Part shown: piece after piece, positions 1 through 64,000 of the stretch
How the letters are laid out: each line of letters starts with the position of its first letter
Position numbering within the stretch: the first letter of the stretch is position 1
Source of the DNA: Oegoconia quadripuncta
Taxonomy: Eukaryota; Arthropoda; Insecta; Lepidoptera; Autostichidae
Reading direction: 5' to 3'
Assembly (NCBI GenBank): GCA_949316235.1
Contig: OX438754.1
Coordinates: forward strand, 4,945,501 to 5,009,500
DNA length: 64,000 bases
The notes under the pieces: model-generated
The model's database searches: none
Told to the model about the DNA's origin: nothing
Seen by the model: the letters and a program-made list of their open reading frames with translations, nothing else
Position numbers and translations under genes: made by a program

Positions 1-939
1 CCTTCAGTACCTATGTCTGGCAACATGTTTGTCTTTTGACAAGTAGATGTTTCGGAAGACTGAATTGTATGTCATTTCATATTCTTAACTTTTAATATTT
101 TGTAGCATAAGTAATGGGACGGGGACTATTTCCTCAATCAACTTATTTCATAGATATATAATTGTGTTTGTGATTTTTTTGATCGGACCAGATGAAGAAA
201 TGTTATAAATCTGATCACATGTCTGATCGTGATGTGTGATCGTGTTTAAATGAAATAATAAATATTTGACAAAGACTGTAAGTTGTACACTTTAAAATAT
301 AAATTAAGTTTAAAACAATGTGTTCAGTTTTAAAAGACTTTGTTTAGAAGTATCGTAGATACTTTATGAGTATCAAGTGCTACTGTACAGGCAAAATACG
401 GTCGACCACCAACTCAAAACTTGTGTGACCAAAAACACTTTTATTAAAGCAGTAGTGCGACAAAAGTGTGAAACACTTCAATTATTATTATTAGTGTCAT
501 TATTATGTGGCAAGGGTCAAATATACAGTGAGTCAGGATTAAATCGGTCGATTGTACATTATGTACCACGGTATATAACGATTCAGGTGAATCCCGAATT
601 GTATGTATGATAGTATAATATCTAATTCAGAATAAATATAAAATTGTTAAATTAGAAAATTGTTTCAACACAGTTGTGTAATAACTTGATCTGAATTTAT
701 ACTAGTATAAATACGTAGCTATATACTATTTAATGGACCGTTGCAATGATCCTTGATATTTAATCGATTCCTTTATGATCATTAATAAAATGTTGTGTTT
801 TTAACTTGGCGTTTTACTTTGTTTGTACCATGTGCACCTCACCGGCGATAGATCAAGTAACAAGTATCTAGACGGTATATATGATGTTATAGTGACAAGT
901 TTAACTCACTCGAATCACATTTAAGAGCCTATTACATCC
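1..939. other. AT-rich stretch, nothing recognised
   Basis: No splice-framed exon, known protein motif or repeat family shared with the rest of the window was seen here. Short open frames are AT-rich and carry no domain signature. Confidence 0.5.
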
Positions 940-1060
940 TAAATTCAGAGACTTATTCGGTATACAATGCTGGGACTTGATTCTGTTAATTCAAATTTTC
1001 CATACTTAACCAGCAATGTATGCTGAATTACTCTTTGAATTTAGGATGGTGTTATAAGCC
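940..1060. repeat. Dispersed repeat, copy also at 50.7 kb
   Basis: The stretch from 'aaattcagagacttattcgg' to the end of the unit recurs in diverged form at about 50705-50795, sharing 'ctgttaattc' and 'ccagcaa.gtatgc'. The 50.6 kb copy also shares its neighbouring segment with 53.57-53.68 kb. It is probably a fragment of a non-autonomous DNA transposon. No coding content. Confidence 0.5.
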
Positions 1061-1542
1061 CTAACATAGGTCCCGCGGTATACACGGCGGTGTGGAGAGG
1101 AAACTAGTTCCGCCACGGAACTACTGGGAATAAACGAATCCATCAATGGCGCTGTTATTCTTCCCCTGACCCCTTCACTCCGCGCCTCGTATCTATGTTA
1201 AATTGTAACCCTATACATATATACTCTCTACAGTTTAGTCAGTATTAAGTAATTTCTCGAAGGCAACAGCACCAATACCAGCATTAGTCTTGTCGGTTTG
1301 TAACCAGTTGTTTGTCGGTGTATGACTATATTTGTCGTCTTTGGGAGGTTAAGTGAAAATCGCTTGTTATATCTTCTCATAGACACCTGACTGTGCTGAC
1401 TTTGAGGAGTTACTATTACTACTTTAATGCCATTGCTGTAAATCCACAAAAGCAGTTGCTAGCCATTGTTTTCCATGGCTTTATCTACATAGGTAGTTAG
1501 CTATACAATACATATTTAAAGTTAAGCTATACATACGAACGT

Positions 1543-1752
1543 ACGGCCACCCTGTGGAACGGACTTCCGGCAGCGGTATTCCCGAACGAGTACGACATTG
1601 GAACCATCAAGAAACGAGCCTACACCTTCCTCAAAGGCCGGCAACGCATCTGTGACCCTTTTGGTTTTGCGGGTGTCCATGGGCGGCGGTGATTGCTTTC
1701 CATCAGGTGACCCGCATGCTCGTTTGCCGCCCTCTCATATAAAAAAAAAAAC
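1543..1752 (+). mobile_element. LINE 3' tail (C-terminal RT-protein fragment plus poly-A)
   Basis: Reads as the end of a non-LTR retroelement protein ('[14 protein letters not shown]', then '[12 protein letters not shown]', then 'HGRR'-like end), followed by a short 3'UTR ending in an A-run. The same tail recurs at 6.8, 30.8 (-), 36.3 (-), 48.9 and 54.5 kb. All copies are 5'-truncated, the usual product of target-primed reverse transcription. Confidence 0.8.
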
Positions 1753-2179
1753 ATCTTCGGCTTTGGAGCATTCGATTTTGACCCGGCCTTTCCCTGTCAT
1801 ATTCGATTCGAGTCGTGTCGGTCGAGCAGCACAAGGTCCCGGGTTCCCTGTGACAGCCCTTATTCGATTCATGTCGTCTACGTCGTCAGAAACATACCCG
1901 AATACGTGTGCATATACTCAAAAAATGTATTGTACAGTTAAGTATGAGAATGATTGAATCATTTTTCGTCGTAACAGATATAATAATCGAATAGGTACTC
2001 AATAAATAAAAACCGAATGATAAATATCTACATACTTTATTTTCTCCACAAATACAACAAAAGGTACAATATCTTCATGCCAAATAAAATATTTTAGATA
2101 AATATCATCTAAAGTCCAGTCAACGATGAAATAGAGATACACTAATTCCTCCGTCATTTAAATTTTGTAGTGAAGTTTA

Positions 2180-2247
2180 TAGATTACGATTGACCAATAA
2201 TCCAAAAGTAAAATTATCGATCATTGGATTATTTGTCAATCGTAACC
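2180..2247. repeat. Short inverted repeat
   Basis: 'gattacgattgaccaataatcc' (in two pieces) pairs with 'ggattatttgtcaatcgtaa' across a short A/T loop. It is a foldback of MITE type lying in the region upstream of the nuclear-receptor-type exon. Confidence 0.6.
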
Positions 2248-2357
2248 TATATCATCACACCGCCAAGCGACGGGGGTATTATTACAGGAAAATCCTTGTC
2301 GATTGGACTACATATTGATTGGCATCTGACCACGTAAGTTAGACTGCTCCTTGGTTG

Positions 2358-2437
2358 GCGGGGGCGGGGCGGGGGGAGTTAGAGGTATTGGTTACGATAC
2401 ACAAATTGCATCGTGGAGAGCACGATGCAATTTGTGT
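2358..2437 (+). promoter_or_regulatory. G-rich tract followed by perfect 16-bp stem-loop
   Basis: At about 2358-2378 the + strand carries runs of 5, 4 and 6 G separated by single C, a possible G-quadruplex. At 2399-2414 and 2422-2437 two 16-base arms ('acacaaattgcatcgt' and its exact reverse complement) flank a 7-base loop. Both lie 130-210 bases upstream of the splice acceptor at 2566. The structure is seen directly. A role in splicing or transcription of the downstream exon is inference only. Confidence 0.45.
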
Positions 2438-2566
2438 CCGGTATAACACCTTTGTCTATCCGCATCTCCCAAAGGCGCGGTCTTACTCCGTATGTCAGGC
2501 CCTGTGTCACATTATTATTGATAGTTTATGTTCGACTATAACTTAAAAACATGTCCGCATTTACAG

Positions 2567-2877
2567 GAAGGAAGTTTCCACTACGGCCTTGCCCTATCTG
2601 CGGAGATGATATCTCTGGACTTCATTATGGGGTGCGTACTTGTGAGTCGTGCAAGCTCTTCTTCAAAAGGACAATACAGTTGGGAAAAGAAATGTCGTAC
2701 AATTGTAAAGGTTTAGGAGAGAACTTCTGCGAAGTCAGCGTGGCGTCCAGGTCTTGGTGCAGGTATTGTAGGTTCACTAAGTGTATAAACGCAGGAATGC
2801 AACCTTCTATGGTTAGACTGAAACCGGGCCAGGGGAGACCTTATGTTTTAAGCAGTTATTATTCAAACATGAAATGA
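2567..2877 (+). CDS. Terminal exon: nuclear-receptor-type C4 zinc-finger DNA-binding domain
   Basis: The exon starts after the acceptor 'catttacag' and runs 2 + 309 bases to TGA (102 aa). Finger 1 is C8-x2-C11-x13-C25-x2-C28 with P-box region 'CESCKLFFKRT'. Finger 2 is C46-x7-C54-x9-C64-x2-C67, followed by 'RFTKCINAGM' and a short basic tail. The order and spacing are those of a nuclear-receptor DNA-binding domain. 'CESCK.FFKRT' is closest to the FTZ-F1/NR5A type as I know it. Oddities: L replaces the usual G after K in the P-box, the D-box loop has 7 residues instead of 5, and there is no ligand-binding domain because the stop follows about 35 residues after the last finger cysteine. Both fingers are in one exon. 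The acceptor phase equals that of every FLYWCH exon in the window, so I infer it is an alternative 3' exon of the same gene; an independent truncated receptor is the alternative. An AATAAA lies at about 3017. Confidence 0.8.
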
Positions 2878-5399
2878 CCCCAAGTTAGATAATTTAAAAA
2901 AATATATTAGAAATATGTAGTTATATTTTTGTTAATTATGGCTTTTTTTTTCTCACTACTGACAAGAAATGTCCGTATAACTCAATCTAATAGCAATTTT
3001 AATAGTTCTATAGTTAAATAAAAGGGATCCCCATTAGTCCCATGTTTATATTCAATTGTTCAAAATTTAAAGTTACGGAAGCCTATTTTACATATTTTAT
3101 AAACTCCCTAGTTATTCAACTAATTTTACAATAAAATGTTTACAATAAATTTGTTGGGAATACGATCCTTATGTTACGAGTTAGGAAATGACGATTCAAA
3201 TTAAAGTATAAAGCTCATCACAGACGGTGAAGAGATACGATAATATTTTATATTTAGATATTGCTTGCTCATACATTAATAAATATATCAAAAAATATGT
3301 CAAAAGATATCTTAAGATCAGAAGCTCTGACTTTTATACATATAGCTGTGTATAGACAGGCACAAGTGAAAAAATAAATATTATCTTCGTCGTGTGTGAT
3401 GCGTTTAAATTCATCATCAGCAAATATAACCGAGGGTTATAGTATAGAACACACGACGGCGCACGACGACGCAGGCGTTAACTATGCTCGTGGCGGACGT
3501 CTATTTATCTACTTAGTTAAGAGGGGGTATAAAGCAAAGTGCTAATCATAACAAACAATTTATTTACTCAACTAACTGACAACACTCGTTGTGCACTTCA
3601 TTAGCGAAGTTAAGTAAGCATCTGGCACAGTCATTCCTTGAAGCATTTATTTCAACGCAAGATACATGATATCATTTGTTGAGTGTCAATTTAAACTACT
3701 GGAATTAATAAAGGCTTATTGCATTTATCTGTCCGTCAGTATGTCCAAGCTACTACCGCTTCGGAAAGAGAAATCCTCTGTGGTAAAAGAAGCGGCGCAA
3801 GAAACCCACAGGATCATTGTTGTCCTTGTTGAAAGGCACATTAAATGTCAGGTCTCGGTTGTTTTTAATTTAAAGTACTGTTAACCTAAGTCTGTGACCT
3901 ACAAGAAGGCTTGAAAACTGTTAGGTAACTACTAGGCTGTCGCAAATCCACCAATGACCAGTGGGCTCGCGGGGTGGATTACGACTTATTGTCCCCCAAT
4001 AATGTAGAGGTAAAGCTGTTTGTTTATCGTTTCATAAAAAAATAATACAGGTAATAAACTACAGTTTTCAAGACAGAAACGTAACAGCTAACGCTGTATC
4101 GATGGAGAGAATCACGAAGTTGGTATTTCCTATTTTTTTGCTTGTATATATACTCTTGAAAAGACCGAGGCCTTTGTCAAAAAGGTTAATAAAATATGAA
4201 TTAGCCTCTTAGTTATTGAGAAATAAGAAGAAAATTCGGCAAAAGATGCGGAAGCGTTACAATGACGTCATCGTCGGACTAGAGCGAATATATTTGTCTC
4301 TAGGTAGCAGTTGCTTTTATATCCCCTCTTACAATTTCTTAATTCAATCTACCTTGAATAATCGTTAATTATTTGTGCAATAAATAGGTCATTAATAATA
4401 ATGATAATTTACAATAATGCTTCAGATTTTTTATGTAGGTACTCGAGTACATATCTACTTTTATTGTAAATAAAGAATACGATATTGAACGAGACACTTA
4501 TAAGAGAATTTTTATTGACGAGACTGCTATTTTCAGGCTTGTAGTTGATTTATTAAGTATATTAATACAGGTTGGAAAGCATCCACCCAGTATATTAACG
4601 TTCAACATTGTGTATCTAAGTGCAATCATATTAATAATTAAATTTTATTTACCTAGTACATTTTATACATTATAAGACTGTACATTTTATAATTATATGT
4701 AAAAGTTATAGTTATAAATTAAAAATAAAGGAATTAAGTACAATTCAAGTGCGGTTTCATTCCATTGTAAGGTAATCTATGTAAGTAACGAGAAACATAT
4801 CATAGGAGTACTTATGGATCGTACCTATGGGTATGGGTAGTATGCTACGTGACCAGTTCTAGGCAAGTTCAGGGCCCTCCCCCCCCTGTGACCATATGTA
4901 GTATATCTCTAGAACCCCTCCCTTATTTGATCATATGTTTATCTGCGTCGTTGTGGTTGTAGTATTTTTATTGTTCATTGTATTTTAATAAAAAACAGGG
5001 TTTTAATTTATGAAGCGATTTATTACATATTTTTTCATAAATGACATACAATTTAAATATATATTTTTATTTTTTCAATTAACATATTTCTATGTAACGA
5101 ATAGACCTAAAAGTTTGTATAGAATGCCGCGCGGGATCAACCCTTTTAGATCCTCTAACAATAAAACTTTATATAATAGAGCTTTATGTAGATTATGACT
5201 GACTGACAAATAGTTCAATATACCACAACTTGACACTTTGTCCATTGTGAGTCAATCGTAATGTTTTGTTATTACTAATACAACGTAATGGAAAAAGATT
5301 ACGGAAATATCGCTTAGACATACGATCTTGGTCGTGTGAGCGAAAAGGATGGAGTTCGCTTTGTTTTTAGTGTTCATGTAAATGTTCTGCTGTTTTCAG
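2878..5399. other. Non-coding, with one dispersed repeat
   Basis: It begins with the probable 3'UTR of the preceding exon. At about 3560-3850 is a repeat whose inverted copy lies at about 43985-44190: 'gatatcatttgttgagtgtc' and the '...aagctaccgctt...' stretch are shared. The remainder is AT-rich with no exon, domain or RNA gene that I can recognise. Confidence 0.5.
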
Positions 5400-5626
5400 G
5401 TATAATGGTACCACGCTACAGCTGGTCTCGCCAAGGAAATGCAATAATAATTCTAGGCGATTACAGGTTTAAGAAGCGTTCAAGACACACCAACCTTAAG
5501 CATGAAATACATTGGGTGTGCAATAAATGCGATAAAGGGTGTAAGGCGAAGTTAACAACGCTGAACGATGCTATAATTAAAATTAGTAATGACCATAATC
5601 ATGACGGTTATAAGAAGATTCAATGA
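5400..5626 (+). CDS. mod(mdg4): Terminal exon: FLYWCH zinc finger, + strand
   Basis: The acceptor 'tgttttcag' precedes 2 + 222 bases and a stop (74 aa). The FLYWCH core is visible: 'SRQGNAIIILGDYRF' as the first strand pair, W38-x-C40, C43/C47, and H65-x-H67 in 'NDHNHD'. GDYRF replaces the usual GYRF, a one-residue insertion. FLYWCH domains bind zinc through C2H2 ligands and mediate DNA or protein contacts; in Mod(mdg4) they form isoform-specific C-termini. It is the only FLYWCH exon on the + strand here and lies between the C4-finger and psq exons, which ties those two to the same locus. It has the same acceptor phase as all the others. Confidence 0.85.
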
Positions 5627-6788
5627 TATTTGTTGTTATTTATTGTTAGTTAAAGAATATTTATAGATCTGTTTATTCGTCACTTCAGGGCCAGAACGCC
5701 ATTTCTTCTTCCCAAAAAAGAACAAAACACATGTTTAGATTTAAACAACTTTATTTAATTACCAAGTTGTGCCTTATTTGGTGCCTTTTTACAAGCTTTT
5801 ATAATTATATTTATGTCGTTTTACTGTGTTTCATGATCATCATGATAAATTATAATTATTAAACAATAGTTTGTAAAACATGAGTATCTACAATGGTCAA
5901 TTTTGGTAACCTAAGTACCTCGAATATTTCTATTTGTATCTACTCGTAAGTAAGGAGCTGCTTACAACATGATTTATTTTTATAGGTATGTATATGGTAT
6001 ATATAATAATTATAATATAACAATATTGTTGTTGTTACTAAATAGAAGTTTATACGGTTTATAATTAATTATACACCAACTGAAACAAGGTACCCACATC
6101 ATATACATAATATTTCATTAGTTAGTACATATGAATGATATACATACTCGTAGTTCATGATTTATATATAGGTATCTACCATATCTTTATATAATATAAT
6201 ATTGGCAATAAAATTCTTTTGCCTTGAGTTTGGCACATAAAAAAATTTATTCTAACATGTGCATCAAGAATAAATGCTTTATTTTGTGTGTCAACTATTT
6301 TATACATATAACAAGTAATAATAAGCTTTAACTATGTGTAATTAAGATCCATGAAATAATGTTATGTTTTGAAATATTTATCTAATTTTACAATTCATTG
6401 ATTTAATTGTGTTAGTTTGCTTATTTATATAATTCAAGTAGAATACAAAAGTTTATGAGGCGTTATAGTTGTAATTGATGTCATAATTAAAATATAATAT
6501 TATTTTGAAAACTTGTGGGATGTGTAAATTGCAATTTAGTATAAAATATATATTTGTTTAATTATAAATCACTAAGTGCACTTAATTCTACTTAAGTAGG
6601 TAATACATAAACAATATTTGGTACAATACCATTGTCTATAGAACAAAGTGAGATAATTTTAACATTCCATTTGTTAAGTAGTTTTAGGTAGGTATCTAAT
6701 AAAATCTCTTGTGTTGCCAAAAAAATTATTGTGTCCGGAAAAGATTGCTGCTTTTAATTGATTCATTTGTTACTTTTAGTAGAATCTT
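5627..6788. other. AT-rich non-coding
   Basis: 3' flank of the FLYWCH exon, then very AT-rich sequence without recognised exons or shared repeats. Confidence 0.45.
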
Positions 6789-6834
6789 TGCTTTCCATCA
6801 GGTGACCCGCATGCTCGTTTGCCGCCCTCTCATA

Positions 6835-6862
<28 letters not shown>
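6789..6862 (+). mobile_element. LINE 3' tail with long poly-A
   Basis: Only the last 46 bases of the 3'UTR seen at 1.7 kb ('gctttccatcaggtgacccg', 'ctcgtttgccgccctctcat') followed by about 27 A. A strongly 5'-truncated, apparently young insertion, judging by the intact A-tail. Confidence 0.8.
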
Positions 6863-6866
<4 letters not shown>

Positions 6867-7129
6867 TAAAACCCTATACTTAATTGTTTTTTTTACACAA
6901 TTTTTTATATTTGTCACATTCGGGATCTGCTTACAAAAGATTTAATCGGCACAAAAGTATCTACCTATTCCACCAAAAAGTTGTGAACAATTATATGTAT
7001 GAATTAAGAAGTGTGAGGTAGAGTCGGCGAAATCATTTTTGTATCAATTTCAAGACACTTCAATTTGGCAGTGTTATGCAATCGCGAGATTGCATCCAAA
7101 AAAAACTACAAATTTGAATTATTGTATAC

Positions 7130-7345
7130 TAACCTTCCGCCCGCGGCTTCGCCTGCGTGGAATAACTTTATTGCGGAAAGTTGTTTATGCCGTGAGAACT
7201 ACTCACTTTATCGGGATAAAAAATATCCTATGTCTCAATCCAGGGTATATTCTACGTGCGTACCAAATTTCATCCAAATCCGTTCATCCGTTTTGCCGTG
7301 ATTGAGCAACAAATAAATAAACAAGTTTCACATTTATAATATTAG
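7130..7345 (+). mobile_element. Retroelement 3' tail ('cccgcggcttcgcctgcgtgg' family)
   Basis: Begins 'ccgcccgcggcttcgcctgc' and ends with 'aacaaataaataaacaag...' and 'ataatattag'. Relatives are at 59222-59380 and 63580-63770, with a scrap at 32661. This is a widespread lepidopteran retroelement tail. Confidence 0.7.
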
Positions 7346-7726
7346 TTAAATACCTACTTACCTGTGTATTATATTTCACTTATTTGACAATTTGCTGTAT
7401 GTATATATAAGCTTAAGACGCGTTAGGAGGAGCGACGGAACAAACATAGTCAAGTACTAAATATCTCAATTAGAGGAATATACAAAAAAAAACGTTCATT
7501 AACTGTTTATTATCGTTTTTAACCATTTTTGTTCCTTCAGTCGGTTTTGAAGTAAATTTTGTATCGAAATTAACTGATTTTGTTTGGACTTAATATCAAG
7601 TGATTTAAAAAATTAAGGCATTAGCGTATGTCATGTCATTTTCTGCCTCTTGAGTATAACTAATTTGTTCCGTCACTCCTCAGTAATTGGTATAATAATA
7701 ATTAAAATGCAATCTTAATTTGATAA

Positions 7727-8165
7727 GAAGAGATTATATTTTGTATGGTAAGTAACTTTAATAATAGTTTGTTGAGGATGTACAAGTCGCACATCAGTAG
7801 AACATATTATTTTAATTATAGATTACTGACTACACTTAATTGTATATATGCATAAAATATAATAATAATTAAAAGATTTTATATATTTTAGGGTAAGTAA
7901 TTTTAATAATAGTTTTCTGAGGGTGTGCAAGTCGCACATCAGTAGAACATATTATTTTAATTATAGATTACTGACTGCACTTAATTGTATAGGTATGTAC
8001 ATAAAATATAGCAATAATTAAAAGATTATATTTTGTATGGTAAGTAATTTTAATAATAGTTTTTTGAGGATGTGCAATTCGCACATCAGTAGAACATATT
8101 ATTTTAATTATAGATTACTGACTACACTTAATATTGTATATATGCATAAAATATAATAATAATTA
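7727..8165. repeat. Three-copy tandem repeat, period about 145 bp
   Basis: Three successive units each contain 'aagtaa.tttaataatag', a short palindromic 'tgtgcaagtcgcaca', then 'tcagtagaacatatt' and 'gattactgact.cactt', starting near 7727, 7871 and 8021. A fourth unit begins at about 8166 and breaks off. Copies differ by scattered substitutions. There is no ORF. This is non-coding minisatellite-like sequence, not CRISPR-like. Confidence 0.85.
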
Positions 8166-9187
8166 AAAGATTATATTCTGTCTGGTAATATTATAATTAC
8201 CATATAAAACGAACAACTGTATTGTTATTAATTTTTTAGAGAATCTAGTATCCTTATGTTACCAAAGTTTATTGTGTGTTAACCTTAATGGAATCTACAA
8301 ACACCGAGCATAAATTGATAATCTCTCGCTAATTTAAAGTCGCTCTATTTTTTTCTCAAGTACAATTTCTTTATTTTGTTTTAGATATTATTGATAAAAC
8401 TTATTCGATTCAAAATATATACTACAATAAAATTATGTTACAAATACAAATTAGAGAGTGAAACCGCACTCGTATAATTCTTTAAATCCAGATTCTTTGT
8501 CGCGCGCGACGTAGGAGTGAGAGTGTGATAGTTGTATATTTCGTCCAAGTAAATGAGCAGGACAAATATCTTGCGCGCATAACGTTTATCGCGCCTGTCA
8601 TATTTCTAGCGCAGGTCTACTGTTGAGATAATCTTGAATGGGAATTTTGTTAATTAACTGTAAAATTATTTTGTAGTATTTTATCTAACAATGAAACCTC
8701 ATGTCAAAATTAGCCGAGACCGACCTCCAATATCTTTTACTTGTTTCAATAAAGACAAATCCCGTTCAGGCTTAATTTATATCAGCTTAGACCATATAGT
8801 TTAAGGCAATTAGGACACAAATTCAACTATAGCTTTTTTCGAAGTCTTAGTAATACTGGTAAATAGTAAAAGGTTGTATTCAGAGTTTTGTACATTTTTC
8901 ATTAAATTTTTAGAAAAAACAAGAGTGACTTTTTAGGCACTTTAAAAACTTTGAAAAATGTCCAATGTCCAAATTGAAGTAGTCGAATATTGCTGAAAGA
9001 ATATTTCCGTCCGAATGAATACAAAAATTTTAATACAGTGCCTTGCTGGCGTTAAACGAAAATATACGTTTTATTTCTTTAGTCCTCATCGTCCCACCGC
9101 AAAGTGGAATTCTAACTCGATTAATTTTGTTTTTATCGAACATTAGGATTTCTAAAGTTATAAATTGTTCGAGTTGGGACTACACCT
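8166..9187. other. Non-coding; contains a repeat shared with 48.5 kb
   Basis: About 8498-8605 ('gtcgcgcgcgacgtaggagt', 'gagcaggacaaat', 'cgtttatcgcgcct') recurs at about 48512-48612. About 9030-9075 ('ttaatacagtgccttgctgg') recurs at 14627. No coding signal. Confidence 0.5.
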
Positions 9188-9295
9188 AGACCCGTATTAA
9201 TAAACCGTTCTCAAGACTGAGATGACATTAAGTTGACGCTTGAGAATTTGAGACGCGGTCTCAATCTCAAGATCGATTTATTAATACGGGCCGTA
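9188..9295. mobile_element. MITE with 'cccgtattaataaa' termini
   Basis: Starts 'cccgtattaataaaccgttc' and ends 'gatttattaatacgggcc', with matching inner arms ('tctcaagactgag', 'ctcaatctcaaga'). A larger member is at 15238-15594, and another starts at 63133. Confidence 0.75.
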
Positions 9296-9399
9296 GTAGG
9301 TACATGTATTGTACCTGCAATGAGCACAATATTTCGCTAGTTTTCTATCGAACAGTACACCTCTTTCATATGTAGCTAGCAAGCCGGATGTGTGAGTAC

Positions 9400-9530
9400 C
9401 ACCTTTTTATTAATCTTGGGATCTGCAAGTCTACGATGAATAGGCATTTAGGTACTGGAATCGCGTGCTTGATCTTCGACTATATCGTCACTTTTCACCA
9501 GGAGAGATTGTAGTCAACCGCGTTTTAGTC
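9400..9530 (+). mobile_element. LINE 3'-end fragment
   Basis: Shares 'atgaataggcattta', 'cgcgtgcttgatcttcg' and 'aggagagattgtagtcaa' with the better copy at 23100-23290. A diverged reverse copy lies near 12105-12160. Confidence 0.55.
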
Positions 9531-9672
9531 CACAATAAAAAGAGTAACGTTTTTTATGCACAATTTAGCGCTTGACCACAGATAATGAAAGCGCCCCGCT
9601 CAACTGAGCCACTACAACCTACCTACTACTTACTACCTACATGGATAAGTCCCAACTTATTCGCGGGGACTT

Positions 9673-9999
9673 ATTTTTTTATGCATAACGGGTTGGTACT
9701 TGACCTCAATCACACCTGATGTTAAGTGAAGATGAGGTCGAAGATGGAAGCGTACTGACCCGGAAACCCCAACACATCTTATCTCTGGCTATCTTATCTC
9801 TGACAACCGGAACACGACAATGCTATTAACATTGCTGCTTGGCGGCAGATTTAGATAAGATGGTGGTAGCTAGCCAGGCGGACATTTAAAATGCCTTACC
9901 ACCAACCAAACCGAGTACTTAAACATGTACCCCGCTCGGGATCGAACCCGCGACCTCCGAATCGTAAACCCAATGTGGTTTACATTGAGCCATAGAGGA
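9673..9999 (-). mobile_element. tRNA-derived SINE, family B
   Basis: Read on the - strand it begins with a tRNA-like head whose B-box-like 'ggttcgatcccgagcggggt' is clear. It then has 'gtggtagctagcc', 'ttccggttgtc' and the body, ending at 'tgcataaaaaaa'. Relatives: 16.4, 18.4, 31.6, 42.7, 44.6, 48.0, 53.1, 56.5, 60.0 and 60.5 kb. Confidence 0.8.
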
Positions 10000-10152
10000 A
10001 GTGCAAAATTACAATGTAGTCCAAAGCAGATGGTTCTCACATTACGCTAATAAATACACATTTCATCTGAGAATCATTAATTCATGATTATGTTCTTCTT
10101 TTTAACCTTTATTTATACTTCTTTAATATATTATAGTAAACATTTATTGTAC

Positions 10153-11736
10153 TTAAGTATCTAAAAAAAGAGAATTATATTTGCTATTATGATATTCTAC
10201 AAAACACAAGCCTTGACATAGCCCTGGTTTATTTGGACATTGCGGACAATAAGCTCCCGTATCCACCCTTTTATTAAATTTTTTCCAACACATCACACAC
10301 CGCTTCCTCTTTAATCTCTTTGTTTTGGGATCTCTAGGCAATTTGTATGATGCATGACGCAGGATTCCTGGAGTCGGTGGGAGACTATTGTCTGTTTGCT
10401 GGCTTGAAATCAAAGCTTTTATAATTATTTGTCTAAAATCATATAAGGACATAGGTTTTTCTCCAAATCTGTTATATAAGGAGTAAGCGTTACACAACAT
10501 CATACATACAATTTGAACGCCTAGTTTTTTATGTAACTTAAGGGTTTTATGTTCAGGGTTGTAGTTAGACATCATTTGATTGTGTTTCTCTACGCCTCTC
10601 ATATATTTGTTATAATTAACTACAACACTGGGTTTTGACTTTGTGACGTTCGACCGCGATGTATAATCCTCCCATTCGCCGCCATGTTCCGAAGAAATCA
10701 TGAAAACCTCTCGTCGGTCATTCCACTTAGTAACACATATGCCGCTATTCGAATACATGCTTATTGTTTCATTTTTGGATAATTTTTTCTTTACAACTTG
10801 GCTAGGATTGCCTTTTCTATTGCCGCATAGAGTTCCGGTGACATGGGTGTTGCATTCTACTAAATAGTTGGTTAATTCTATCGAATTATAGAACTTATCC
10901 ATGTAGACTGCGTGCCCTACGCCCAATTTTTCTTCTAGCAATTTTTTCACAATTTTAATGACATAATTTCTGCCTCCTAACAGTGCATCACGTCCTGTAC
11001 ATACAAAAATTTTTAATACACAACCAAATTGATCAGTAAGTAAATGCATTTTGATTCCATATTTATTGTCCTTTGCTTTCATGTTTTCTTTAAAAGATTC
11101 ATCGATGCAAAGTATTTTATCGGGGTAATATATTGCACACATTTTTTCATTAAATATGTCTACAAGACCAGAAATTTTATTAAGGCAATTATCTTCTGAA
11201 TTAGCATCATAAAAATTGAGACATCTTAAAATCAACAGAAATTTATCACGAGACATATTGTTTGAGAAATATGTCATGTTAAACTGTTCATCGGTACTCC
11301 AGTAATCATATACCCGGTTACATTTAACTGTGCTCATATGAAAATACAACCCTAAAAAAGTTCTGAGCTCAGCGACCGAAATATCTCTCCACTTCGTTAT
11401 TTTCGCATTCATTCTGTAATTTGTTTCTAATAAATTTTTGGCATATGTATTAATATTATTCACCAAATGAACAAATATAGTGTGTGTAAATATTAAATCG
11501 AAATATTGTATGGGTTTGTCAATTCGGCCATTCTGTAAGCCGCATGTCCCTAAAAAGTTTGTAACACTGCTTGCTGTTTTGGGATTGAAACTCCAATCTT
11601 GTGAATCTTCGTCATCCTTAAATTCTTGAGTCGGGGAGGAGGCCTCCTCTTCCTCAGAATCAGAAGAGGAGTGATATCTGGATTCTAGGTCGAACTCGTC
11701 AGAGGAGACTTCTGATATATTTCTTAATTCAGTCAA
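10153..11736 (-). CDS. piggyBac-like transposase, 527 aa, altered catalytic region
   Basis: An uninterrupted frame with an acidic Ser/Glu-rich N-terminus (residues 8-45), the piggyBac transposase core from about residue 75, and a C-terminal Cys-rich zinc-binding region (C480, C483, C497, C500, C507, C511). The first two catalytic Asp positions appear as D235 ('LLTDQFG') and D280 ('YMDKFYNS'). The third, normally in 'GGVD.LDQM', reads 'RGVEKHNQM', so E383 replaces Asp and the next Asp is Asn. The stretch after 'IDESF' that normally carries a longer basic K/R-Y-x-P-x-KP segment is shortened to 'KENMKAKDNKYGIK'. The length is close to the usual 550-600 aa. No matching terminal inverted repeats were identified in the flanks. 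It may be a recently inactivated element or a domesticated copy. It lies on the opposite strand to the + exons that flank it. Confidence 0.85.
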   Translation of the reverse strand: MTELRNISEVSSDEFDLESRYHSSSDSEEEEASSPTQEFKDDEDSQDWSFNPKTASSVTNFLGTCGLQNGRIDKPIQYFDLIFTHTIFVHLVNNINTYAKNLLETNYRMNAKITKWRDISVAELRTFLGLYFHMSTVKCNRVYDYWSTDEQFNMTYFSNNMSRDKFLLILRCLNFYDANSEDNCLNKISGLVDIFNEKMCAIYYPDKILCIDESFKENMKAKDNKYGIKMHLLTDQFGCVLKIFVCTGRDALLGGRNYVIKIVKKLLEEKLGVGHAVYMDKFYNSIELTNYLVECNTHVTGTLCGNRKGNPSQVVKKKLSKNETISMYSNSGICVTKWNDRREVFMISSEHGGEWEDYTSRSNVTKSKPSVVVNYNKYMRGVEKHNQMMSNYNPEHKTLKLHKKLGVQIVCMMLCNAYSLYNRFGEKPMSLYDFRQIIIKALISSQQTDNSLPPTPGILRHASYKLPRDPKTKRLKRKRCVMCWKKFNKRVDTGAYCPQCPNKPGLCQGLCFVEYHNSKYNSLFLDT

Positions 11737-11845
11737 TGTATCCTCTCCTCCTGGTAAAAAAAAAACAGAATGTAATTGTTTTCATATTCTATAATTTCAT
11801 TAGGTACAGTCGAGAAAATGAATTGTGAGTATGATATATCTAACG

Positions 11846-12077
11846 ATCTTACAAAAATACCCGTAAAGCTGAAAGGGTGTTAAAGAATCCCTTGTCAAGA
11901 GTCTATTGACAATATATGAAATCCGTAGTACAATATTATGACTTACCGAAAAATTAATTATGTTTAATAAAAATATTAGTCATAGTCATCATAGAAGCGC
12001 AACACTATTTCAATAGACTCTTCACGAGGGATCCTTTAACACCCTTTCAGCTTTACGGATATTTTTGTAAGACCGTG
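11846..12077. mobile_element. MITE, about 230 bp, 60-bp terminal inverted repeats
   Basis: The left arm 'cttacaaaaatacccgtaaa' to 'gagtctattg' pairs with the right arm 'caatagactctt' to 'tatttttgtaag'. It sits about 110 bp upstream of the transposase start codon. No sequence match ties it to that gene. Confidence 0.75.
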
Positions 12078-12734
12078 TATATATTTTTTTTATGATTAGT
12101 TGGATACGCGTTTGACCACATCTCACCTGATGGAAAATGACGATATGGCCGAAGGTGAATGATAATGAAAACAGTTTAGTTTGGTAATATCATTTAATCA
12201 AGAGATTTCACGTCTAAATTGAAGACAAGGTCTCGCTCATATTTAGCATAAGCAAGGTGACGAGAGCCGGCCACAGTCATCATTACATCATCATTAGGTA
12301 ATTCTCAATGTATAGTTTATTTTCTTCAAGTATTAGATTTCGACAGATGGTACCTATATGTTTACCACCAGTAACAGTCTTGTTAACAACTTCTCAATGC
12401 AAGCATTGTTTTATGCGCTTGACTTAATTATTTTATTTAGAAACTTACAAATTAAATAGCTGAAGGAACTCTATGACATCGTTAATAATTCATCATAATG
12501 ACAGCCTCACAGGATGTCCACTGCTGTACATAAGTCGGTCACAGATAACCAGAGCGACCGGTTAGAAGTGGCCTGCATCCAATGAGGCGAGGAGGCCTAA
12601 GAAGCATTGGACGTCCAGTGACTAGATTGGTGTAAGTGTCCGACGTATTTATTTGTTATTATTTTTAATACTTTTTGTGGCGTTACCTCACCGAAACGCA
12701 GGGTATCGGGATTCGTTAACAAAAACACACACAC

Positions 12735-12978
12735 ACATCTAGTTCCACAGTAAGCAACTATATGCTTGTGTTGTGGATACCAGATGGTTGATATACTACA
12801 TAAATACATTTTTTTTTTGTAAATAAATACTTATTATACATGAAAACATAACATAATCCATAACTCGGGTACACATGTCCGTATTCATCACACAAACATA
12901 TGCCCCTAGCGGGATTCGAACCTTCAACCTTTTGGTGTAGTGGTCAGAGTTGTTAACCACTACACCAAACAGGTCGTG
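12735..12978 (-). mobile_element. tRNA-derived SINE, family A
   Basis: The - strand head 'tggtgtagtggttaacaac' and B-box-like 'ggttcgaatcccgctagggg' are followed by the body ('acttattataaatgaa...' type) and the 3' end 'ctagatg...tgtgtgtgt'. Other copies: 23.6, 27.3/27.8 (split), 31.8, 32.3, 49.3, 55.3 and 63.4 kb. Confidence 0.8.
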
Positions 12979-13035
12979 AATTACACAGTTACTTAATTAA
13001 CTTTATAATTATTACACTTTATAATTAATGCACTT

Positions 13036-13130
13036 CAATATTCTACTCGGCTTATCACACCAAAACTGTCCGCTCAAAACTGTCTCGTCCTCAGCAATTC
13101 CCACTCTCTTCTCCCACCCTTTACAAATCA
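13036..13130. repeat. Dispersed repeat, inverted copy at 51.3 kb
   Basis: 'cttatcacaccaaaactgtc' and 'aattcccactctcttctccc' are the reverse complement of sequence at about 51300-51375. A transposon fragment, non-coding. Confidence 0.65.
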
Positions 13131-13265
13131 TATAAATAAAGAAATTGGTGTAAGTGTCCGAAATCTTTATTTACATATTATTTATTTATTTAATCTAATC
13201 TATAAAGAAACACATATTACAGGATAATTGCGATAATTTTAAAATCCTCATTCGTTTTATTCTAG

Positions 13266-13687
13266 ATTCAATATTAAAGAAGAGACGTGTACAGTGGCCT
13301 CTGGAAAGCTTGGCGGTGGCGGTGGCTGCAGTAAAAAGATATGGAATATCCATCCACCAAGCATCGGCTCGATACGGAATACCCAGGACGACACTCAGAA
13401 ATCACTTGCTATCCGGAAAATTAACAATAGAATTGGGCAGAAAAGCAACGATGACCAATGAACAAGAGAACGATTTTGTATACAGATTAGGAAAATTAGG
13501 AGTACCACTAACGGGTATGCTAATTCGAAAACAAGCGTTTATTTTTTGTAAGAAATATAATATTCCGAATAATTTTAATAATAAATCTGGTACTGCTGGA
13601 CGTGATTGGTTGAAACAGTTTTTAAAAAGACATCCAAATGTACGTCAACGCCGTCGTGGCGGTAGTATTGGTTATGTCATTTTATGA
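13266..13687 (+). CDS. mod(mdg4): Terminal exon: psq-type HTH plus CENP-B-type HTH
   Basis: The acceptor 'ttttattctag' precedes 2 + 417 bases and a stop (139 aa). Residues 8-50 form a psq HTH: 'WPLESLAVAVAAVKRYGISI', then 'ASARYGIPRTTLRNHL'. Residues 61-122 resemble the CENP-B/Tigger HTH seen at the N-terminus of pogo-type transposases: 'TMTNEQENDF', then 'AGRDWLKQFLKRHP'. A basic tail (QRRRGG) follows. No DDE catalytic domain follows, so this looks like a pogo/Tigger DNA-binding module captured as an exon. It shares the FLYWCH acceptor phase; AATAAA lies at about 13756, 70 bases past the stop. Alternative: an independent pogo-derived gene remnant, but an intact acceptor in the common phase argues against that. 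Confidence 0.8.
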
Positions 13688-13802
13688 TCACAATCACTGT
13701 CACTCAATTACGATTACTCTACACTTTTTATTTGGCATAGGCAAATGATGGACTCAATAAACGATTGACATAGGCCGTTGGCTACTTATACAATATAATA
13801 TA

Positions 13803-14222
13803 TTAGGTCCTTACCTATGAAATTTGCGTTTTGTATGAAGAATTTCATTGAGACTGTTTTCTCCATGCAAACATTTTTAATTTTTTTTGGGAACGGCAAA
13901 TCCAAATTTAGCTAAACTTTGTGTGTATTATCGGATAACATTAAGTATAGGCAGCGTTAATTTTTTAAAGTAACCGTTTTATAAAAGTTTCAGCGAATCT
14001 AAGGAATGATTATGGGAGGCACATGAAAAGAGCTGTCTCTGTTAAATTTTTTTTTATTATGTGATTTAGCCCAGAAATTAAAAAATATTTCATGTGAAAC
14101 CTTGAAATAATATTCCATTTTCCAAATAAAAAACAAATTTGGATAGGAAAATTGAAAATCGCAGGAATTGGTAATGATTAATGAAGACAAAAAAATTCAA
14201 TTTCATAGGTAAAGACCCAATA
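13803..14222. mobile_element. MITE, about 420 bp, copy 1
   Basis: Termini 'ttaggtccttacctatgaaa' and 'tttcataggtaaagaccca'. The interior matches 16991-17423 and 27376-27793 in the opposite orientation ('ttatttggaaaatggaatat', 'tttcacatgaaatattttt'). TA-rich ends suggest a Tc1/mariner-type relative. Confidence 0.85.
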
Positions 14223-15237
14223 ATAAGTTTTCGAATCTCAACTTGTGACCCAAAACCTATTTAAAAAAGAGCTACGGCTCTGTGGAGTCTGCTTTGTGAA
14301 TGAGCAGTGATTTTAATCACCTTCCTTGATAGGATAGGCTGATGCCTCGGGACGCCCATTACTTAACATAGGCCTCCCCCATAGGTTTCCTGAGCAAGGC
14401 TGCTTTCAACGACTTCCCAGGGAACTATATATATATATATATTTGTTTTTATGTTCCATGATTTAATATGGTAGAGTTGCGGAAATTATATTGTATAGCA
14501 AAAGTCAACGAAGTTTATAGTTTAGACATTTACTAAAGGAAAATAATATATATTGTCAACGTCAATATTTGAAATTACTAAACAAAATAATATAGATAGT
14601 TAAAATAGTCAATATAAAAACGATTAATACAGTGCCTTGGTGGCGTTAAACGGTAACTTGTGTTTTATTTATATGGCTTCATCATCTGACCACCCATTCA
14701 TTTCTCAATTTAAATTCAAATTCCAATTCATTTATTCGCAGCTTACACTAACAGTACATAACCTATGATAGCTTTAGTCAAAATTAAACCTACTACCTAG
14801 TACCTATTATTTTATAGTAAATACAATTAATTATATTTTAGATTAAGTTTAGAATCTGCCGTGCCCTTACAGGGTTTCATGTATGGAGTATTGTTTTTTT
14901 TTCAGACCTAATGTACACATGAAAGCATGAATAAATGAACATGGATATTTATTTACTCCAAATTTTATGTATAACTATTAATCAATAAATGTCTCTTAAT
15001 ACTAAAAATTAAATTAATATTATATAAAAACAGATTAACATTAAAATAGCATGCAATAAAAATTAAAAATTATCTGGTAAATCTGGAAACAATCATCTGG
15101 TGGGGGTGGTGAAAGGATTAGTTAGGCTACACTCTTCGTTACAGAACCTAGCTGCTTCCAGAGCTCGCAGAGTGGAGACTCTTTCATACATCCATTGTGT
15201 CAGCGGCACCAGTTCGCCCTCGCCAAGGAGGTTGACT
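14223..15237. other. Non-coding; degraded repeats
   Basis: About 14277-14430 holds a retroelement-like fragment ('cataggcctcccccatag'). About 14410 has a short (AT)n run. About 15090-15236 on the - strand reads as a possible retroelement protein piece ('LVPLTQWMYERVS', 'ALEAARFCNEEC') cut by the MITE at 15238. No splice-framed exon. Confidence 0.4.
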
Positions 15238-15594
15238 TAGGCCCGTATTAAAAAAACCATTCACAAGATAAATAAATAAATAAAGTTTGAGAACAGCCTT
15301 GTGACCGGTCTCAAGTAAACGTGTTGATTAATAAACCGAACTTGAGACCTGAAAAGCACGTGCTTACTCAAGCAGTACTCACTTGAGAGATTCACGTGTT
15401 AAGAAACGGAACTCAAGACTATCATTCATTCGCCGCTGAGGCGAATATTTGGGAAGTGATCTCAGCTGAGTAGTCCTCAAGATTGGTTTATAAATTAGCA
15501 CGGAGCTTGAGATAGCGTCAACTTCTTAAGACGCATATTGAGTGATACAGCCGCAAGACTTGTGTTGAGTTTGTTTTATTAATACGGGCCCTAG
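15238..15594. mobile_element. MITE with 'ggcccgtattaa' termini, about 357 bp
   Basis: Left end 'ggcccgtattaaaaaaacca' and right end 'ttttattaatacgggccc' are inverted. Interior Tc-like 'ctcaag' motifs repeat on both sides. Same family as 9188-9295 and 63133 onward. Confidence 0.75.
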
Positions 15595-16397
15595 CGTTAA
15601 ACGAGACATGCCAAATCATAGCGAGCTGCCTTAAACATACGCCACTTCACTTAAGTTGCACAATCCTCTAGCAGGCATAGCTCCACTATATAGAAGTTCT
15701 GTGGGAAGGGGCTAGTTCAGGGGAAAAATATAAATAGGAAACTGACCCTCAATTCCTCATGAATCTCAACATCAGAATTTTGATAAAGATGAGACCAATC
15801 TGGAAATACGTCCTTTCAAATAAAAAAAAAATTCAAATCTGTTCATAAAGCAGGAATTTTGAGGTACCTAACTATTAAAACATCAACCGAATTGATAAAC
15901 TCCCTTTTTAGGGTGACATAGTCAACAAGGTACCTCTAATACCAGAAAGTAGTGATTTGGCATATACTTAATCACGCCGACAAAGTGATAAAATAAAATC
16001 TTGAAAAATATTTTTTTAGGGTAGGTACTTCCCCATACACGTAAAGTGGGGATGAATTTTCTTATTTCCCCATCGTGCGGGATGTCGTTGTTCGTTCGCC
16101 TATTCGCTCAAAAATATCACAGTTAACAGTTTTTCTATTATATTTATAATTTTCCATTTATCCATTTGGATCCCCGTTTTAAGAAATATTGCGAATTTTT
16201 GTTAGGGTAATGTTTAAAATTTGTCAAATTTCGATTTGAAAATTTGAATGGAATACCGTGCGAGATAAACCCTCTTAACTGGTAGTTAAATCACATATTT
16301 TTTTACGATTACAAACTTTATTTTTACATTAGTAAATCTATCTAAGATTTATACGGAAACTTCGGTGCGCAAGTCAGACTCGCACTTGTCCAGCTTT

Positions 16398-16727
16398 TTA
16401 TTTTTTTATGCACAACGGATTGGTACTTGACCTCAATCACACCTGATGTTAAGTGAAGATGAGGTCGAAGGTGGAAGCATATTGACCCGGGAACCCCAAC
16501 ACATTTGGGGGACTGGCTATCTTATCTGTGACAACCGGAACAGAACAATGCTATTAACATTGCTGCTTGGCGGCAACTTTAAATAAGATTGTGGTAGCTA
16601 GTCAGGCGGACATTTAAAATGCCCTACCACCAACCAAACCGAGTACTTAAACATGTACCCCACTGGGGATCGAACCCGCGGCCTCCGAATCGTACACCCA
16701 ATGTTGTTTACATTGAGCCACGGAGGT
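16398..16727 (-). mobile_element. SINE, family B
   Basis: Near full length, with the tRNA-like head at the high-coordinate end ('ggttcgatccccagtggggt' on the - strand). Confidence 0.8.
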
Positions 16728-16990
16728 AGTTAATTTTTGTATATTTATGCATATAGGAATGCCGCCACATTATTAGCTTACCCAATTTTGTACCGGACTT
16801 GTAAGTTATATACATAGTTAAATAAGTATCTATAGTAAAAATAAATACAAAAGGTGAATAACCACAATTGTATTTATTTTTGAAAACAATAATAATTTGT
16901 GCTCGCTATGTTCTCATAGTGAAAGATTACGAGCACTAGTTATGACATTAATATAATGTTGAAAATTGTTCGTTATTAACTTGAGTTAAT

Positions 16991-17423
16991 ATTGGGTATT
17001 TACCTATGAAATTGGAGTTTTTTTCTTCGTTAATCATATGTACCAATTCCTGCGATTTTCGAAGCTATATCCAAATTTGTTTTTTATTTGGAAAATGGAA
17101 TATTATTTCAAGGTTTCACATGAAATATTTTTTAATTTCTGGGCTAAATGGCATAATAAAAAAAATTTGAACAGAGCTCTTTTCATGTGCTTCCCATAAT
17201 CATTTCTTAGTTTCGCTGAAACTTTTATAAAGCGGTTACTTTTAAAAATTAACGTTACCTATACTTAACTTAATGTTATCCGATAATACACACAAAGTTT
17301 AGCTAAATTTGGATTTGCCGTTCCCAAAAAAAAATCAAAAATGTTTGTATGGAGAAAACAGTCTTAATGAAATTCTTCATACAAAACGCCAATTTCATAG
17401 GTAAGGTAAATAAGGACCTAATA
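16991..17423. mobile_element. MITE, about 430 bp, copy 2
   Basis: Same family as 13803-14222, in the opposite orientation. Ends 'attgggtatttacctatga' and 'taaggtaaataaggaccta'. Confidence 0.85.
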
Positions 17424-17439
17424 CATTGGTTAAGCAAAT

Positions 17440-18348
17440 AAACCATTACGTAATCAACTTTGATTAAATAAATAAAAGGTATTTATTCATCACAAAAAAG
17501 AAAACACAAGCATACATAGAATCGAGAACCACAGTATTGTGATAAATGGGTAAGGACTCAGCAGTGTTGCTGATTTTCAGTCCCCCCCTGCAGAGTAGTT
17601 GCGTGGGAGCAAGTAAGACTTACAAACGGCTAACATTTTTTTTTAATTTTTATTTTTATGCTTAGGCGTGGCTCTGGACAATTTTAACCATGATACACTA
17701 ATTTAATAACATGTTAGGTACTTATTGAATTTTCCAAACGCTCTCATTGGACGGCGTAACCACGCCCCATAACGCCTCTTTACCAATCCTCTTTGTAGGC
17801 ATCACTTGTACGTAGGCACTTGTATGCTCAGTAGGTGTGTTTGTTCAAATAATCACTCTAGTAGTGTGGTCAAAGCTTAATTTCAAGCAGAGATTTTGTT
17901 CTTGAGAGCAAGGTAAATACTCAGAGCTTGTAACCGGTTTCAAAAATACCAGTAAAGGTTTATACCGGATTATAAAAAAGGTTTCGTTCGGAGCGCGGTT
18001 GAATTCAGATAGATAGTCCAAACGTCGGCGTCGTCGCAAGAACGCTTAATTGATTAAAAGCATTTATAAGCATTGTTTTTACTGATAGGTTTCTGTTCTA
18101 TAGTTTATATAAGTCTGTAAATCTTCCAAAAAGTAAATAAATAAATAAATAAAACCTATTTGGTTTCGCTCCCTATGAAAACCGGTTTTATTAAAGGTTA
18201 TAGGCCAAACCTAATTAAAACACTGCCTAATGTACTTGACGCTGATTTACGTTTAAAAATAAGCCGGTAAACAAGACCTGGATGCTACGTCATCTATATA
18301 TAGCTATATATAAACAAAATTAACCCAATAAACGTTGGCAATTGCGCG
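17440..18348. other. Non-coding; retroelement tail fragment
   Basis: About 17470-17630 shares 'gactcagcag.gttgctgatt' (in pieces) and 'gcagag.agttgc' with the reverse copy at about 36970-37110. The rest shows nothing recognisable. Confidence 0.4.
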
Positions 18349-18506
18349 CGTTGTGTTCCGGTTGTCACAGATAAGATAGCCAGTCCCCCAAATGTGTTGG
18401 GGTTTCCGGGTTAGTACGCTTCCACCTTCGACCTCATCTTCACTTAACATCAGGTGTGATTGAGGTCAAGTACGAACCCGTCGTGCATAAAAAAAAAAAA
18501 AAAAAA
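18349..18506 (+). mobile_element. SINE, family B, 5'-truncated, with A-run
   Basis: Starts within the body at 'gttgtgttccggttgtcaca' and ends at 'cgtgcataaaaaaaa'. Confidence 0.8.
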
Positions 18507-21008
18507 CATGACAATAAAATAATATAGTCATTAAAAAAGCTAGCCTTAAATGAAAATACAAATTAATAGACTTCATTTCGATTGTACCTGGTTTTATCAA
18601 TGAAAAAATACAGACTACGTTCCATTGATATGGAAGACGCCAAAGGGGGTGGCGGGGCACATGTGGTACAGGGCGCAATCAATCCCAGCAAGTCGCGGCG
18701 CCGGGGTAAGCGCCGGCGGTGAGCGGATTGTGGTCGCCTTTCGGCGTCTTCAAAGATACCGCGGCACGTATTTGTGCGTTGTGGTATTAATACCAACTTT
18801 AAGACCTTAAGGTCCAACTCACAAGATTTACATTTCTAAAATTTATTTTTTGAATAAAATCTGTTAACTTTAATGTTTTTTTGTAATAGGTACATCCTAT
18901 ACATACACTCTGCAACATTTGTCGGGTTAATTTTGTTAGACCTTATATTTCGTAGTAGGTATATGTAATATATTTAGTGTAAGTTTATTCGTTTGGTTAT
19001 CTTTTCTTTTTTATTTGTTAACTTTAATGTTTTTTTTTTGTAATAGGTACATACACTCTGCAACGTTTGTAGAGTTAATTTTGTTAGTTCTTATATATAC
19101 AGCTACTCCTGCACATTTAGTCACTCTTCGCCACTCTTCTTTTCACGTACCTACACCTTGACCCAGTCCTATAGAAAAAAAAAACAATTGTGGGAAAATA
19201 ATTAAACAAGGTAATCATTTGCAGTACTTTATTTAGTACATAAATAGACATTTATTCACAATAAAAATAATCAATATCACATTACATTCAACATCAATGA
19301 TTTAGAGACTTCATAATTCGATAAGTGAAATTCGTTATAGGTATATTTATAAATTCCTTATTTGCTATTTATTCATCTATTTCCCGAAAATGGGTACACT
19401 GGACACGAAACCCTTAAGTTTAACTCAAGGTACAAAAATAAAATCATAAAAATAGATACTGAACCATCGACAAATGCAGCCCATATTTGATTTAGTTTAC
19501 CGACCGAATTCTCACAACAAGCTGTGGTTAAGGCAGGCGAGATACCGCCTTTCGATTGGCCGCACAAGGTTGTTATTCACGTGCCATTGACAAAGCCAAT
19601 TAGAGAGCAATAAGCTGAGAGATGGCTAATGTAAGTAACGTATTCCAAGTTTGTGGAAATCAGGGGTTCTATTATGTAATTTCGTCGAAATCGTCATCGT
19701 TTACGTTCTGACGCGTGATTGACTGGCTCGTCGCTCGCTCAGCAATTTGACGGTCTCTCATTGGTCAATGTTATCGATGACGAAACCGATGAAGTTATAT
19801 AATTTAGGGGCTGGTCTATTATCCTAATGTGTTGATAGATGCCCATCGTCTGTTATTAGGAGTCTATATAGGCTAAGGTCGATGTACAGTAGGAGTCAAA
19901 AGTCTTATCATTAAACATAACTAGAAGTATGACTGTAAGTACAGGGGATCATGTTTCTCTGCAGCTGACTGTACTTTAACCGTGAGAAAGAAGAAAAACG
20001 ATTTATTTGTTAGATTTTGGGCGTACAGATAACGTCCCTTTAAGTAAGTAAAAATCCATTTAAACATCTACAGAGTAATATTAGATATAATGTGACAGAC
20101 ATGTCACGAATGACGTACACAAATAATGATTATTTTAATTCATTAACCGATACAAATTGTAACAATGAAGAATACATTTTAAACATCATGAAAAATGCTT
20201 AGCTTAACTTGACTAGTAGGTAATAATGCTTGATATTAGGATAGCTGACACACAGACGCCATCATTTTTGATATCAAACAACAACCGGCAGACTGAATTG
20301 CTATAGGTAAAGAGCAACTTACCAATTCAAAAATTGCTATTTTGTAGCGAATTGAGCTCAGTTGTTCTTGCCCAGTTATTGACATAGACAATACAAGGCA
20401 TTACATAGACTTTGCGCGTTATTGTTTCCTAAGCAAAAATGTGATTTTGTTTTAATTCAGCAAAAACTGATTATCATCGTTAGACAACTGATTCAGTTAG
20501 TGCCATCTATCGACATAATGGGACCTAGTTTGTGAACAACAAAGATCACATTTGGCAACTGATCGCGCGACGATTGTACAACCTGTTACAAAATGAGCCT
20601 CGCGTTTGGGCGCGTAAAACAGCATTTCCTAACATTTGGCAACGGAGCTAAAGATTATCATATAGACACCAATGAAGCATGTATACTATTTAATTATGTT
20701 AAAGTTACATCTAGGAGATAAATACATAAATATTAAAACTAGAAGTTGAAACCAGTCCCAAGGTACAGTTGGATTCATAAATACATGTTCAGTCCCAGCT
20801 GAAACGATTAAGATTTTGTCGAACAATTTTGTGTAATTACGGTCACAAGTAATGTTGATAAAATTTCCAAAGGTTATGTGATCAATAAATTACTACAGCC
20901 ATGTCATTACATTATATTACCAGAAAAAGAAATCTCCACGGCCATGAATAACATCCGGTAACTGATTCGAAAGTTCGACCCCAGCGGATCACATTTTTTT
21001 TAAATAAT
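18507..21008. other. Non-coding; one GC-rich insert and one MITE-like repeat
   Basis: About 18625-18780 is unusually GC-rich. About 18870-19090 holds a two-fold repeat ('taactttaatgttttttt', 'acatacactctgcaac'). About 19675-19805 has 'gtcatcg' arms and matches sequence near 51480-51600 ('ctcattggtcaatgt', 'cgagcgagcg' in reverse). No exon in the common phase has a recognisable domain here. Confidence 0.45.
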
Positions 21009-21211
21009 TTACAAAGGCCGGTGGGTATGCTTCTTGAGACGATCCACTACCCTAGATCCGATGGTCACGATCATGGAATGGCAGTCCCTGGCTTTGCTGT
21101 TTGAGCACAGCCACTTAACCCTGGACGAGCAGACGGAGTGGCGGGTGTAGCAGAAACCTCCCAACCGCATGATCTTCGCTCCAATTTTTGTCGTGAAAAA
21201 TGTTGGACCAT
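21009..21211 (-). CDS. mod(mdg4): Terminal exon: FLYWCH zinc finger (last - strand exon)
   Basis: On the - strand the acceptor 'ttatcccacag' precedes 2 + 198 bases and a stop (66 aa). The core reads 'KIGAKIMRLGGFCYTRHS', then 'VKWLC', 'ARDCHS' and 'KKHTHRP'. All four candidate zinc ligands are present, with C-x7-C spacing. GGFCY replaces GYRF and the exon ends right after the finger. It is the most distal FLYWCH exon of the - strand set; no further - strand exon of this class was found between here and base 1. Confidence 0.85.
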
Positions 21212-22954
21212 CTGTGGGATAAATACATTGTTGAATATTACTGAAGAAAAGGATACAAGATACAATAATTTATTGCCTATTCTAGTTTACAAATAAGATA
21301 GTACAGTCAATCTGAACCAACATTAAAAATACTAAAGTCACCAAACGCCTTCATTGTAAAGAAAAAAACTGAGCCAATTCTAGAGAATCTAGAGAAATCT
21401 AGAGATTTGTATTTTTTATTTTATTGAAATTAAACATTAGACAAACTGACAAATTTCCACCATTTTTAGATACAGGTAAGGTATCTGTAATTCATGTATT
21501 AAGAGAACTATAGACTGGCCACGTCACCCTTTGAGTCATTTCCGAGACAATAAAAAAAAATTGGCGCCGACAAACTTTAGTATCCTATTAATTCATGATT
21601 ATTGTCACTCCTTGTAAAAAAAAATAGTATTTCAAAAACGCGGCACTTTAAGATATTGCTACGCTTGCAAATCGGTAATTAGTATAAATATTTAAAAACG
21701 AAGTACAATTATCATAAGAACAGTTTGAACGTGCCAATTTTTAAAATTTTAAATTGTTTGGAAAAGGTGAAACATTAACGAAATAGCTATATTGCCAGCC
21801 TGTATGGTCGATGCCGTCTTAGGTGCGTGGTCATCCTCCCGCCTCTCTCCTCTACTGGAACTCATGTGGGCTAGGATAGGATAGAACAGTGGCACCCGAC
21901 ACGGCGCTTACTGACGATAGACGGTGCCCTACGTGACTCTATTGCTACTTGGCCCCCAAGATAAAAGAAAGAAATAGAGATTGTAAGTAGAAAAAGAAGT
22001 TTCCCATTTCCACCCCTCGGTAAAGGAAGTCAAAAGGAGATGGACGTAGCTAAGCTGACGCCTGCGACTGGAAGCGCGTAGTGGAAGATTTGTAATATGA
22101 CTGTTCCACATATTATGGTAAACTTTTGTTTATTAACAAAGTTGCATTAACACATTCGCAAGTTACAGTATGAATTATATTTATAACATATTTAGCATAT
22201 TGACAAATTCTTTCAAAATAAGTGCGTAAAAATTAACCTTATTTGTCAAATCAACTATTGATAAACAAAAGTTTCATGAGGAGGCCAATTAATAAACATG
22301 ATCATGAGTAATTGAGTAGTTTATTGAATAATTGTTTATACCATACTATTACGAGTATATTTATGTGTATCTGACATTATTTGTTTAAGAGCCGATTGTG
22401 ACGATTCTTTTTTTTATGTCTCTTTACCTTAAAGCCCTCGCCACATTGTAAGCGTCGCTCCTACACCGATTTCAGAGTGACGACGCTAAATTACACTTCC
22501 ATAGAATGCAATGCGATATCGCACCGAGCAGCTTTCAGTGTGACGATGACTTTAGGTAAAGAAACAAGTAAAATTGTTACAAAAGAAAAACCAAAACAAT
22601 CTAAAAAAAAAATCATCACACAGTTCATAAACAAATTTAGTCGGAAATATGCAGATTAATATTTCTAGGTACCTACGACAGATGTATACACTACTTTATG
22701 TACTACAGTGTAGTAAACAAGAGACTGAGACTTAAAAAATTACCTTGTAATGTAAAGATATATATAGAATAAATATTTACAGTGGTCAGGAATACCCTGA
22801 CCACATGAAGTGCCTACAAAACGAACTCCAAAAAAAGAAAGCTTGACTAGTTTCCTTGGCAGTGATTTGCAATAGCAAGGTATGACAATCGAGCAAGTAA
22901 CTCGCATGATAGAAAGTGATCAACACCTTTGAGACCAGCCCTCGTACCATGTGA
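21212..22954. other. Intronic sequence, nothing firm
   Basis: AT-rich. About 22090-22290 contains a hairpin-like pair ('ttgtttattaac' and 'gataaacaaaagt'). A 60-codon open frame at 22477-22659 has no recognisable domain. No further splice-framed exon seen. Confidence 0.4.
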
Positions 22955-23390
22955 AAATTTAGCGTTAAGCTTGCTTGCGTTCGACCGTTAAATTTAGTAC
23001 AAAGCGCCCTAGAAGTAAATTATGGTAACTCGATACGTTCCACTAGACCGTTCCGTATGTATTTAACATACCGAACATTCGCACTAAGCGGTTCGACTCT
23101 TCATTCATAATGCGAACAGCCAAGGCATGGAACTCCCTTCCGGCGTCAGTCTTTCCTGAATCCTAACGTTGGGATATTCAAGAGCAGGGTGAATAGGCAT
23201 CTACTGAGATCGCGTGCTTCATCTTCGGCCACATCGTCACTTCCCATCAGGTGAGATTGTGGTCAAACGCGTATCCAGTGTATCATAAAAAAAGAAAAAA
23301 AAGACGTTTATCTCTTTTCTTTACTTCTAGGGCGCTTACGTGGTACAAAATTTAGCGGTTGGGCGCAAACGAGATGAACGTAAAATTTTA
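22955..23390. mobile_element. Inverted-repeat element split by a LINE tail
   Basis: Left arm around 22960-23020 ('aatttagcgttaagc', 'cgccctagaagtaaa') pairs with the right arm around 23320-23390 ('tttacttctagggcgctta', 'aatttagcggttggg'). Between them, 23040-23290 is a LINE 3'-end fragment ('ggaactcccttccg', 'agcagggtgaatagg', ending in an A-rich tail), so the LINE inserted into the older MITE. Confidence 0.65.
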
Positions 23391-23565
23391 AGCGATCGAA
23401 CACAATTTTTTACGTGGAATGGTTGCAGGGGTGCGATTTTTCAGTCGTCGGCTTTTGGATGCGCATGCGAAAATTGCAGATTCACATTCGCATTCAAAAG
23501 TTTGCATTTTTTAAGTCGCATCAATCGCATTTCCGAAGAGGGTCTATCCATTCGGGTACCCATCT

Positions 23566-23782
23566 AGGTCCACAGTAAGCTTGTGTTATGGATACCTGAT
23601 GGTTGATAAACTACACAAATACATTTTTTTTTGTAAATAAATACATGTAGAAATGAAAAACATCCATAACTCCGGAACACATTAATTAATAATAATAATA
23701 ATTTCGATTCGGGATTCGAACCCGCGACCATTATATATAGCCAACCAGGTCCAAGTGTTCAGGACCAAACAGGTCGTCATGA
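23566..23782 (-). mobile_element. SINE, family A
   Basis: Diverged copy. The - strand B-box-like 'ggttcgaatcccg' is intact, and a (ATT)n-like expansion lies in the middle. Confidence 0.75.
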
Positions 23783-23949
23783 TGATGAGGTAATGGATAA
23801 AATTTGACTTTGTTTGACGGGAATGCGAGCGCTGCGACTTTTTAAGAATTTTGTGGGCAGTATTGAGATCATTAGGACAGTTACAGTGAACAGTTTATGA
23901 GATAGTCCTTGTGTCCAGGACAATGTTTTTGTAAATTATCTTCATAATC

Positions 23950-24143
23950 TTATGGTAAATGATTGTGCTGGTTGTTCTGCTTAATGACGTCATCCTCGAC
24001 GGTGTACACGACAGCTTTGCAGTTGCTCTTATGCATCGTGCACCACCATCGCGTTCTCTTGTTGATCACTCTGTGCACTCTGAATGTGTAACCGTCTAGG
24101 TTCATTATACGGGCCCCTCTGGCACTGGTTGTGTACCATACCT
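23950..24143 (-). CDS. mod(mdg4): Terminal exon: FLYWCH zinc finger
   Basis: Acceptor '...tattttcag' then 2 + 189 bases and a stop (63 aa). Core: 'SARGARIMNLDGYTFRVHR', 'TRWWC', C-x6-C ('MHKSNC'), then 'NQHNHLP'. This is a compact, textbook FLYWCH with the stop two residues after the final His. A possible microexon in the same phase lies 4.5 kb upstream on this strand at 28676-28696; this is the nearest downstream acceptor for it. Confidence 0.88.
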
Positions 24144-24526
24144 CTGAAAATATAAAAATACATGATAATAATAAAATTCTCTTTTACTTATTATAATTAA
24201 ATAATATATGTATTTAATTTTATATATACTCGTAGGTACAGTCGGCGTCACAGTTATTCATACAGGGCTGTTGTACATGATTAATGGGTAGCATGATGCC
24301 AATTAAAGCTATACCGCAGCCGAAACGACAATCGATGAAAACAAAACGGCTGAACCGATTTTGATAAAATATGCCTAAGATTACCGCTAGAAAAATAGCT
24401 TCTAAATAAAAAAAAACGTATCCCAATCGGTTCACCCGTTTAAGAGCTATGGCCCTCTTTTTGCATCGGGGGTTAAAAATAACCCCGCAGGTATGACTAA
24501 TTATGGAACGGACTGTACTTATGTAT

Positions 24527-24680
24527 CATCATCATCAGCCCTTAAACATCCCACTGCAAGGATATAGGCCAGGCCAATACATGTTGGGAACTTCACATGC
24601 CTTTGAATTTTTATTTCTCAGGCATGCAGGTCTTCATGATTTTTTCCTTCACCGTTTAAGAGCAGTCGGATAATTGCACA
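24527..24680 (+). mobile_element. SINE, family D (truncated)
   Basis: Shares 'catcatcatcagccc', 'cccactgcaaggatatagg' and 'ttatttctcaggcatgcagg' with the longer copy at 30290-30600. Confidence 0.65.
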
Positions 24681-25570
24681 TAAGTAATTAAAATAATTTA
24701 CTTCTGTATATTATAAGTTAACTGTAGATAAGGCATATTGAAAATGACGCATTTCTTTTTAAATATTTACAAAAACAAAATAATCACATTCACAAACAAA
24801 AATTATCTCAGATCTTGTTGAACCGGAACCATCTTAGAAACCCTAAGAGATAGATAAGACGTAGATAATTGTTTACTATTATTTTTATGTCAAAGTATGA
24901 TAAACGAGCAAGCTGCAATCTACTACTGCATCTGTAACCACTCAGAGATAAGGTTGGAACTTTCAACCTTGAGGTTGAAAATACGGGAGTCACAGATGCG
25001 TTATCACTAGAGATAGAACTTCTTTAGGCAATCGCTAGTGTTTTCAGCATCGATAGACGATCATGCTTATCCACATATCGATGACCTTAACAACTATATT
25101 TTCACATAATGAAAAATGATATTACTTAGCCTTTACGTGTATATGTATATTACTTAATGTTCATGGTTTTAAGCGTCGTCAAAAAATTGAGTCTTAAAAA
25201 ATTCACATAAAAAAATGTTTAAAGAATATTGGTTTACTTTTTACTTTCCTGTACAAACATTATTATGAATTTTATTTATTTATTTATTTATTTTATCATT
25301 TATTGCACACAAGAAAAAAACATACAGATACAACAGAACAGATGAATATGTAAGTAGAATGTTTCTTGACACTAAAACCACTAGTCTCTGCCCCAAATAG
25401 TTCTATCCCTTTATCGTAAGCCTGTAATTTAACTGGCTATCTTATTTTCTCACCAGAATATAATATTTTGCGGCAGAAAGGTGTATATGGCAAATCATAT
25501 TTTAAGACACAAAGTGGTAGCCAATTTGTTGAATACAATAACAAGGATTCACTCTTTTGGCTAATGATTT
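24681..25570. other. Intronic, nothing recognised
   Basis: AT-rich, with a (TTTA)n run near 25270. No exon or clear repeat family. Confidence 0.4.
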
Positions 25571-25574
25571 TACT

Positions 25575-26320
25575 ATTACTATAGCGTTTTGTTGTTTATT
25601 TATTAAAATACAGAGCTACGCGTCCACCATTAGTTACGTATAAGCACAGAACTGTAGGATTTACTGGCAGCTTCCGCTACCAAGCAACGAAATGTTGGAA
25701 CGATATTCCACCGCGCCATTAAGAGTATTGAACTCTAAGTTTGCATTTAGGAAACTATTAAAAATGTCAATCCTTGAGTTTCAAATGTTAAATATTCCAA
25801 GGAGACATCGCGAGGCGGTGGCGGTTGCTGTAAGACGATAAACTGCTGCTTTGCTTACATACATACCTGCTTCTATTCGTATATTTATATTGTTCCGTTA
25901 TGCTAATATATTTATTGTATTTTTATCACACAATGTTTAGTTATGCCAATATACTCGTAATTACCTACATACAACACGCATACAGAAACATATTTCATAT
26001 CTATATATATATATATCTTATATTATTTACATTAATCCAGCACTGTTGATTTTTGATTTGTGTCGCACTTGTACCATATGATACTCCTCGGGTAATAGCT
26101 GAAAATCAGTGTTTTGTTCTGTGAACAATCTCACACACTGAGCTGTGACCCATTTGTCCTGCTGCAGCACACACATGCTTTAGTTATAAGTTACTAATAG
26201 ATATATTCTGTTGTTATAACTATATTATAAGTTTTATAAAAATTTCTGCAAAACTTAATGTATGTGTGTGACTGGAGTAACAAATAAACGCTTTATCTAT
26301 CTATCTATCTATTTATTTAT
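25575..26320 (+). mobile_element. LINE 3' end with (CTAT)n tail
   Basis: About 25600-25760 reads as the end of a retroelement protein with frameshifts ('TYKHRTVGFTGSFRYQA', 'KCWNDIPP'). It is followed by a 3'UTR ('cacttgtaccatatgatact', 'gagctgtgacccattt') and ends in a 'ctatctatctat' run near 26297. Confidence 0.65.
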
Positions 26321-26364
26321 ACAAGGTACTAATTTATTAGTCTGGCTCCGTTGAACACGTGACA

Positions 26365-26780
26365 TGGTATTCAAATCAAATAAAAAATGCTTTATTTTGT
26401 AGGTACACAGGGTACACTTAAAATAGTCAGATTTTACATTTTTAAAGCTACTGCTTGTTCAAAAGGCAATTTTCCCCTGAGAAGAACAAGCAAGAAACTC
26501 GAGAGGTCGCTCTTTTAAAAAATGATTTTTATATTACAAAATTATTATTTTATATTAACTATAATATTTCATTATTAATTGTGAAATAGCCTGGTTATGC
26601 GAACGGGCTGGTTATTTCCATGATTGTTTATCATCTAAATAATCTGATATTTTATAATATGCTTTCTTAATAAGTTTCTGTTTTATAGTATCTTTAAATT
26701 TATGGAGAGGAAGATTAACAAAAAACAATGTGGTTTATAAAAATAATAATAAATATAAAATAACTCCGATCCTTTAGAAC
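26365..26780 (-). mobile_element. LINE 3' fragment
   Basis: On the - strand 'aaaagagcgacctctcgag' and 'cttctcaggggaaaattgcc' encode 'RPLEFLACSSQGKIAF', a common tail-end peptide of lepidopteran non-LTR elements. A short (GAATG)-like run follows at 26785-26850. Confidence 0.5.
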
Positions 26781-27292
26781 AGAATAGAATGGAATAAAAT
26801 GGAAAAGAATGGGCCAGAATGGAATAGGATGGGCTAGAATAGAATAAAGATTTATTGTTATGAATTACATTATAAGATCACACAGATCCACCAGCATATT
26901 CTGGCATGATTTGGCGTAGAAATATTTGCGACAAGTTACCACTGCAGTACTCATAGTAGTGGGCGTTTCGGCTTTTTATTTTTAAATCACAATTTATTAT
27001 TTGGTATACTTTGGACCTACAGAATGATGGATCGGGACTAATATATTAGAACTTTGTGTAACGTACAAAACGCTATAGTTTTAGAAGTTGGCTTGGCATA
27101 GTCGGTCTTTCGACGGTGATTTCTTCTTCTGTGGAGCCTGTAGCCGTCGAAGCAGTGAAGTAGGGTCCAACCCTGCAAAACACCGTCCTCTTTATTAACA
27201 GCCTTATTAGGCTGATTTGTTGAGTATCTACGAAAAAAATACATAGTCGGTTTTAAAGATAACAGAATAAATAAATAATATCTTTGCACATA

Positions 27293-27366
27293 CACACAGC
27301 GCCATCTAGTTCCACACTAAGCAACTAGGCTTGTATTATAGATACCAGATGGTTGATAAACTACCC
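27293..27366 (-). mobile_element. SINE, family A, part 1 (split by MITE)
   Basis: 3' part of the SINE ('gatggcgctgtgtgt' on the - strand). The tRNA-like remainder continues at 27797-27955 after the MITE insertion. Confidence 0.8.
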
Positions 27367-27375
27367 AAATAGAAA

Positions 27376-27793
27376 ATAGGAGTCTTTACCCATGAAATTC
27401 GAGTTTTTTTTTCTTTGTTAATCATATGTACCAATTCCTGCGATTTTCAAAGCTATATCCAAATTTGTTTTTTATTTGGAAAATGGAATATTATTTCAAG
27501 GTTTCACATGAAATATTTTTTAATTTTTGGGCTAAATCACATAATTTGAGCAGAGCTCTTTGCATGTGCTTCCCATTATCATTTCTTAGATTCGCTGAAA
27601 CTTTTATAAAGCGGTTACTTTTAAAAATGAACGCTGCCTATACTTAACTTAATGTTATCCGATAATACACTCAAAGTTTAGCTAAATTTGGATTTGCCGT
27701 TCCCAAAAAAAAATCAATAATGTTTGTATGGAGAAAACAGTCTTAATGAAATTCTTCATACAAAACGCCAATTTCATAGGTAAGGACCTAATA
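27376..27793. mobile_element. MITE, about 420 bp, copy 3, inserted in a SINE
   Basis: Same family as 13803 and 16991. Ends 'taggagtctttacccatga' and 'cataggtaaggaccta'. The flanking SINE halves prove it moved after the SINE arrived. Confidence 0.85.
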
Positions 27794-27796
27794 CAT

Positions 27797-27955
27797 TTTT
27801 TTTTAAATAAATACATATGTAACTGAAAAACATCCATAACTCGGAAACACATGTCTGTATTCATCATACAAACATATGCCCCTAGCGGGATTCGAACCCG
27901 CGACCTTTTGGTATAGCAGCAGCGTTTCTAACACTACACCGAACAGGACGTCAAT
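27797..27955 (-). mobile_element. SINE, family A, part 2
   Basis: Contains the tRNA-like head with 'gggattcgaacccgcgacc' on the + strand. Confidence 0.8.
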
Positions 27956-27959
27956 GTGC

Positions 27960-28670
27960 ATAATCGGGTAGGTAGGTACATAGTTTTTATAAGTCGTCGT
28001 CGGTAAAGTGCCATTCTCTCTCTCACCATCACATCATCAGTGCATCACCAGATGTTATCCAAAATTATGTGGGACCACTCTGGCGGTATACCCTATAAAA
28101 CCAAAAATAATCATCAAAATCGGTCTAATAAGAAAATATGGGTACACACATATATAAAATAATACACACAGACGAACAAGAAACTCCACCTTTTTTGGGG
28201 TCGGTTATGATGTCGATGGTAACTTCTTTGAATCAAAACTAATTTTATTGTAGTGCATCTCTTTCATCCTGTAATAATAGGAAAGGGATAGTGATATATA
28301 TTCTGCGCTAAAATTATAAGATAATCTCATTCTTTGCTAATTACGAGCATACAGCAAAAGCGAATGTTCAGTTCTACCACTCAGAAATGATAACCCCAAA
28401 GGAATTTAATAATTTCTAGATGTCATGTTTACACATGCTGTCTGAAAACCTTTGAGGATGTTATGTTGAAAGAGCTGAAATACACAGGACAGAGCTAAGA
28501 TTTTGTCGTCCTTATTTTGTCCTATTTTTTTTATAGCCTGGATACCTATTATTCCGCATTAAGCACGTGATCTTATTTATTGTGCCAAGCAAATTTATTT
28601 ACTTTGTAATTTAACTGATATAATTAATAAACCGATTTTAATTAAACAAAACAATAATAAAGAAACAGCT
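27960..28670. other. Intronic, nothing recognised
   Basis: Includes a retroelement-like scrap near 28075-28210 ('taataagaaaatatgggtac', 'cctttttggggtcggtt' type). No exon. Confidence 0.35.
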
Positions 28671-28675
28671 CTTAC

Positions 28676-28696
28676 CATATTTGCTCCTTCTAGTAC
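28676..28696 (-). CDS. Candidate 21-nt internal microexon
   Basis: On the - strand a strong polypyrimidine tract and acceptor ('tttgtttctttttcag') and a good donor ('gtaagag') bracket exactly 21 bases. In the common phase it would add T-R-R-S-K-Y and preserve phase for the next acceptor. It lies between variable exons on their strand; the nearest downstream variable exon is the FLYWCH at 24143. Splice-site quality and phase compatibility are seen directly. Use as an exon is inference; chance splice-like pairs of this spacing do occur. Confidence 0.35.
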
Positions 28697-28869
28697 CTGA
28701 AAAAGAAACAAACCAGTTTTAGATTAAAGAAATACCATAATAGAAAAATAAAACTGCAAAACGAAATAATGAAAACCATGGTGCCATTACAGAATAATAA
28801 AATATACCTAATATAGATAATTTACACTGTGACCTGGAAATAAAAATCATACAAGTCTGTGACAAAATA

Positions 28870-28918
28870 ATACGTCGAAATACATAATAAATAACATCTG
28901 TAATGTATTTCGACGTAT
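28870..28918. repeat. Perfect 16-bp inverted repeat
   Basis: 'atacgtcgaaatacat' at 28870-28885 and its exact reverse complement at 28903-28918, with a 17-base loop. It is 175 bases upstream of the candidate microexon on the - strand. Confidence 0.7.
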
Positions 28919-29548
28919 GATTTTATATTATAGCTTATATATATTAAAGCTTTAACAGATATTAGTAAAGTTTATATTAAACTTATATTCATTATGTAAG
29001 TTTTATTGCGTATAATAAAGCGTTTAAAAACAAACAAAAACACAATGTAAAAAAAAATTGTATCAAAACTCAAATTCGATCGCAATCTCTACAGGTCACA
29101 AACGGTATTGGATACATTTGCATGCATCATAATACTCTATTTGTCACAAACGTTGGTTACAAATGCAGCTCGTGGCAAGCGCAATTCAATCACGAACTTA
29201 GTTCAGTACATTTTAATGACGTACGAAGATCTATGTAGTTAGATGGGTTACATTTTTCAATACAGCGGCACGCAATGAAACCTATACCTAAGGATAGAGA
29301 ATACGCATACAAACATAAAATATTATAACAGCCAAGACGTTAGTCACCAGGCCTTCATGTTATGGTTGAAACAAATGTGTGCCATTTAAGAGTTTTAGCA
29401 GTCTTATTAAGTGGATGAGTTTTTGGAAGTCAACATTATATCTAAAAGAATTTCCAAGTGTTCACCCGTATTCCGTCGTATTCTATCTTATAATTATTAT
29501 TGTGTGCTCTGCCTTTAGATTAAGTAACTTCATCGGTATCGTTATTGA

Positions 29549-29778
29549 TTACGATATCAACGATTGCGGCAAGCTTATCGGTGAATGATTATGTTGCCCG
29601 TGACACTTGACGATTTGGAACACTTTGTTGTCGTCAATGATAGTGTGAAGTGCAGCTTTGCATCCTTTGTAGTTGTTGCAACATCGCCATCGGGTTTTTA
29701 TACCAGCAATACGATGACGCAAGAATCTGTAGCCGGACACGAAAATTGTTCGAGTACCACATTGTTGGTGGACGACGT
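29549..29778 (-). CDS. mod(mdg4): Terminal exon: FLYWCH zinc finger
   Basis: Acceptor 'aactttttacag' then 2 + 225 bases and a stop (75 aa). Core: 'CGTRTIFVSGYRFLRHR', 'KTRWRCC', 'YKGCKAALHT', then 'GQHNHSP'. The segment between the last Cys and the first His is a little longer than in neighbours ('IIDDNKVFQIVKCHG'), with an extra Cys next to the H-x-H. A 10-residue tail ends in 'SLPQSLIS'. Confidence 0.87.
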
Positions 29779-30289
29779 CTGTAAAAAGTTTGTTTATGTT
29801 AAGTAAGAAAATTAGTTACCTAGTTGTTAGTAGTAAAATGATTTTACAAAGAATAAAATAAACAAAATGATACAATTGCAGCAATAATATGCAACTGGAA
29901 AAAATATGGGTAGTTTTAGATTTTTTTCCCCAGTTCTGTAAATTATATCAACAAAATCAACCCCGCAAATAAATCTCTATACAACTTCATACATGTCCGG
30001 GTTTAGGAACTAGTTAGTAATTCGAACAGTACTGCACCGATTTTAATGAAATTTTCACTTTTCTACGACCATTACCTATGTCACCAATTAAAATGACGAT
30101 TAGGTACGAGAAATTTCCTTTGCATGAATAATTATTGCCAACGATTAAATAGTGAAATTTCACCGTTCATACGATTCTCGAAAACTAAACATAATATCAT
30201 TCAGGTACATACCTATATGAAGCAACTGTTTAAAAGTTTAATATTTTCAAAAGTCACAGTGATAATTATGTCAATTATTGGGTAATAAA

Positions 30290-30600
30290 GATCACCATCA
30301 TCAGCCCGTAATCATCCCACTGCAGGGATATAGGCTTTCCCTCATATAATGAGGGAGTATAGGTAATAGTCCACCACGCTGGCCCAATGCGGGTTGGGGA
30401 CTTCACATGCCTTTGAATTTTTATTTCTCAGGCATGCAGGTTTCCTCACGATGTTTTCCTTCACCGTTCAAGAGCAGTCGGATAGGTAATTAAATTAAAT
30501 TTAAAAACTCATTGGTAGGTACATGGCCTGTCTGGGAATCGAACCCGGACCTCCCAAATTGAGAGACCGCATCTTAACCGCTGAGCCACCGACGCTCACC
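30290..30600 (+). mobile_element. SINE, family D, near full length
   Basis: From 'catcatcagcccgtaatcat' through 'cctcacgatgttttccttca' to a tRNA-like end in reverse ('gggaatcgaacccggacctc', 'cttaaccgctgagccac'). Confidence 0.75.
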
Positions 30601-30759
30601 CAAATTATAATAAAGATCAGTTGCTATTAATTTTTACAAATAATGTAATGAAACGTTGCGTTAATAAACATTGAACATTGAGAACCCCTGAAAATCAAGC
30701 CACTAATCATCCAGAAAAACCAAGCTATCTGTGTTAAAAAATATATATATTTTTTTTTT

Positions 30760-31060
30760 TTATATGAGAGGGCGGCAAACGAGCATGCGGGTCACCTGAT
30801 GGAAAGCAATCACCGCCGCCCATGGACACGCGCAACACCAAAAGGGTCACAGATGCGTTGCCGGCCTTTGAGGAATGTCCACCCCAGAATAAGTAGGGTA
30901 GCCTGAGCGATGAGGGATTCTCCAGCACTAATAGTGCTGGTACCCTCCTGGGGTACTAACTCTTTAAATACCGCTACCATTCTGGAGAGAGACTGGAAGG
31001 TGCTCCGGCGCCCTCGCTCACCGGACGAAGCGCAGTGGCAAAATGCCACTACTCAGACGT
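30760..31060 (-). mobile_element. LINE 3' tail
   Basis: Reverse copy of the 1.5 kb family with a T-run at its low-coordinate end. On the - strand it encodes 'MVAVFKELVPQEGTST' and '[18 protein letters not shown]', then 'VHGRR' and a stop. Confidence 0.85.
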
Positions 31061-31262
31061 CGGTCTTCTGCGAAACGGCTTAACCGATTTCCATCAAACT
31101 TTAGAAAATATATCATCCAAATACACCAAAAAACAGTGTTAAAAGCGAAACATCTTCTAGACCTATGTGAAACTCATGTATTTCTTTATAAGAAAGGGTT
31201 TACAAACAAACAATAATTAGAAATAAAGAAATAAACGATTCAGCGATGGGTCTTTACATATG

Positions 31263-31527
31263 TCAGTTTACTTTGTGTATGACCTGCGAAGGTGGGTGAG
31301 TATGAGTGCCCTGGATCCTAACAACTTCTTCCACATGATTGTCCATGGCAGTATAAATGGCAGCAATACAACCTTTGCGGAATTGGCTGCATTTCCATCG
31401 CAACGTTTTTACCGCGCTGATTGTTTCTAGGTCGTGTGTATCTGTCTGTAGCGATAACCGCCTAAGATAAGTTCCCGGGGGTTTCCCAATATCATGAACG
31501 CGACCTCTGAAATCTTTGGACATACAT
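31263..31527 (-). pseudogene. mod(mdg4): Frameshifted FLYWCH terminal exon
   Basis: The acceptor 'tttactctttcag' is good and the first reading frame, in the common phase, gives 'ELILGGYRYRQIHTT' and then a stop. The second half of the domain lies in another frame: 'TLRWKC', 'RKGCIAA', 'GTHTHPPS'. Total length is 265 bases, one short of the 2 + 3n pattern, so a single-base deletion (or two-base insertion) between the GGYRY strand and the W-x-C motif explains it. All zinc ligands survive. It could be a recent pseudo-exon, a segregating null allele or a sequence error. Confidence 0.75.
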
Positions 31528-31580
31528 CTGAAAGAGTAAATGTTATTAATTGTGATATCAGCCACAAGCCATCAAATAAG

Positions 31581-31680
31581 ATGGGGTTTCCGGGTCAGTA
31601 CACTACCATCTTCGGCCTCATCTTCACTTAACATCAGGTGTGATTGACGTCAAGTGCTAACCCGTTATTGGATAAAAAAG
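31581..31680 (+). mobile_element. SINE, family B fragment
   Basis: Only the 3' part: 'ggggtttccgggtcagtac' to 'aacccgttattggataaaaa'. Confidence 0.7.
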
Positions 31681-31762
31681 AAGTCGTGTACTTCTGAGCC
31701 TCACTCAAAGCGATCGGTTGGAAGAGGACTAATACATATCAAGAGAGTTCTCTGCAAGTTTT

Positions 31763-31990
31763 CATGGTTTTCAAGGTTGCGGGTTCAAATCCCGCTAGGG
31801 GCATATGTTTGTATGATGAATATAGACATGTGTTCCCGAGTTATGGATGTTTTTCATTTATATATGTATTTATTTCCATAAAAATGTATTTGTGTAGTAT
31901 ATCAAGCATCTGATATCCACAACACAAGCCTATAGTTGCTTAATGTGGAACTAGATGGCGTTGTGTGTAGGTCCAAGGATATTTATTTAT
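31763..31990 (+). mobile_element. SINE, family A
   Basis: Begins 'ggttgcgggttcaaatcccg' (B-box-like) and ends 'gatggcgttgtgtgtagg' plus 'atttatttatta'. Confidence 0.8.
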
Positions 31991-32019
31991 TATTCATTTT
32001 AATTCTTTAAAATAGCATA

Positions 32020-32225
32020 GCACGCGATGATGGAAAGAGGCCCGATGTTATGACACTAATGCCGTGGAGACTAATTGCTACCTGCGTCGATACTCTGGCG
32101 CCCTTCAATTTACCTTCCACCTACAGGGCTACAAATTTCTGGCCTTTGGAGTACCTAGAAACCAGTGGGCCGTGGAAACCGGAGGGGCGTCAGTTCTTCA
32201 AAGAGCTGGCGACGCGACTAGTCAA
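32020..32225 (+). mobile_element. Retroelement coding fragment
   Basis: Open in one frame: '[14 protein letters not shown]', '[19 protein letters not shown]', '[14 protein letters not shown]'. This phrase pattern is familiar from lepidopteran non-LTR retroelement proteins. Truncated at both ends and bounded by SINEs. Confidence 0.6.
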
Positions 32226-32301
32226 TTGGTACTCGTATAACTCAATAACAATATTATTAATACTTAACATATATGTTTAATTAGGTACAACGACATACTA
32301 T

Positions 32302-32548
32302 GACGACCTGTTTGGTGTAGTCGTTAGAAACGCTGACTGCTATACCAAAAGGTCCCGGGTTCGAATCCCGCTAGGGGCAAATGTATGAGTTATGGATGTT
32401 TTTAATTTATTATGCGTATTTATTTACAAAAAAAAAAGTATTTGTGTACTATATCAACCAATTGGTATTCATAATACAAGCTAGTTGCTTAGTGTGGAAC
32501 TAAATGGCGCTGTGTGTATGTGCAAAGATATTTATTTATTTATTTAAG
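32302..32548 (+). mobile_element. SINE, family A, full length
   Basis: Starts 'gacgacctgtttggtgtag' with an A-box-like segment, then B-box-like 'gggttcgaatcccgctaggg', and ends in 'tttatttatttattt'. Confidence 0.82.
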
Positions 32549-32660
32549 TATTTACAATTATTTAATATGACGCAAACAGAATACGCTCACATAGTACAAC
32601 TTACAATAACTTTTAATTGTAATTCTAAGCAGTTACATGTATACTTTATGTAAATTATCA

Positions 32661-32890
32661 AGCTTCCGTACGCGACTTCATCCGCGTGGATCTCGAAATA
32701 AAAAGTGAACTATCACTTATAATATTAGGTACACATGATAGGTATGTAAAACCTTTGGGAAGACATTCTTTAAATTATAGTGAAAATCGTGGCTTATGCG
32801 TTCCCAGGTCCTCCCTACTGCCCATAAGAAGGTCGCCGCGGGGTTTTAGTGGGTACGCGTCATGCGTATCCCTGCGTCAAAAAAAAGGTG
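32661..32890. mobile_element. Retroelement scraps
   Basis: 32661-32695 is a short relative of the 7130 tail ('cgcgacttcatccgcgtgg'). 32800-32887 ends '...aaggtcgccgcggggtttta' then an A-run, a retroelement-tail look. Confidence 0.5.
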
Positions 32891-33118
32891 TTCTATCGAT
32901 ACCTATACATACCTGATACATACTTGTAGATGAAGCGGTTGAATAGTGATGTGCCATGATTTGCTAGGCACTGCACATGATTGCTTAAAATCCAAACAAT
33001 CAAGACGCGTGACCTCTCGTGACTAATAGCGTCACCCATGCAATTTAGAGACTGTTTATACCTGTGCTTACAGTTCATACTCGCTAACGCGCGCTCTATA
33101 GCTTGCTTATGTAAACTC

Positions 33119-33292
33119 TAACCCTCTTATTCATAAAAATTTACAAACGCTTTATAAGCCTGTTTTAGTTAAAGTATGTTTTGTCACTTTCTTTCATTAC
33201 AACATTTCCTTATTAACGACAGAGACAAAACATACTTTAACTAAAACAGGCTTTTAAAGCGTTTGTAAATTTTTATGGATAAGACGGTAAGG
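33119..33292. mobile_element. MITE, about 170 bp, long inverted arms
   Basis: 'aaatttacaaacgcttta' and 'agcctgttttagttaaagta' on the left pair with 'tactttaactaaaacaggct' and 'taaagcgtttgtaaattt' on the right. The loop is about 40 bases. Confidence 0.85.
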
Positions 33293-34112
33293 TTTTCACC
33301 TTTTAATGCTATAGTCAATTTGAGGGCGGCCTATGTTCAGCAGTAGACGTCTTGTGGCTGATGTGATGACGATGATGAGTCAACATTGATGTGAATTAAA
33401 TGAAACTAAAACACAGGTTTTAGTTTGTTTATGAGTTTGTTATTGTTATAAGTCAAGTTACCTTTGAAATTAAATTTTTTACATTCCATTTATTTGTCAC
33501 AAGCGGTAAATTACAGACATATTTGCGATTTGGACCTGGTTTGTTATGAAAATAGGTAAAATCCTGGCGGTACTATATCGCAGGAAGAACGTAGGCACTC
33601 TCCGTATATACAAAGTACTCTGTGGTAGGCACTTGGACAGTAGCTAATTGCGTGCGCGCTATAAATAGAGGTTCAGACTGCTGCGGACCGTCAAACGAGA
33701 TGCACCTACGCACGTGCAGTGATGTACGGGACTTGCATTTGATTTCTTAAATACTATTACTAAGGTGTTGATTATGGAATTTGAATAGGAGGGATTGTAA
33801 ACTAGTCTAGATGAAACCCACAAAATGCCGACGGCCGAGTTGGTTGGTGTGAGGGGAATGCACTACGTTTACCATTCACTCAGCAGCATCTCATGTTTCA
33901 CAGTCACTGACTACACTATATTATTGCCCTAGTACCTCAAGACGGGCTGGTACCGTCTCAGTTGCTAGCAACGCCCACGTTTTGTCGACATTTACATATA
34001 TATAGGTATTACAAAAGAAAGAAAACAACGTCCTTGCGTTAGGATATCAGAGTTAAATGTATTAACCTTGCTTGAAGAGGTCGTCTTGGACGTTGATACA
34101 TACAAATAATAA
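33293..34112. other. Intronic; TATA-like motif at 33660
   Basis: No exon. About 33655-33670 contains a good TATA box on the + strand ('gcgctataaataga'), but no + strand gene follows, so it is not called a promoter. Confidence 0.35.
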
Positions 34113-34345
34113 TCAATGTGTTGTGTACTTCCCCTTTCTGCTCTCTGAAGGTGGATGATTGTGTTCACTATTATACCTCAAAAGGCCGACAATACCCTTA
34201 ATAGTGAAGAATGATGCCTTACATGATGTTTTGCGATACGTGCAAAACCATCGAGTTTTATCACCATTACAAAACTGTTGAGTGAACTTGTATCCTGACA
34301 GGTAAACAGCTTTAGCCCCTCTGTTCGTGTAAGTAAATATGGGTT
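34113..34345 (-). CDS. mod(mdg4): Terminal exon: FLYWCH zinc finger
   Basis: Acceptor 'aattattttcag' then 2 + 228 bases and a stop (76 aa). Core: 'NRGAKAVYLSGYKFTQQF', 'KTRWFC', C-x6-C ('TYRKTSC'), 'FFTIKG', then 'SEHNHPPS'. A 12-residue basic tail follows the finger ('ESRKGKYTTH'). It lies directly 5' (on this strand) of the duplicated non-coding block at 34.6-35.1 kb. Confidence 0.88.
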
Positions 34346-34619
34346 CTGAAAATAATTAATGCTTATATTTAATACAATAAGGGCACTTAAGTAAATCAGT
34401 TCTGGAGAGAAAATGCTACAACTAACAGAAAATATATTGCTCTATCCAACCAATCCCAAGTGTTATTAAATATTATATAATTATTTTTCCATGTGTAATT
34501 TTGTCATAATTTTTCAAAATAGCGGCACTCTTCTTCTTCTTATTTTTGAGGATGGCAACCAGTCAACCTCATTGTCGAGGGACATTACTGCCAGTTTCGA
34601 GTGAAAATTTTTATTTATC

Positions 34620-35140
34620 TTATTTCTTCAGTTTATAGGTCAGTCTCAATCAAAACAAGTAATTCGTCGTATACAGAGTCTAGTCACGGTCAAGTCATTC
34701 TTCAGTAAAGTGGCAGAATGCTTTACAAAAGATTTTGGCAGCTTCTTGTGGGAACCCGAAAGCTCCGTTACGCACTTTAATTTACACTTCCCTTCACCTG
34801 TACACCAACACTAACGTTTGCTGCACAATATTCTGCCATTAATAGCGGCACTCATTGGTTAGTTTAATAAATTCACTCATGTCGGAGAAGGCAAAGGGAG
34901 CTAAGATCATACAGCACGTCTTATTTCTCTTATTTCTTCAGTTTAGTGTAGTCAGTCTTAGTTAAAACAAGTCATTTCGTATGCTGGGCATATACCTATA
35001 AAGGTTAGTCACGGGAAGTAAAAGTGGCAGAATGCTTTACGGAAGATGCGGCTTCTTGTGGGAACCCGAAAGCTTCGTTACGCACTTTAACGCCCTTCAC
35101 TTGTACACCATATTTACCGCAAAATATTCTGCCAATATTA
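34620..35140. repeat. Two-copy tandem duplication, about 220-bp units
   Basis: Each unit holds 'cttatttcttcagttta', 'gtggcagaatgcttta', 'gcttcttgtgggaacccgaa' and 'aatattctgcca'. Units are at about 34620-34845 and 34920-35135. No coding content; a duplicated transposon fragment or local intron duplication. Confidence 0.8.
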
Positions 35141-35589
35141 AATTTCAAAACTCAAAATGTATAAATTTCAAGAAATAAAATAAAAATGCAACATCATTCG
35201 CCGAGTTCCCCCCAAAAAGTGAAGCGCCGCTCAGTTTGCTAAGTGCAGTAAAGTTACATGAAAATTTCAGCAAAGTATTGTTTGTTTTTTTAATTATAGT
35301 GGTTGCTAAATATAATAAGACCAAAAAGTTTGATTATCAAACTTGTTTTCACACCTCCAAAGACATTCAAATTACGAACAATCTGGGCTCGCCGAATGCT
35401 AGACAAGGTTGTTCTAAATTTGTATAAAAAAAAAACATTTATGAGTTGTTGCACAAGATGGCGCGTGAAAAGTATGAAAATTTGATTTTGAATGCATCTT
35501 TGTTAGTTGGAAGACAAGCAGGTTATCGACCTGGCATTACGTAATTTATAAATGTAATTGTAGTGCTAATTGATACTAAAGCAGCATGT

Positions 35590-36200
35590 GAAAATAAGTT
35601 GAAATGATATGATATATTTGTCGTATCCTGTGGTATCCTTTATAGTCCGTCAAGATATGCATGTTTAGGGGTATAACTTCCTATAATCTTAAAGGCCCTG
35701 ATTTTTTGTAACTAGAACACCTCACAGAATAGGTATTGTAAAAAATATTTTCTAACGGATCAGGAGTTTGCTTTAGGTATAGTGTAGGTATTTAGTTATA
35801 AAACCTACAATATTAAATTAATGTTACCACTGTACACTTCATTGCGTTGTAGAAGATGCTAAAATCTTTTAAAACTATTTTCTAAAAAAATAATCAATAG
35901 CAATTCTAAAAATAGTTTATTGATACGTGATATTTGCCCTCGGTGGAATTTTTCATAATTATACAGAAGTTATTGCTTGATTTTTTTGAAAATAGTTACA
36001 AGGGTTCTAAATATATTCTCCGACGCAATGTAATTCACTTAATGTTTTATTACTAAATATGTATATTATAACTAAAGCAAGCTACCGATTTGTTAGATTT
36101 TTTATTTATTCTAGCACCGACAGGTACTCTATCCATGTGCAAGAAATCACGGCCTTTAAAATTATAGGAAGTTAAAAGTGTATCCTTACTGGACTATTAT
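35590..36200. repeat. Dispersed repeat, second copy at 54.15-55.2 kb
   Basis: Shares 'acttccta.aatcttaaag', 'cactgt.cacttcattgcg', 'agcaagctaccgatt' and 'gtatccttactggacta' with 54.15-55.2 kb. The second copy carries a LINE tail in its middle. Unknown element, no ORF. Confidence 0.6.
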
Positions 36201-36251
36201 TTTTGCTAGTAGTCATTTATAGTTTCTATTTGTGCACCGCCAGTCATGGCG

Positions 36252-36450
36252 CCTTTTTTTTTTTTTTTTTTTTATATGAGAGGGCGGCAAACGAGCATGC
36301 GGGTCACCTGATGGAAAGCAATCACCGCCGCCCATGGACACCCGCAACACCAAAAGGGTCACAGATGCGTTGCCGGCCTTTGAGGAAGGTGTAGGCTCGT
36401 TTCTTGAAGGTTCCAATGTCGTACTCGTTCGGGAATTCCGCTGCCGGAAG
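36252..36450 (-). mobile_element. LINE 3' tail with T-run
   Basis: Reverse copy of the 1.5 kb tail. The low end is a run of about 20 T, that is a poly-A tail on the - strand. Confidence 0.85.
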
Positions 36451-37384
36451 TTTTAGTTTGAACTAAATAACACATTTCAGGATACTTACATGCACTCTCG
36501 ACCTTTATTCAAAATGGAGTGGTCAGAAATATTCCAAACATAAGCATTTGGGTGTTCCGAACATTAACACTTTAATGTTTGAAACAGCATCCACGATATA
36601 TACAAAAATACACAATGACAGGCAGATATCTATAAGGGTTTTGCAGTGGAAAGTTCCTCAGTGGTCTTTTACGATATCCAAGTAGTTGAGACGGGTTGGT
36701 TCTGTTATTTTATGTGCCGAAACCACATTAGGTAGGATACCGAATGGTATTACATACAGAAAAAGATGTAGACATGGTAACGCGACCAGAGTGAAGACGC
36801 GATAATACTTCAATTGTAGCATCTTGTCACTATGTCCGACAACTCTTATTCTATGTGGCTTACGTAGTTCCAAATTTATCGATCGAACGCAAAATTTTAG
36901 ATATAGTTTTTTGTTTTTGTTTACTTTTAGTTAATGTTTAAATTTATTCATAGAGTAATAGTAATTAATTCCTTGGTGGCAGCAACTACTCTACTTGGGG
37001 GGGACTGAAAATCAGCAAATCTGCTGAGTCCCTACCTTTTCATCACAGTTTGACCTAATTTATTATCAATTAATTACTTGTTAAATTAACTTTGTGGTGA
37101 ATAAATACCTTTTATTTTATTTTATTTATTATTATTTAAAAATTTCTACGAGGACAAACGGCAGATCTAGTAAAAAGAAGAAGCTTATCTAGGATGTTAC
37201 CTTACTTTTAAAGTTCTCAAAATGTGGTTTGTTCGTTGCCAATTTTGATTTATAAACAAACGTTTAAAATGTACAAATACTACTGTTTAAAATATGTGAA
37301 CTAGGGGTCAATCGCTCATAGTTTAAACCATTACTTCCCAAAGTGGTCCAGGTTGTCCAGGTCCACGGGACACTCGACGGGGGT
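36451..37384. other. Intronic with retroelement tail debris
   Basis: About 36970-37110 is the reverse relative of 17.47-17.63 kb. About 36655-36720 ('gacgggttggttctgtt') recurs near 60300. No exon. Confidence 0.4.
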
Positions 37385-38242
37385 CTACGTTGGGGTGACA
37401 AACAAATGGGGTTCACAATTCGTACAATACAATACAACACAATACAAATACTCTTTATTGCGTAAAAATCTCATATCACTTACTTCATCTACTTTTTTAC
37501 TACCATTTACAATATCAAGAGTTTGCGGAAGTTTTCTGTAATTTCTAAATTGTATATCTTTAGTCTTCTCTACGTTTACTTTTAAGCTAATAGTGGCTAG
37601 CCAATTCACTAATATATGTAATGTATTATTAATTTCGTCAATGTATTCAGCATCATTTAAATTGTCCTTAGATATAAATATGGTAGCATCATCGGCAAAC
37701 AATACACACAAATATTTAATGATTAATGGTAATTCATTGATATAAATTAAAAATAATAGGGGTCCAAGTACGCTTCCCTGTGGAACACCCAATCGAATGT
37801 CTTGATAGTCGGATTGTATTCTCTCAACAGTTTTTATGTTTTTTTCTTCAGAGGTGAGCGTATCAAAGGAATTTTCCGTAGAAATATTAATCTGATATTT
37901 ATTTCGATGAGTAATGTTTACTTCTTGTGATGTTGGTGTAACGGGAATTTTTCCTATAGTTGATGATGATAGTGTAGGTTTCACTGGTGGTGGTATTGAT
38001 GTCGGCGGCGGTGTGTATAAACTCTGAGCCCTTTGCGACTTATTTACTTTAATATTAGTGTTTGTAGCCTTATGCGTACACTTGAGACACTTCCATTTAT
38101 TCCTGTTGTCTTTGGTCATCGAATAGAACCTCTTCTCAGAAACACTTACACATTCTATATGATGTGCTCTTTGACAGGTTGAACATTTTAAAAACTGTTT
38201 GACTGAGATAGTATTTTCGCATTTATCGCATGTTAGCGTCAT
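37385..38242 (-). pseudogene. Non-LTR retroelement protein, internally deleted
   Basis: One frame joins a PHD/zinc-like N-terminus (C5, C8, C17, C20, H25/H26 region: 'CDKCENTIS', 'CSTCQRAHHIEC', 'WKCLKCTH') and a Pro-rich linker directly to the second half of a reverse transcriptase: 'LGVPQGSVLGPLLFLIYIN' and 'FADDATIF', where F-A-D-D is the catalytic motif. The endonuclease and the first RT third are missing, so this is a deletion derivative of a Jockey/CR1-like element. The tail runs into 'aaagagtatttg' type sequence near 37440. Confidence 0.8.
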
Positions 38243-38921
38243 TTTGCAGCTAAGAATAGTGGAAGATTATATGCTTCAAATAAAAACAAAAAAAGTCACA
38301 ACTTAGGTGGGACTTGAACCCGGTGTCTTTCGATTACGAGTACAACGCTCACACCACTAGGCCTCACAGCAACTCGTCGAGTATGTTCAAATATGGATAC
38401 AGTATCTGCGCTAAATGTTTATTTACATTCGGAAAGCGATTACTTTTAATATTGTTTTTTCAACACACCTACAAGATCACTATGACTATTTTTTTTTATT
38501 ATAACACTAGGAAAATCACTTATTTATAACAGTTTTTACTTGGGATTTATTGATTTATTTGAGTAATAGTTATTTGCTTCATTAATAGTCCACATAGGTT
38601 TCGATTTTTTGGATAAAATTTCCACATTAACACGTCCAACATTTAAGCACTTATTCACTATTATGCAGAGAATGCATAACACTGATAACGTTCACGCCGG
38701 TAATTCAGTTCCTTTTTTATTTATTTAGAGATAAATAATAACAGGGCGAATGATCATATTTTACAGCTGACGTCAATGATATATATAGGTAGTATAATAT
38801 AGGTAGGTACATCGTGTTTTAAAAGTACATATTCAGTTCTAGCTGAAACTTTTGAGCAGTCCTGCTATGTGAGAACTCACTGCCCACTTCCTTTAAATGA
38901 AGAAGTGTTCGTAAGAAATCT
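38243..38921. other. Intronic, nothing firm
   Basis: A tRNA-like scrap in reverse appears near 38310-38370 ('gggacttgaacccggtg'), probably a SINE head. A polyadenylation-like TTTATT (AATAAA on -) lies near 38714, downstream of the next exon on this strand. Confidence 0.4.
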
Positions 38922-39154
38922 TTAATCAACATAACTCATCTCTGGTCGCAAATTATGATATTCGTAGGTAACTACAATCTGCATGTAGATGTACAAAAAT
39001 TTTCCACACTTCGTCATGACGTGATCAGAACACTGTGCGCAAGGCATGGTGTTATTACCATGAACCAATACATGACCAACACTTTCGTACACTTCTTTAT
39101 AATAATTTCTTATTTCTTGCCATTTACTGCGTTGGCTGCATATACTCGTAGAAT
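38922..39154 (-). CDS. mod(mdg4): Terminal exon: Cys-rich type, reduced copy
   Basis: Acceptor 'cttcgttacag' then 2 + 228 bases and a stop (76 aa). Not FLYWCH. It aligns by eye with the 40.4 kb exon: 'GHVLVHGNNTMPCAQC' against 'GHILCRSKPSLPCGQC', and 'VMTKCGKF' against 'VMKCVKC'. Cysteines C38-x2-C41-x7-C49 remain, but the fourth and fifth cysteines of the sister exon are lost (F52 and Y/I), so zinc binding may be impaired. The shared acceptor phase and position among mod(mdg4) exons suggest an alternative C-terminus. I do not recognise the domain. Confidence 0.6.
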
Positions 39155-40428
39155 CTGTAACGAAGCCAATGTCATTTCTCATTACGTAGAATATCAAATT
39201 ACTTTTAACTTAAATAATTTTTTGCTACATGATACAAGATACACGATATAAATTATGCATAATGGAAAAAGGAGCTGTTTATATGAAAAAAGATCAATTT
39301 TTAAAACGAACATAAATTTATTAATGTAAAAACGATTTGCTTTAAAATTAAACTTTGATTTAATGATATGATAGAGGCATTTAAAATGGCACGTTCCCAA
39401 GTGCCGTCACACAGGAACGAACAAACATCGTTGAATTTCTACACGAGGTAATAAGTGCATTTGAGGCTTGTCCTCCGCAAATTACTGTAAATCTTAGTTA
39501 CATTTTAACCAGTTTATACGTTAACTATGGCACTTTTTGGTCTAAAAAAATACGTAGTGATCTACAAGGTATTAGGAGTGATGTGGTTTTTCCTAAATTT
39601 TATTTAAATTTTTAAATTTCTTCAAAAATTCTTCAACTCTACAATTCTAAAAAAAAATGTAAAGTTATTCATGTTTTTACCCTAACTGCCTAAGAAAGGA
39701 GGGTAATGTCTTTCGAAATGAAATGAAATTATGTTTACTTATTTGCTTACATTTTGAGTACATTGAAAAATGATTTTATTTAATAAGTTAGTACAATCAA
39801 TCAATCCCTACAAAATCTGTCTGCTTTTCAAATAAATAATTTTTGTTTTTCATATGAAATCAATTACAATGTTCGAGTGTATGTAGATTTCTATGTTATC
39901 TTCTGGCTTGATCCCTGGAGTGTCATAGGATATCTACATTTTATGGTAAACCATCCAAAATGGTTTCGGATATTTTGGTTTTTAAACATAATTATTCCAG
40001 TTGTAACCATAAAACTGCTGCATTTTTTACCGCAATGGTTAAAAAATATTGATTGACGTGGTTTACTTACTTTTTTGAAAATTAATTGTATTTAATAAAA
40101 AAAAATATAAAAATTAAGTCAATCCAATAAATGTAAAAATACGCGTCTTATTTTTCCGTCAATTTTTAATATAGATAATATAAATTATTCATCAGAACAT
40201 ATTGTCAACTATGACAATACATTCCGCGACTGTTCACTCGAAAAACATAACCCTCCTCCTTAGGACAGTCGGGTAATAAGGGAAAATGCAACATTGACCA
40301 GGTAGTTCAATGCAAAATTTTTAATTTTTCCTCGGTTTGTAAAGGATGTAAGTCTTGTAAAATTTTCGATTAATTTTGATTATTACCTATAGAAATAGGG
40401 TTGAATTTAGATTGTAAAGAAAATCGGT
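39155..40428. other. Intronic, AT-rich
   Basis: No exon or assigned repeat recognised. About 40195-40270 and 60740-60800 share 'ctcgaaaaacat.accctcct', a dispersed repeat edge. Confidence 0.4.
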
Positions 40429-40754
40429 TTACCTACTTCGAGTAGCTACTACATAATACTCGTATATCTGAATGTCCGAGCTCATCACAATATCAAGTAT
40501 GATAATAAAAATTACAAGACGAATGCACGTGCGTAAACACTTCACGCATTTCATAACAGTTTTTTTTCCACATTGCCCACAGGGTAGCGATGGTTTACTG
40601 CGACATAAAATATGTCCAATGCCATCGTACCTTATTTGGTTGGTAATAGAGACGGATTGTTGAAGTTTGTCCAATCTCCTTTTATTTGTTGCGATATTAA
40701 ACAAGTTGTCGTGGCGGCCCACACGAAACTTTCGTCGTCGGTGTTCAATAGGAT
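40429..40754 (-). CDS. mod(mdg4): Terminal exon: Cys-rich (C-x2-C-x7-C-x2-C-x3-C) type
   Basis: Acceptor 'tctttttgcacag' then 2 + 321 bases and a stop (107 aa). A basic N-terminal part ('HRRRKFRVGRHDN', 'NKRRLDKLQQS') is followed by C50 and a zinc-ribbon-like C58-x2-C61-x7-C69-x2-C72-x3-C76. A very hydrophobic stretch at 77-90 ('IRLVIFIIILDIVM') and a 17-residue polar end follow. The Cys spacing resembles the C-terminal Cys-rich domain of piggyBac transposases, an inference from spacing only. Same acceptor phase as the FLYWCH exons. Unlike them it has no W-x-C or H-x-H. Confidence 0.65.
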
Positions 40755-41446
40755 CTGTGCAAAAAGACCTAACATTAGCTTTATCATGGCATAATTATAA
40801 CGTTTGGACATTTTGGCATATTTACTTTATGACCATGAGACAATTAATTCTTTGGACATTTTGTTATATACACATTCTAACTCGCATATTTAGCAATGAC
40901 ATTATTTGTCACCAAAACATTGTGGCCATTTCGTTTTATACGTTTTGAGAAAAACAAAAACAACGCTGATTGAAATTAAGTACAAGTAGGTATATAAAAT
41001 TCGAACAGCAGTGCCTTCGGTGTGGCTTCGCAGTGTCGGTCTTTCGCGGTAACGTGCATCGAATACCAGTTGTTCCGCAGTAACGGTCTTTTGCGGTAAC
41101 GCCCCTCACAATTTTGTAGTATCATGTTAGAATTTATCGATGTTTTGTGTATCGAGATTCCATAGCGCTCGCTTACAAAATGGCGTGTTGCTTTAATAGT
41201 GTCAATCAATAAAAGTAAATCCGACTGCATATGATAATAATACAAAGTCGTATGCGACAAAACTAAATGGCTGACGGTGTACATATGTATTTCTCTAAAA
41301 AAATATACGAATTCCACGACATTATTTAAGGTCACTCAGGCTACCTACTTTTAGTTTCATACATACAGTCGAAAACCATTACCGTCCTTCTGGCCTAGTC
41401 GGATAAAAACAAAAAGAGTTTCCTAATGTCTCAGAAATAAGAGCCT

Positions 41447-41670
41447 TCACATCGGCTGCCATTTTGTATATCCACTTTTATTACGCTCGCGTCGGATTTT
41501 ATACAAAAGTGTATTTCTTGGTATCCCATAAATCTGTTCGGCTTTGTAAGAAGACATTTCATTTTTTCTTATACTCTCAAGAGCGAGTTGTAAAGTGTCT
41601 GGATCATGGTGCAACGTATACTTTCTCTTGCATTTAGATTTCGTTGCTGAACCGAATTCGATCAGGAACT
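41447..41670 (-). CDS. mod(mdg4): Terminal exon: psq-type HTH
   Basis: Acceptor 'attattatttcag' then 2 + 219 bases and a stop (73 aa). The HTH reads 'YTLHHDPDTLQLALESIRK', 'EMSSYKAEQIYGIPRNTLL' and a basic end 'YKIRRERNKSG'. This is the psq/CENP-B-like fold in which 'YGIPRxTL' forms the recognition helix. It is the sister of the 44.3 kb exon with about half of residues identical by eye. Expected role: sequence-specific DNA contact by the isoform. Confidence 0.8.
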
Positions 41671-42711
41671 CTGAAATAATAATTATAGGTTTCTATAAGA
41701 GTGCAGAATAAAAATGCAAATTGAGATGTATGCATAGGTATATTTGTTCAGCAAGAAAGGTCTGGAACACTTTACGTTCTTTCATGACCTACTCTAGAAC
41801 AAACAAAACTATAGATTTGCGTATACGCAAATCGAAAGTTATTAAAATAGGGGAAATTGTACAATACTGTAAAGAAGTATTAACATTACCTTTTAACGAC
41901 ATGCATTTGTTATTATTTCTTACAAATCAATACTAGATATTTATATTTAATAATGTGTATAATAAATGCTATGCCTAGGTATAGTAAACTAATTTTTACA
42001 TGACTACGTAAATACAATAATTTAACTTGACGTCTGTCATACCCGATGCTCTATAAGGCCAAAGATGGAAGCGTGCTCGCAATAAATGAATTTTAAAAGG
42101 TTGTTTGCATGCATAAGTAAATTTATGGGATATTATAAAATGAATTTAAAAATGTAGTCTGTTTGGGAAAGGTTTGGTGATCTCATGGTTATATAATATG
42201 CACATTTTTTGGATGATAAACTCATTAAAAGTTACCTAAATAAGCCGAACTCTTTGACATGTAGCGCTCACTTGCGAAGTTAAGTATTGCTTTTATTGGA
42301 ACAATCATAATTATAGGTAGTTTCGTAATGTCCTACAAATTCTTTTTATATTTTTCAACAAACATTACAGCATCCACCCTCCTATCGTTTACGAGCATAA
42401 AGTCAAAAGCGCAAAATAACAAATGGTTTGTCGATCATTACTTATTAACGTATTCAGGCTCCACCAAAAACCAGTGTTGTAGTTGTAGTATAAAACAATG
42501 AGTCCAGTTTTGTGTCCATAACTCTTGCATCACTCGTACAAGGGTATGGTAAGATCGACCAAAACGTCACAAATGGGATCAACGCGGGTTAGATAAATGG
42601 CGACAGGACAACGGAACAATACGAGTATGTAACTCACAGATGCTCCTCAGGTTAAAGGGCAAAATGTATAAATCCGTAATAATACCTGTCGTAATGTATG
42701 GAGCGGATCGG
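41671..42711. other. Intronic, nothing recognised
   Basis: AT-rich. A 71-codon open frame at 41721-41936 has no recognisable domain or acceptor in phase. Confidence 0.4.
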
Positions 42712-43010
42712 TATGCACATCGGGTTTGTACTTGACCTCAATCACACCTGATGTTAAGTGAAGATGAGGTCGAAGGTAGAAGCGTACTGACCCGGAAACC
42801 TCAACACATTTGGGGGACTGGCTATCTTATCTCTGACAACCGGAACACGACAATGCTATTAACATTGCTGCTTGGCGGCAGATTTAGATATGATGGTGGC
42901 AGCTAGCCAGGCGGACATTTAAAATGCCCTACCACCAACCAAACCGATTACTTAAACAAGTACCCCGCTGGGGATCGAACCCGCGACCTCCGAATCGTAA
43001 ACCCAATGTT
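42712..43010 (-). mobile_element. SINE, family B
   Basis: Near full length, bounded at about 43010 by unrelated sequence that resembles LINE RNase H-end debris in the + sense ('gtgatgaatatggacg', 'aagaccacgg' at 43150-43200). Confidence 0.75.
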
Positions 43011-43984
43011 GGTGGATGGAGAAAATAAGGAATGAGTATGTAAGAGAGAGTTTTTTTAAAAAGTGGCACCCGTGACAGAAAAGTTGAAAGGACACCGTTT
43101 GGCTTGTTATGGACATGTTATGAGGAAGTATGAAACGCATGTTACTAAGAGAGTGATGAATATGGACGTCGATGGTTGGAAAGGAAGGGGAAGACCACGG
43201 AAAAGATTTGGGAAAGAAAAGGGGCGCGATTGATGAGGTAAATGCTGATAAAGGAGATTGGAAAGAAAGAAGGAAAACATTTATTCAGCTTACAATGTGC
43301 ATGTACATGAAAATTTTGAGATAATAATACCAAATCATAATAATGCAAGCTAATATAGATTCCAGCTCAGCATAATGCTGTGGCATGAACCATATAGTAA
43401 TGAGTATATTCATTCTGTGCCACAGCGCTGATTTCCAGCTGGCACCTTTGTAGGAGGTTAGGCGCTCATAGAATAATTTAAAAATAAAAACAAACAAATG
43501 AAATAAAATACCCGACTCCACATATTGTACATAATTAACATATTCCAGAAAACAGACATAACATAAATTACACATTATAGGGACCTAATGGAAAACAAAT
43601 AGCTATAATTTAACAGGGGGGCGCAATACCTTCATTAACTAATATTAGGTAAATGAGGTACTTAGTTACACCGTCAAGTTGCCGTCTCAACGAAGAAAAC
43701 GACTTAATGCGCCGACTCCAAATAAATTGGGACCAGGGCAAGAGGTTGATGAAAACAAAAAATTTGCTTTTATTTATTTATTTAAAAGGTTACAAAAGTT
43801 GCAGGTGTCACAACCTATATAGGTTTATCCGAACACCATACCTATGTCTTCATCGGACACTCCTGCATGACATTAACAAAACATTAACAAAAAAAAGGTT
43901 ATTACAAAATTTGTGACTACCTGAATGACAAAAACGCTTGGTATACTTCGCCCAGCTCCCAAAAATTATAAAATTGTATTATTT

Positions 43985-44190
43985 GTATACTTTTATATAA
44001 AAAAAAGAAAAGAAAATGATCCTGTGGGTTTCTTGCGCCGCGTCTTTTCCCACAGATGATTTCCCTTTCCGAAGCGGTGGCAGCTTGGACATACTGACTG
44101 ACCGAAAAATGCTTAGCCCTGTTTATATTTCCAATAGATTTAAATTGACATTCAACAAATGATATCATGTATCTTACGTTGAAAAAAATT
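43985..44190 (-). repeat. Dispersed repeat, inverted copy of 3560-3850
   Basis: Shares 'gatcctgtgggtttcttgcg', 'ccgaagcggtgg.agcttgg' and 'acaaatgatatcatgtatct' with the 3.7 kb copy in reverse. Confidence 0.75.
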
Positions 44191-44262
44191 AAATGCTAAA
44201 TGCATTGTAAATGAAAAATGTATACTAAAAATGTACATATTTGTAATAATATAATTTTGCTT

Positions 44263-44489
44263 TCACGTCACTTTCCATTTAGGCCGTCCTACACTTTTAC
44301 TATGTCGGCCATGCAGTTTGTTCAAAAGTGTTCTTCGAGGTATCCCATACATCTTTTCGGCCGCGTAAGAAGACATTTCTTTTTTTCTGAGACTCTCAAG
44401 AGCTAGATGCAATAGGTCAGGATCATGATTCACCGTATACGATCTTTTCTGGTATTTGAGCTTTGGTAACACTATTTTAAACTGGACAT
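44263..44489 (-). CDS. mod(mdg4): Terminal exon: psq-type HTH
   Basis: Acceptor 'atattttattttag' then 2 + 222 bases and a stop (74 aa). HTH: 'YTVNHDPDLLHLALESLRK', 'EMSSYAAEKMYGIPRRTLL', then basic 'NKLHGRHSKSVGRPKWKV'. 'GRPKW' gives an AT-hook-like GRP core at the end. A tandem relative of the 41.4 kb exon, 2.6 kb apart on the same strand. The acceptor tract is T-rich and ends in 'tag' rather than the 'cag' of most others. Confidence 0.8.
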
Positions 44490-44573
44490 CTAAAATAAAA
44501 TATCTCCTTTGAGCAGGTAGGTAAATAAAAGAAAAATATTTTACATGTTGGGCAATTTTCAGAAAGTATTTAT

Positions 44574-44844
44574 CACATCTGATGTTAAGTGAAGATGAGG
44601 CCGATGGAAACATGCACACCTGAACTTATTTGAAGGACTGGCTATATTATCTCAAACACCCGAAACACAACAATGCTATCAACATGCTGCTTACCGGCAG
44701 ACTTAGATAAGACGGTGGTAGCTGATCAGGCGGTAATTTAAAAACGGCCTATACCACCACCTAAACCGAGTACCCCGCTGGGAATAGAACCCGCGATCTC
44801 CGTTATGTAAACCTTACGCTGTTTACATTGAGCCACGGGGTGGT
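44574..44844 (-). mobile_element. SINE, family B, diverged
   Basis: Same order of blocks as 9673 with many substitutions. The head is at 44760-44840 ('gtttacattgagccacgggg'). Confidence 0.7.
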
Positions 44845-45689
44845 TAAATGTAATAAATTTTCCAAATCCTTACAATTGATATTTTGATTTATACATACTT
44901 ATAAGCACGCAAAAAGATAATAAGAATTTTCTATATTGTATAAACCTAGTATAGGTACCAATAGCTAATAAAAATGAAAAAAAAAATAGAAGCACATGAA
45001 ATATTGTTATCTTTTTGAATATGGGTAGAGTTGCAATTTAAAAGTGAAGTCAAACGGTCGAATACTATCATGAAAGGTTTATGATAATACGTATTTATAT
45101 TTTATTTTTATTAAAAAATTTATTTGAAATCACAGCCAAAATTTAAAATATAAATTACACATTTAGAAGCCAAATTAAGATCAGTGAGTTTATATTAAAT
45201 TTCGTGTAAAAACTAGGTACCCTATTTGAATATTGTAAGCTCTGAGTTTTTTAAATTATATAACCAATAATTGTGAGATAAATGACCTTTAAACTCCTGC
45301 ATCTGATTTAAGAAGTCTTAAGAAAAACTTTATATACAATTAAACTATTTAATTATTTCTGGAAAAATGTCCTCGACTTTAGCTTTTTTTATCATTAAAA
45401 AAAGCTAAACTGGATGCAGGTTTGATCACAATCGCAACGTTGGAAGTCATGTGGAAGAAGATGAAGCACGCAATCTTATCTTATTTTTCCAATTTTAGAC
45501 AAATCCGCATATTTTTTTACAAAAGGACACTTACGCCCAAATACTCAAAACGCTTCTTAAGAATTCCTAAAATATGCTGTCACTTTGATGTTTTATTGTC
45601 TTTTTAAAGTTTAAAGCTTTTGAATATTCGGACGTTAGATACACACATATACTATTATACTATACTTCTCTTAAATTTGTACTAAGTCG
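44845..45689. other. Intronic, nothing recognised
   Basis: AT-rich. An acceptor-like 'ccaattttag' at 45500 is followed in the common phase by only 19 codons without a domain. Confidence 0.35.
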
Positions 45690-46335
45690 TAGGCTAAAAA
45701 GTACTTACAATACAAATATTCCTTATTGCACACAATAGTTCATATAATTTTGATCGTAACAATAAACACAATTACTAGTTAAGTTGTAGGCCAAAAAGTA
45801 CTTACAATGCAAATACTCTTTATTGTATACAGTAGTTTACAATAAATTTTGATGAAATGAATAGAATATTTTTAGTAATTAAGTAGTAAGTAAGGCCAAA
45901 AGTACTTTCAACACAAATATTGTATAAAATAATCTACAATACATTTTAATAAAAACATTAGAACATAATTAATTGTTAATTAGTAGACCAAAAATACTCC
46001 TTATTGCTCAAAATAAGTTACAATAAATTTAGATGATAACAATAGATCATAATTAGTACTTTAATAGGCCAAAATTAGTTTCACTACAATTACTCTTTTT
46101 TGCACAAAATAATTTACAATAAATTTTGATGACAACAATACAACATAATTAGTACTTAAATAAAACATGTTCTATATTGTTCGAAATAAGTTACAATAAA
46201 TTTCGATAATTACAATAGAGCATAATTAGTACTCAAGTAGTACCACAAAAGTACTAATAAAAATGATGATAATAATAGCAGCTAATTACAATACAAAATA
46301 CTTTTATTGCACAAAGTAATTTCCAATAATTGAAG
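45690..46335. repeat. Degenerate tandem array, about 6 units of 90-110 bp
   Basis: Each unit repeats 'ggccaaaa.gtactt.caat', 'aaatactctttattg.aca', 'gtttacaataaattttgatg' and 'aacaatagaacataattagt' with drift. It lies just 3' of the 46.4 kb FLYWCH exon on the - strand, within its possible 3' flank. Non-coding. Confidence 0.8.
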
Positions 46336-46428
46336 TTAAGTAGATATTGGGTTCTGGGAGCCGGCACTTCCACTTTCCCTCAAAAAGTACCTATGTAAGT
46401 TGTAGGTTCTGGGATTATCTAAATCTAA

Positions 46429-46622
46429 TTATGGCGGTTGATGGCAGTGTATGTTATTGCATTTTATAATCATTTCCCCGATTGTAAAGATGGCCGCCCG
46501 ACACCTCGCGTGGGTTGCGCACTGCCAACGGGTCTTGACACCACTCTGACGGTGATAACAGAACCTGAAACCATCCACAGTGATGATGCTGCCACCCCTC
46601 GATGAAGTAGTGTAGTTTATTC
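46429..46622 (-). CDS. mod(mdg4): Terminal exon: FLYWCH zinc finger, duplicate 1
   Basis: Acceptor 'tattttttccag' then 2 + 189 bases and a stop (63 aa). Core: 'SRGGSIITVDGFRFCYHR', 'KTRWQC', C-x5-C ('ATHARC'), 'IFTIGEM', then 'NIHCHQPP'. The stop is three residues after the last His. The same exon, intron edge and 3' flank recur at 49.8 kb, so the pair arose by a local duplication. Confidence 0.87.
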
Positions 46623-47944
46623 CTGGAAAAAATATAGAATTCAATGTTCCATTTCATGAGATTTATACAGGACGAATTCAACATTAACAACTTTACGGAT
46701 TAAACAAATTCAATTGTATTGTTGAAGTAATATATTTTAAAATACAGGCAATATTACTATTGTAACTATACGTAGACGTATAATAAGTTTTTTTTAATTT
46801 TACTACGAGATAGACATACATACATAGCTATAGCTTACCTCTGTCCATATTAGAAATGAGATCACCAAAGGCAGATTCGCCATCTACTCAAAAAATTCTT
46901 TTTAGGTAACTTAACTAATCTCTAACTACACTCTAACCTAACTACACAGCTACATCATTAATACTGATATCTACTATGTAACCTGACAATTTGTAATTAG
47001 CTTAATTAATACCTAAGTGTACATTGTGACTAGATAGACTAGATTCCATTTGAGACTAGAATTCCCACAGATAAAACTGTGCAAATGATTATGTGGCAAT
47101 GCTTGAATTAAGACTAATGTAAACTATTTAATAATAAAGAATATTATTACCTAAAGAAAATAAATACCTACCAAAGATCTTAATACCTGCATGACTGCAT
47201 GTTAACTCGGTTGACAAGTTAAGTCAGCACCAAAGTAGCTTAGAAACTTGGGTTATGTGCAGTCGAGTTGCTCAAACAAATATATTTGAAAAATCAAAGG
47301 AAAATTACCCTTCGCTGCATTGATAACAAAATCATTTCATGTTAAAAAACACATCAAGCAGGAAAGCAAAGAAAAATTAATTTTATCATCCTGACAACAA
47401 AGTTAACTTTTCTTCGACATATTTGAACAATTTCACATATTTCAAACAGACTGCATATCTACTTATGATGCTGACAGTACGCACGATATGAGTTACATTT
47501 AAGTTTTGGGCACGTAAGTTTGAGCGTAAACGCGCTTCCACTTTGGCTCAATAACTATATCTAAGTAAGTTGTGTTTTCTGGCAGAGCGCGCAACCATGT
47601 TCGCTTAAAAAGAACTCCTAGTAAGCAGTGGGTTCAAGAGGGGTGACCTTTCTAAGCATAACGTCTAATTGGTATAACACGCTTCGCATAAATATCTCAA
47701 ATCATAACTATAGCGTAGCATATTTTTTAGTTTGCATAATTATCGATTGTCCTAACAGACATTACTCATAATTTATATTCCATAATATACTTACGACCTA
47801 GTTTTGAATTACACTAACACCTGTTTAATTCTATGCTAATATGGCCTAATAGTTTACTTGTTTAGACATAATTTTAATAGATATAACGATATTTTAATAT
47901 CATTTTCATGAAACCTAAAATTTTAAACCCTCTCCGTGTCTTAA
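46623..47944. other. Intronic; partial third copy of a FLYWCH 3' flank
   Basis: At about 47515-47615, 'cttccactttggctcaa' and 'aagtaagttgtgttttctgg' resemble the 3' flank of the 46.4 kb exon at about 46365-46420 ('cttccactttccctcaa', 'taagttgtaggttctggg'), but no FLYWCH sequence follows. The rest is AT-rich. Confidence 0.4.
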
Positions 47945-48197
47945 TGTAAACAACACGGGTTTTACGAATCGGAAGTCGCAGGTTCGATCCCCAGCGGTTT
48001 AAATTCGGTTTGGTTGGTGGCACTTTAAATATCCGCCTGGCTAGCTGCCACCATCTTACCTAAATCTGTCGCCAAGCAGCAATGTTAATAGCATTGTTGT
48101 GTTCCGGTTGTCAGAGATAAGATAGCCAGTCCCCCAAATAGGTTGGGTTTCCGGGTCAATACGCTTTCACCTTCGACCTCATCTTCACTTAACATCA
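47945..48197 (+). mobile_element. SINE, family B, part 1 (split)
   Basis: tRNA-like head 'aatgtaaacaacacgggttt' and 'ggttcgatccccagcggttt', then the body. The 3' end resumes at about 48441 after a MITE. Confidence 0.8.
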
Positions 48198-48440
48198 GGG
48201 CCCGCAGTCTCGACATAGATAGCAACCGATTTCGGTCGTTAACTCCTAACGATCTTATTCTAAATGTTATAGTGTTCATAATCATATCGGTTTTTGTTGG
48301 AAGCCTGAATCGTAGTTTCAATGGAAACCGATATTTTGATACTAAAGACTCTAATTCTCCAATTAAAATAACATTGTTAGGACTTAACGACCGAAATCGG
48401 TGGTATAGCGATCGCTATCTAAGTCTAGACTGCGGGTCCT
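48198..48440. mobile_element. MITE nested in a SINE, 'gcccgcagtct' termini
   Basis: Left 'ggcccgcagtctcgacatag' and 'accgatttcggtcgttaa' pair with right 'acgaccgaaatcggt' and 'gtctagactgcgggtcc'. The SINE phrase 'acatcagg...tgtgattgagg' is cut exactly at its ends. Confidence 0.85.
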
Positions 48441-48478
48441 GGTGTGATTGAGGTCAGGTAATGTTAGTACATAAAAAA
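48441..48478 (+). mobile_element. SINE, family B, part 2
   Basis: 'gtgtgattgaggtcaggtaa' followed by the A-run tail. Confidence 0.75.
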
Positions 48479-48511
48479 AATCCCCCGTAGCATGATATAG
48501 TTTGTCGCGCG

Positions 48512-48612
48512 TGGAGCGACGTGAGTGTGGGATAGTTGTATATTTCGTCCAAACGAATGAGCAGGACAAATGTTGTTTCGCGCGACATAAACGTTTATCG
48601 CGCCTATCATGT
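48512..48612. repeat. Dispersed repeat, copy at 8.5 kb
   Basis: 'gggatagttgtatatttcgt', 'gagcaggacaaat' and 'cgtttatcgcgcct' are shared with 8498-8605. Confidence 0.7.
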
Positions 48613-48919
48613 TACTAGTGTTGGATCGATTTGCTCTGGCTGCTGGTTAAGACGCGTGCCGAATTGGTCTTCCTAGAGTGTTGTAAAGCGCTGAGCGCGG
48701 GTCCTTTGGCGGAGCTCATTTATATTATCTTGCATGGCTGCATGCCTGCATGCTTGCTTGCTTGCATGTGTGTCAGAACTTATTTATGTTATGGTTTTTG
48801 AACATATTTAAGTGGGTATTGTATACAATACTACAATAATATATCATGCGTTTAAAGATTTAGGACAACGAAATAAATAAATAAATAATAATAAATAAAT
48901 ATCCTTAGACTTAAATCTC

Positions 48920-49242
48920 GCAGAAGACCGACGTCTGAGTAGTGGCATTTTGCCACTGTGCTTCGTCCGGTGAGCGAGTGTGCCGGAGGCCCACCTTCCA
49001 GTCTCTCTCCAGAATGGTAGCGGTATTTAAAGAGTTAGTACCCCAGGAGGGTACCAGTACTGCTGGAGAATCCCTCATCGCTCAGGCTACCCTACTTATT
49101 CTGGGGTGGACACCTTCCTCAAAGGCCGGCAACGCATCTGTGACCCTTTTGGTGTTGCGGGTGCCCATGGGCGGCGGTGATTGCTTTCCATCAGGTGACC
49201 CGCATGCTCGTTTGCCGCACTCTCATATAAAAAAAAAAACAT
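48920..49242 (+). mobile_element. LINE 3' tail, longest copy
   Basis: Encodes 'CHCASSGERV', 'FQSLSRMVAVFKELVPQ' and '...GNASVTLL' in overlapping frames, then the 3'UTR and an A-run. It extends further 5' than the copies at 1.5 and 54.5 kb. Confidence 0.85.
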
Positions 49243-49485
49243 ACACACAGAGCCATCTAGTTACACAGTAAGCAACTATAGGCTTGTGTTGTGGATACCA
49301 GATGGTGATGGTTGATATAGGCTACATAAATACATTTTTTTTTTGTAAATAAATACTTATTATAAATGAAAACATCCATAACTCGGGTACACATGTGCGT
49401 ATTCATCACACAAACATATGCCCCTAGCGGGATTCGAACCCGCAACCTTTTGGTATAGTGGTCAGAGTTGCTAACCACTACACTG
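49243..49485 (-). mobile_element. SINE, family A, full length
   Basis: Head-to-head with the preceding LINE tail. The - strand starts 'tgtagtggttagcaactctg', with B-box-like 'ggttcgaatcccgctagggg'. Confidence 0.82.
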
Positions 49486-49764
49486 CAATAGTCGTTAAAT
49501 GTTATAAATGAAAAGTTTTTGAGTTTGTAGATTATTTGTTTAGAAAATTATGACAACAGATTTTTTGAGTTGTTATTAGAGCTCATGAAATTAGTACTTT
49601 CGACATTAGGTTGAACGCAAATAGCAATAAACGTTATGTCAATCGATAATTACGACAAAAGATATTATGCAACATGCAATTATGAATATAAATGTTATGC
49701 CATAAAAGGTAGAACCGGTTCTGGGAGCGCGCTCTTAAACTTTAAGCTTGAAAGCACAGTCAAA

Positions 49765-49958
49765 TTATGTCGGCTGATGCAAGTGTATATTGTTGCATTT
49801 AGTAATCATTCCTGCGATTGTAAAGATGAACGCCTTACACCTAGTATGAGTTGCGCACTGCCATCGGATCTTGAAACCGTTTTGACGATGACGACAGAAC
49901 CTGAAGCCATCCACAATGATGATGCTGCCCCCCCTCGATGATTTAGCGAAGTTTATTC
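49765..49958 (-). CDS. mod(mdg4): Terminal exon: FLYWCH zinc finger, duplicate 2
   Basis: Acceptor 'aaattttttTCAG' then 2 + 189 bases and a stop (63 aa), exactly the length of the 46.4 kb exon. Core: 'SRGGSIIIVDGFRFCRHR', 'IRWQC', 'ATHTRCKA', 'NIHLHQPT'. About 15 of 63 residues differ from the sister copy, including C to L between the two zinc-ligand His residues. The frame is intact and ligands are kept, so it looks functional rather than decaying. Confidence 0.85.
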
Positions 49959-50244
49959 CTGAAAAAAATTTACAATTTAATATTCCATTTGACGAGACAA
50001 GATGATTTTTTTTATATATATAAATACGACGGACAGTTAGAAGTTATAAAGTCTGGTTTCTGAACTAGGAAAAGTATCCTGTATTCCAGGTTACCAAAAC
50101 TTCACCTCCAGAGAATTCTAATTTACATTTGTAGGTTAAAAGTACTTAGCTTAAAAGTAAGTAATACAGCGTCTGTCTGAAGGCTAACTAAAGGTAGAGG
50201 GCATACCTACACCGATCTACGAATTCAATACAATAATACGTTCA

Positions 50245-50432
50245 GAGGGCGGAGTGTGAGTTTTGTTTCGACTTAACTTTACTACCGCGTTCGCGTTTAC
50301 GTGACGATTTGTATGAAGAAATGAGCAGCGCCTCTAGCGGATAGTTTGCAAAACGATTTTTTTCATAGATACTTTTTGCGTAAACGCGAACTAAAGTTAA
50401 AAACGAGACAAATCTCGCACTTCGCACACAGG
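50245..50432. mobile_element. MITE, about 190 bp
   Basis: Inverted arms: 'gagtgtgagttttgtttcg' and 'cgcgttcgcgtttacg' against 'cgtaaacgcgaac' and 'cgagacaaatctcgcacttc'. Confidence 0.75.
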
Positions 50433-50611
50433 AGGCTGTTGGGGCTGCTACGGTTTTGCAGTGCCTCCGGTATGCTAGCAGAGGCTCAAATCGACGGATT
50501 TCACGCGATCATGAAGAAGAAAAGCGTATACGTGGCAGTCACAACAGCTTGCTGAACGTATGGGTTGACAGGTGGGATGTTCTAGGATACGTCTGCATGT
50601 TAAGCGCTTAT

Positions 50612-50800
50612 TACACTATCCTATTTGTGGGTAATCTAATTAGGAAATAGGATGGTGTAACCGAAATTTAGATTCCGATTGGAAGATCCCAACCGCACTA
50701 CTTTCATCCCAAATGCAGAGACTAATTCGGCATACAGGTTTGGTTCTGTTAATTCGAATATCCTAATTCAACCAGCAACGTATGCAGAGAGCGCTTTATA
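50612..50800. repeat. Dispersed repeat, relatives at 0.95 and 53.6 kb
   Basis: 'cactatcctatttgtgggta' with 'aattaggaaatag' recurs at about 53567; the second half recurs at about 945-1040. Confidence 0.65.
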
Positions 50801-50997
50801 AGGATCCGATCCCAAGAAATAAAGTCCACTTAATGTCTGAAATAAAATTTAATACACAAATTGATTTTTAGAATAAATTTTGAAATAGTTACAGGTTGTA
50901 ATTACTATAGTAACTACGCGTTGGTAAGTAATAAGATTTTAATCTTTAATATGAGAAAGATGTACACGTAGGTGTGATAAGTACGTACATAATACAA

Positions 50998-51175
50998 ATT
51001 ATGTATAAGGATATAAGGATTATAGCGTAACCGTTTCCATACGAAATGTAATAGTTTCTTAAACAATAATACCGTTAATTAATAATACTATTTATGAAAT
51101 TCATATATACATATGTATTATTATTTAACATTTTCAATGGAAACGGGCTACGCTATTTAATCCTTATATCCGGTC
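50998..51175. repeat. Inverted repeat, about 180 bp
   Basis: 'aaggatataaggattatagc' and 'gtttccatacga' pair with 'caatggaaac', 'gctacgct' and 'taatccttatatcc'. MITE-like. Confidence 0.7.
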
Positions 51176-51284
51176 TATATATTTCATTTGCTTTGTGTAA
51201 TTGTTTTTAATTAATTATTAATATTTTGTATCAGTTATGCCCTGACAGGTTGACTTGACCAATATCACCGACATCAGCCAATCA

Positions 51285-51600
51285 GGAGCTAGTATCAAGA
51301 GTAGGAGAAGAGAGTGGGAATGGCTGAGGACGAAACAGTTTTTGAGCGGACAGTTTTGGTGTGATAAACCTAGTAGAGTGTTGAATATACGTCAGATTTT
51401 TCCTTCCGATAGTCTGATCAGACTATTGGAAGCCGTCGGAGCCATAGTTTTGTTTGAACATTCAATACACGTCCGATCCGATAGTCTGCTCTTAGATTAT
51501 GTAACTGCATCGCTATCGTCATCGATTACATTGACCAATGAGAAACCGTTAAATTGCCGAGCGAGCGATGAGCCAACCAATCGCAAACACAATCGGACGT
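51285..51600. repeat. Two transposon fragments
   Basis: About 51300-51375 is the reverse of 13036-13130; about 51480-51600 resembles 19.68-19.80 kb. The long open + frame crossing here continues antisense to the next exon and is not a gene. Confidence 0.6.
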
Positions 51601-51648
51601 ATACTCCCGGCCTAAGTCGCTTGCGTGACCGCTTACGTACTATTAACT

Positions 51649-51881
51649 TTATTTTCGTTTCATTAGATTGTTGCTTGATTTTGTCATTAACGGATGGTTA
51701 TGTTCATTTCTCATACGAACTACTGTATCTTCAATTGAGTAGGCTACAGCTCGACAGCCATTATTATGATGGCTGGCACACCACCAGCGAATCCTGATGT
51801 CTCTTGCACTATGCCTGGTGAATCTATATCCGGCGATGGTTAAGGCGCGTGTGCCGCGGGTCGATACGGTGAACTTATAGG
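51649..51881 (-). CDS. mod(mdg4): Terminal exon: FLYWCH zinc finger
   Basis: Acceptor 'actgtatttccag' then 2 + 228 bases and a stop (76 aa). Core: 'STRGTRALTIAGYRFTRHS', 'IRWWC', C-x7-C ('ASHHNNGC'), 'MRNEHNHP', then a Ser/Asn/Lys tail. Very similar to the 55.5 kb exon ('RGTRAL.I.GYRFT.HS' and 'RWWCASHH' shared). The stop codon is embedded in an AATAAA (51648-51653), so the 3'UTR could be nearly absent. Confidence 0.9.
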
Positions 51882-52044
51882 CTGGAAATACAGTATATAC
51901 TTATTATATTTAGATATAACACACAATATGATTATGTACCGTCTCGGGTAGAAGTAAGGGTAAGGAGAAGTTAATATTTTCGTAGAACTTTATTCTAGAC
52001 TCGATTAATACGCATCTATGTGTACCTACGCGTAATGCTAGGAT

Positions 52045-52960
52045 ACACAAAGTGGAATTCAGCTGATTTGATAACATCAAAAAATTGGTGCTTAAATAGA
52101 GCCAAATAGTGCCTGTAGTTTAAGGGTTATTCCATATTTTGAATGAACATTCTGGCGTTACGTGATGCTGGATTCCTCATTTATATACGCAAAGACGTTT
52201 TTACTTATGATTATAATTTGCATCACAAAAAACCGGGCATAAATACTTCTTCAAAAGCAATGAAGTTATTTAGATGTCTTTGTGAAAAGTGCAGAGCACA
52301 CAACGGACTTTTGTCGGCTGGACTTTTTTGTTCTGCATCTATATTATTGCATTGAATGCCAATATTCCATCCTCGTGGGCAAAATAGACCGATCTAGATT
52401 TTTGTCTGGCCGAAAAAAGTCTGTCGTCTCACAAAGCGCGTAGTCATAAAGACATCTAAATAACTTCATTGTTTTTGAAACACTGTTTATGGGCTTGCAT
52501 ATATCGATGACATTATTTACCTAATGCACAATTTTGTTGGGATATCGGTACCATATTATTTTCATATGTAAAGTAGTCTCTGTGTATGAGGAATTTGTAT
52601 TCCAGCAACACGTGACGCCAGAAGGCTCACTTAAAATATTGAATAACTCGAACTACAGTGGCACAATTTTTTTTCTTCGAGTACGTTTTGGCAATTTTTT
52701 GCCATTATCATCATCATCATTTTATTTAAGAGCCATGCTCTTGTCGGTGGAGTTTTTTCCATATCTCTTCCACTTCAACTTCTCTTTTATCTGTTGCATG
52801 TAGCTTAATCTCGGTATTCCTCTTTTTCTTTTCCCCTCTATTCTTCCTTGTATTATGGTTTTAATGAAATCATCATGTCGTAAAAGGTGACCCAGCATTT
52901 AAAAAAATACAATATTTGATGTGCTGTTATCAAAATAGCTGAATTCTACATTGTAGATGA
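52045..52960. mobile_element. Large foldback element, about 900 bp
   Basis: Nested inverted pairs: 'gtggaattcagctgatttga' with its relative near 52920-52950; 'ccatattttgaatg' with 'aaaatattgaat' at 52640; 'ctggcgttacgtgatgctgg' with 'ccagcaacacgtgacgccag'; 'gaagttatttagatgtcttt' with 'aagacatctaaataacttc'. About 52700-52900 between the arms is an unrelated T/C-rich insert. The short open frame at 52143 is an arm artefact. Confidence 0.75.
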
Positions 52961-53129
52961 TAGCATCAAGTACGTTTTTATACTCAAAAGTACAAGGATA
53001 ACAAAAGCTAATCAGAGGTAACGCTCTCCGGCGCATGCGTCTTCCGGTCTCTCGATCTCAATGCCTCACATTTTCGCAGTTTTCAACCTATTTTATTATA
53101 TTTAACCTTTTTTTTTAATTATTGTATGA

Positions 53130-53262
53130 TTTTTTTTAATGCAAAACGGGTTGGTACTTAATCTCAATCACACCTGATGTTAAGTTAAGATGAGGTCGAA
53201 GGTGGAAGCGTACAGACCCGGAAACCCCAACACATTTTGGGGGACTGGCCATCTTATCTCTG
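53130..53262 (-). mobile_element. SINE, family B, 5'-truncated
   Basis: Only the 3' half: 'cgggttggtacttaatctc' to 'ggccatcttatctctga'. Confidence 0.7.
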
Positions 53263-53566
53263 ATCGTAGAAAAGTGATGTAGGCCTTAAAACAATGTTGT
53301 AATTAACCTCTTTGCAAGTAATTGTACAATGTGCTACAAATCAATTATGATTCTGTCATCTTGAAATGGATGACCAAGTTCATTATTTAATACCCCGACC
53401 ACTATTGTTAATGTAGAATACAGTTCAATATAATTGGGGTGGCTGGTATACCATCAGTGGACCCTCGAGTTAATAACAACATACATTAAATCGATATGCT
53501 GCAAAATATAAGCTTACCACACGTATTATTTTTATTATGCAACTCTCGAGTCCTTAAAGCACTTAG

Positions 53567-53685
53567 TACACTATCCTATTTGTAGGAAATGTAATTAGGA
53601 AATAGAAAGGTGTAATCGAAGTTAGAACAGTTAGTCCGATTTAGTGGATTGGAAAGTCCCGACCGCACTACTTTAAATTACATCA
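53567..53685. repeat. Dispersed repeat, relative of 50612
   Basis: Shares 'cactatcctatttgtaggaa', 'ggtgtaatcgaag' and 'cccgaccgcactacttt'. Confidence 0.65.
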
Positions 53686-54149
53686 TTAAATTAAATAAAA
53701 AAAATTTGGAGATATATTAAAATTCGAGTGCCAAATAAATTTCGCATGATAGGAACGTTACGAATCCCGCCAGTCGCATATGAAACTCGAGCCTTCGCAT
53801 GAGTTTTTGAAAAAAAAAAATTAAACTTCCTATGCCAATAACTTCTATTTCACTTACTATGGTTTTCCTTACGGTAAATGAACTCATCCGGCATATTCTG
53901 CTACAATCCTACAGCTAGCTGTAAACATTATCTGTGGATCCAGCACTAGGATGTGACGCAGGAGACACTATAATAATTAAATTAAAAAGAATAGAGATTC
54001 ACGTACAGATTCTGATTGTTCTCGTGCTTTGAGTTTATTAATAGTAGATAATAAATAAATAATAAATGAGACTTAAGCTTTAATACAATTTTATTTGATA
54101 CCTACTGTTGTACTGCGCATCAGAATCTCAATGCGACACATAGTCCAGT

Positions 54150-55200
54150 AAAAATACGCAATTTTTCAGGTGTAACTTCCTACAATCTTAAAGTTGATTT
54201 AAAGTCCCCATCAGTAATCAAATAAAAATGTTTTCTAACAATTCCGTAGGTATAGGTATTTAGTTGTAAAGTCTACAATATTAAAAAATATATATTAAAT
54301 TAAAGTTCCCACTGTGAACTTCATTGCGTTTACTTTAGTAACTTATTAGTAATCTGTGATTGCGTTGCAGAAGATGCTAAGTCTCCTAAAATATTTTCTA
54401 AAAAAAATATCTATGGCTACTTTCTAAAAATAGTATAACGTTACACGTTAAAACTAATTGTATTAAAACTAATAAATTCAGATTTCTAAACTATTAATAA
54501 ATTAAATTAAAATAAGAGCCTACACCTTCCTCAAAGGCCGGCAACGCATCTGTGACCCTTTTGGTGTTGCGGGTCTCCATGGGCGGCGGTGATTACTTTC
54601 CATCAGGTGACCCGCATGCTCGTTTGCCGCTCTCTCATATAAAAAAAAAAAAAAACTAATTAAGATAATAATACTGTGAAATATAAATACCTTGATATCC
54701 TTAAATTAATAAACATTAATATAAAATAATACATTTTCAACAAACAAACCTGTAACTATACAACTACACCACATTTATACGGATTACCTCAGAACGGACT
54801 TGATTGGTGAGCGAACAAACAAATAGCTTATTCGTTCGGAGGTTCATTCGTTCGGTACTGACTCGCACTAGATTCACCAAACCATGAACTTGGTTAATAA
54901 TATTAAATTAAATAACTAACTTAAAAACTAAAATCACAAGTTCATCAATTCAATAATCCAGACCTTGCTACACCAAAATTCTCACCATACCGTGCAATAT
55001 CTACGCAATCGCCGTCTGCTGATTGATATGGTATACCTATACAACGTATATCAAAAGCAAGCTACCGATTGGTTAGAAAACATTTCTATTCTATCACTGA
55101 CAGGTACTCTACCCATGTTCAAAAAAAAAAAAAATTACGGCCTTTAAGATTATAAGAAGTTAAAAGTGTATCCTTACTGGACTAACAAGTTCCGTCTGAA
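54150..55200. repeat. Second copy of the 35.6-36.2 kb repeat
   Basis: Edges match that copy. The middle is extended by a LINE tail at 54516-54654 and by about 500 bases of unmatched sequence. Confidence 0.55.
54516..54654 (+). mobile_element. LINE 3' tail
   Basis: 'gagcctacaccttcctcaaa' through 'ctcgtttgccgctctctcat' plus an A-run. Inserted into the surrounding repeat. Confidence 0.85.
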
Positions 55201-55265
55201 TCTGCAGATCGTTTTATTTATACAGGTATTTTTTTCTGATCGATTTAATAATAAATAAATAATAA

Positions 55266-55520
55266 ATATCCACATACACATACACACAGCGCCATTTAGT
55301 TCCAGACTAAGCAACTAGGCTTGTGTTATGGATACCAGATGGTTGATATACTATACAAATACATTTTTTTTTTGTAAATAAATACATATATAAATGAAAA
55401 ACATCGACGGGTACACATGTCCATACTCATCATACAAACATATGCCCCTAGCGAGATTCGAACCCGCGACCTTTTGGTATAGCAGTCAGTGTGTCTAACC
55501 ACAACTCCAAACAGGTCGTC
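55266..55520 (-). mobile_element. SINE, family A, abutting a FLYWCH exon
   Basis: Full-length copy whose tRNA-like head ends about 6 bases from the stop codon of the next exon, so it forms any 3'UTR that exon has. Confidence 0.8.
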
Positions 55521-55525
55521 AAGAT

Positions 55526-55737
55526 TTATTTGCTGTTGTCAAGAGGTGTGTGGTCATGTGTGTATTTTATAGCGACTACTATATCTCCAACAGTGAAGGC
55601 AACAGCCCGACAACCCTTCCTGTGATGAGAGGCACACCACCAGCGGGTCCTCACGTTTTTGACGCTATGTTTGGTGAATCTATACCCGTCGATAACTAGA
55701 GCGCGAGTGCCCCGCTGTGATACGGTGAACTGGTAAG
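55526..55737 (-). CDS. mod(mdg4): Terminal exon: FLYWCH zinc finger
   Basis: Acceptor 'ccgtcatttccag' then 2 + 207 bases and a stop (69 aa). Core: 'SQRGTRALVIDGYRFTKHS', 'RTRWWC', C-x7-C ('ASHHRKGC'), 'VAFTVGD', then 'THDHTP'. Sister of the 51.6 kb exon. Here too the stop lies inside an AATAAA (55525-55530), and a SINE begins only a few bases beyond it. The shared stop/poly-A overlap suggests inheritance from the common ancestor of the two exons. Confidence 0.9.
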
Positions 55738-56454
55738 CTGGAAATGACGGAGTATGATTTTAGAACCTGGAATGAACTTTATTGCGACGCAAAACATACT
55801 GAGACCTACTGAAAAATATTAATCAAAAACTTTATGTTATCGAAAGTTTATTGTTTTTTTTTCCAAAAGTAAATATAAAAAAATAAACGAAATCACCGTC
55901 AAAAAAATCAGATCTTTTCCAAGTAATTTTTATTAAACAGTCACGTTCAAAATTGTAGCCACATACCCGATGAAATTTTTTCTATTTTTTTTTTTGAATA
56001 TGTTAAGAAAAAAAAATACCAGTAGATCTTACAATACAAGAATGGTTCTCGATACATGCCAAAGTACAAAGGCGTACGAAAATCATATGAAATGGGGCTA
56101 TGACTGCACCTCTAAAAGCGACTGTACAGCGGCTCCACAATTAATCATATAGGGCCATACCACGTAGTTCTCTAAAATGTTAGTCTAGTCAAGACGATCA
56201 TTTTATTCCACGTGTGACGCAAAAATATCACTGATTGAAAGGCAATATATTACTATTTTTATAACTAGATACTTTACTTCACAAGGTGCTACTCTCTGGT
56301 GGTTACAATTAATCATGTAAACTAGCCCTGCATAAATAATTATGACGTCGGCATGCCGGCACCAAACTATCGTCCAACAGTCCAACTCTTCGGCCAACCT
56401 TCCACGTGTACAGAGATAGTTCGTACATGTTTGATGATGCCCGATCGTGATTTT
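55738..56454. other. Intronic, nothing recognised
   Basis: AT-rich with A/T runs near 55850 and 55985. No exon. Confidence 0.4.
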
Positions 56455-57228
56455 TGTTTTTTTTTATGCACATCAGGTTAGCACATGACTACAATCATAC
56501 CTGAGGTTGGTTGAGGTTGAGTGAAAGGTCGAAGGTGGAAGCGTACCGACCCGGAAACTCCATCTTGTTTTAGGGACTGACTATCTTATCCTGACAACCG
56601 GAACACAATAATGCTATCGTAGGGCTGGGCACCCACATGCACCACTCAAATCACAACATACACTCAAATCATAATACACAAACTAGTCAGTAGCAGCTTT
56701 ATTCATTGCACATTTTATTATTGTTATGATCACTAATGGATACCAATGTTATGTATCACCCAGTTGGTAATCAGCAACTACTAATGTACAGTTGACGCTA
56801 TGGTACAGGTTTAGACCCATTTTAGCGTCAATTACTCCCTCGTATGTTTCTTGGCCTCAGATAACTCCCTAATGTTATTAATTAATTACATACATTGTAA
56901 AATATTTATAACAGATTGTACTTTTAAGTAGGCTTTCAGGAAATAAACAATTAAAAAAATTTACATTGCTGTTTGGCGGCACACTTAGGCCCTTATTACA
57001 GAATCTCCGCAGTTAAAAAAGGACAGCTTTTGTGACTTGTATAGCGGCATAACTTTTTAACAATGCTCAAGCGCAGATCTACGCTTGATCAACATTCTGA
57101 AATACAGGCCTTAGATAAGATAGTAGTAGCTAGCTAGGCCATCAACCAAACTGACTACAAAACATGTACCCCACTCAGGATCGAGACCTCTGATTTGTAA
57201 ACCTATATTGTTCACTTTGAACCACGGA
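56455..57228 (-). mobile_element. SINE, family B, broken by two insertions
   Basis: SINE blocks lie at about 56455-56620, 56964-56985 and 57112-57228. The first interruption (about 56621-56963) is unassigned. The second (about 56988-57112) starts 'aggcccttattacagaat' and ends 'attctgaaatacaggcctt', a small MITE with inverted ends. Confidence 0.7.
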
Positions 57229-57396
57229 GGCGGTCGAAATTGATCGTGAATTGGGACAGATTGGAGGCATGTTAGACGATAGTTTGGATCCGGTGTGATA
57301 GCACAATGAGAATAACACTGCCTGACGCTACCGGGAATGTGAACGTGGCAAAACCTGCCTAACCTGGAAGTGTTAAGTCTTCATGCAGCCTATAGA

Positions 57397-57689
57397 CTAT
57401 TGTATGTACAGATATCTACTGCAGCTTTCAATATGTTGATAACCGCCCGTTGTACTTATGTTTTGCGTATCATGTAAGTTATCGTTCGGCGGATGGTTGT
57501 GTTCGTTTTTCAGCCTGACCACAACATCGTCGGCACATCTAGTAGTAATGGACGCCACACAGCCTTTTTTGTGGTGAGTTGCGCACCACCATCGTATAGT
57601 CGTATTATGCCTTACGCTATGCTTGGTGAATCTGTATCCCGCTAAGATGATCATCCGATTACCACGTTTCGATATGGCGAATTGGGGTT
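57397..57689 (-). CDS. mod(mdg4): Terminal exon: FLYWCH zinc finger with long tail
   Basis: Acceptor 'gtatattttacag' then 2 + 288 bases and a stop (96 aa), the longest FLYWCH exon here. Core: 'SKRGNRMIILAGYRFTKHS', 'IRWWC', C-x7-C ('ATHHKKGC'), then 'NEHNHPPND'. The tail after the finger adds about 28 residues rich in Ser, Thr and Tyr. It belongs with the 51.6 and 55.5 kb exons by sequence ('GYRFTKHS', 'RWWCA.HH'). The segment after the second Cys is two or three residues longer than in its relatives. Confidence 0.9.
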
Positions 57690-57829
57690 CTGTAAAATAT
57701 ACGGATGAATGGGTCAAAGTCAATTTGCTTTCGATCTGTCGACTCTTCTAAACTTTATAAACAAACCCTAAGAAGAAATAAAAGAAGATGTTGGATTTAG
57801 TATATTTTATTTTTATATTTGACAAGCAA

Positions 57830-58395
57830 AGCGGGCCCGGGCGAAGCAAAGGAAGCGATCAACATATGTATATGTCGTTGGCAGTCGTTGAATGAAACTG
57901 AATGCCTAGGCGAAACGTAATGTATTTATTGGTGGACAATGTTGTTGGTTAGGTTCCCTTATCGCGGGTGGGGGGCTCAGTAACCGTGGCTTGCTTCCCC
58001 AGTACCCAAGAGGATACCTACGAGAACAGACTTGTCGACGGGCTGACTTGAGGTGAATGCTCCAAGTGGGCTTGGTTCTGGCACCCACTTCGGATGCAAG
58101 ATGGTGGGCTGCGGAGGGAGGGGAGTGCCAGTATTACCGTGCACCGATCTTCCTACCCTCCGCAGCCCAGGTGGGACTGCAAGCGACGAGGAGTAATGGT
58201 ATGACGATGCGCCACTCTCCCTATCCTCCGAGACTTGGTCATGGGATACTGGTGGGGCCCGCGGAGGGAGAAGAGTGATGGTATTACGGAGCGCAGCTAT
58301 CCCTGTGGTGATTCGCCGTTGAGTGCCGGTAGAACGGGTGCTCGTAGAGCGCCGCTTTAGGCCCTGGGGGGCGTGAAGCCTGGTCGAGTACGCAA
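57830..58395. other. GC-rich block, probable retroelement fragment
   Basis: Much more GC-rich than its surroundings, with an internally repeated phrase ('gcggagggag', 'gtattac') about 140 bases apart. Open frames on both strands carry no recognised domain. The base composition and sharp edges look like a transposon fragment; class not determined. Confidence 0.4.
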
Positions 58396-58535
58396 GTCAC
58401 AATTGAAAAAGGATAGTTAAATTAAAATGTTTGCTGCGAGAGATAACTTTGAAATTTGAATATTATCAATAATATTAAAATTTCAAAGTTCTGTAATACG
58501 GATCTTCTGGCCCTCATTATATTCGTAACAAACAA

Positions 58536-58756
58536 TTATATTTTGTAAAGCACTGGTTGGTCTGGCATAGCATGGTTATGCGGTGTAGTTTTCACTATTT
58601 CGTTTCCAATGGTGAATGCGACTGACTTGCAGCCACGCTTCGAGTGGGTCCCACAATACCATCGCACTTTAAGGCCAATCTCCCGATGTTTTAAGTATCG
58701 ATATCCGTTTACACACAGCGTCAACGCACCGCGAGCTGATCTCATCCATACTGGTT
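58536..58756 (-). CDS. mod(mdg4): Terminal exon: FLYWCH zinc finger
   Basis: Acceptor 'gtttcttattgcag' then 2 + 216 bases and a stop (72 aa). Core: 'SARGALTLCVNGYRYLKHR', 'KVRWYC', C-x7-C ('GTHSKRGC'), 'VAFTIGN', then 'TPHNHAMP'. The N-terminal 'PVWMRSARGA' resembles the 24 kb exon ('VWYTTSARGA'). A 10-residue tail follows. Confidence 0.9.
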
Positions 58757-59221
58757 CTGCAATAAGAAACCATTGTTGTTCATTACTTGTTTCACGATTG
58801 CCATATAAGCTTCAAGTTACTCAAGTTACACTTTATAATTTTAAGCAAAAGGTAATGTTCAGAAGTCCAATCCACACGCAACCAAAATTTAATTTTCCTG
58901 TCCCTCTAATAACAACTCCTCAAATACTCTAGCCGAAGTCTTGATAAGTGCAAAAATTCTCCAATAGAAATATAAATGTAAAATTACATAGATGTATGTA
59001 GATACTGATACAAAAAAACTCTAAAATCAAATATTCAATAAAAAGCTAACTTGATATAATATAACTTGATCTGTGAAATATAATTTCATACAATTTAAAA
59101 TTTGTGTAGATTTTTATTAAACAACATAATACATAACAAAAGAATAAATTAACTAAAACGAGCTAAATGTATACAGAATGAAGTTTAAAAAAAAACAAGT
59201 TAATATGTTGTATTTATACCT
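58757..59221. other. Intronic, nothing recognised
   Basis: AT-rich. A near-palindrome lies just beyond the exon's stop at 58445-58495 ('actttgaaattt' pairing with 'aaatttcaaagt'). Confidence 0.4.
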
Positions 59222-59380
59222 ACAAGCTTTCCGCCCGCGGCTTCGCCTGCGTGGATTACTGTATAGCAGAAATTTGTTTATCTCGCGGGAACTACTTACT
59301 TTATCGGGATAAAAAATCCTATCCTATATTTCAGTCCAGGGTTTGTTCTACCTATATACCAAATTTCATCCAAACTTGGC
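59222..59380 (+). mobile_element. Retroelement 3' tail ('cccgcggcttcgcctgcgtgg' family)
   Basis: Shares 'ccgcccgcggcttcgcctgc', 'actttatcgggataaaaa' and 'ccaaatttcatccaaa' with 7130-7345. Confidence 0.75.
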
Positions 59381-60049
59381 AGTTTAAAAAAAAACAGTCT
59401 TATTAAAAGGTATACTTTATACATGACTATTTAAAAACACTGTCAAAATGTATTCAATGGAATTGTTTGGATTACTATTCATAAGTACATAACGCTTTCA
59501 AATTTCGCAAGTTGTTACAGAAAATAGCAAAACCACGTATGCACGTGCAATTATCATGTCTCAAATGAAAATTTTACTGATAAAAACATGTAATTATGTT
59601 TCAATTCGATAAAAAATTGCTCTTTAATATTTACAAAATTTTTAGGGTTCCGCACCTATTGCTGTCACAATGTAATCAGTCACTTTCTCTAGTTCGTAAA
59701 CGGAATGAGTTACAGGACTGAAATTTGAATTTTTTGTGTACAGTCCATAACACAATTAAGGTAGCAGGCTTAATTTTTATGATATTGTTTGGAGGGTCTG
59801 GGTTGAATTTTGTTATGTTTTCTTTTACATCTTGATCTTGTATATCATTTAATCATATGATAAATAAATTTCAGTTAAACTTAAATAACATACATAGACA
59901 CATAACGTCATTCAGATCACATTGTTAAATCAAATATATTAAAGAAATTACTAAACATACATAACGTCTCGACATTTATCCCAAATGTGTTTGTAAAATG
60001 TAAAACAATAGTGTTTGAGTATTCCAAATATTAAAAAGTTTTCTTTTAT

Positions 60050-60152
60050 ACACAACGGGTTAGCACTTGACCTCAATCACACCTGATGTTAAGTGAAGAT
60101 GAGGGCGAAGGTGGTAGCATACTGACCGGGAAACCCCATCTTATTTGGGGGA
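60050..60152 (-). mobile_element. SINE, family B, 5'-truncated
   Basis: 'cacaacgggttagcacttga' to 'atcttatttgggggact'. Confidence 0.7.
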
Positions 60153-60489
60153 CTTGTTTCAAGTTTGAAACAATATCTACGGTTCACTTTATGAAATATA
60201 TGGAAATGCACACGTGACAGCGGTTACAGGGTAACTGCAAAACTATAGATGTTTTTGATGGTAAGTTCCTTAGTCGCCTTTAACGACTACCACAGGAAGA
60301 GACGGGTTGGTTCTATTTTAATTTAATTTCCCTTTAAACTTTAACCTACATATATTTATAAATAAAGGCCTACTACCTTAACTGTGTTCTCGACTGTACC
60401 TAGTATGTTGACCCAAAACGTAATAGGTATAGATTGGAAATTCATTTTAATTATTTTTCTGGGTCGCATACATGAATAAGGAAAAACAC

Positions 60490-60585
60490 GGGTTGGTACG
60501 CTTCCACCTTCGACCTCATCTTCATTTAACATCAGGTGTGATTGAGGTCAAGTACGAACCCGTCGTACATAAAAAAAAACATTTC
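60490..60585 (+). mobile_element. SINE, family B, 5'-truncated, A-tail
   Basis: 'ggtacgcttccaccttcgac' to 'cgtcgtacataaaaaaaa'. Confidence 0.7.
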
Positions 60586-61297
60586 TTTTCTGACCCTGAC
60601 ATAGACCAGTCATTGAGTAGAGTAACGATTTAAGTATTTAAAAACAAAAAACCCCGACAGCATATTTTTTGGTTTGCGGACGCCATGTTGTTTTTTTTTT
60701 ACCATACAATGTATCCTATGATACTCTAGGTATCAAGACGAATGTAACGACACCATGCACATCGAAATCGGTCAAGCCATACACTCGAAAAACATTACCC
60801 TCCTTTCTTGGTCTTCGGGTAAAAATATACTTTTATTCTTTTTTATCGTTACAAATAAAGAAATGGAGTCAAAATTATCAGGTTTAGACCATTTTTGTTA
60901 CCGTTCATAAACTCAACCAGTTGAGAATTTGTCATTTCTATTTATTATGTATCATACAGATGCAGGTATTTACAACAAAATAGAACACGCTACGAGCAAA
61001 TAAACAAAGATTTTTTCTTTCACGGGTTATTTGTGTCTGCTCGATAAATAATGAAAATGGGTAAATACGGAACCCTCCACGCGCGAGTCCCACTCTCACC
61101 GGTTTCTTTTAGTTGTTACGTTTTACAATTTTAATTTCACAGATCATGGTGTATCAGCTTCATACTTAAAAATATAAGCGTTTACTTAAATTCAGAATTA
61201 ATTTAATTAAAAATGTATGAACATATTATTGAAAGAAATATATTATTGTTATTATTAAAACTATTGAGTATCGCTCATTGTTTTTATTTTGTAAAGT

Positions 61298-61480
61298 GCA
61301 CTCCTTACAGAGTGTAGTGTATACTAAGTATGTTATATCTATGTGTATGTAGGTAGAGCTTATAATATAATGTATTGAGTCGTGCTAATAAAGACAGTAT
61401 ATTCGTAAGCTCTACCTACACACCCATAGATATAACATACTTAGTATACCGTCTACACTCTGTAAGGAGTGTACTTTACA
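61298..61480. repeat. Long inverted repeat, about 180 bp
   Basis: 'gtaaagtgcactccttacag', 'acttagtata'-type and 'gtaggtagagctta' arms pair across a loop of about 40 bases with 'taagctctacctac' and 'tgtaaggagtgtactttac'. MITE-like, about 200 bases from the next exon. Confidence 0.85.
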
Positions 61481-61684
61481 AAATCATACTAATATGGGCC
61501 AGGCTGTATTCCTATTTTCTAGAGGTACAGAACGTAGAATGGTATACCGAATATTCCTCCCGGAGCAACGTTTCGCCAAAAGCAGAGTACATTGCGGAAT
61601 TTATTTTTAATAAAAATGTTCGTTATAAACAAACTCCGCAATACACTCGGCATTCGCGAACCGCGAGCTCTACCACAAGAATAT

Positions 61685-61893
61685 TTAAAAACCGTCCTCT
61701 CTCGGACAATCTTTATGCTCCTTTGTGTATTTAATAATTCTATTGTCGACAGTGTAAATAATGGATTTACAGCCGTTTCTGTTAAACGCGCAGCGCCAAC
61801 GGGTTTTATTTCCAATGTAGTAGTGTCGAGTGAATCTGTAACCGTCTATCATAATCTGACGCGCACCCCGCGATGACGTAATGAACCTGGGTC
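61685..61893 (-). CDS. mod(mdg4): Terminal exon: FLYWCH zinc finger, altered last ligand
   Basis: Acceptor 'cttttatttttcag' then 2 + 204 bases and a stop (68 aa). Core: 'SSRGARQIMIDGYRFTRHY', 'KTRWRC', C-x7-C ('AFNRNGC'), 'IIYTVDN', then 'TKEHKDCP'. The usual H-x-H is H-K-D-C, so the fourth zinc ligand would be Cys (H-x2-C) or be missing. It is the rightmost exon of the set found in the window and so, if common exons lie to the right, the first alternative acceptor. Confidence 0.88.
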
Positions 61894-61984
61894 CTGAAAA
61901 ATAAAAGTATGATATCTATAATGTATTGATAAACCTTGCTTTGTTTCGGTGTTTAACCGTAGCGCCATGGTTTACTGCAACAAT

Positions 61985-62140
61985 GGTGTCGATTCGGATG
62001 TACACCAACTAAACTAAACTAAAACCAGTTTTGGAGTGGTGCCGTCGCATCGTACTGTTCCAGGGAGAAAGAGACAGTACTACTTTAAAACAGGTTTTAG
62101 TTTAGTTTAGTTTGGTTGGTGTACATCCGAATCGACACCA
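61985..62140. mobile_element. Foldback element, about 155 bp
   Basis: 'ggtgtcgattcggatgtaca' and 'ccaactaaactaaac' pair with 'gtttagtttagtttgg' and 'tgtacatccgaatcgacacc', the outer arms perfectly. About 90 bases upstream of the 61.9 kb acceptor on the - strand. Confidence 0.88.
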
Positions 62141-62570
62141 TTAACGCATATCGCTTAGTCAGCGCCGTTACCAATATTATTTATACGCTTGAAAAGAATG
62201 AAACGGTTCGTGCAACATCACAATAGACAACTAGTCTTATTTACGGAACCCTCCGTCCTTAGCTAAAATAATGAAGAAACAAATCATAGAAGAGAAAAGT
62301 TCCATTATTCAAGCAAGAATATGACGAATTATAGAAAAAAAAAGACGAACGCATCTTCAACAACCGACAGGAACGAGTCGAGGACGAGGAAGAAATCTGC
62401 GTTCCGCGCACGGACAAGCCACGGACAAGATCAAAGACCGCCATGGAGCGTTCCGGCTAAGCAGTTGGAGTCCGGCGTGAACCCACCCAGGATATCAGGT
62501 ATCCAGGGGTGCTATTGGTTCATATGTATACTGGGTTTGAGCACCATGATTATTTGTGATATATTTCTTT
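62141..62570. other. Non-coding; possible retroelement N-terminal piece
   Basis: About 62340-62500 is a GC-richer patch with short open frames on both strands ('SRTRKKSAFRAR', 'DQRPPWSV' on +). It lies next to an RT fragment on the - strand, so a retroelement origin is likely. Not a BTB exon. Confidence 0.35.
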
Positions 62571-62780
62571 TTTAGGCAGCTCATGTAATATTTTCGGAAC
62601 AACTCGACCAAAATCTAGATCCTTCCCTTGTTTTGGAGATTTCTTGCGTAATCTTTTCATTAGGTATCTTATCCAAATTAGATTTTATCCTGGCTTAAAA
62701 ATTGTGGCTAGGTGTTCAGCGAAGACCTCGGCGTTTTCAGTGTCACTCTTTGCCCAGAAGGCTTGTAATCATAATCATTT
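62570..62780 (-). mobile_element. Non-LTR retroelement fragment
   Basis: On the - strand: 'AKSDTENAEVFAEHLATIF', then frameshift or stop, then 'SKTREGSRFWSSC'-like sequence. The first phrase is the familiar linker between endonuclease and RT in Jockey-type elements. Confidence 0.6.
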
Positions 62781-63392
62781 TTATTGCATTGTCACAATTT
62801 AAAGGGTTATATTGGATTGTATATTTTAATTTGTAAGGGAAAGACAGTTGGTTCTATCCAAATTCTTAGTTGCTTTCCAAAGAGACTACTTAATCGTAAA
62901 TTAAGTGAAATAAACTGCATGTTTACATGGGAAATGTGTGTAATAAATAGTAGATACTTTATGCAATTAATTCAATAAATGATTAATAAACGTTTATTTT
63001 CCTGCCTAAATTTATTTGCGACCGATGCAAGTCCTACATAGGTACAAATACAACGTAATCGAATTAAACAACAATAAAATTATTAATAACATTTATTACT
63101 CGAGAAGTGCTGTACAGTGATGATTAATGTCTAGGGCCCGTATTAATAAGACTTCAAGATCACGTGAACTTAACTTGAGATATTCTCTCTCATAGATATG
63201 CTCGTGATTCCTTAAGGCTTTATTAAGAATAGATAACATGATAGCAAACTATGTAGGTATACTAACCAAGTATGTAGTCGGTTCCTGGCGCCCTCGTTGG
63301 TTAAATTAAAATTTCTTTTTAAATATAGAATAAGTCAAAAAATTTGCTCTGCCCTGCACTTGAGACGTCTAAAACCTCATTATAAATAACTG

Positions 63393-63565
63393 TGATGAAT
63401 ACGGACATGTGTACCCGAGATATGGATGTTTCAATTTATAATAAGTATTTAAAAAAAATGTATTTATGTATGTATATCAACCATCTGGTATCCACAACAC
63501 AAGCCTATAGTTGCTTACTGTGGAACTAGATGGCGCTGTGTGTATGTCTAAGGATATTTATTTAT
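63393..63565 (+). mobile_element. SINE, family A, 5'-truncated
   Basis: Lacks the tRNA-like head; 'gatgaatacggacatgtgta' to 'gatggcgctgtgtgtatgtc'. Confidence 0.8.
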
Positions 63566-63579
63566 ACTTATTAACTAGC

Positions 63580-63770
63580 TACCCGCCCGCGGCTTTGCCT
63601 GCATAACTTCATAGCGGATATGTTTGTATATCCCGCGGGAACTACTCACTTTACCAGGATAATCCAGGGTATAGGTAGGAACCTAGGTAATATTTCATCC
63701 AAGTCCGTTCATCCGCTCCGCTGTGATTTATGCAACAAACAAACATCCAAACTTTCGCATTTATAACAGT
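63580..63770 (+). mobile_element. Retroelement 3' tail, third copy
   Basis: 'cccgcccgcggctttgcctg', 'cgcgggaactactcacttta', 'cgttcatccgctccgctgtg', ending 'ataacagtagatag'. Confidence 0.75.
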
Positions 63771-64000
63771 AGATAGCTAAATAGCTTCAATGGGGGTTAT
63801 TTTCCAGAATCCAAAATTTGAAATTCTCGAAAATAACCGTAATTAAAGCTATTTATGTATTACTTTTGACTTCGACTTCTCGAGTGCAGGTCAGAGCGAT
63901 TTTTTTTTACTTATTCTGTATTTGAAAATAAATCTTAATTTATCCAATGAGGGCGCCACTGGACAGAATAAAGCCTTTTAAGATTGTTTTACTAATACGG

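What the first reader, a model, noticed from the sequence alone, without database searches (positions are those of the whole stretch)
2567..61893. Nineteen alternative terminal exons with one common splice phase: a giant mod(mdg4)-type variable region
Nineteen short exons on both strands each begin at an AG acceptor, need exactly two leading bases to complete a codon, and end in their own stop. Thirteen carry FLYWCH fingers, the signature of mod(mdg4) variable exons. Chance agreement of phase in 19 of 19 is about one in three to the 18th power. The set spans at least 59 kb with no common exon inside.
Basis: partly seen in the sequence, partly recalled or inferred. Interest (0 to 1): 0.92.

Follow-up and report, generated by a model that had tools for sequence, protein, structure and literature searches.

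The report
Giant moth mod(mdg4) variable-exon array
This stretch of a moth or butterfly chromosome holds eighteen apparently interchangeable final exons of a chromatin-regulator gene whose shared front part lies over a million bases away, in an array with at least 170 such exons that also includes DNA-binding parts like those of hormone receptors and transposons.

Summary
The observation largely holds. I find 18 domain-bearing exons between 2567 and 61893: 13 FLYWCH (one frameshifted), 3 psq, 1 nuclear-receptor zinc domain (zf-C4), 1 piggyBac-derived; no nineteenth. At the acceptor beside the domain 18 of 18 need two leading bases; the best acceptor chosen blind to phase gives 15 of 18.

In the window's own genome, BTB common exons of mod(mdg4) lie 1.12 Mb to the right on the minus strand; their last donor (CAAG|GTAGGT) leaves one base, G. 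From there down to 4.38 Mb I count at least 172 FLYWCH exons. Outside the window, phase-blind best acceptors need two bases in 72 of 82 FLYWCH and 7 of 8 psq/zf-C4 exons tested. No unbroken plus-strand BTB was found on this contig, so plus-strand exons would need trans-splicing.

Lepidopteran mod(mdg4) trans-splicing is published (PMC4667647). Not found in print: this scale, two nuclear-receptor exons (one with a clear Spodoptera counterpart beside the same FLYWCH exon), the psq exons, and a catalytically degenerate piggyBac exon. No RNA was examined; joining is inferred, and poly(A) signals are not enriched.

The parts
2567..2877 (+). Variable exon: nuclear-receptor (zf-C4) DNA-binding domain plus short tail, 102 aa, own stop
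   Evidence: Pfam PF00105 4e-24; PDB relatives ERR/NR5A; acceptor needs 2 bases; Spodoptera relatives
5400..5626 (+). Variable exon: FLYWCH, 74 aa
   Evidence: Leave-one-out E 2.2e-14, no Pfam match; counterpart follows the zf-C4 unit in two Spodoptera gene models; 2 bases
10153..11750 (-). Variable exon: piggyBac-derived, 531 aa, catalytic residues partly lost
   Evidence: DDE_Tnp_1_7 2.4e-69; acceptor score 7.1, 2 bases, no upstream Met; no close copy in the genome; GVE..N in place of GVD..D
13266..13687 (+). Variable exon: psq HTH plus Tc5-type HTH, 139 aa
   Evidence: PF05225 1.7e-9, PF03221 1.1e-7; 2 bases, no upstream Met
21009..21211 (-). Variable exon: FLYWCH, 66 aa
   Evidence: a stronger AG at 21240 is in another phase
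23950..24143 (-). Variable exon: FLYWCH, 63 aa
29549..29778 (-). Variable exon: FLYWCH, 75 aa
   Evidence: Pfam 6.4e-9
31263..31527 (-). Variable exon: FLYWCH with the reading frame broken inside the finger
   Evidence: Acceptor needs 2 bases in the frame of the N-terminal part; that frame stops at 31427; the rest of the finger reads in another frame
34113..34345 (-). Variable exon: FLYWCH, 76 aa
41447..41670 (-). Variable exon: psq HTH, 73 aa (a slightly stronger AG at 41692 is in another phase)
   Evidence: PF05225 1.3e-10
44263..44489 (-). Variable exon: psq HTH, 74 aa (acceptor assigned by its paralogue at 41670; weak score)
   Evidence: PF05225 1.8e-5; alignment with 41670; acceptor score -0.6
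46429..46622 (-). Variable exon: FLYWCH, 63 aa (duplicate of 49958)
49765..49958 (-). Variable exon: FLYWCH, 63 aa
51649..51881 (-). Variable exon: FLYWCH, 76 aa
55526..55737 (-). Variable exon: FLYWCH, 69 aa
57397..57689 (-). Variable exon: FLYWCH, 96 aa
   Evidence: Pfam 6.5e-12
58536..58756 (-). Variable exon: FLYWCH, 72 aa
61685..61893 (-). Variable exon: FLYWCH, 68 aa
   Evidence: Pfam 1.4e-12

Best explanation
The window is a piece of the variable region of a lepidopteran mod(mdg4) gene. The common exons (BTB domain and linker) lie 1.12 Mb to the right on the minus strand and end in a phase-1 donor whose last base is G. Each exon here supplies an acceptor needing exactly two bases, one DNA-binding or DNA-binding-derived module and a stop. 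Joining the common donor to one of them gives one BTB protein with one of many tails. The junction codon is GNN, which can never be a stop. Shown by sequence: common exons, phase agreement, domains, strands. Inferred: that joining happens, that plus-strand exons are trans-spliced from separate transcripts, and that each tail steers the shared BTB module to its own DNA or chromatin sites.
For: Common exons and donor; array beginning 18 kb below them; phase-blind best acceptor needs 2 bases in 83 of 95 distinct FLYWCH exons sampled (72 of 82 outside the window; 9 of 10 on the plus strand, 98 rows minus 3 duplicates) and in 7 of 8 psq/zf-C4 exons tested outside the window; 15 of 18 window exons have no in-frame Met before the domain; no unbroken plus-strand BTB match on the contig (all 116 candidates scored); dN/dS 0.28 and 0.32 in two FLYWCH duplicate pairs; structured RNA (z -7.65) at the start of the last common intron, an intron that carries the trans-splicing signals in flies; acceptors on both strands and trans-splicing published for Danaus, Bombyx and Plutella (PMC4667647).
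Against: No RNA evidence. Poly(A) signals within 250 nt of the stop: 6 of 18 against a background of 0.56, so the 3' ends are unproven. No shared upstream motif above controls. No BTB + zf-C4 protein among the 11 candidates of 201-637 aa, and no hit with a combined psq/FLYWCH query. The zf-C4 exon, 5400 and 44489 have an upstream in-frame Met, as have 3 of the 7 psq exons tested outside. The acceptor of 44489 is weak.
Confidence: 0.87

Rival explanations
1. The FLYWCH exons are mod(mdg4) tails, but the zf-C4, psq and piggyBac ORFs are unrelated small genes or transposon remnants that merely sit inside the array.
For: The zf-C4 ORF has an upstream Met; no protein among the 11 candidates joins BTB to zf-C4; psq and piggyBac domains are common elsewhere in this genome.
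Against: All share the phase; 7 of 8 further psq/zf-C4 exons tested do so blind. The second zf-C4 exon and the exons at 13266, 41670 and 11750 have no upstream Met, nor have 4 of 7 psq exons outside. In two Spodoptera gene models the zf-C4 unit precedes the counterpart of FLYWCH 5400. The piggyBac ORF has no close sister: next best by score 37% identity, short fragments up to 43% (81 of 196 candidates scored).
Confidence: 0.15
2. All minus-strand exons are reached by ordinary cis-splicing of one transcript of about 1.2-1.7 Mb, and the plus-strand exons are dead.
For: Common exons and most exons share the minus strand (139 minus, 9 plus of the 148 listed in the array).
Against: Plus-strand exons keep open frames and the right phase (blind: 9 of 10 FLYWCH; 5 of 5 psq outside the window; both zf-C4). 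The last common intron opens with a structured RNA; in the fly all mod(mdg4) mRNAs are made by trans-splicing (PMC12692577).
Confidence: 0.1
3. The array is mostly a graveyard of duplicated exons, with few in use.
For: One of 13 FLYWCH exons in the window is frameshifted; poly(A) signals are not enriched.
Against: All 148 listed FLYWCH matches in the array have no stop inside (a list of best matches, so biased towards intact ones); dN/dS 0.28 and 0.32 in duplicate pairs.
Confidence: 0.15

Closest known systems
mod(mdg4) of Danaus plexippus, Bombyx mori, Plutella xylostella (PMC4667647; abstract, passages and section 8 read)
   Same: BTB common exons, mostly FLYWCH acceptors, both strands, same chromosome (possibly so in Plutella), large locus (550 kb in Danaus)
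   Different: 9, 40 and 41 exon combinations reported there against at least 172 FLYWCH exons here over at least 1.75 Mb; nuclear-receptor, psq and piggyBac tails not mentioned in the text I read (3 of 9 Bombyx, 3 of 40 Danaus and 4 of 41 Plutella isoforms lack FLYWCH and were not described there; supplements could not be opened)
mod(mdg4) of Drosophila melanogaster (PMC12692577, PMC11727487; abstracts and passages read)
   Same: Common donor part, acceptor exons on both strands, structured RNA in the last common intron
   Different: More than 30 isoforms; the fly structure lies in the centre of the intron and terminates transcription, the one here starts within 30 nt of the donor and its role is untested
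lola of Drosophila (recalled, plus a mention in PMC4667647)
   Same: BTB gene with trans-spliced alternative tails
   Different: lola tails are C2H2 fingers (recalled); here one loose pattern match at 24220-24525 without Pfam support
Nuclear receptors of the ERR / NR5A type
   Same: Two-module C4 zinc domain with a CESCK P-box and a tail placed like their C-terminal extension (motif names recalled; alignment)
   Different: No ligand-binding domain; ends in a stop just after the DNA-binding part; sits in a BTB-gene exon array

Membership tests
mod(mdg4) | BTB common exons of the mod(mdg4) type upstream of the array | tested here: met
   (fly sequence recalled)
mod(mdg4) | Common donor and variable acceptors in one compatible phase | tested here: met
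   Donor leaves one G; 83 of 95 FLYWCH blind; 18 of 18 chosen, 15 of 18 blind in the window
mod(mdg4) | FLYWCH in most variable exons | tested here: met
   13 of 18 in the window
mod(mdg4) | Variable exons on both strands | tested here: met
   3 plus, 15 minus in the window; 9 plus, 139 minus in the list
mod(mdg4) | Chimeric mRNA by trans-splicing | not testable with these tools
   No RNA data; inferred from strand and lack of another BTB donor
mod(mdg4) | Conserved intronic U1-binding motif / terminator in the last common intron | tested here: inconclusive
   Strong RNA structure found; no fly motif sequence was compared
Nuclear receptor | C4 DNA-binding domain | tested here: met
   PF00105 4e-24, PDB matches
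Nuclear receptor | Ligand-binding domain | tested here: not met
   The frame stops 24 aa after the zf-C4 match; zf-C4 is the only Pfam family
Active piggyBac transposon | Intact catalytic acidic residues | tested here: not met
   Two of four residues changed, segment after IDE missing (which residues are catalytic is recalled)
Active piggyBac transposon | Terminal inverted repeats | tested here: inconclusive
   Two inverted pairs bracket the ORF (40 nt at 80%, 16 nt at 81%); the 40-nt one has a right arm that is a dispersed repeat (90% over 40 nt at 23218-23257 and short matches elsewhere); no clear piggyBac ends
Active piggyBac transposon | Several similar copies in the genome | tested here: not met
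   Next best match by score 37% identity, short fragments up to 43% (81 of 196 candidates scored)

The most novel reading that the evidence does not exclude
A single BTB gene has become an open socket: a phase-1 donor ending in G, to which any exon in the right phase can be joined from either strand of at least 1.75 Mb. It has collected several hundred interchangeable tails, including DNA-binding parts taken from nuclear receptors, psq/Tc5-type proteins and a tamed piggyBac transposase, a nuclear-receptor tail beside the same FLYWCH tail being shared with noctuid moths.
Probability: 0.6. Interest if true: 0.82.

Novelty: new variant of a known kind. Interest (0 to 1): 0.68.

Why it matters
It would show that trans-splicing lets one gene recruit foreign DNA-binding domains, from hormone receptors and transposons, as ready-made tails, and that such a repertoire can grow to hundreds. 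It gives exact acceptors and one exact donor sequence, so one long-read cDNA library would settle it, and it makes testable how a locus chooses among hundreds of acceptors.

Tried and rejected
Combined psq/FLYWCH protein query: 1377 candidates, none at E <= 1e-3 (default threshold). Upstream shared 9-mers in 18 exons: not above controls. Poly(A) enrichment: negative. Viral contigs with P0001: one short match of 19 residues, taken as chance. Standalone-gene reading: rejected for 15 of 18 exons for lack of an upstream Met. A plus-strand donor to the left: no BTB in C13:4,379,041-4,419,040, and only broken plus-strand BTB matches on C13. A second zf-C4 copy was not in the 5.5 kb fetched left of the window and was then found 8.7 kb away. 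PiggyBac ends: a bracketing 40-nt inverted pair turned out to have a dispersed repeat as one arm.

Samples. One search used 60 stretches fetched (all 9 plus-strand hits, then 51 minus-strand hits in list order; 59 gave a row, L041 was cut too short by my own coordinates), plus the window, C13:6,060,001-6,260,000 and seven loci. It kept 13 of the 16 FLYWCH exons of the right-hand stretch that one search found at a looser threshold. dN/dS: 8 pairs run, 3 without a usable dS.

Literature: full-text searches listed no paper whose title or shown abstract speaks of nuclear-receptor, psq or piggyBac tails of mod(mdg4); most listed papers were not opened; one search used a phrase that matched nothing. 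Open-licence PMC papers only; supplements could not be opened.
Full report
What is in the window. Six-frame ORFs, patterns and profiles give 18 exons that carry a recognisable domain: 13 FLYWCH, 3 psq HTH, 1 nuclear-receptor C4 zinc domain and 1 piggyBac-derived protein of 531 aa. All 13 FLYWCH exons are found by a profile built without them; Pfam, tried on 7 of them, recognises 6. The window's ORFs contain no BTB match.

Phase. At the acceptor next to the domain, 18 of 18 exons need two bases. Taking instead the best-scoring acceptor in the open stretch, whatever its phase, gives 15 of 18. Since the FLYWCH exons are copies of each other, 3^-18 is not a fair probability. The better tests are (a) unrelated domain classes and (b) exons outside the window that had not been looked at. 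For (b), 72 of 82 distinct FLYWCH exons (83 of 95 with the window's 13), 6 of 7 psq exons and the 1 further zf-C4 exon have a phase-blind best acceptor needing two bases; the seventh psq exon is a near tie. The acceptor score is a simple one of my own. Of 18 window exons, 15 have no in-frame Met before the domain, so they could not be translated as such without an upstream exon.

The common exons. The genome search placed the window at G000:C13:4,945,501-5,009,500 of a 622.6 Mb assembly in 45 contigs. Reading C13:6,060,001-6,260,000 revealed a BTB gene on the minus strand: exon A (ATG at 6,133,638 to 6,133,428), exon B (6,133,344-6,132,787) and exon C (6,132,700-6,132,626). By my reading all three end in phase 1; the last donor is GATGCACAAG|GTAGGT. 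Its BTB is 83 of 117 identical to the fly Mod(mdg4) BTB as I recall it. The leftover base is G, so the junction codon is GNN and never a stop; with a T, 10 of the 18 window exons would create a stop. The distance from the window edge is 1,123,126 bases. Genome-wide, all 116 BTB candidates were scored and 93 matched; on C13 the only unbroken ones are these exons and a second minus-strand gene at 12.84 Mb, the two plus-strand matches holding stops.

Extent. The Pfam FLYWCH search scored only 150 of 605 candidates; 148 of the 150 lie in C13:4.42-6.11 Mb, 9 on the plus and 139 on the minus strand. Three stretches read in full (the window; C13:6,060,001-6,132,626; C13:4,379,041-4,419,040; about 177 kb) hold 34 FLYWCH exons (13, 16, 5), of which 10 are in that list. 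So at least 172 are seen; scaling by density or by list share gives roughly 340 to 500 (my arithmetic; density varies along the array). The array stops below the common exons on the right; its left end was not reached. Psq exons in the array: 10 listed plus the one at window 44489, leaving aside one match at 5,093,569 that I take for a transposon copy by its long frame and its score twins on other contigs (150 of 319 candidates scored).

The nuclear-receptor exons. The window exon at 2567 matches zf-C4 at 4e-24 and ERR/NR5A structures. Its closest relatives are two Spodoptera gene models (63% and 57% identity), which both also carry the counterpart of window FLYWCH exon 5400; the S. frugiperda model has two zf-C4 units before it. 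These are predicted models, not cDNAs. Searching this genome for zf-C4 (all 41 candidates scored, 33 matches) gave exactly one other match on C13, 8.7 kb to the left on the same strand, with no upstream Met, a phase-blind acceptor needing two bases and an RGGR tail. The window exon pairs with the second S. frugiperda unit (45 of 68); the left copy is not clearly the partner of the first one (31 of 66, against 34 of 66 to the second). So zf-C4 beside that FLYWCH exon is shared; a one-to-one pair is not shown. No BTB-zf-C4 protein was among the 11 candidates.

The piggyBac-derived exon. It has the highest acceptor score among the phase-matching candidates listed (7.1) and no upstream Met. Of the four acidic residues (alignment to solved transposases; which are catalytic is recalled) the last two are replaced (GVE..N for GVD..D) and a segment after the first is missing. 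It groups with P0012 (55% identity, residues intact), the Cydia protein P0019 and P0023 (96/96 support); the last two are also degenerate. In its own genome the next best match by score has 37% identity and short fragments up to 43%. Two inverted pairs bracket the ORF, but the longer one has a dispersed repeat as one arm, so no clear transposon ends were seen. A long intact frame with lost catalysis and no sister copies points to a tamed transposase, not a recent insertion.

Selection and trans-splicing. dN/dS is 0.28 (46622/49958), 0.32 (51881/55737) and 0.63 (the psq pair). The first 130 nt of the last common intron fold with z -7.65 against 200 shuffles; in my own scan it had z -6.2 (40 shuffles) and 1 of 420 windows elsewhere in the 200 kb scored lower. 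In the fly, motifs for trans-splicing and a structured terminator lie in this intron (PMC11727487 and PMC12692577, abstracts and passages read). Plus-strand exons, among them both zf-C4 exons, point against the common exons, so only trans-splicing could join them. Against: poly(A) signals are not enriched behind the stops (6 of 18, background 0.56), no shared upstream motif was found, and no RNA was available.

Comparison. Lepidopteran mod(mdg4) with acceptors on both strands is published: 40 isoforms from 24 acceptor genes over 550 kb in Danaus, 41 combinations in Plutella, most with FLYWCH (PMC4667647). Distances of 950 kb to 1.28 Mb between donor and acceptors are reported there, next to the account of Aedes. 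The present locus is that gene; scale and tail composition are what I did not find in print.

Noticed in passing
G000:C13:12,834,353-12,840,486 (minus): A second BTB gene with a FLYWCH match 5 kb downstream on the same strand: looks like an ordinary cis-spliced BTB-FLYWCH relative.
   Followed up: no
G000:C13:6,132,496-6,132,625 (minus): Strong RNA hairpins starting about 25 nt after the last common donor.
   Followed up: partly
window 11843-12076: A 234-bp element with 67-nt inverted arms (93%), MITE-like, just upstream of the piggyBac-derived exon.
   Followed up: no
window 12120-12159: Part of a dispersed repeat, with a 90% copy at 23218-23257 and 14-base matches at six other places.
   Followed up: partly
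window 37385-38266 (minus): Fragment of a retroelement: weak PHD-like finger matches followed by part of a reverse transcriptase.
   Followed up: no
G000:C13:5,012,379-5,019,876 (minus): Two pairs of FLYWCH exons with equal scores, each 4,825 bases apart: a recent tandem duplication just right of the window.
   Followed up: partly
window 31427-31594 (minus): FLYWCH exon whose frame breaks within the finger: pseudo-exon or assembly error.
   Followed up: partly
L004 (G000:C7:17,962,781): FLYWCH in a 457-aa open frame that looks like a transposase (my reading, no family search), unlike the C13 exons.
   Followed up: no
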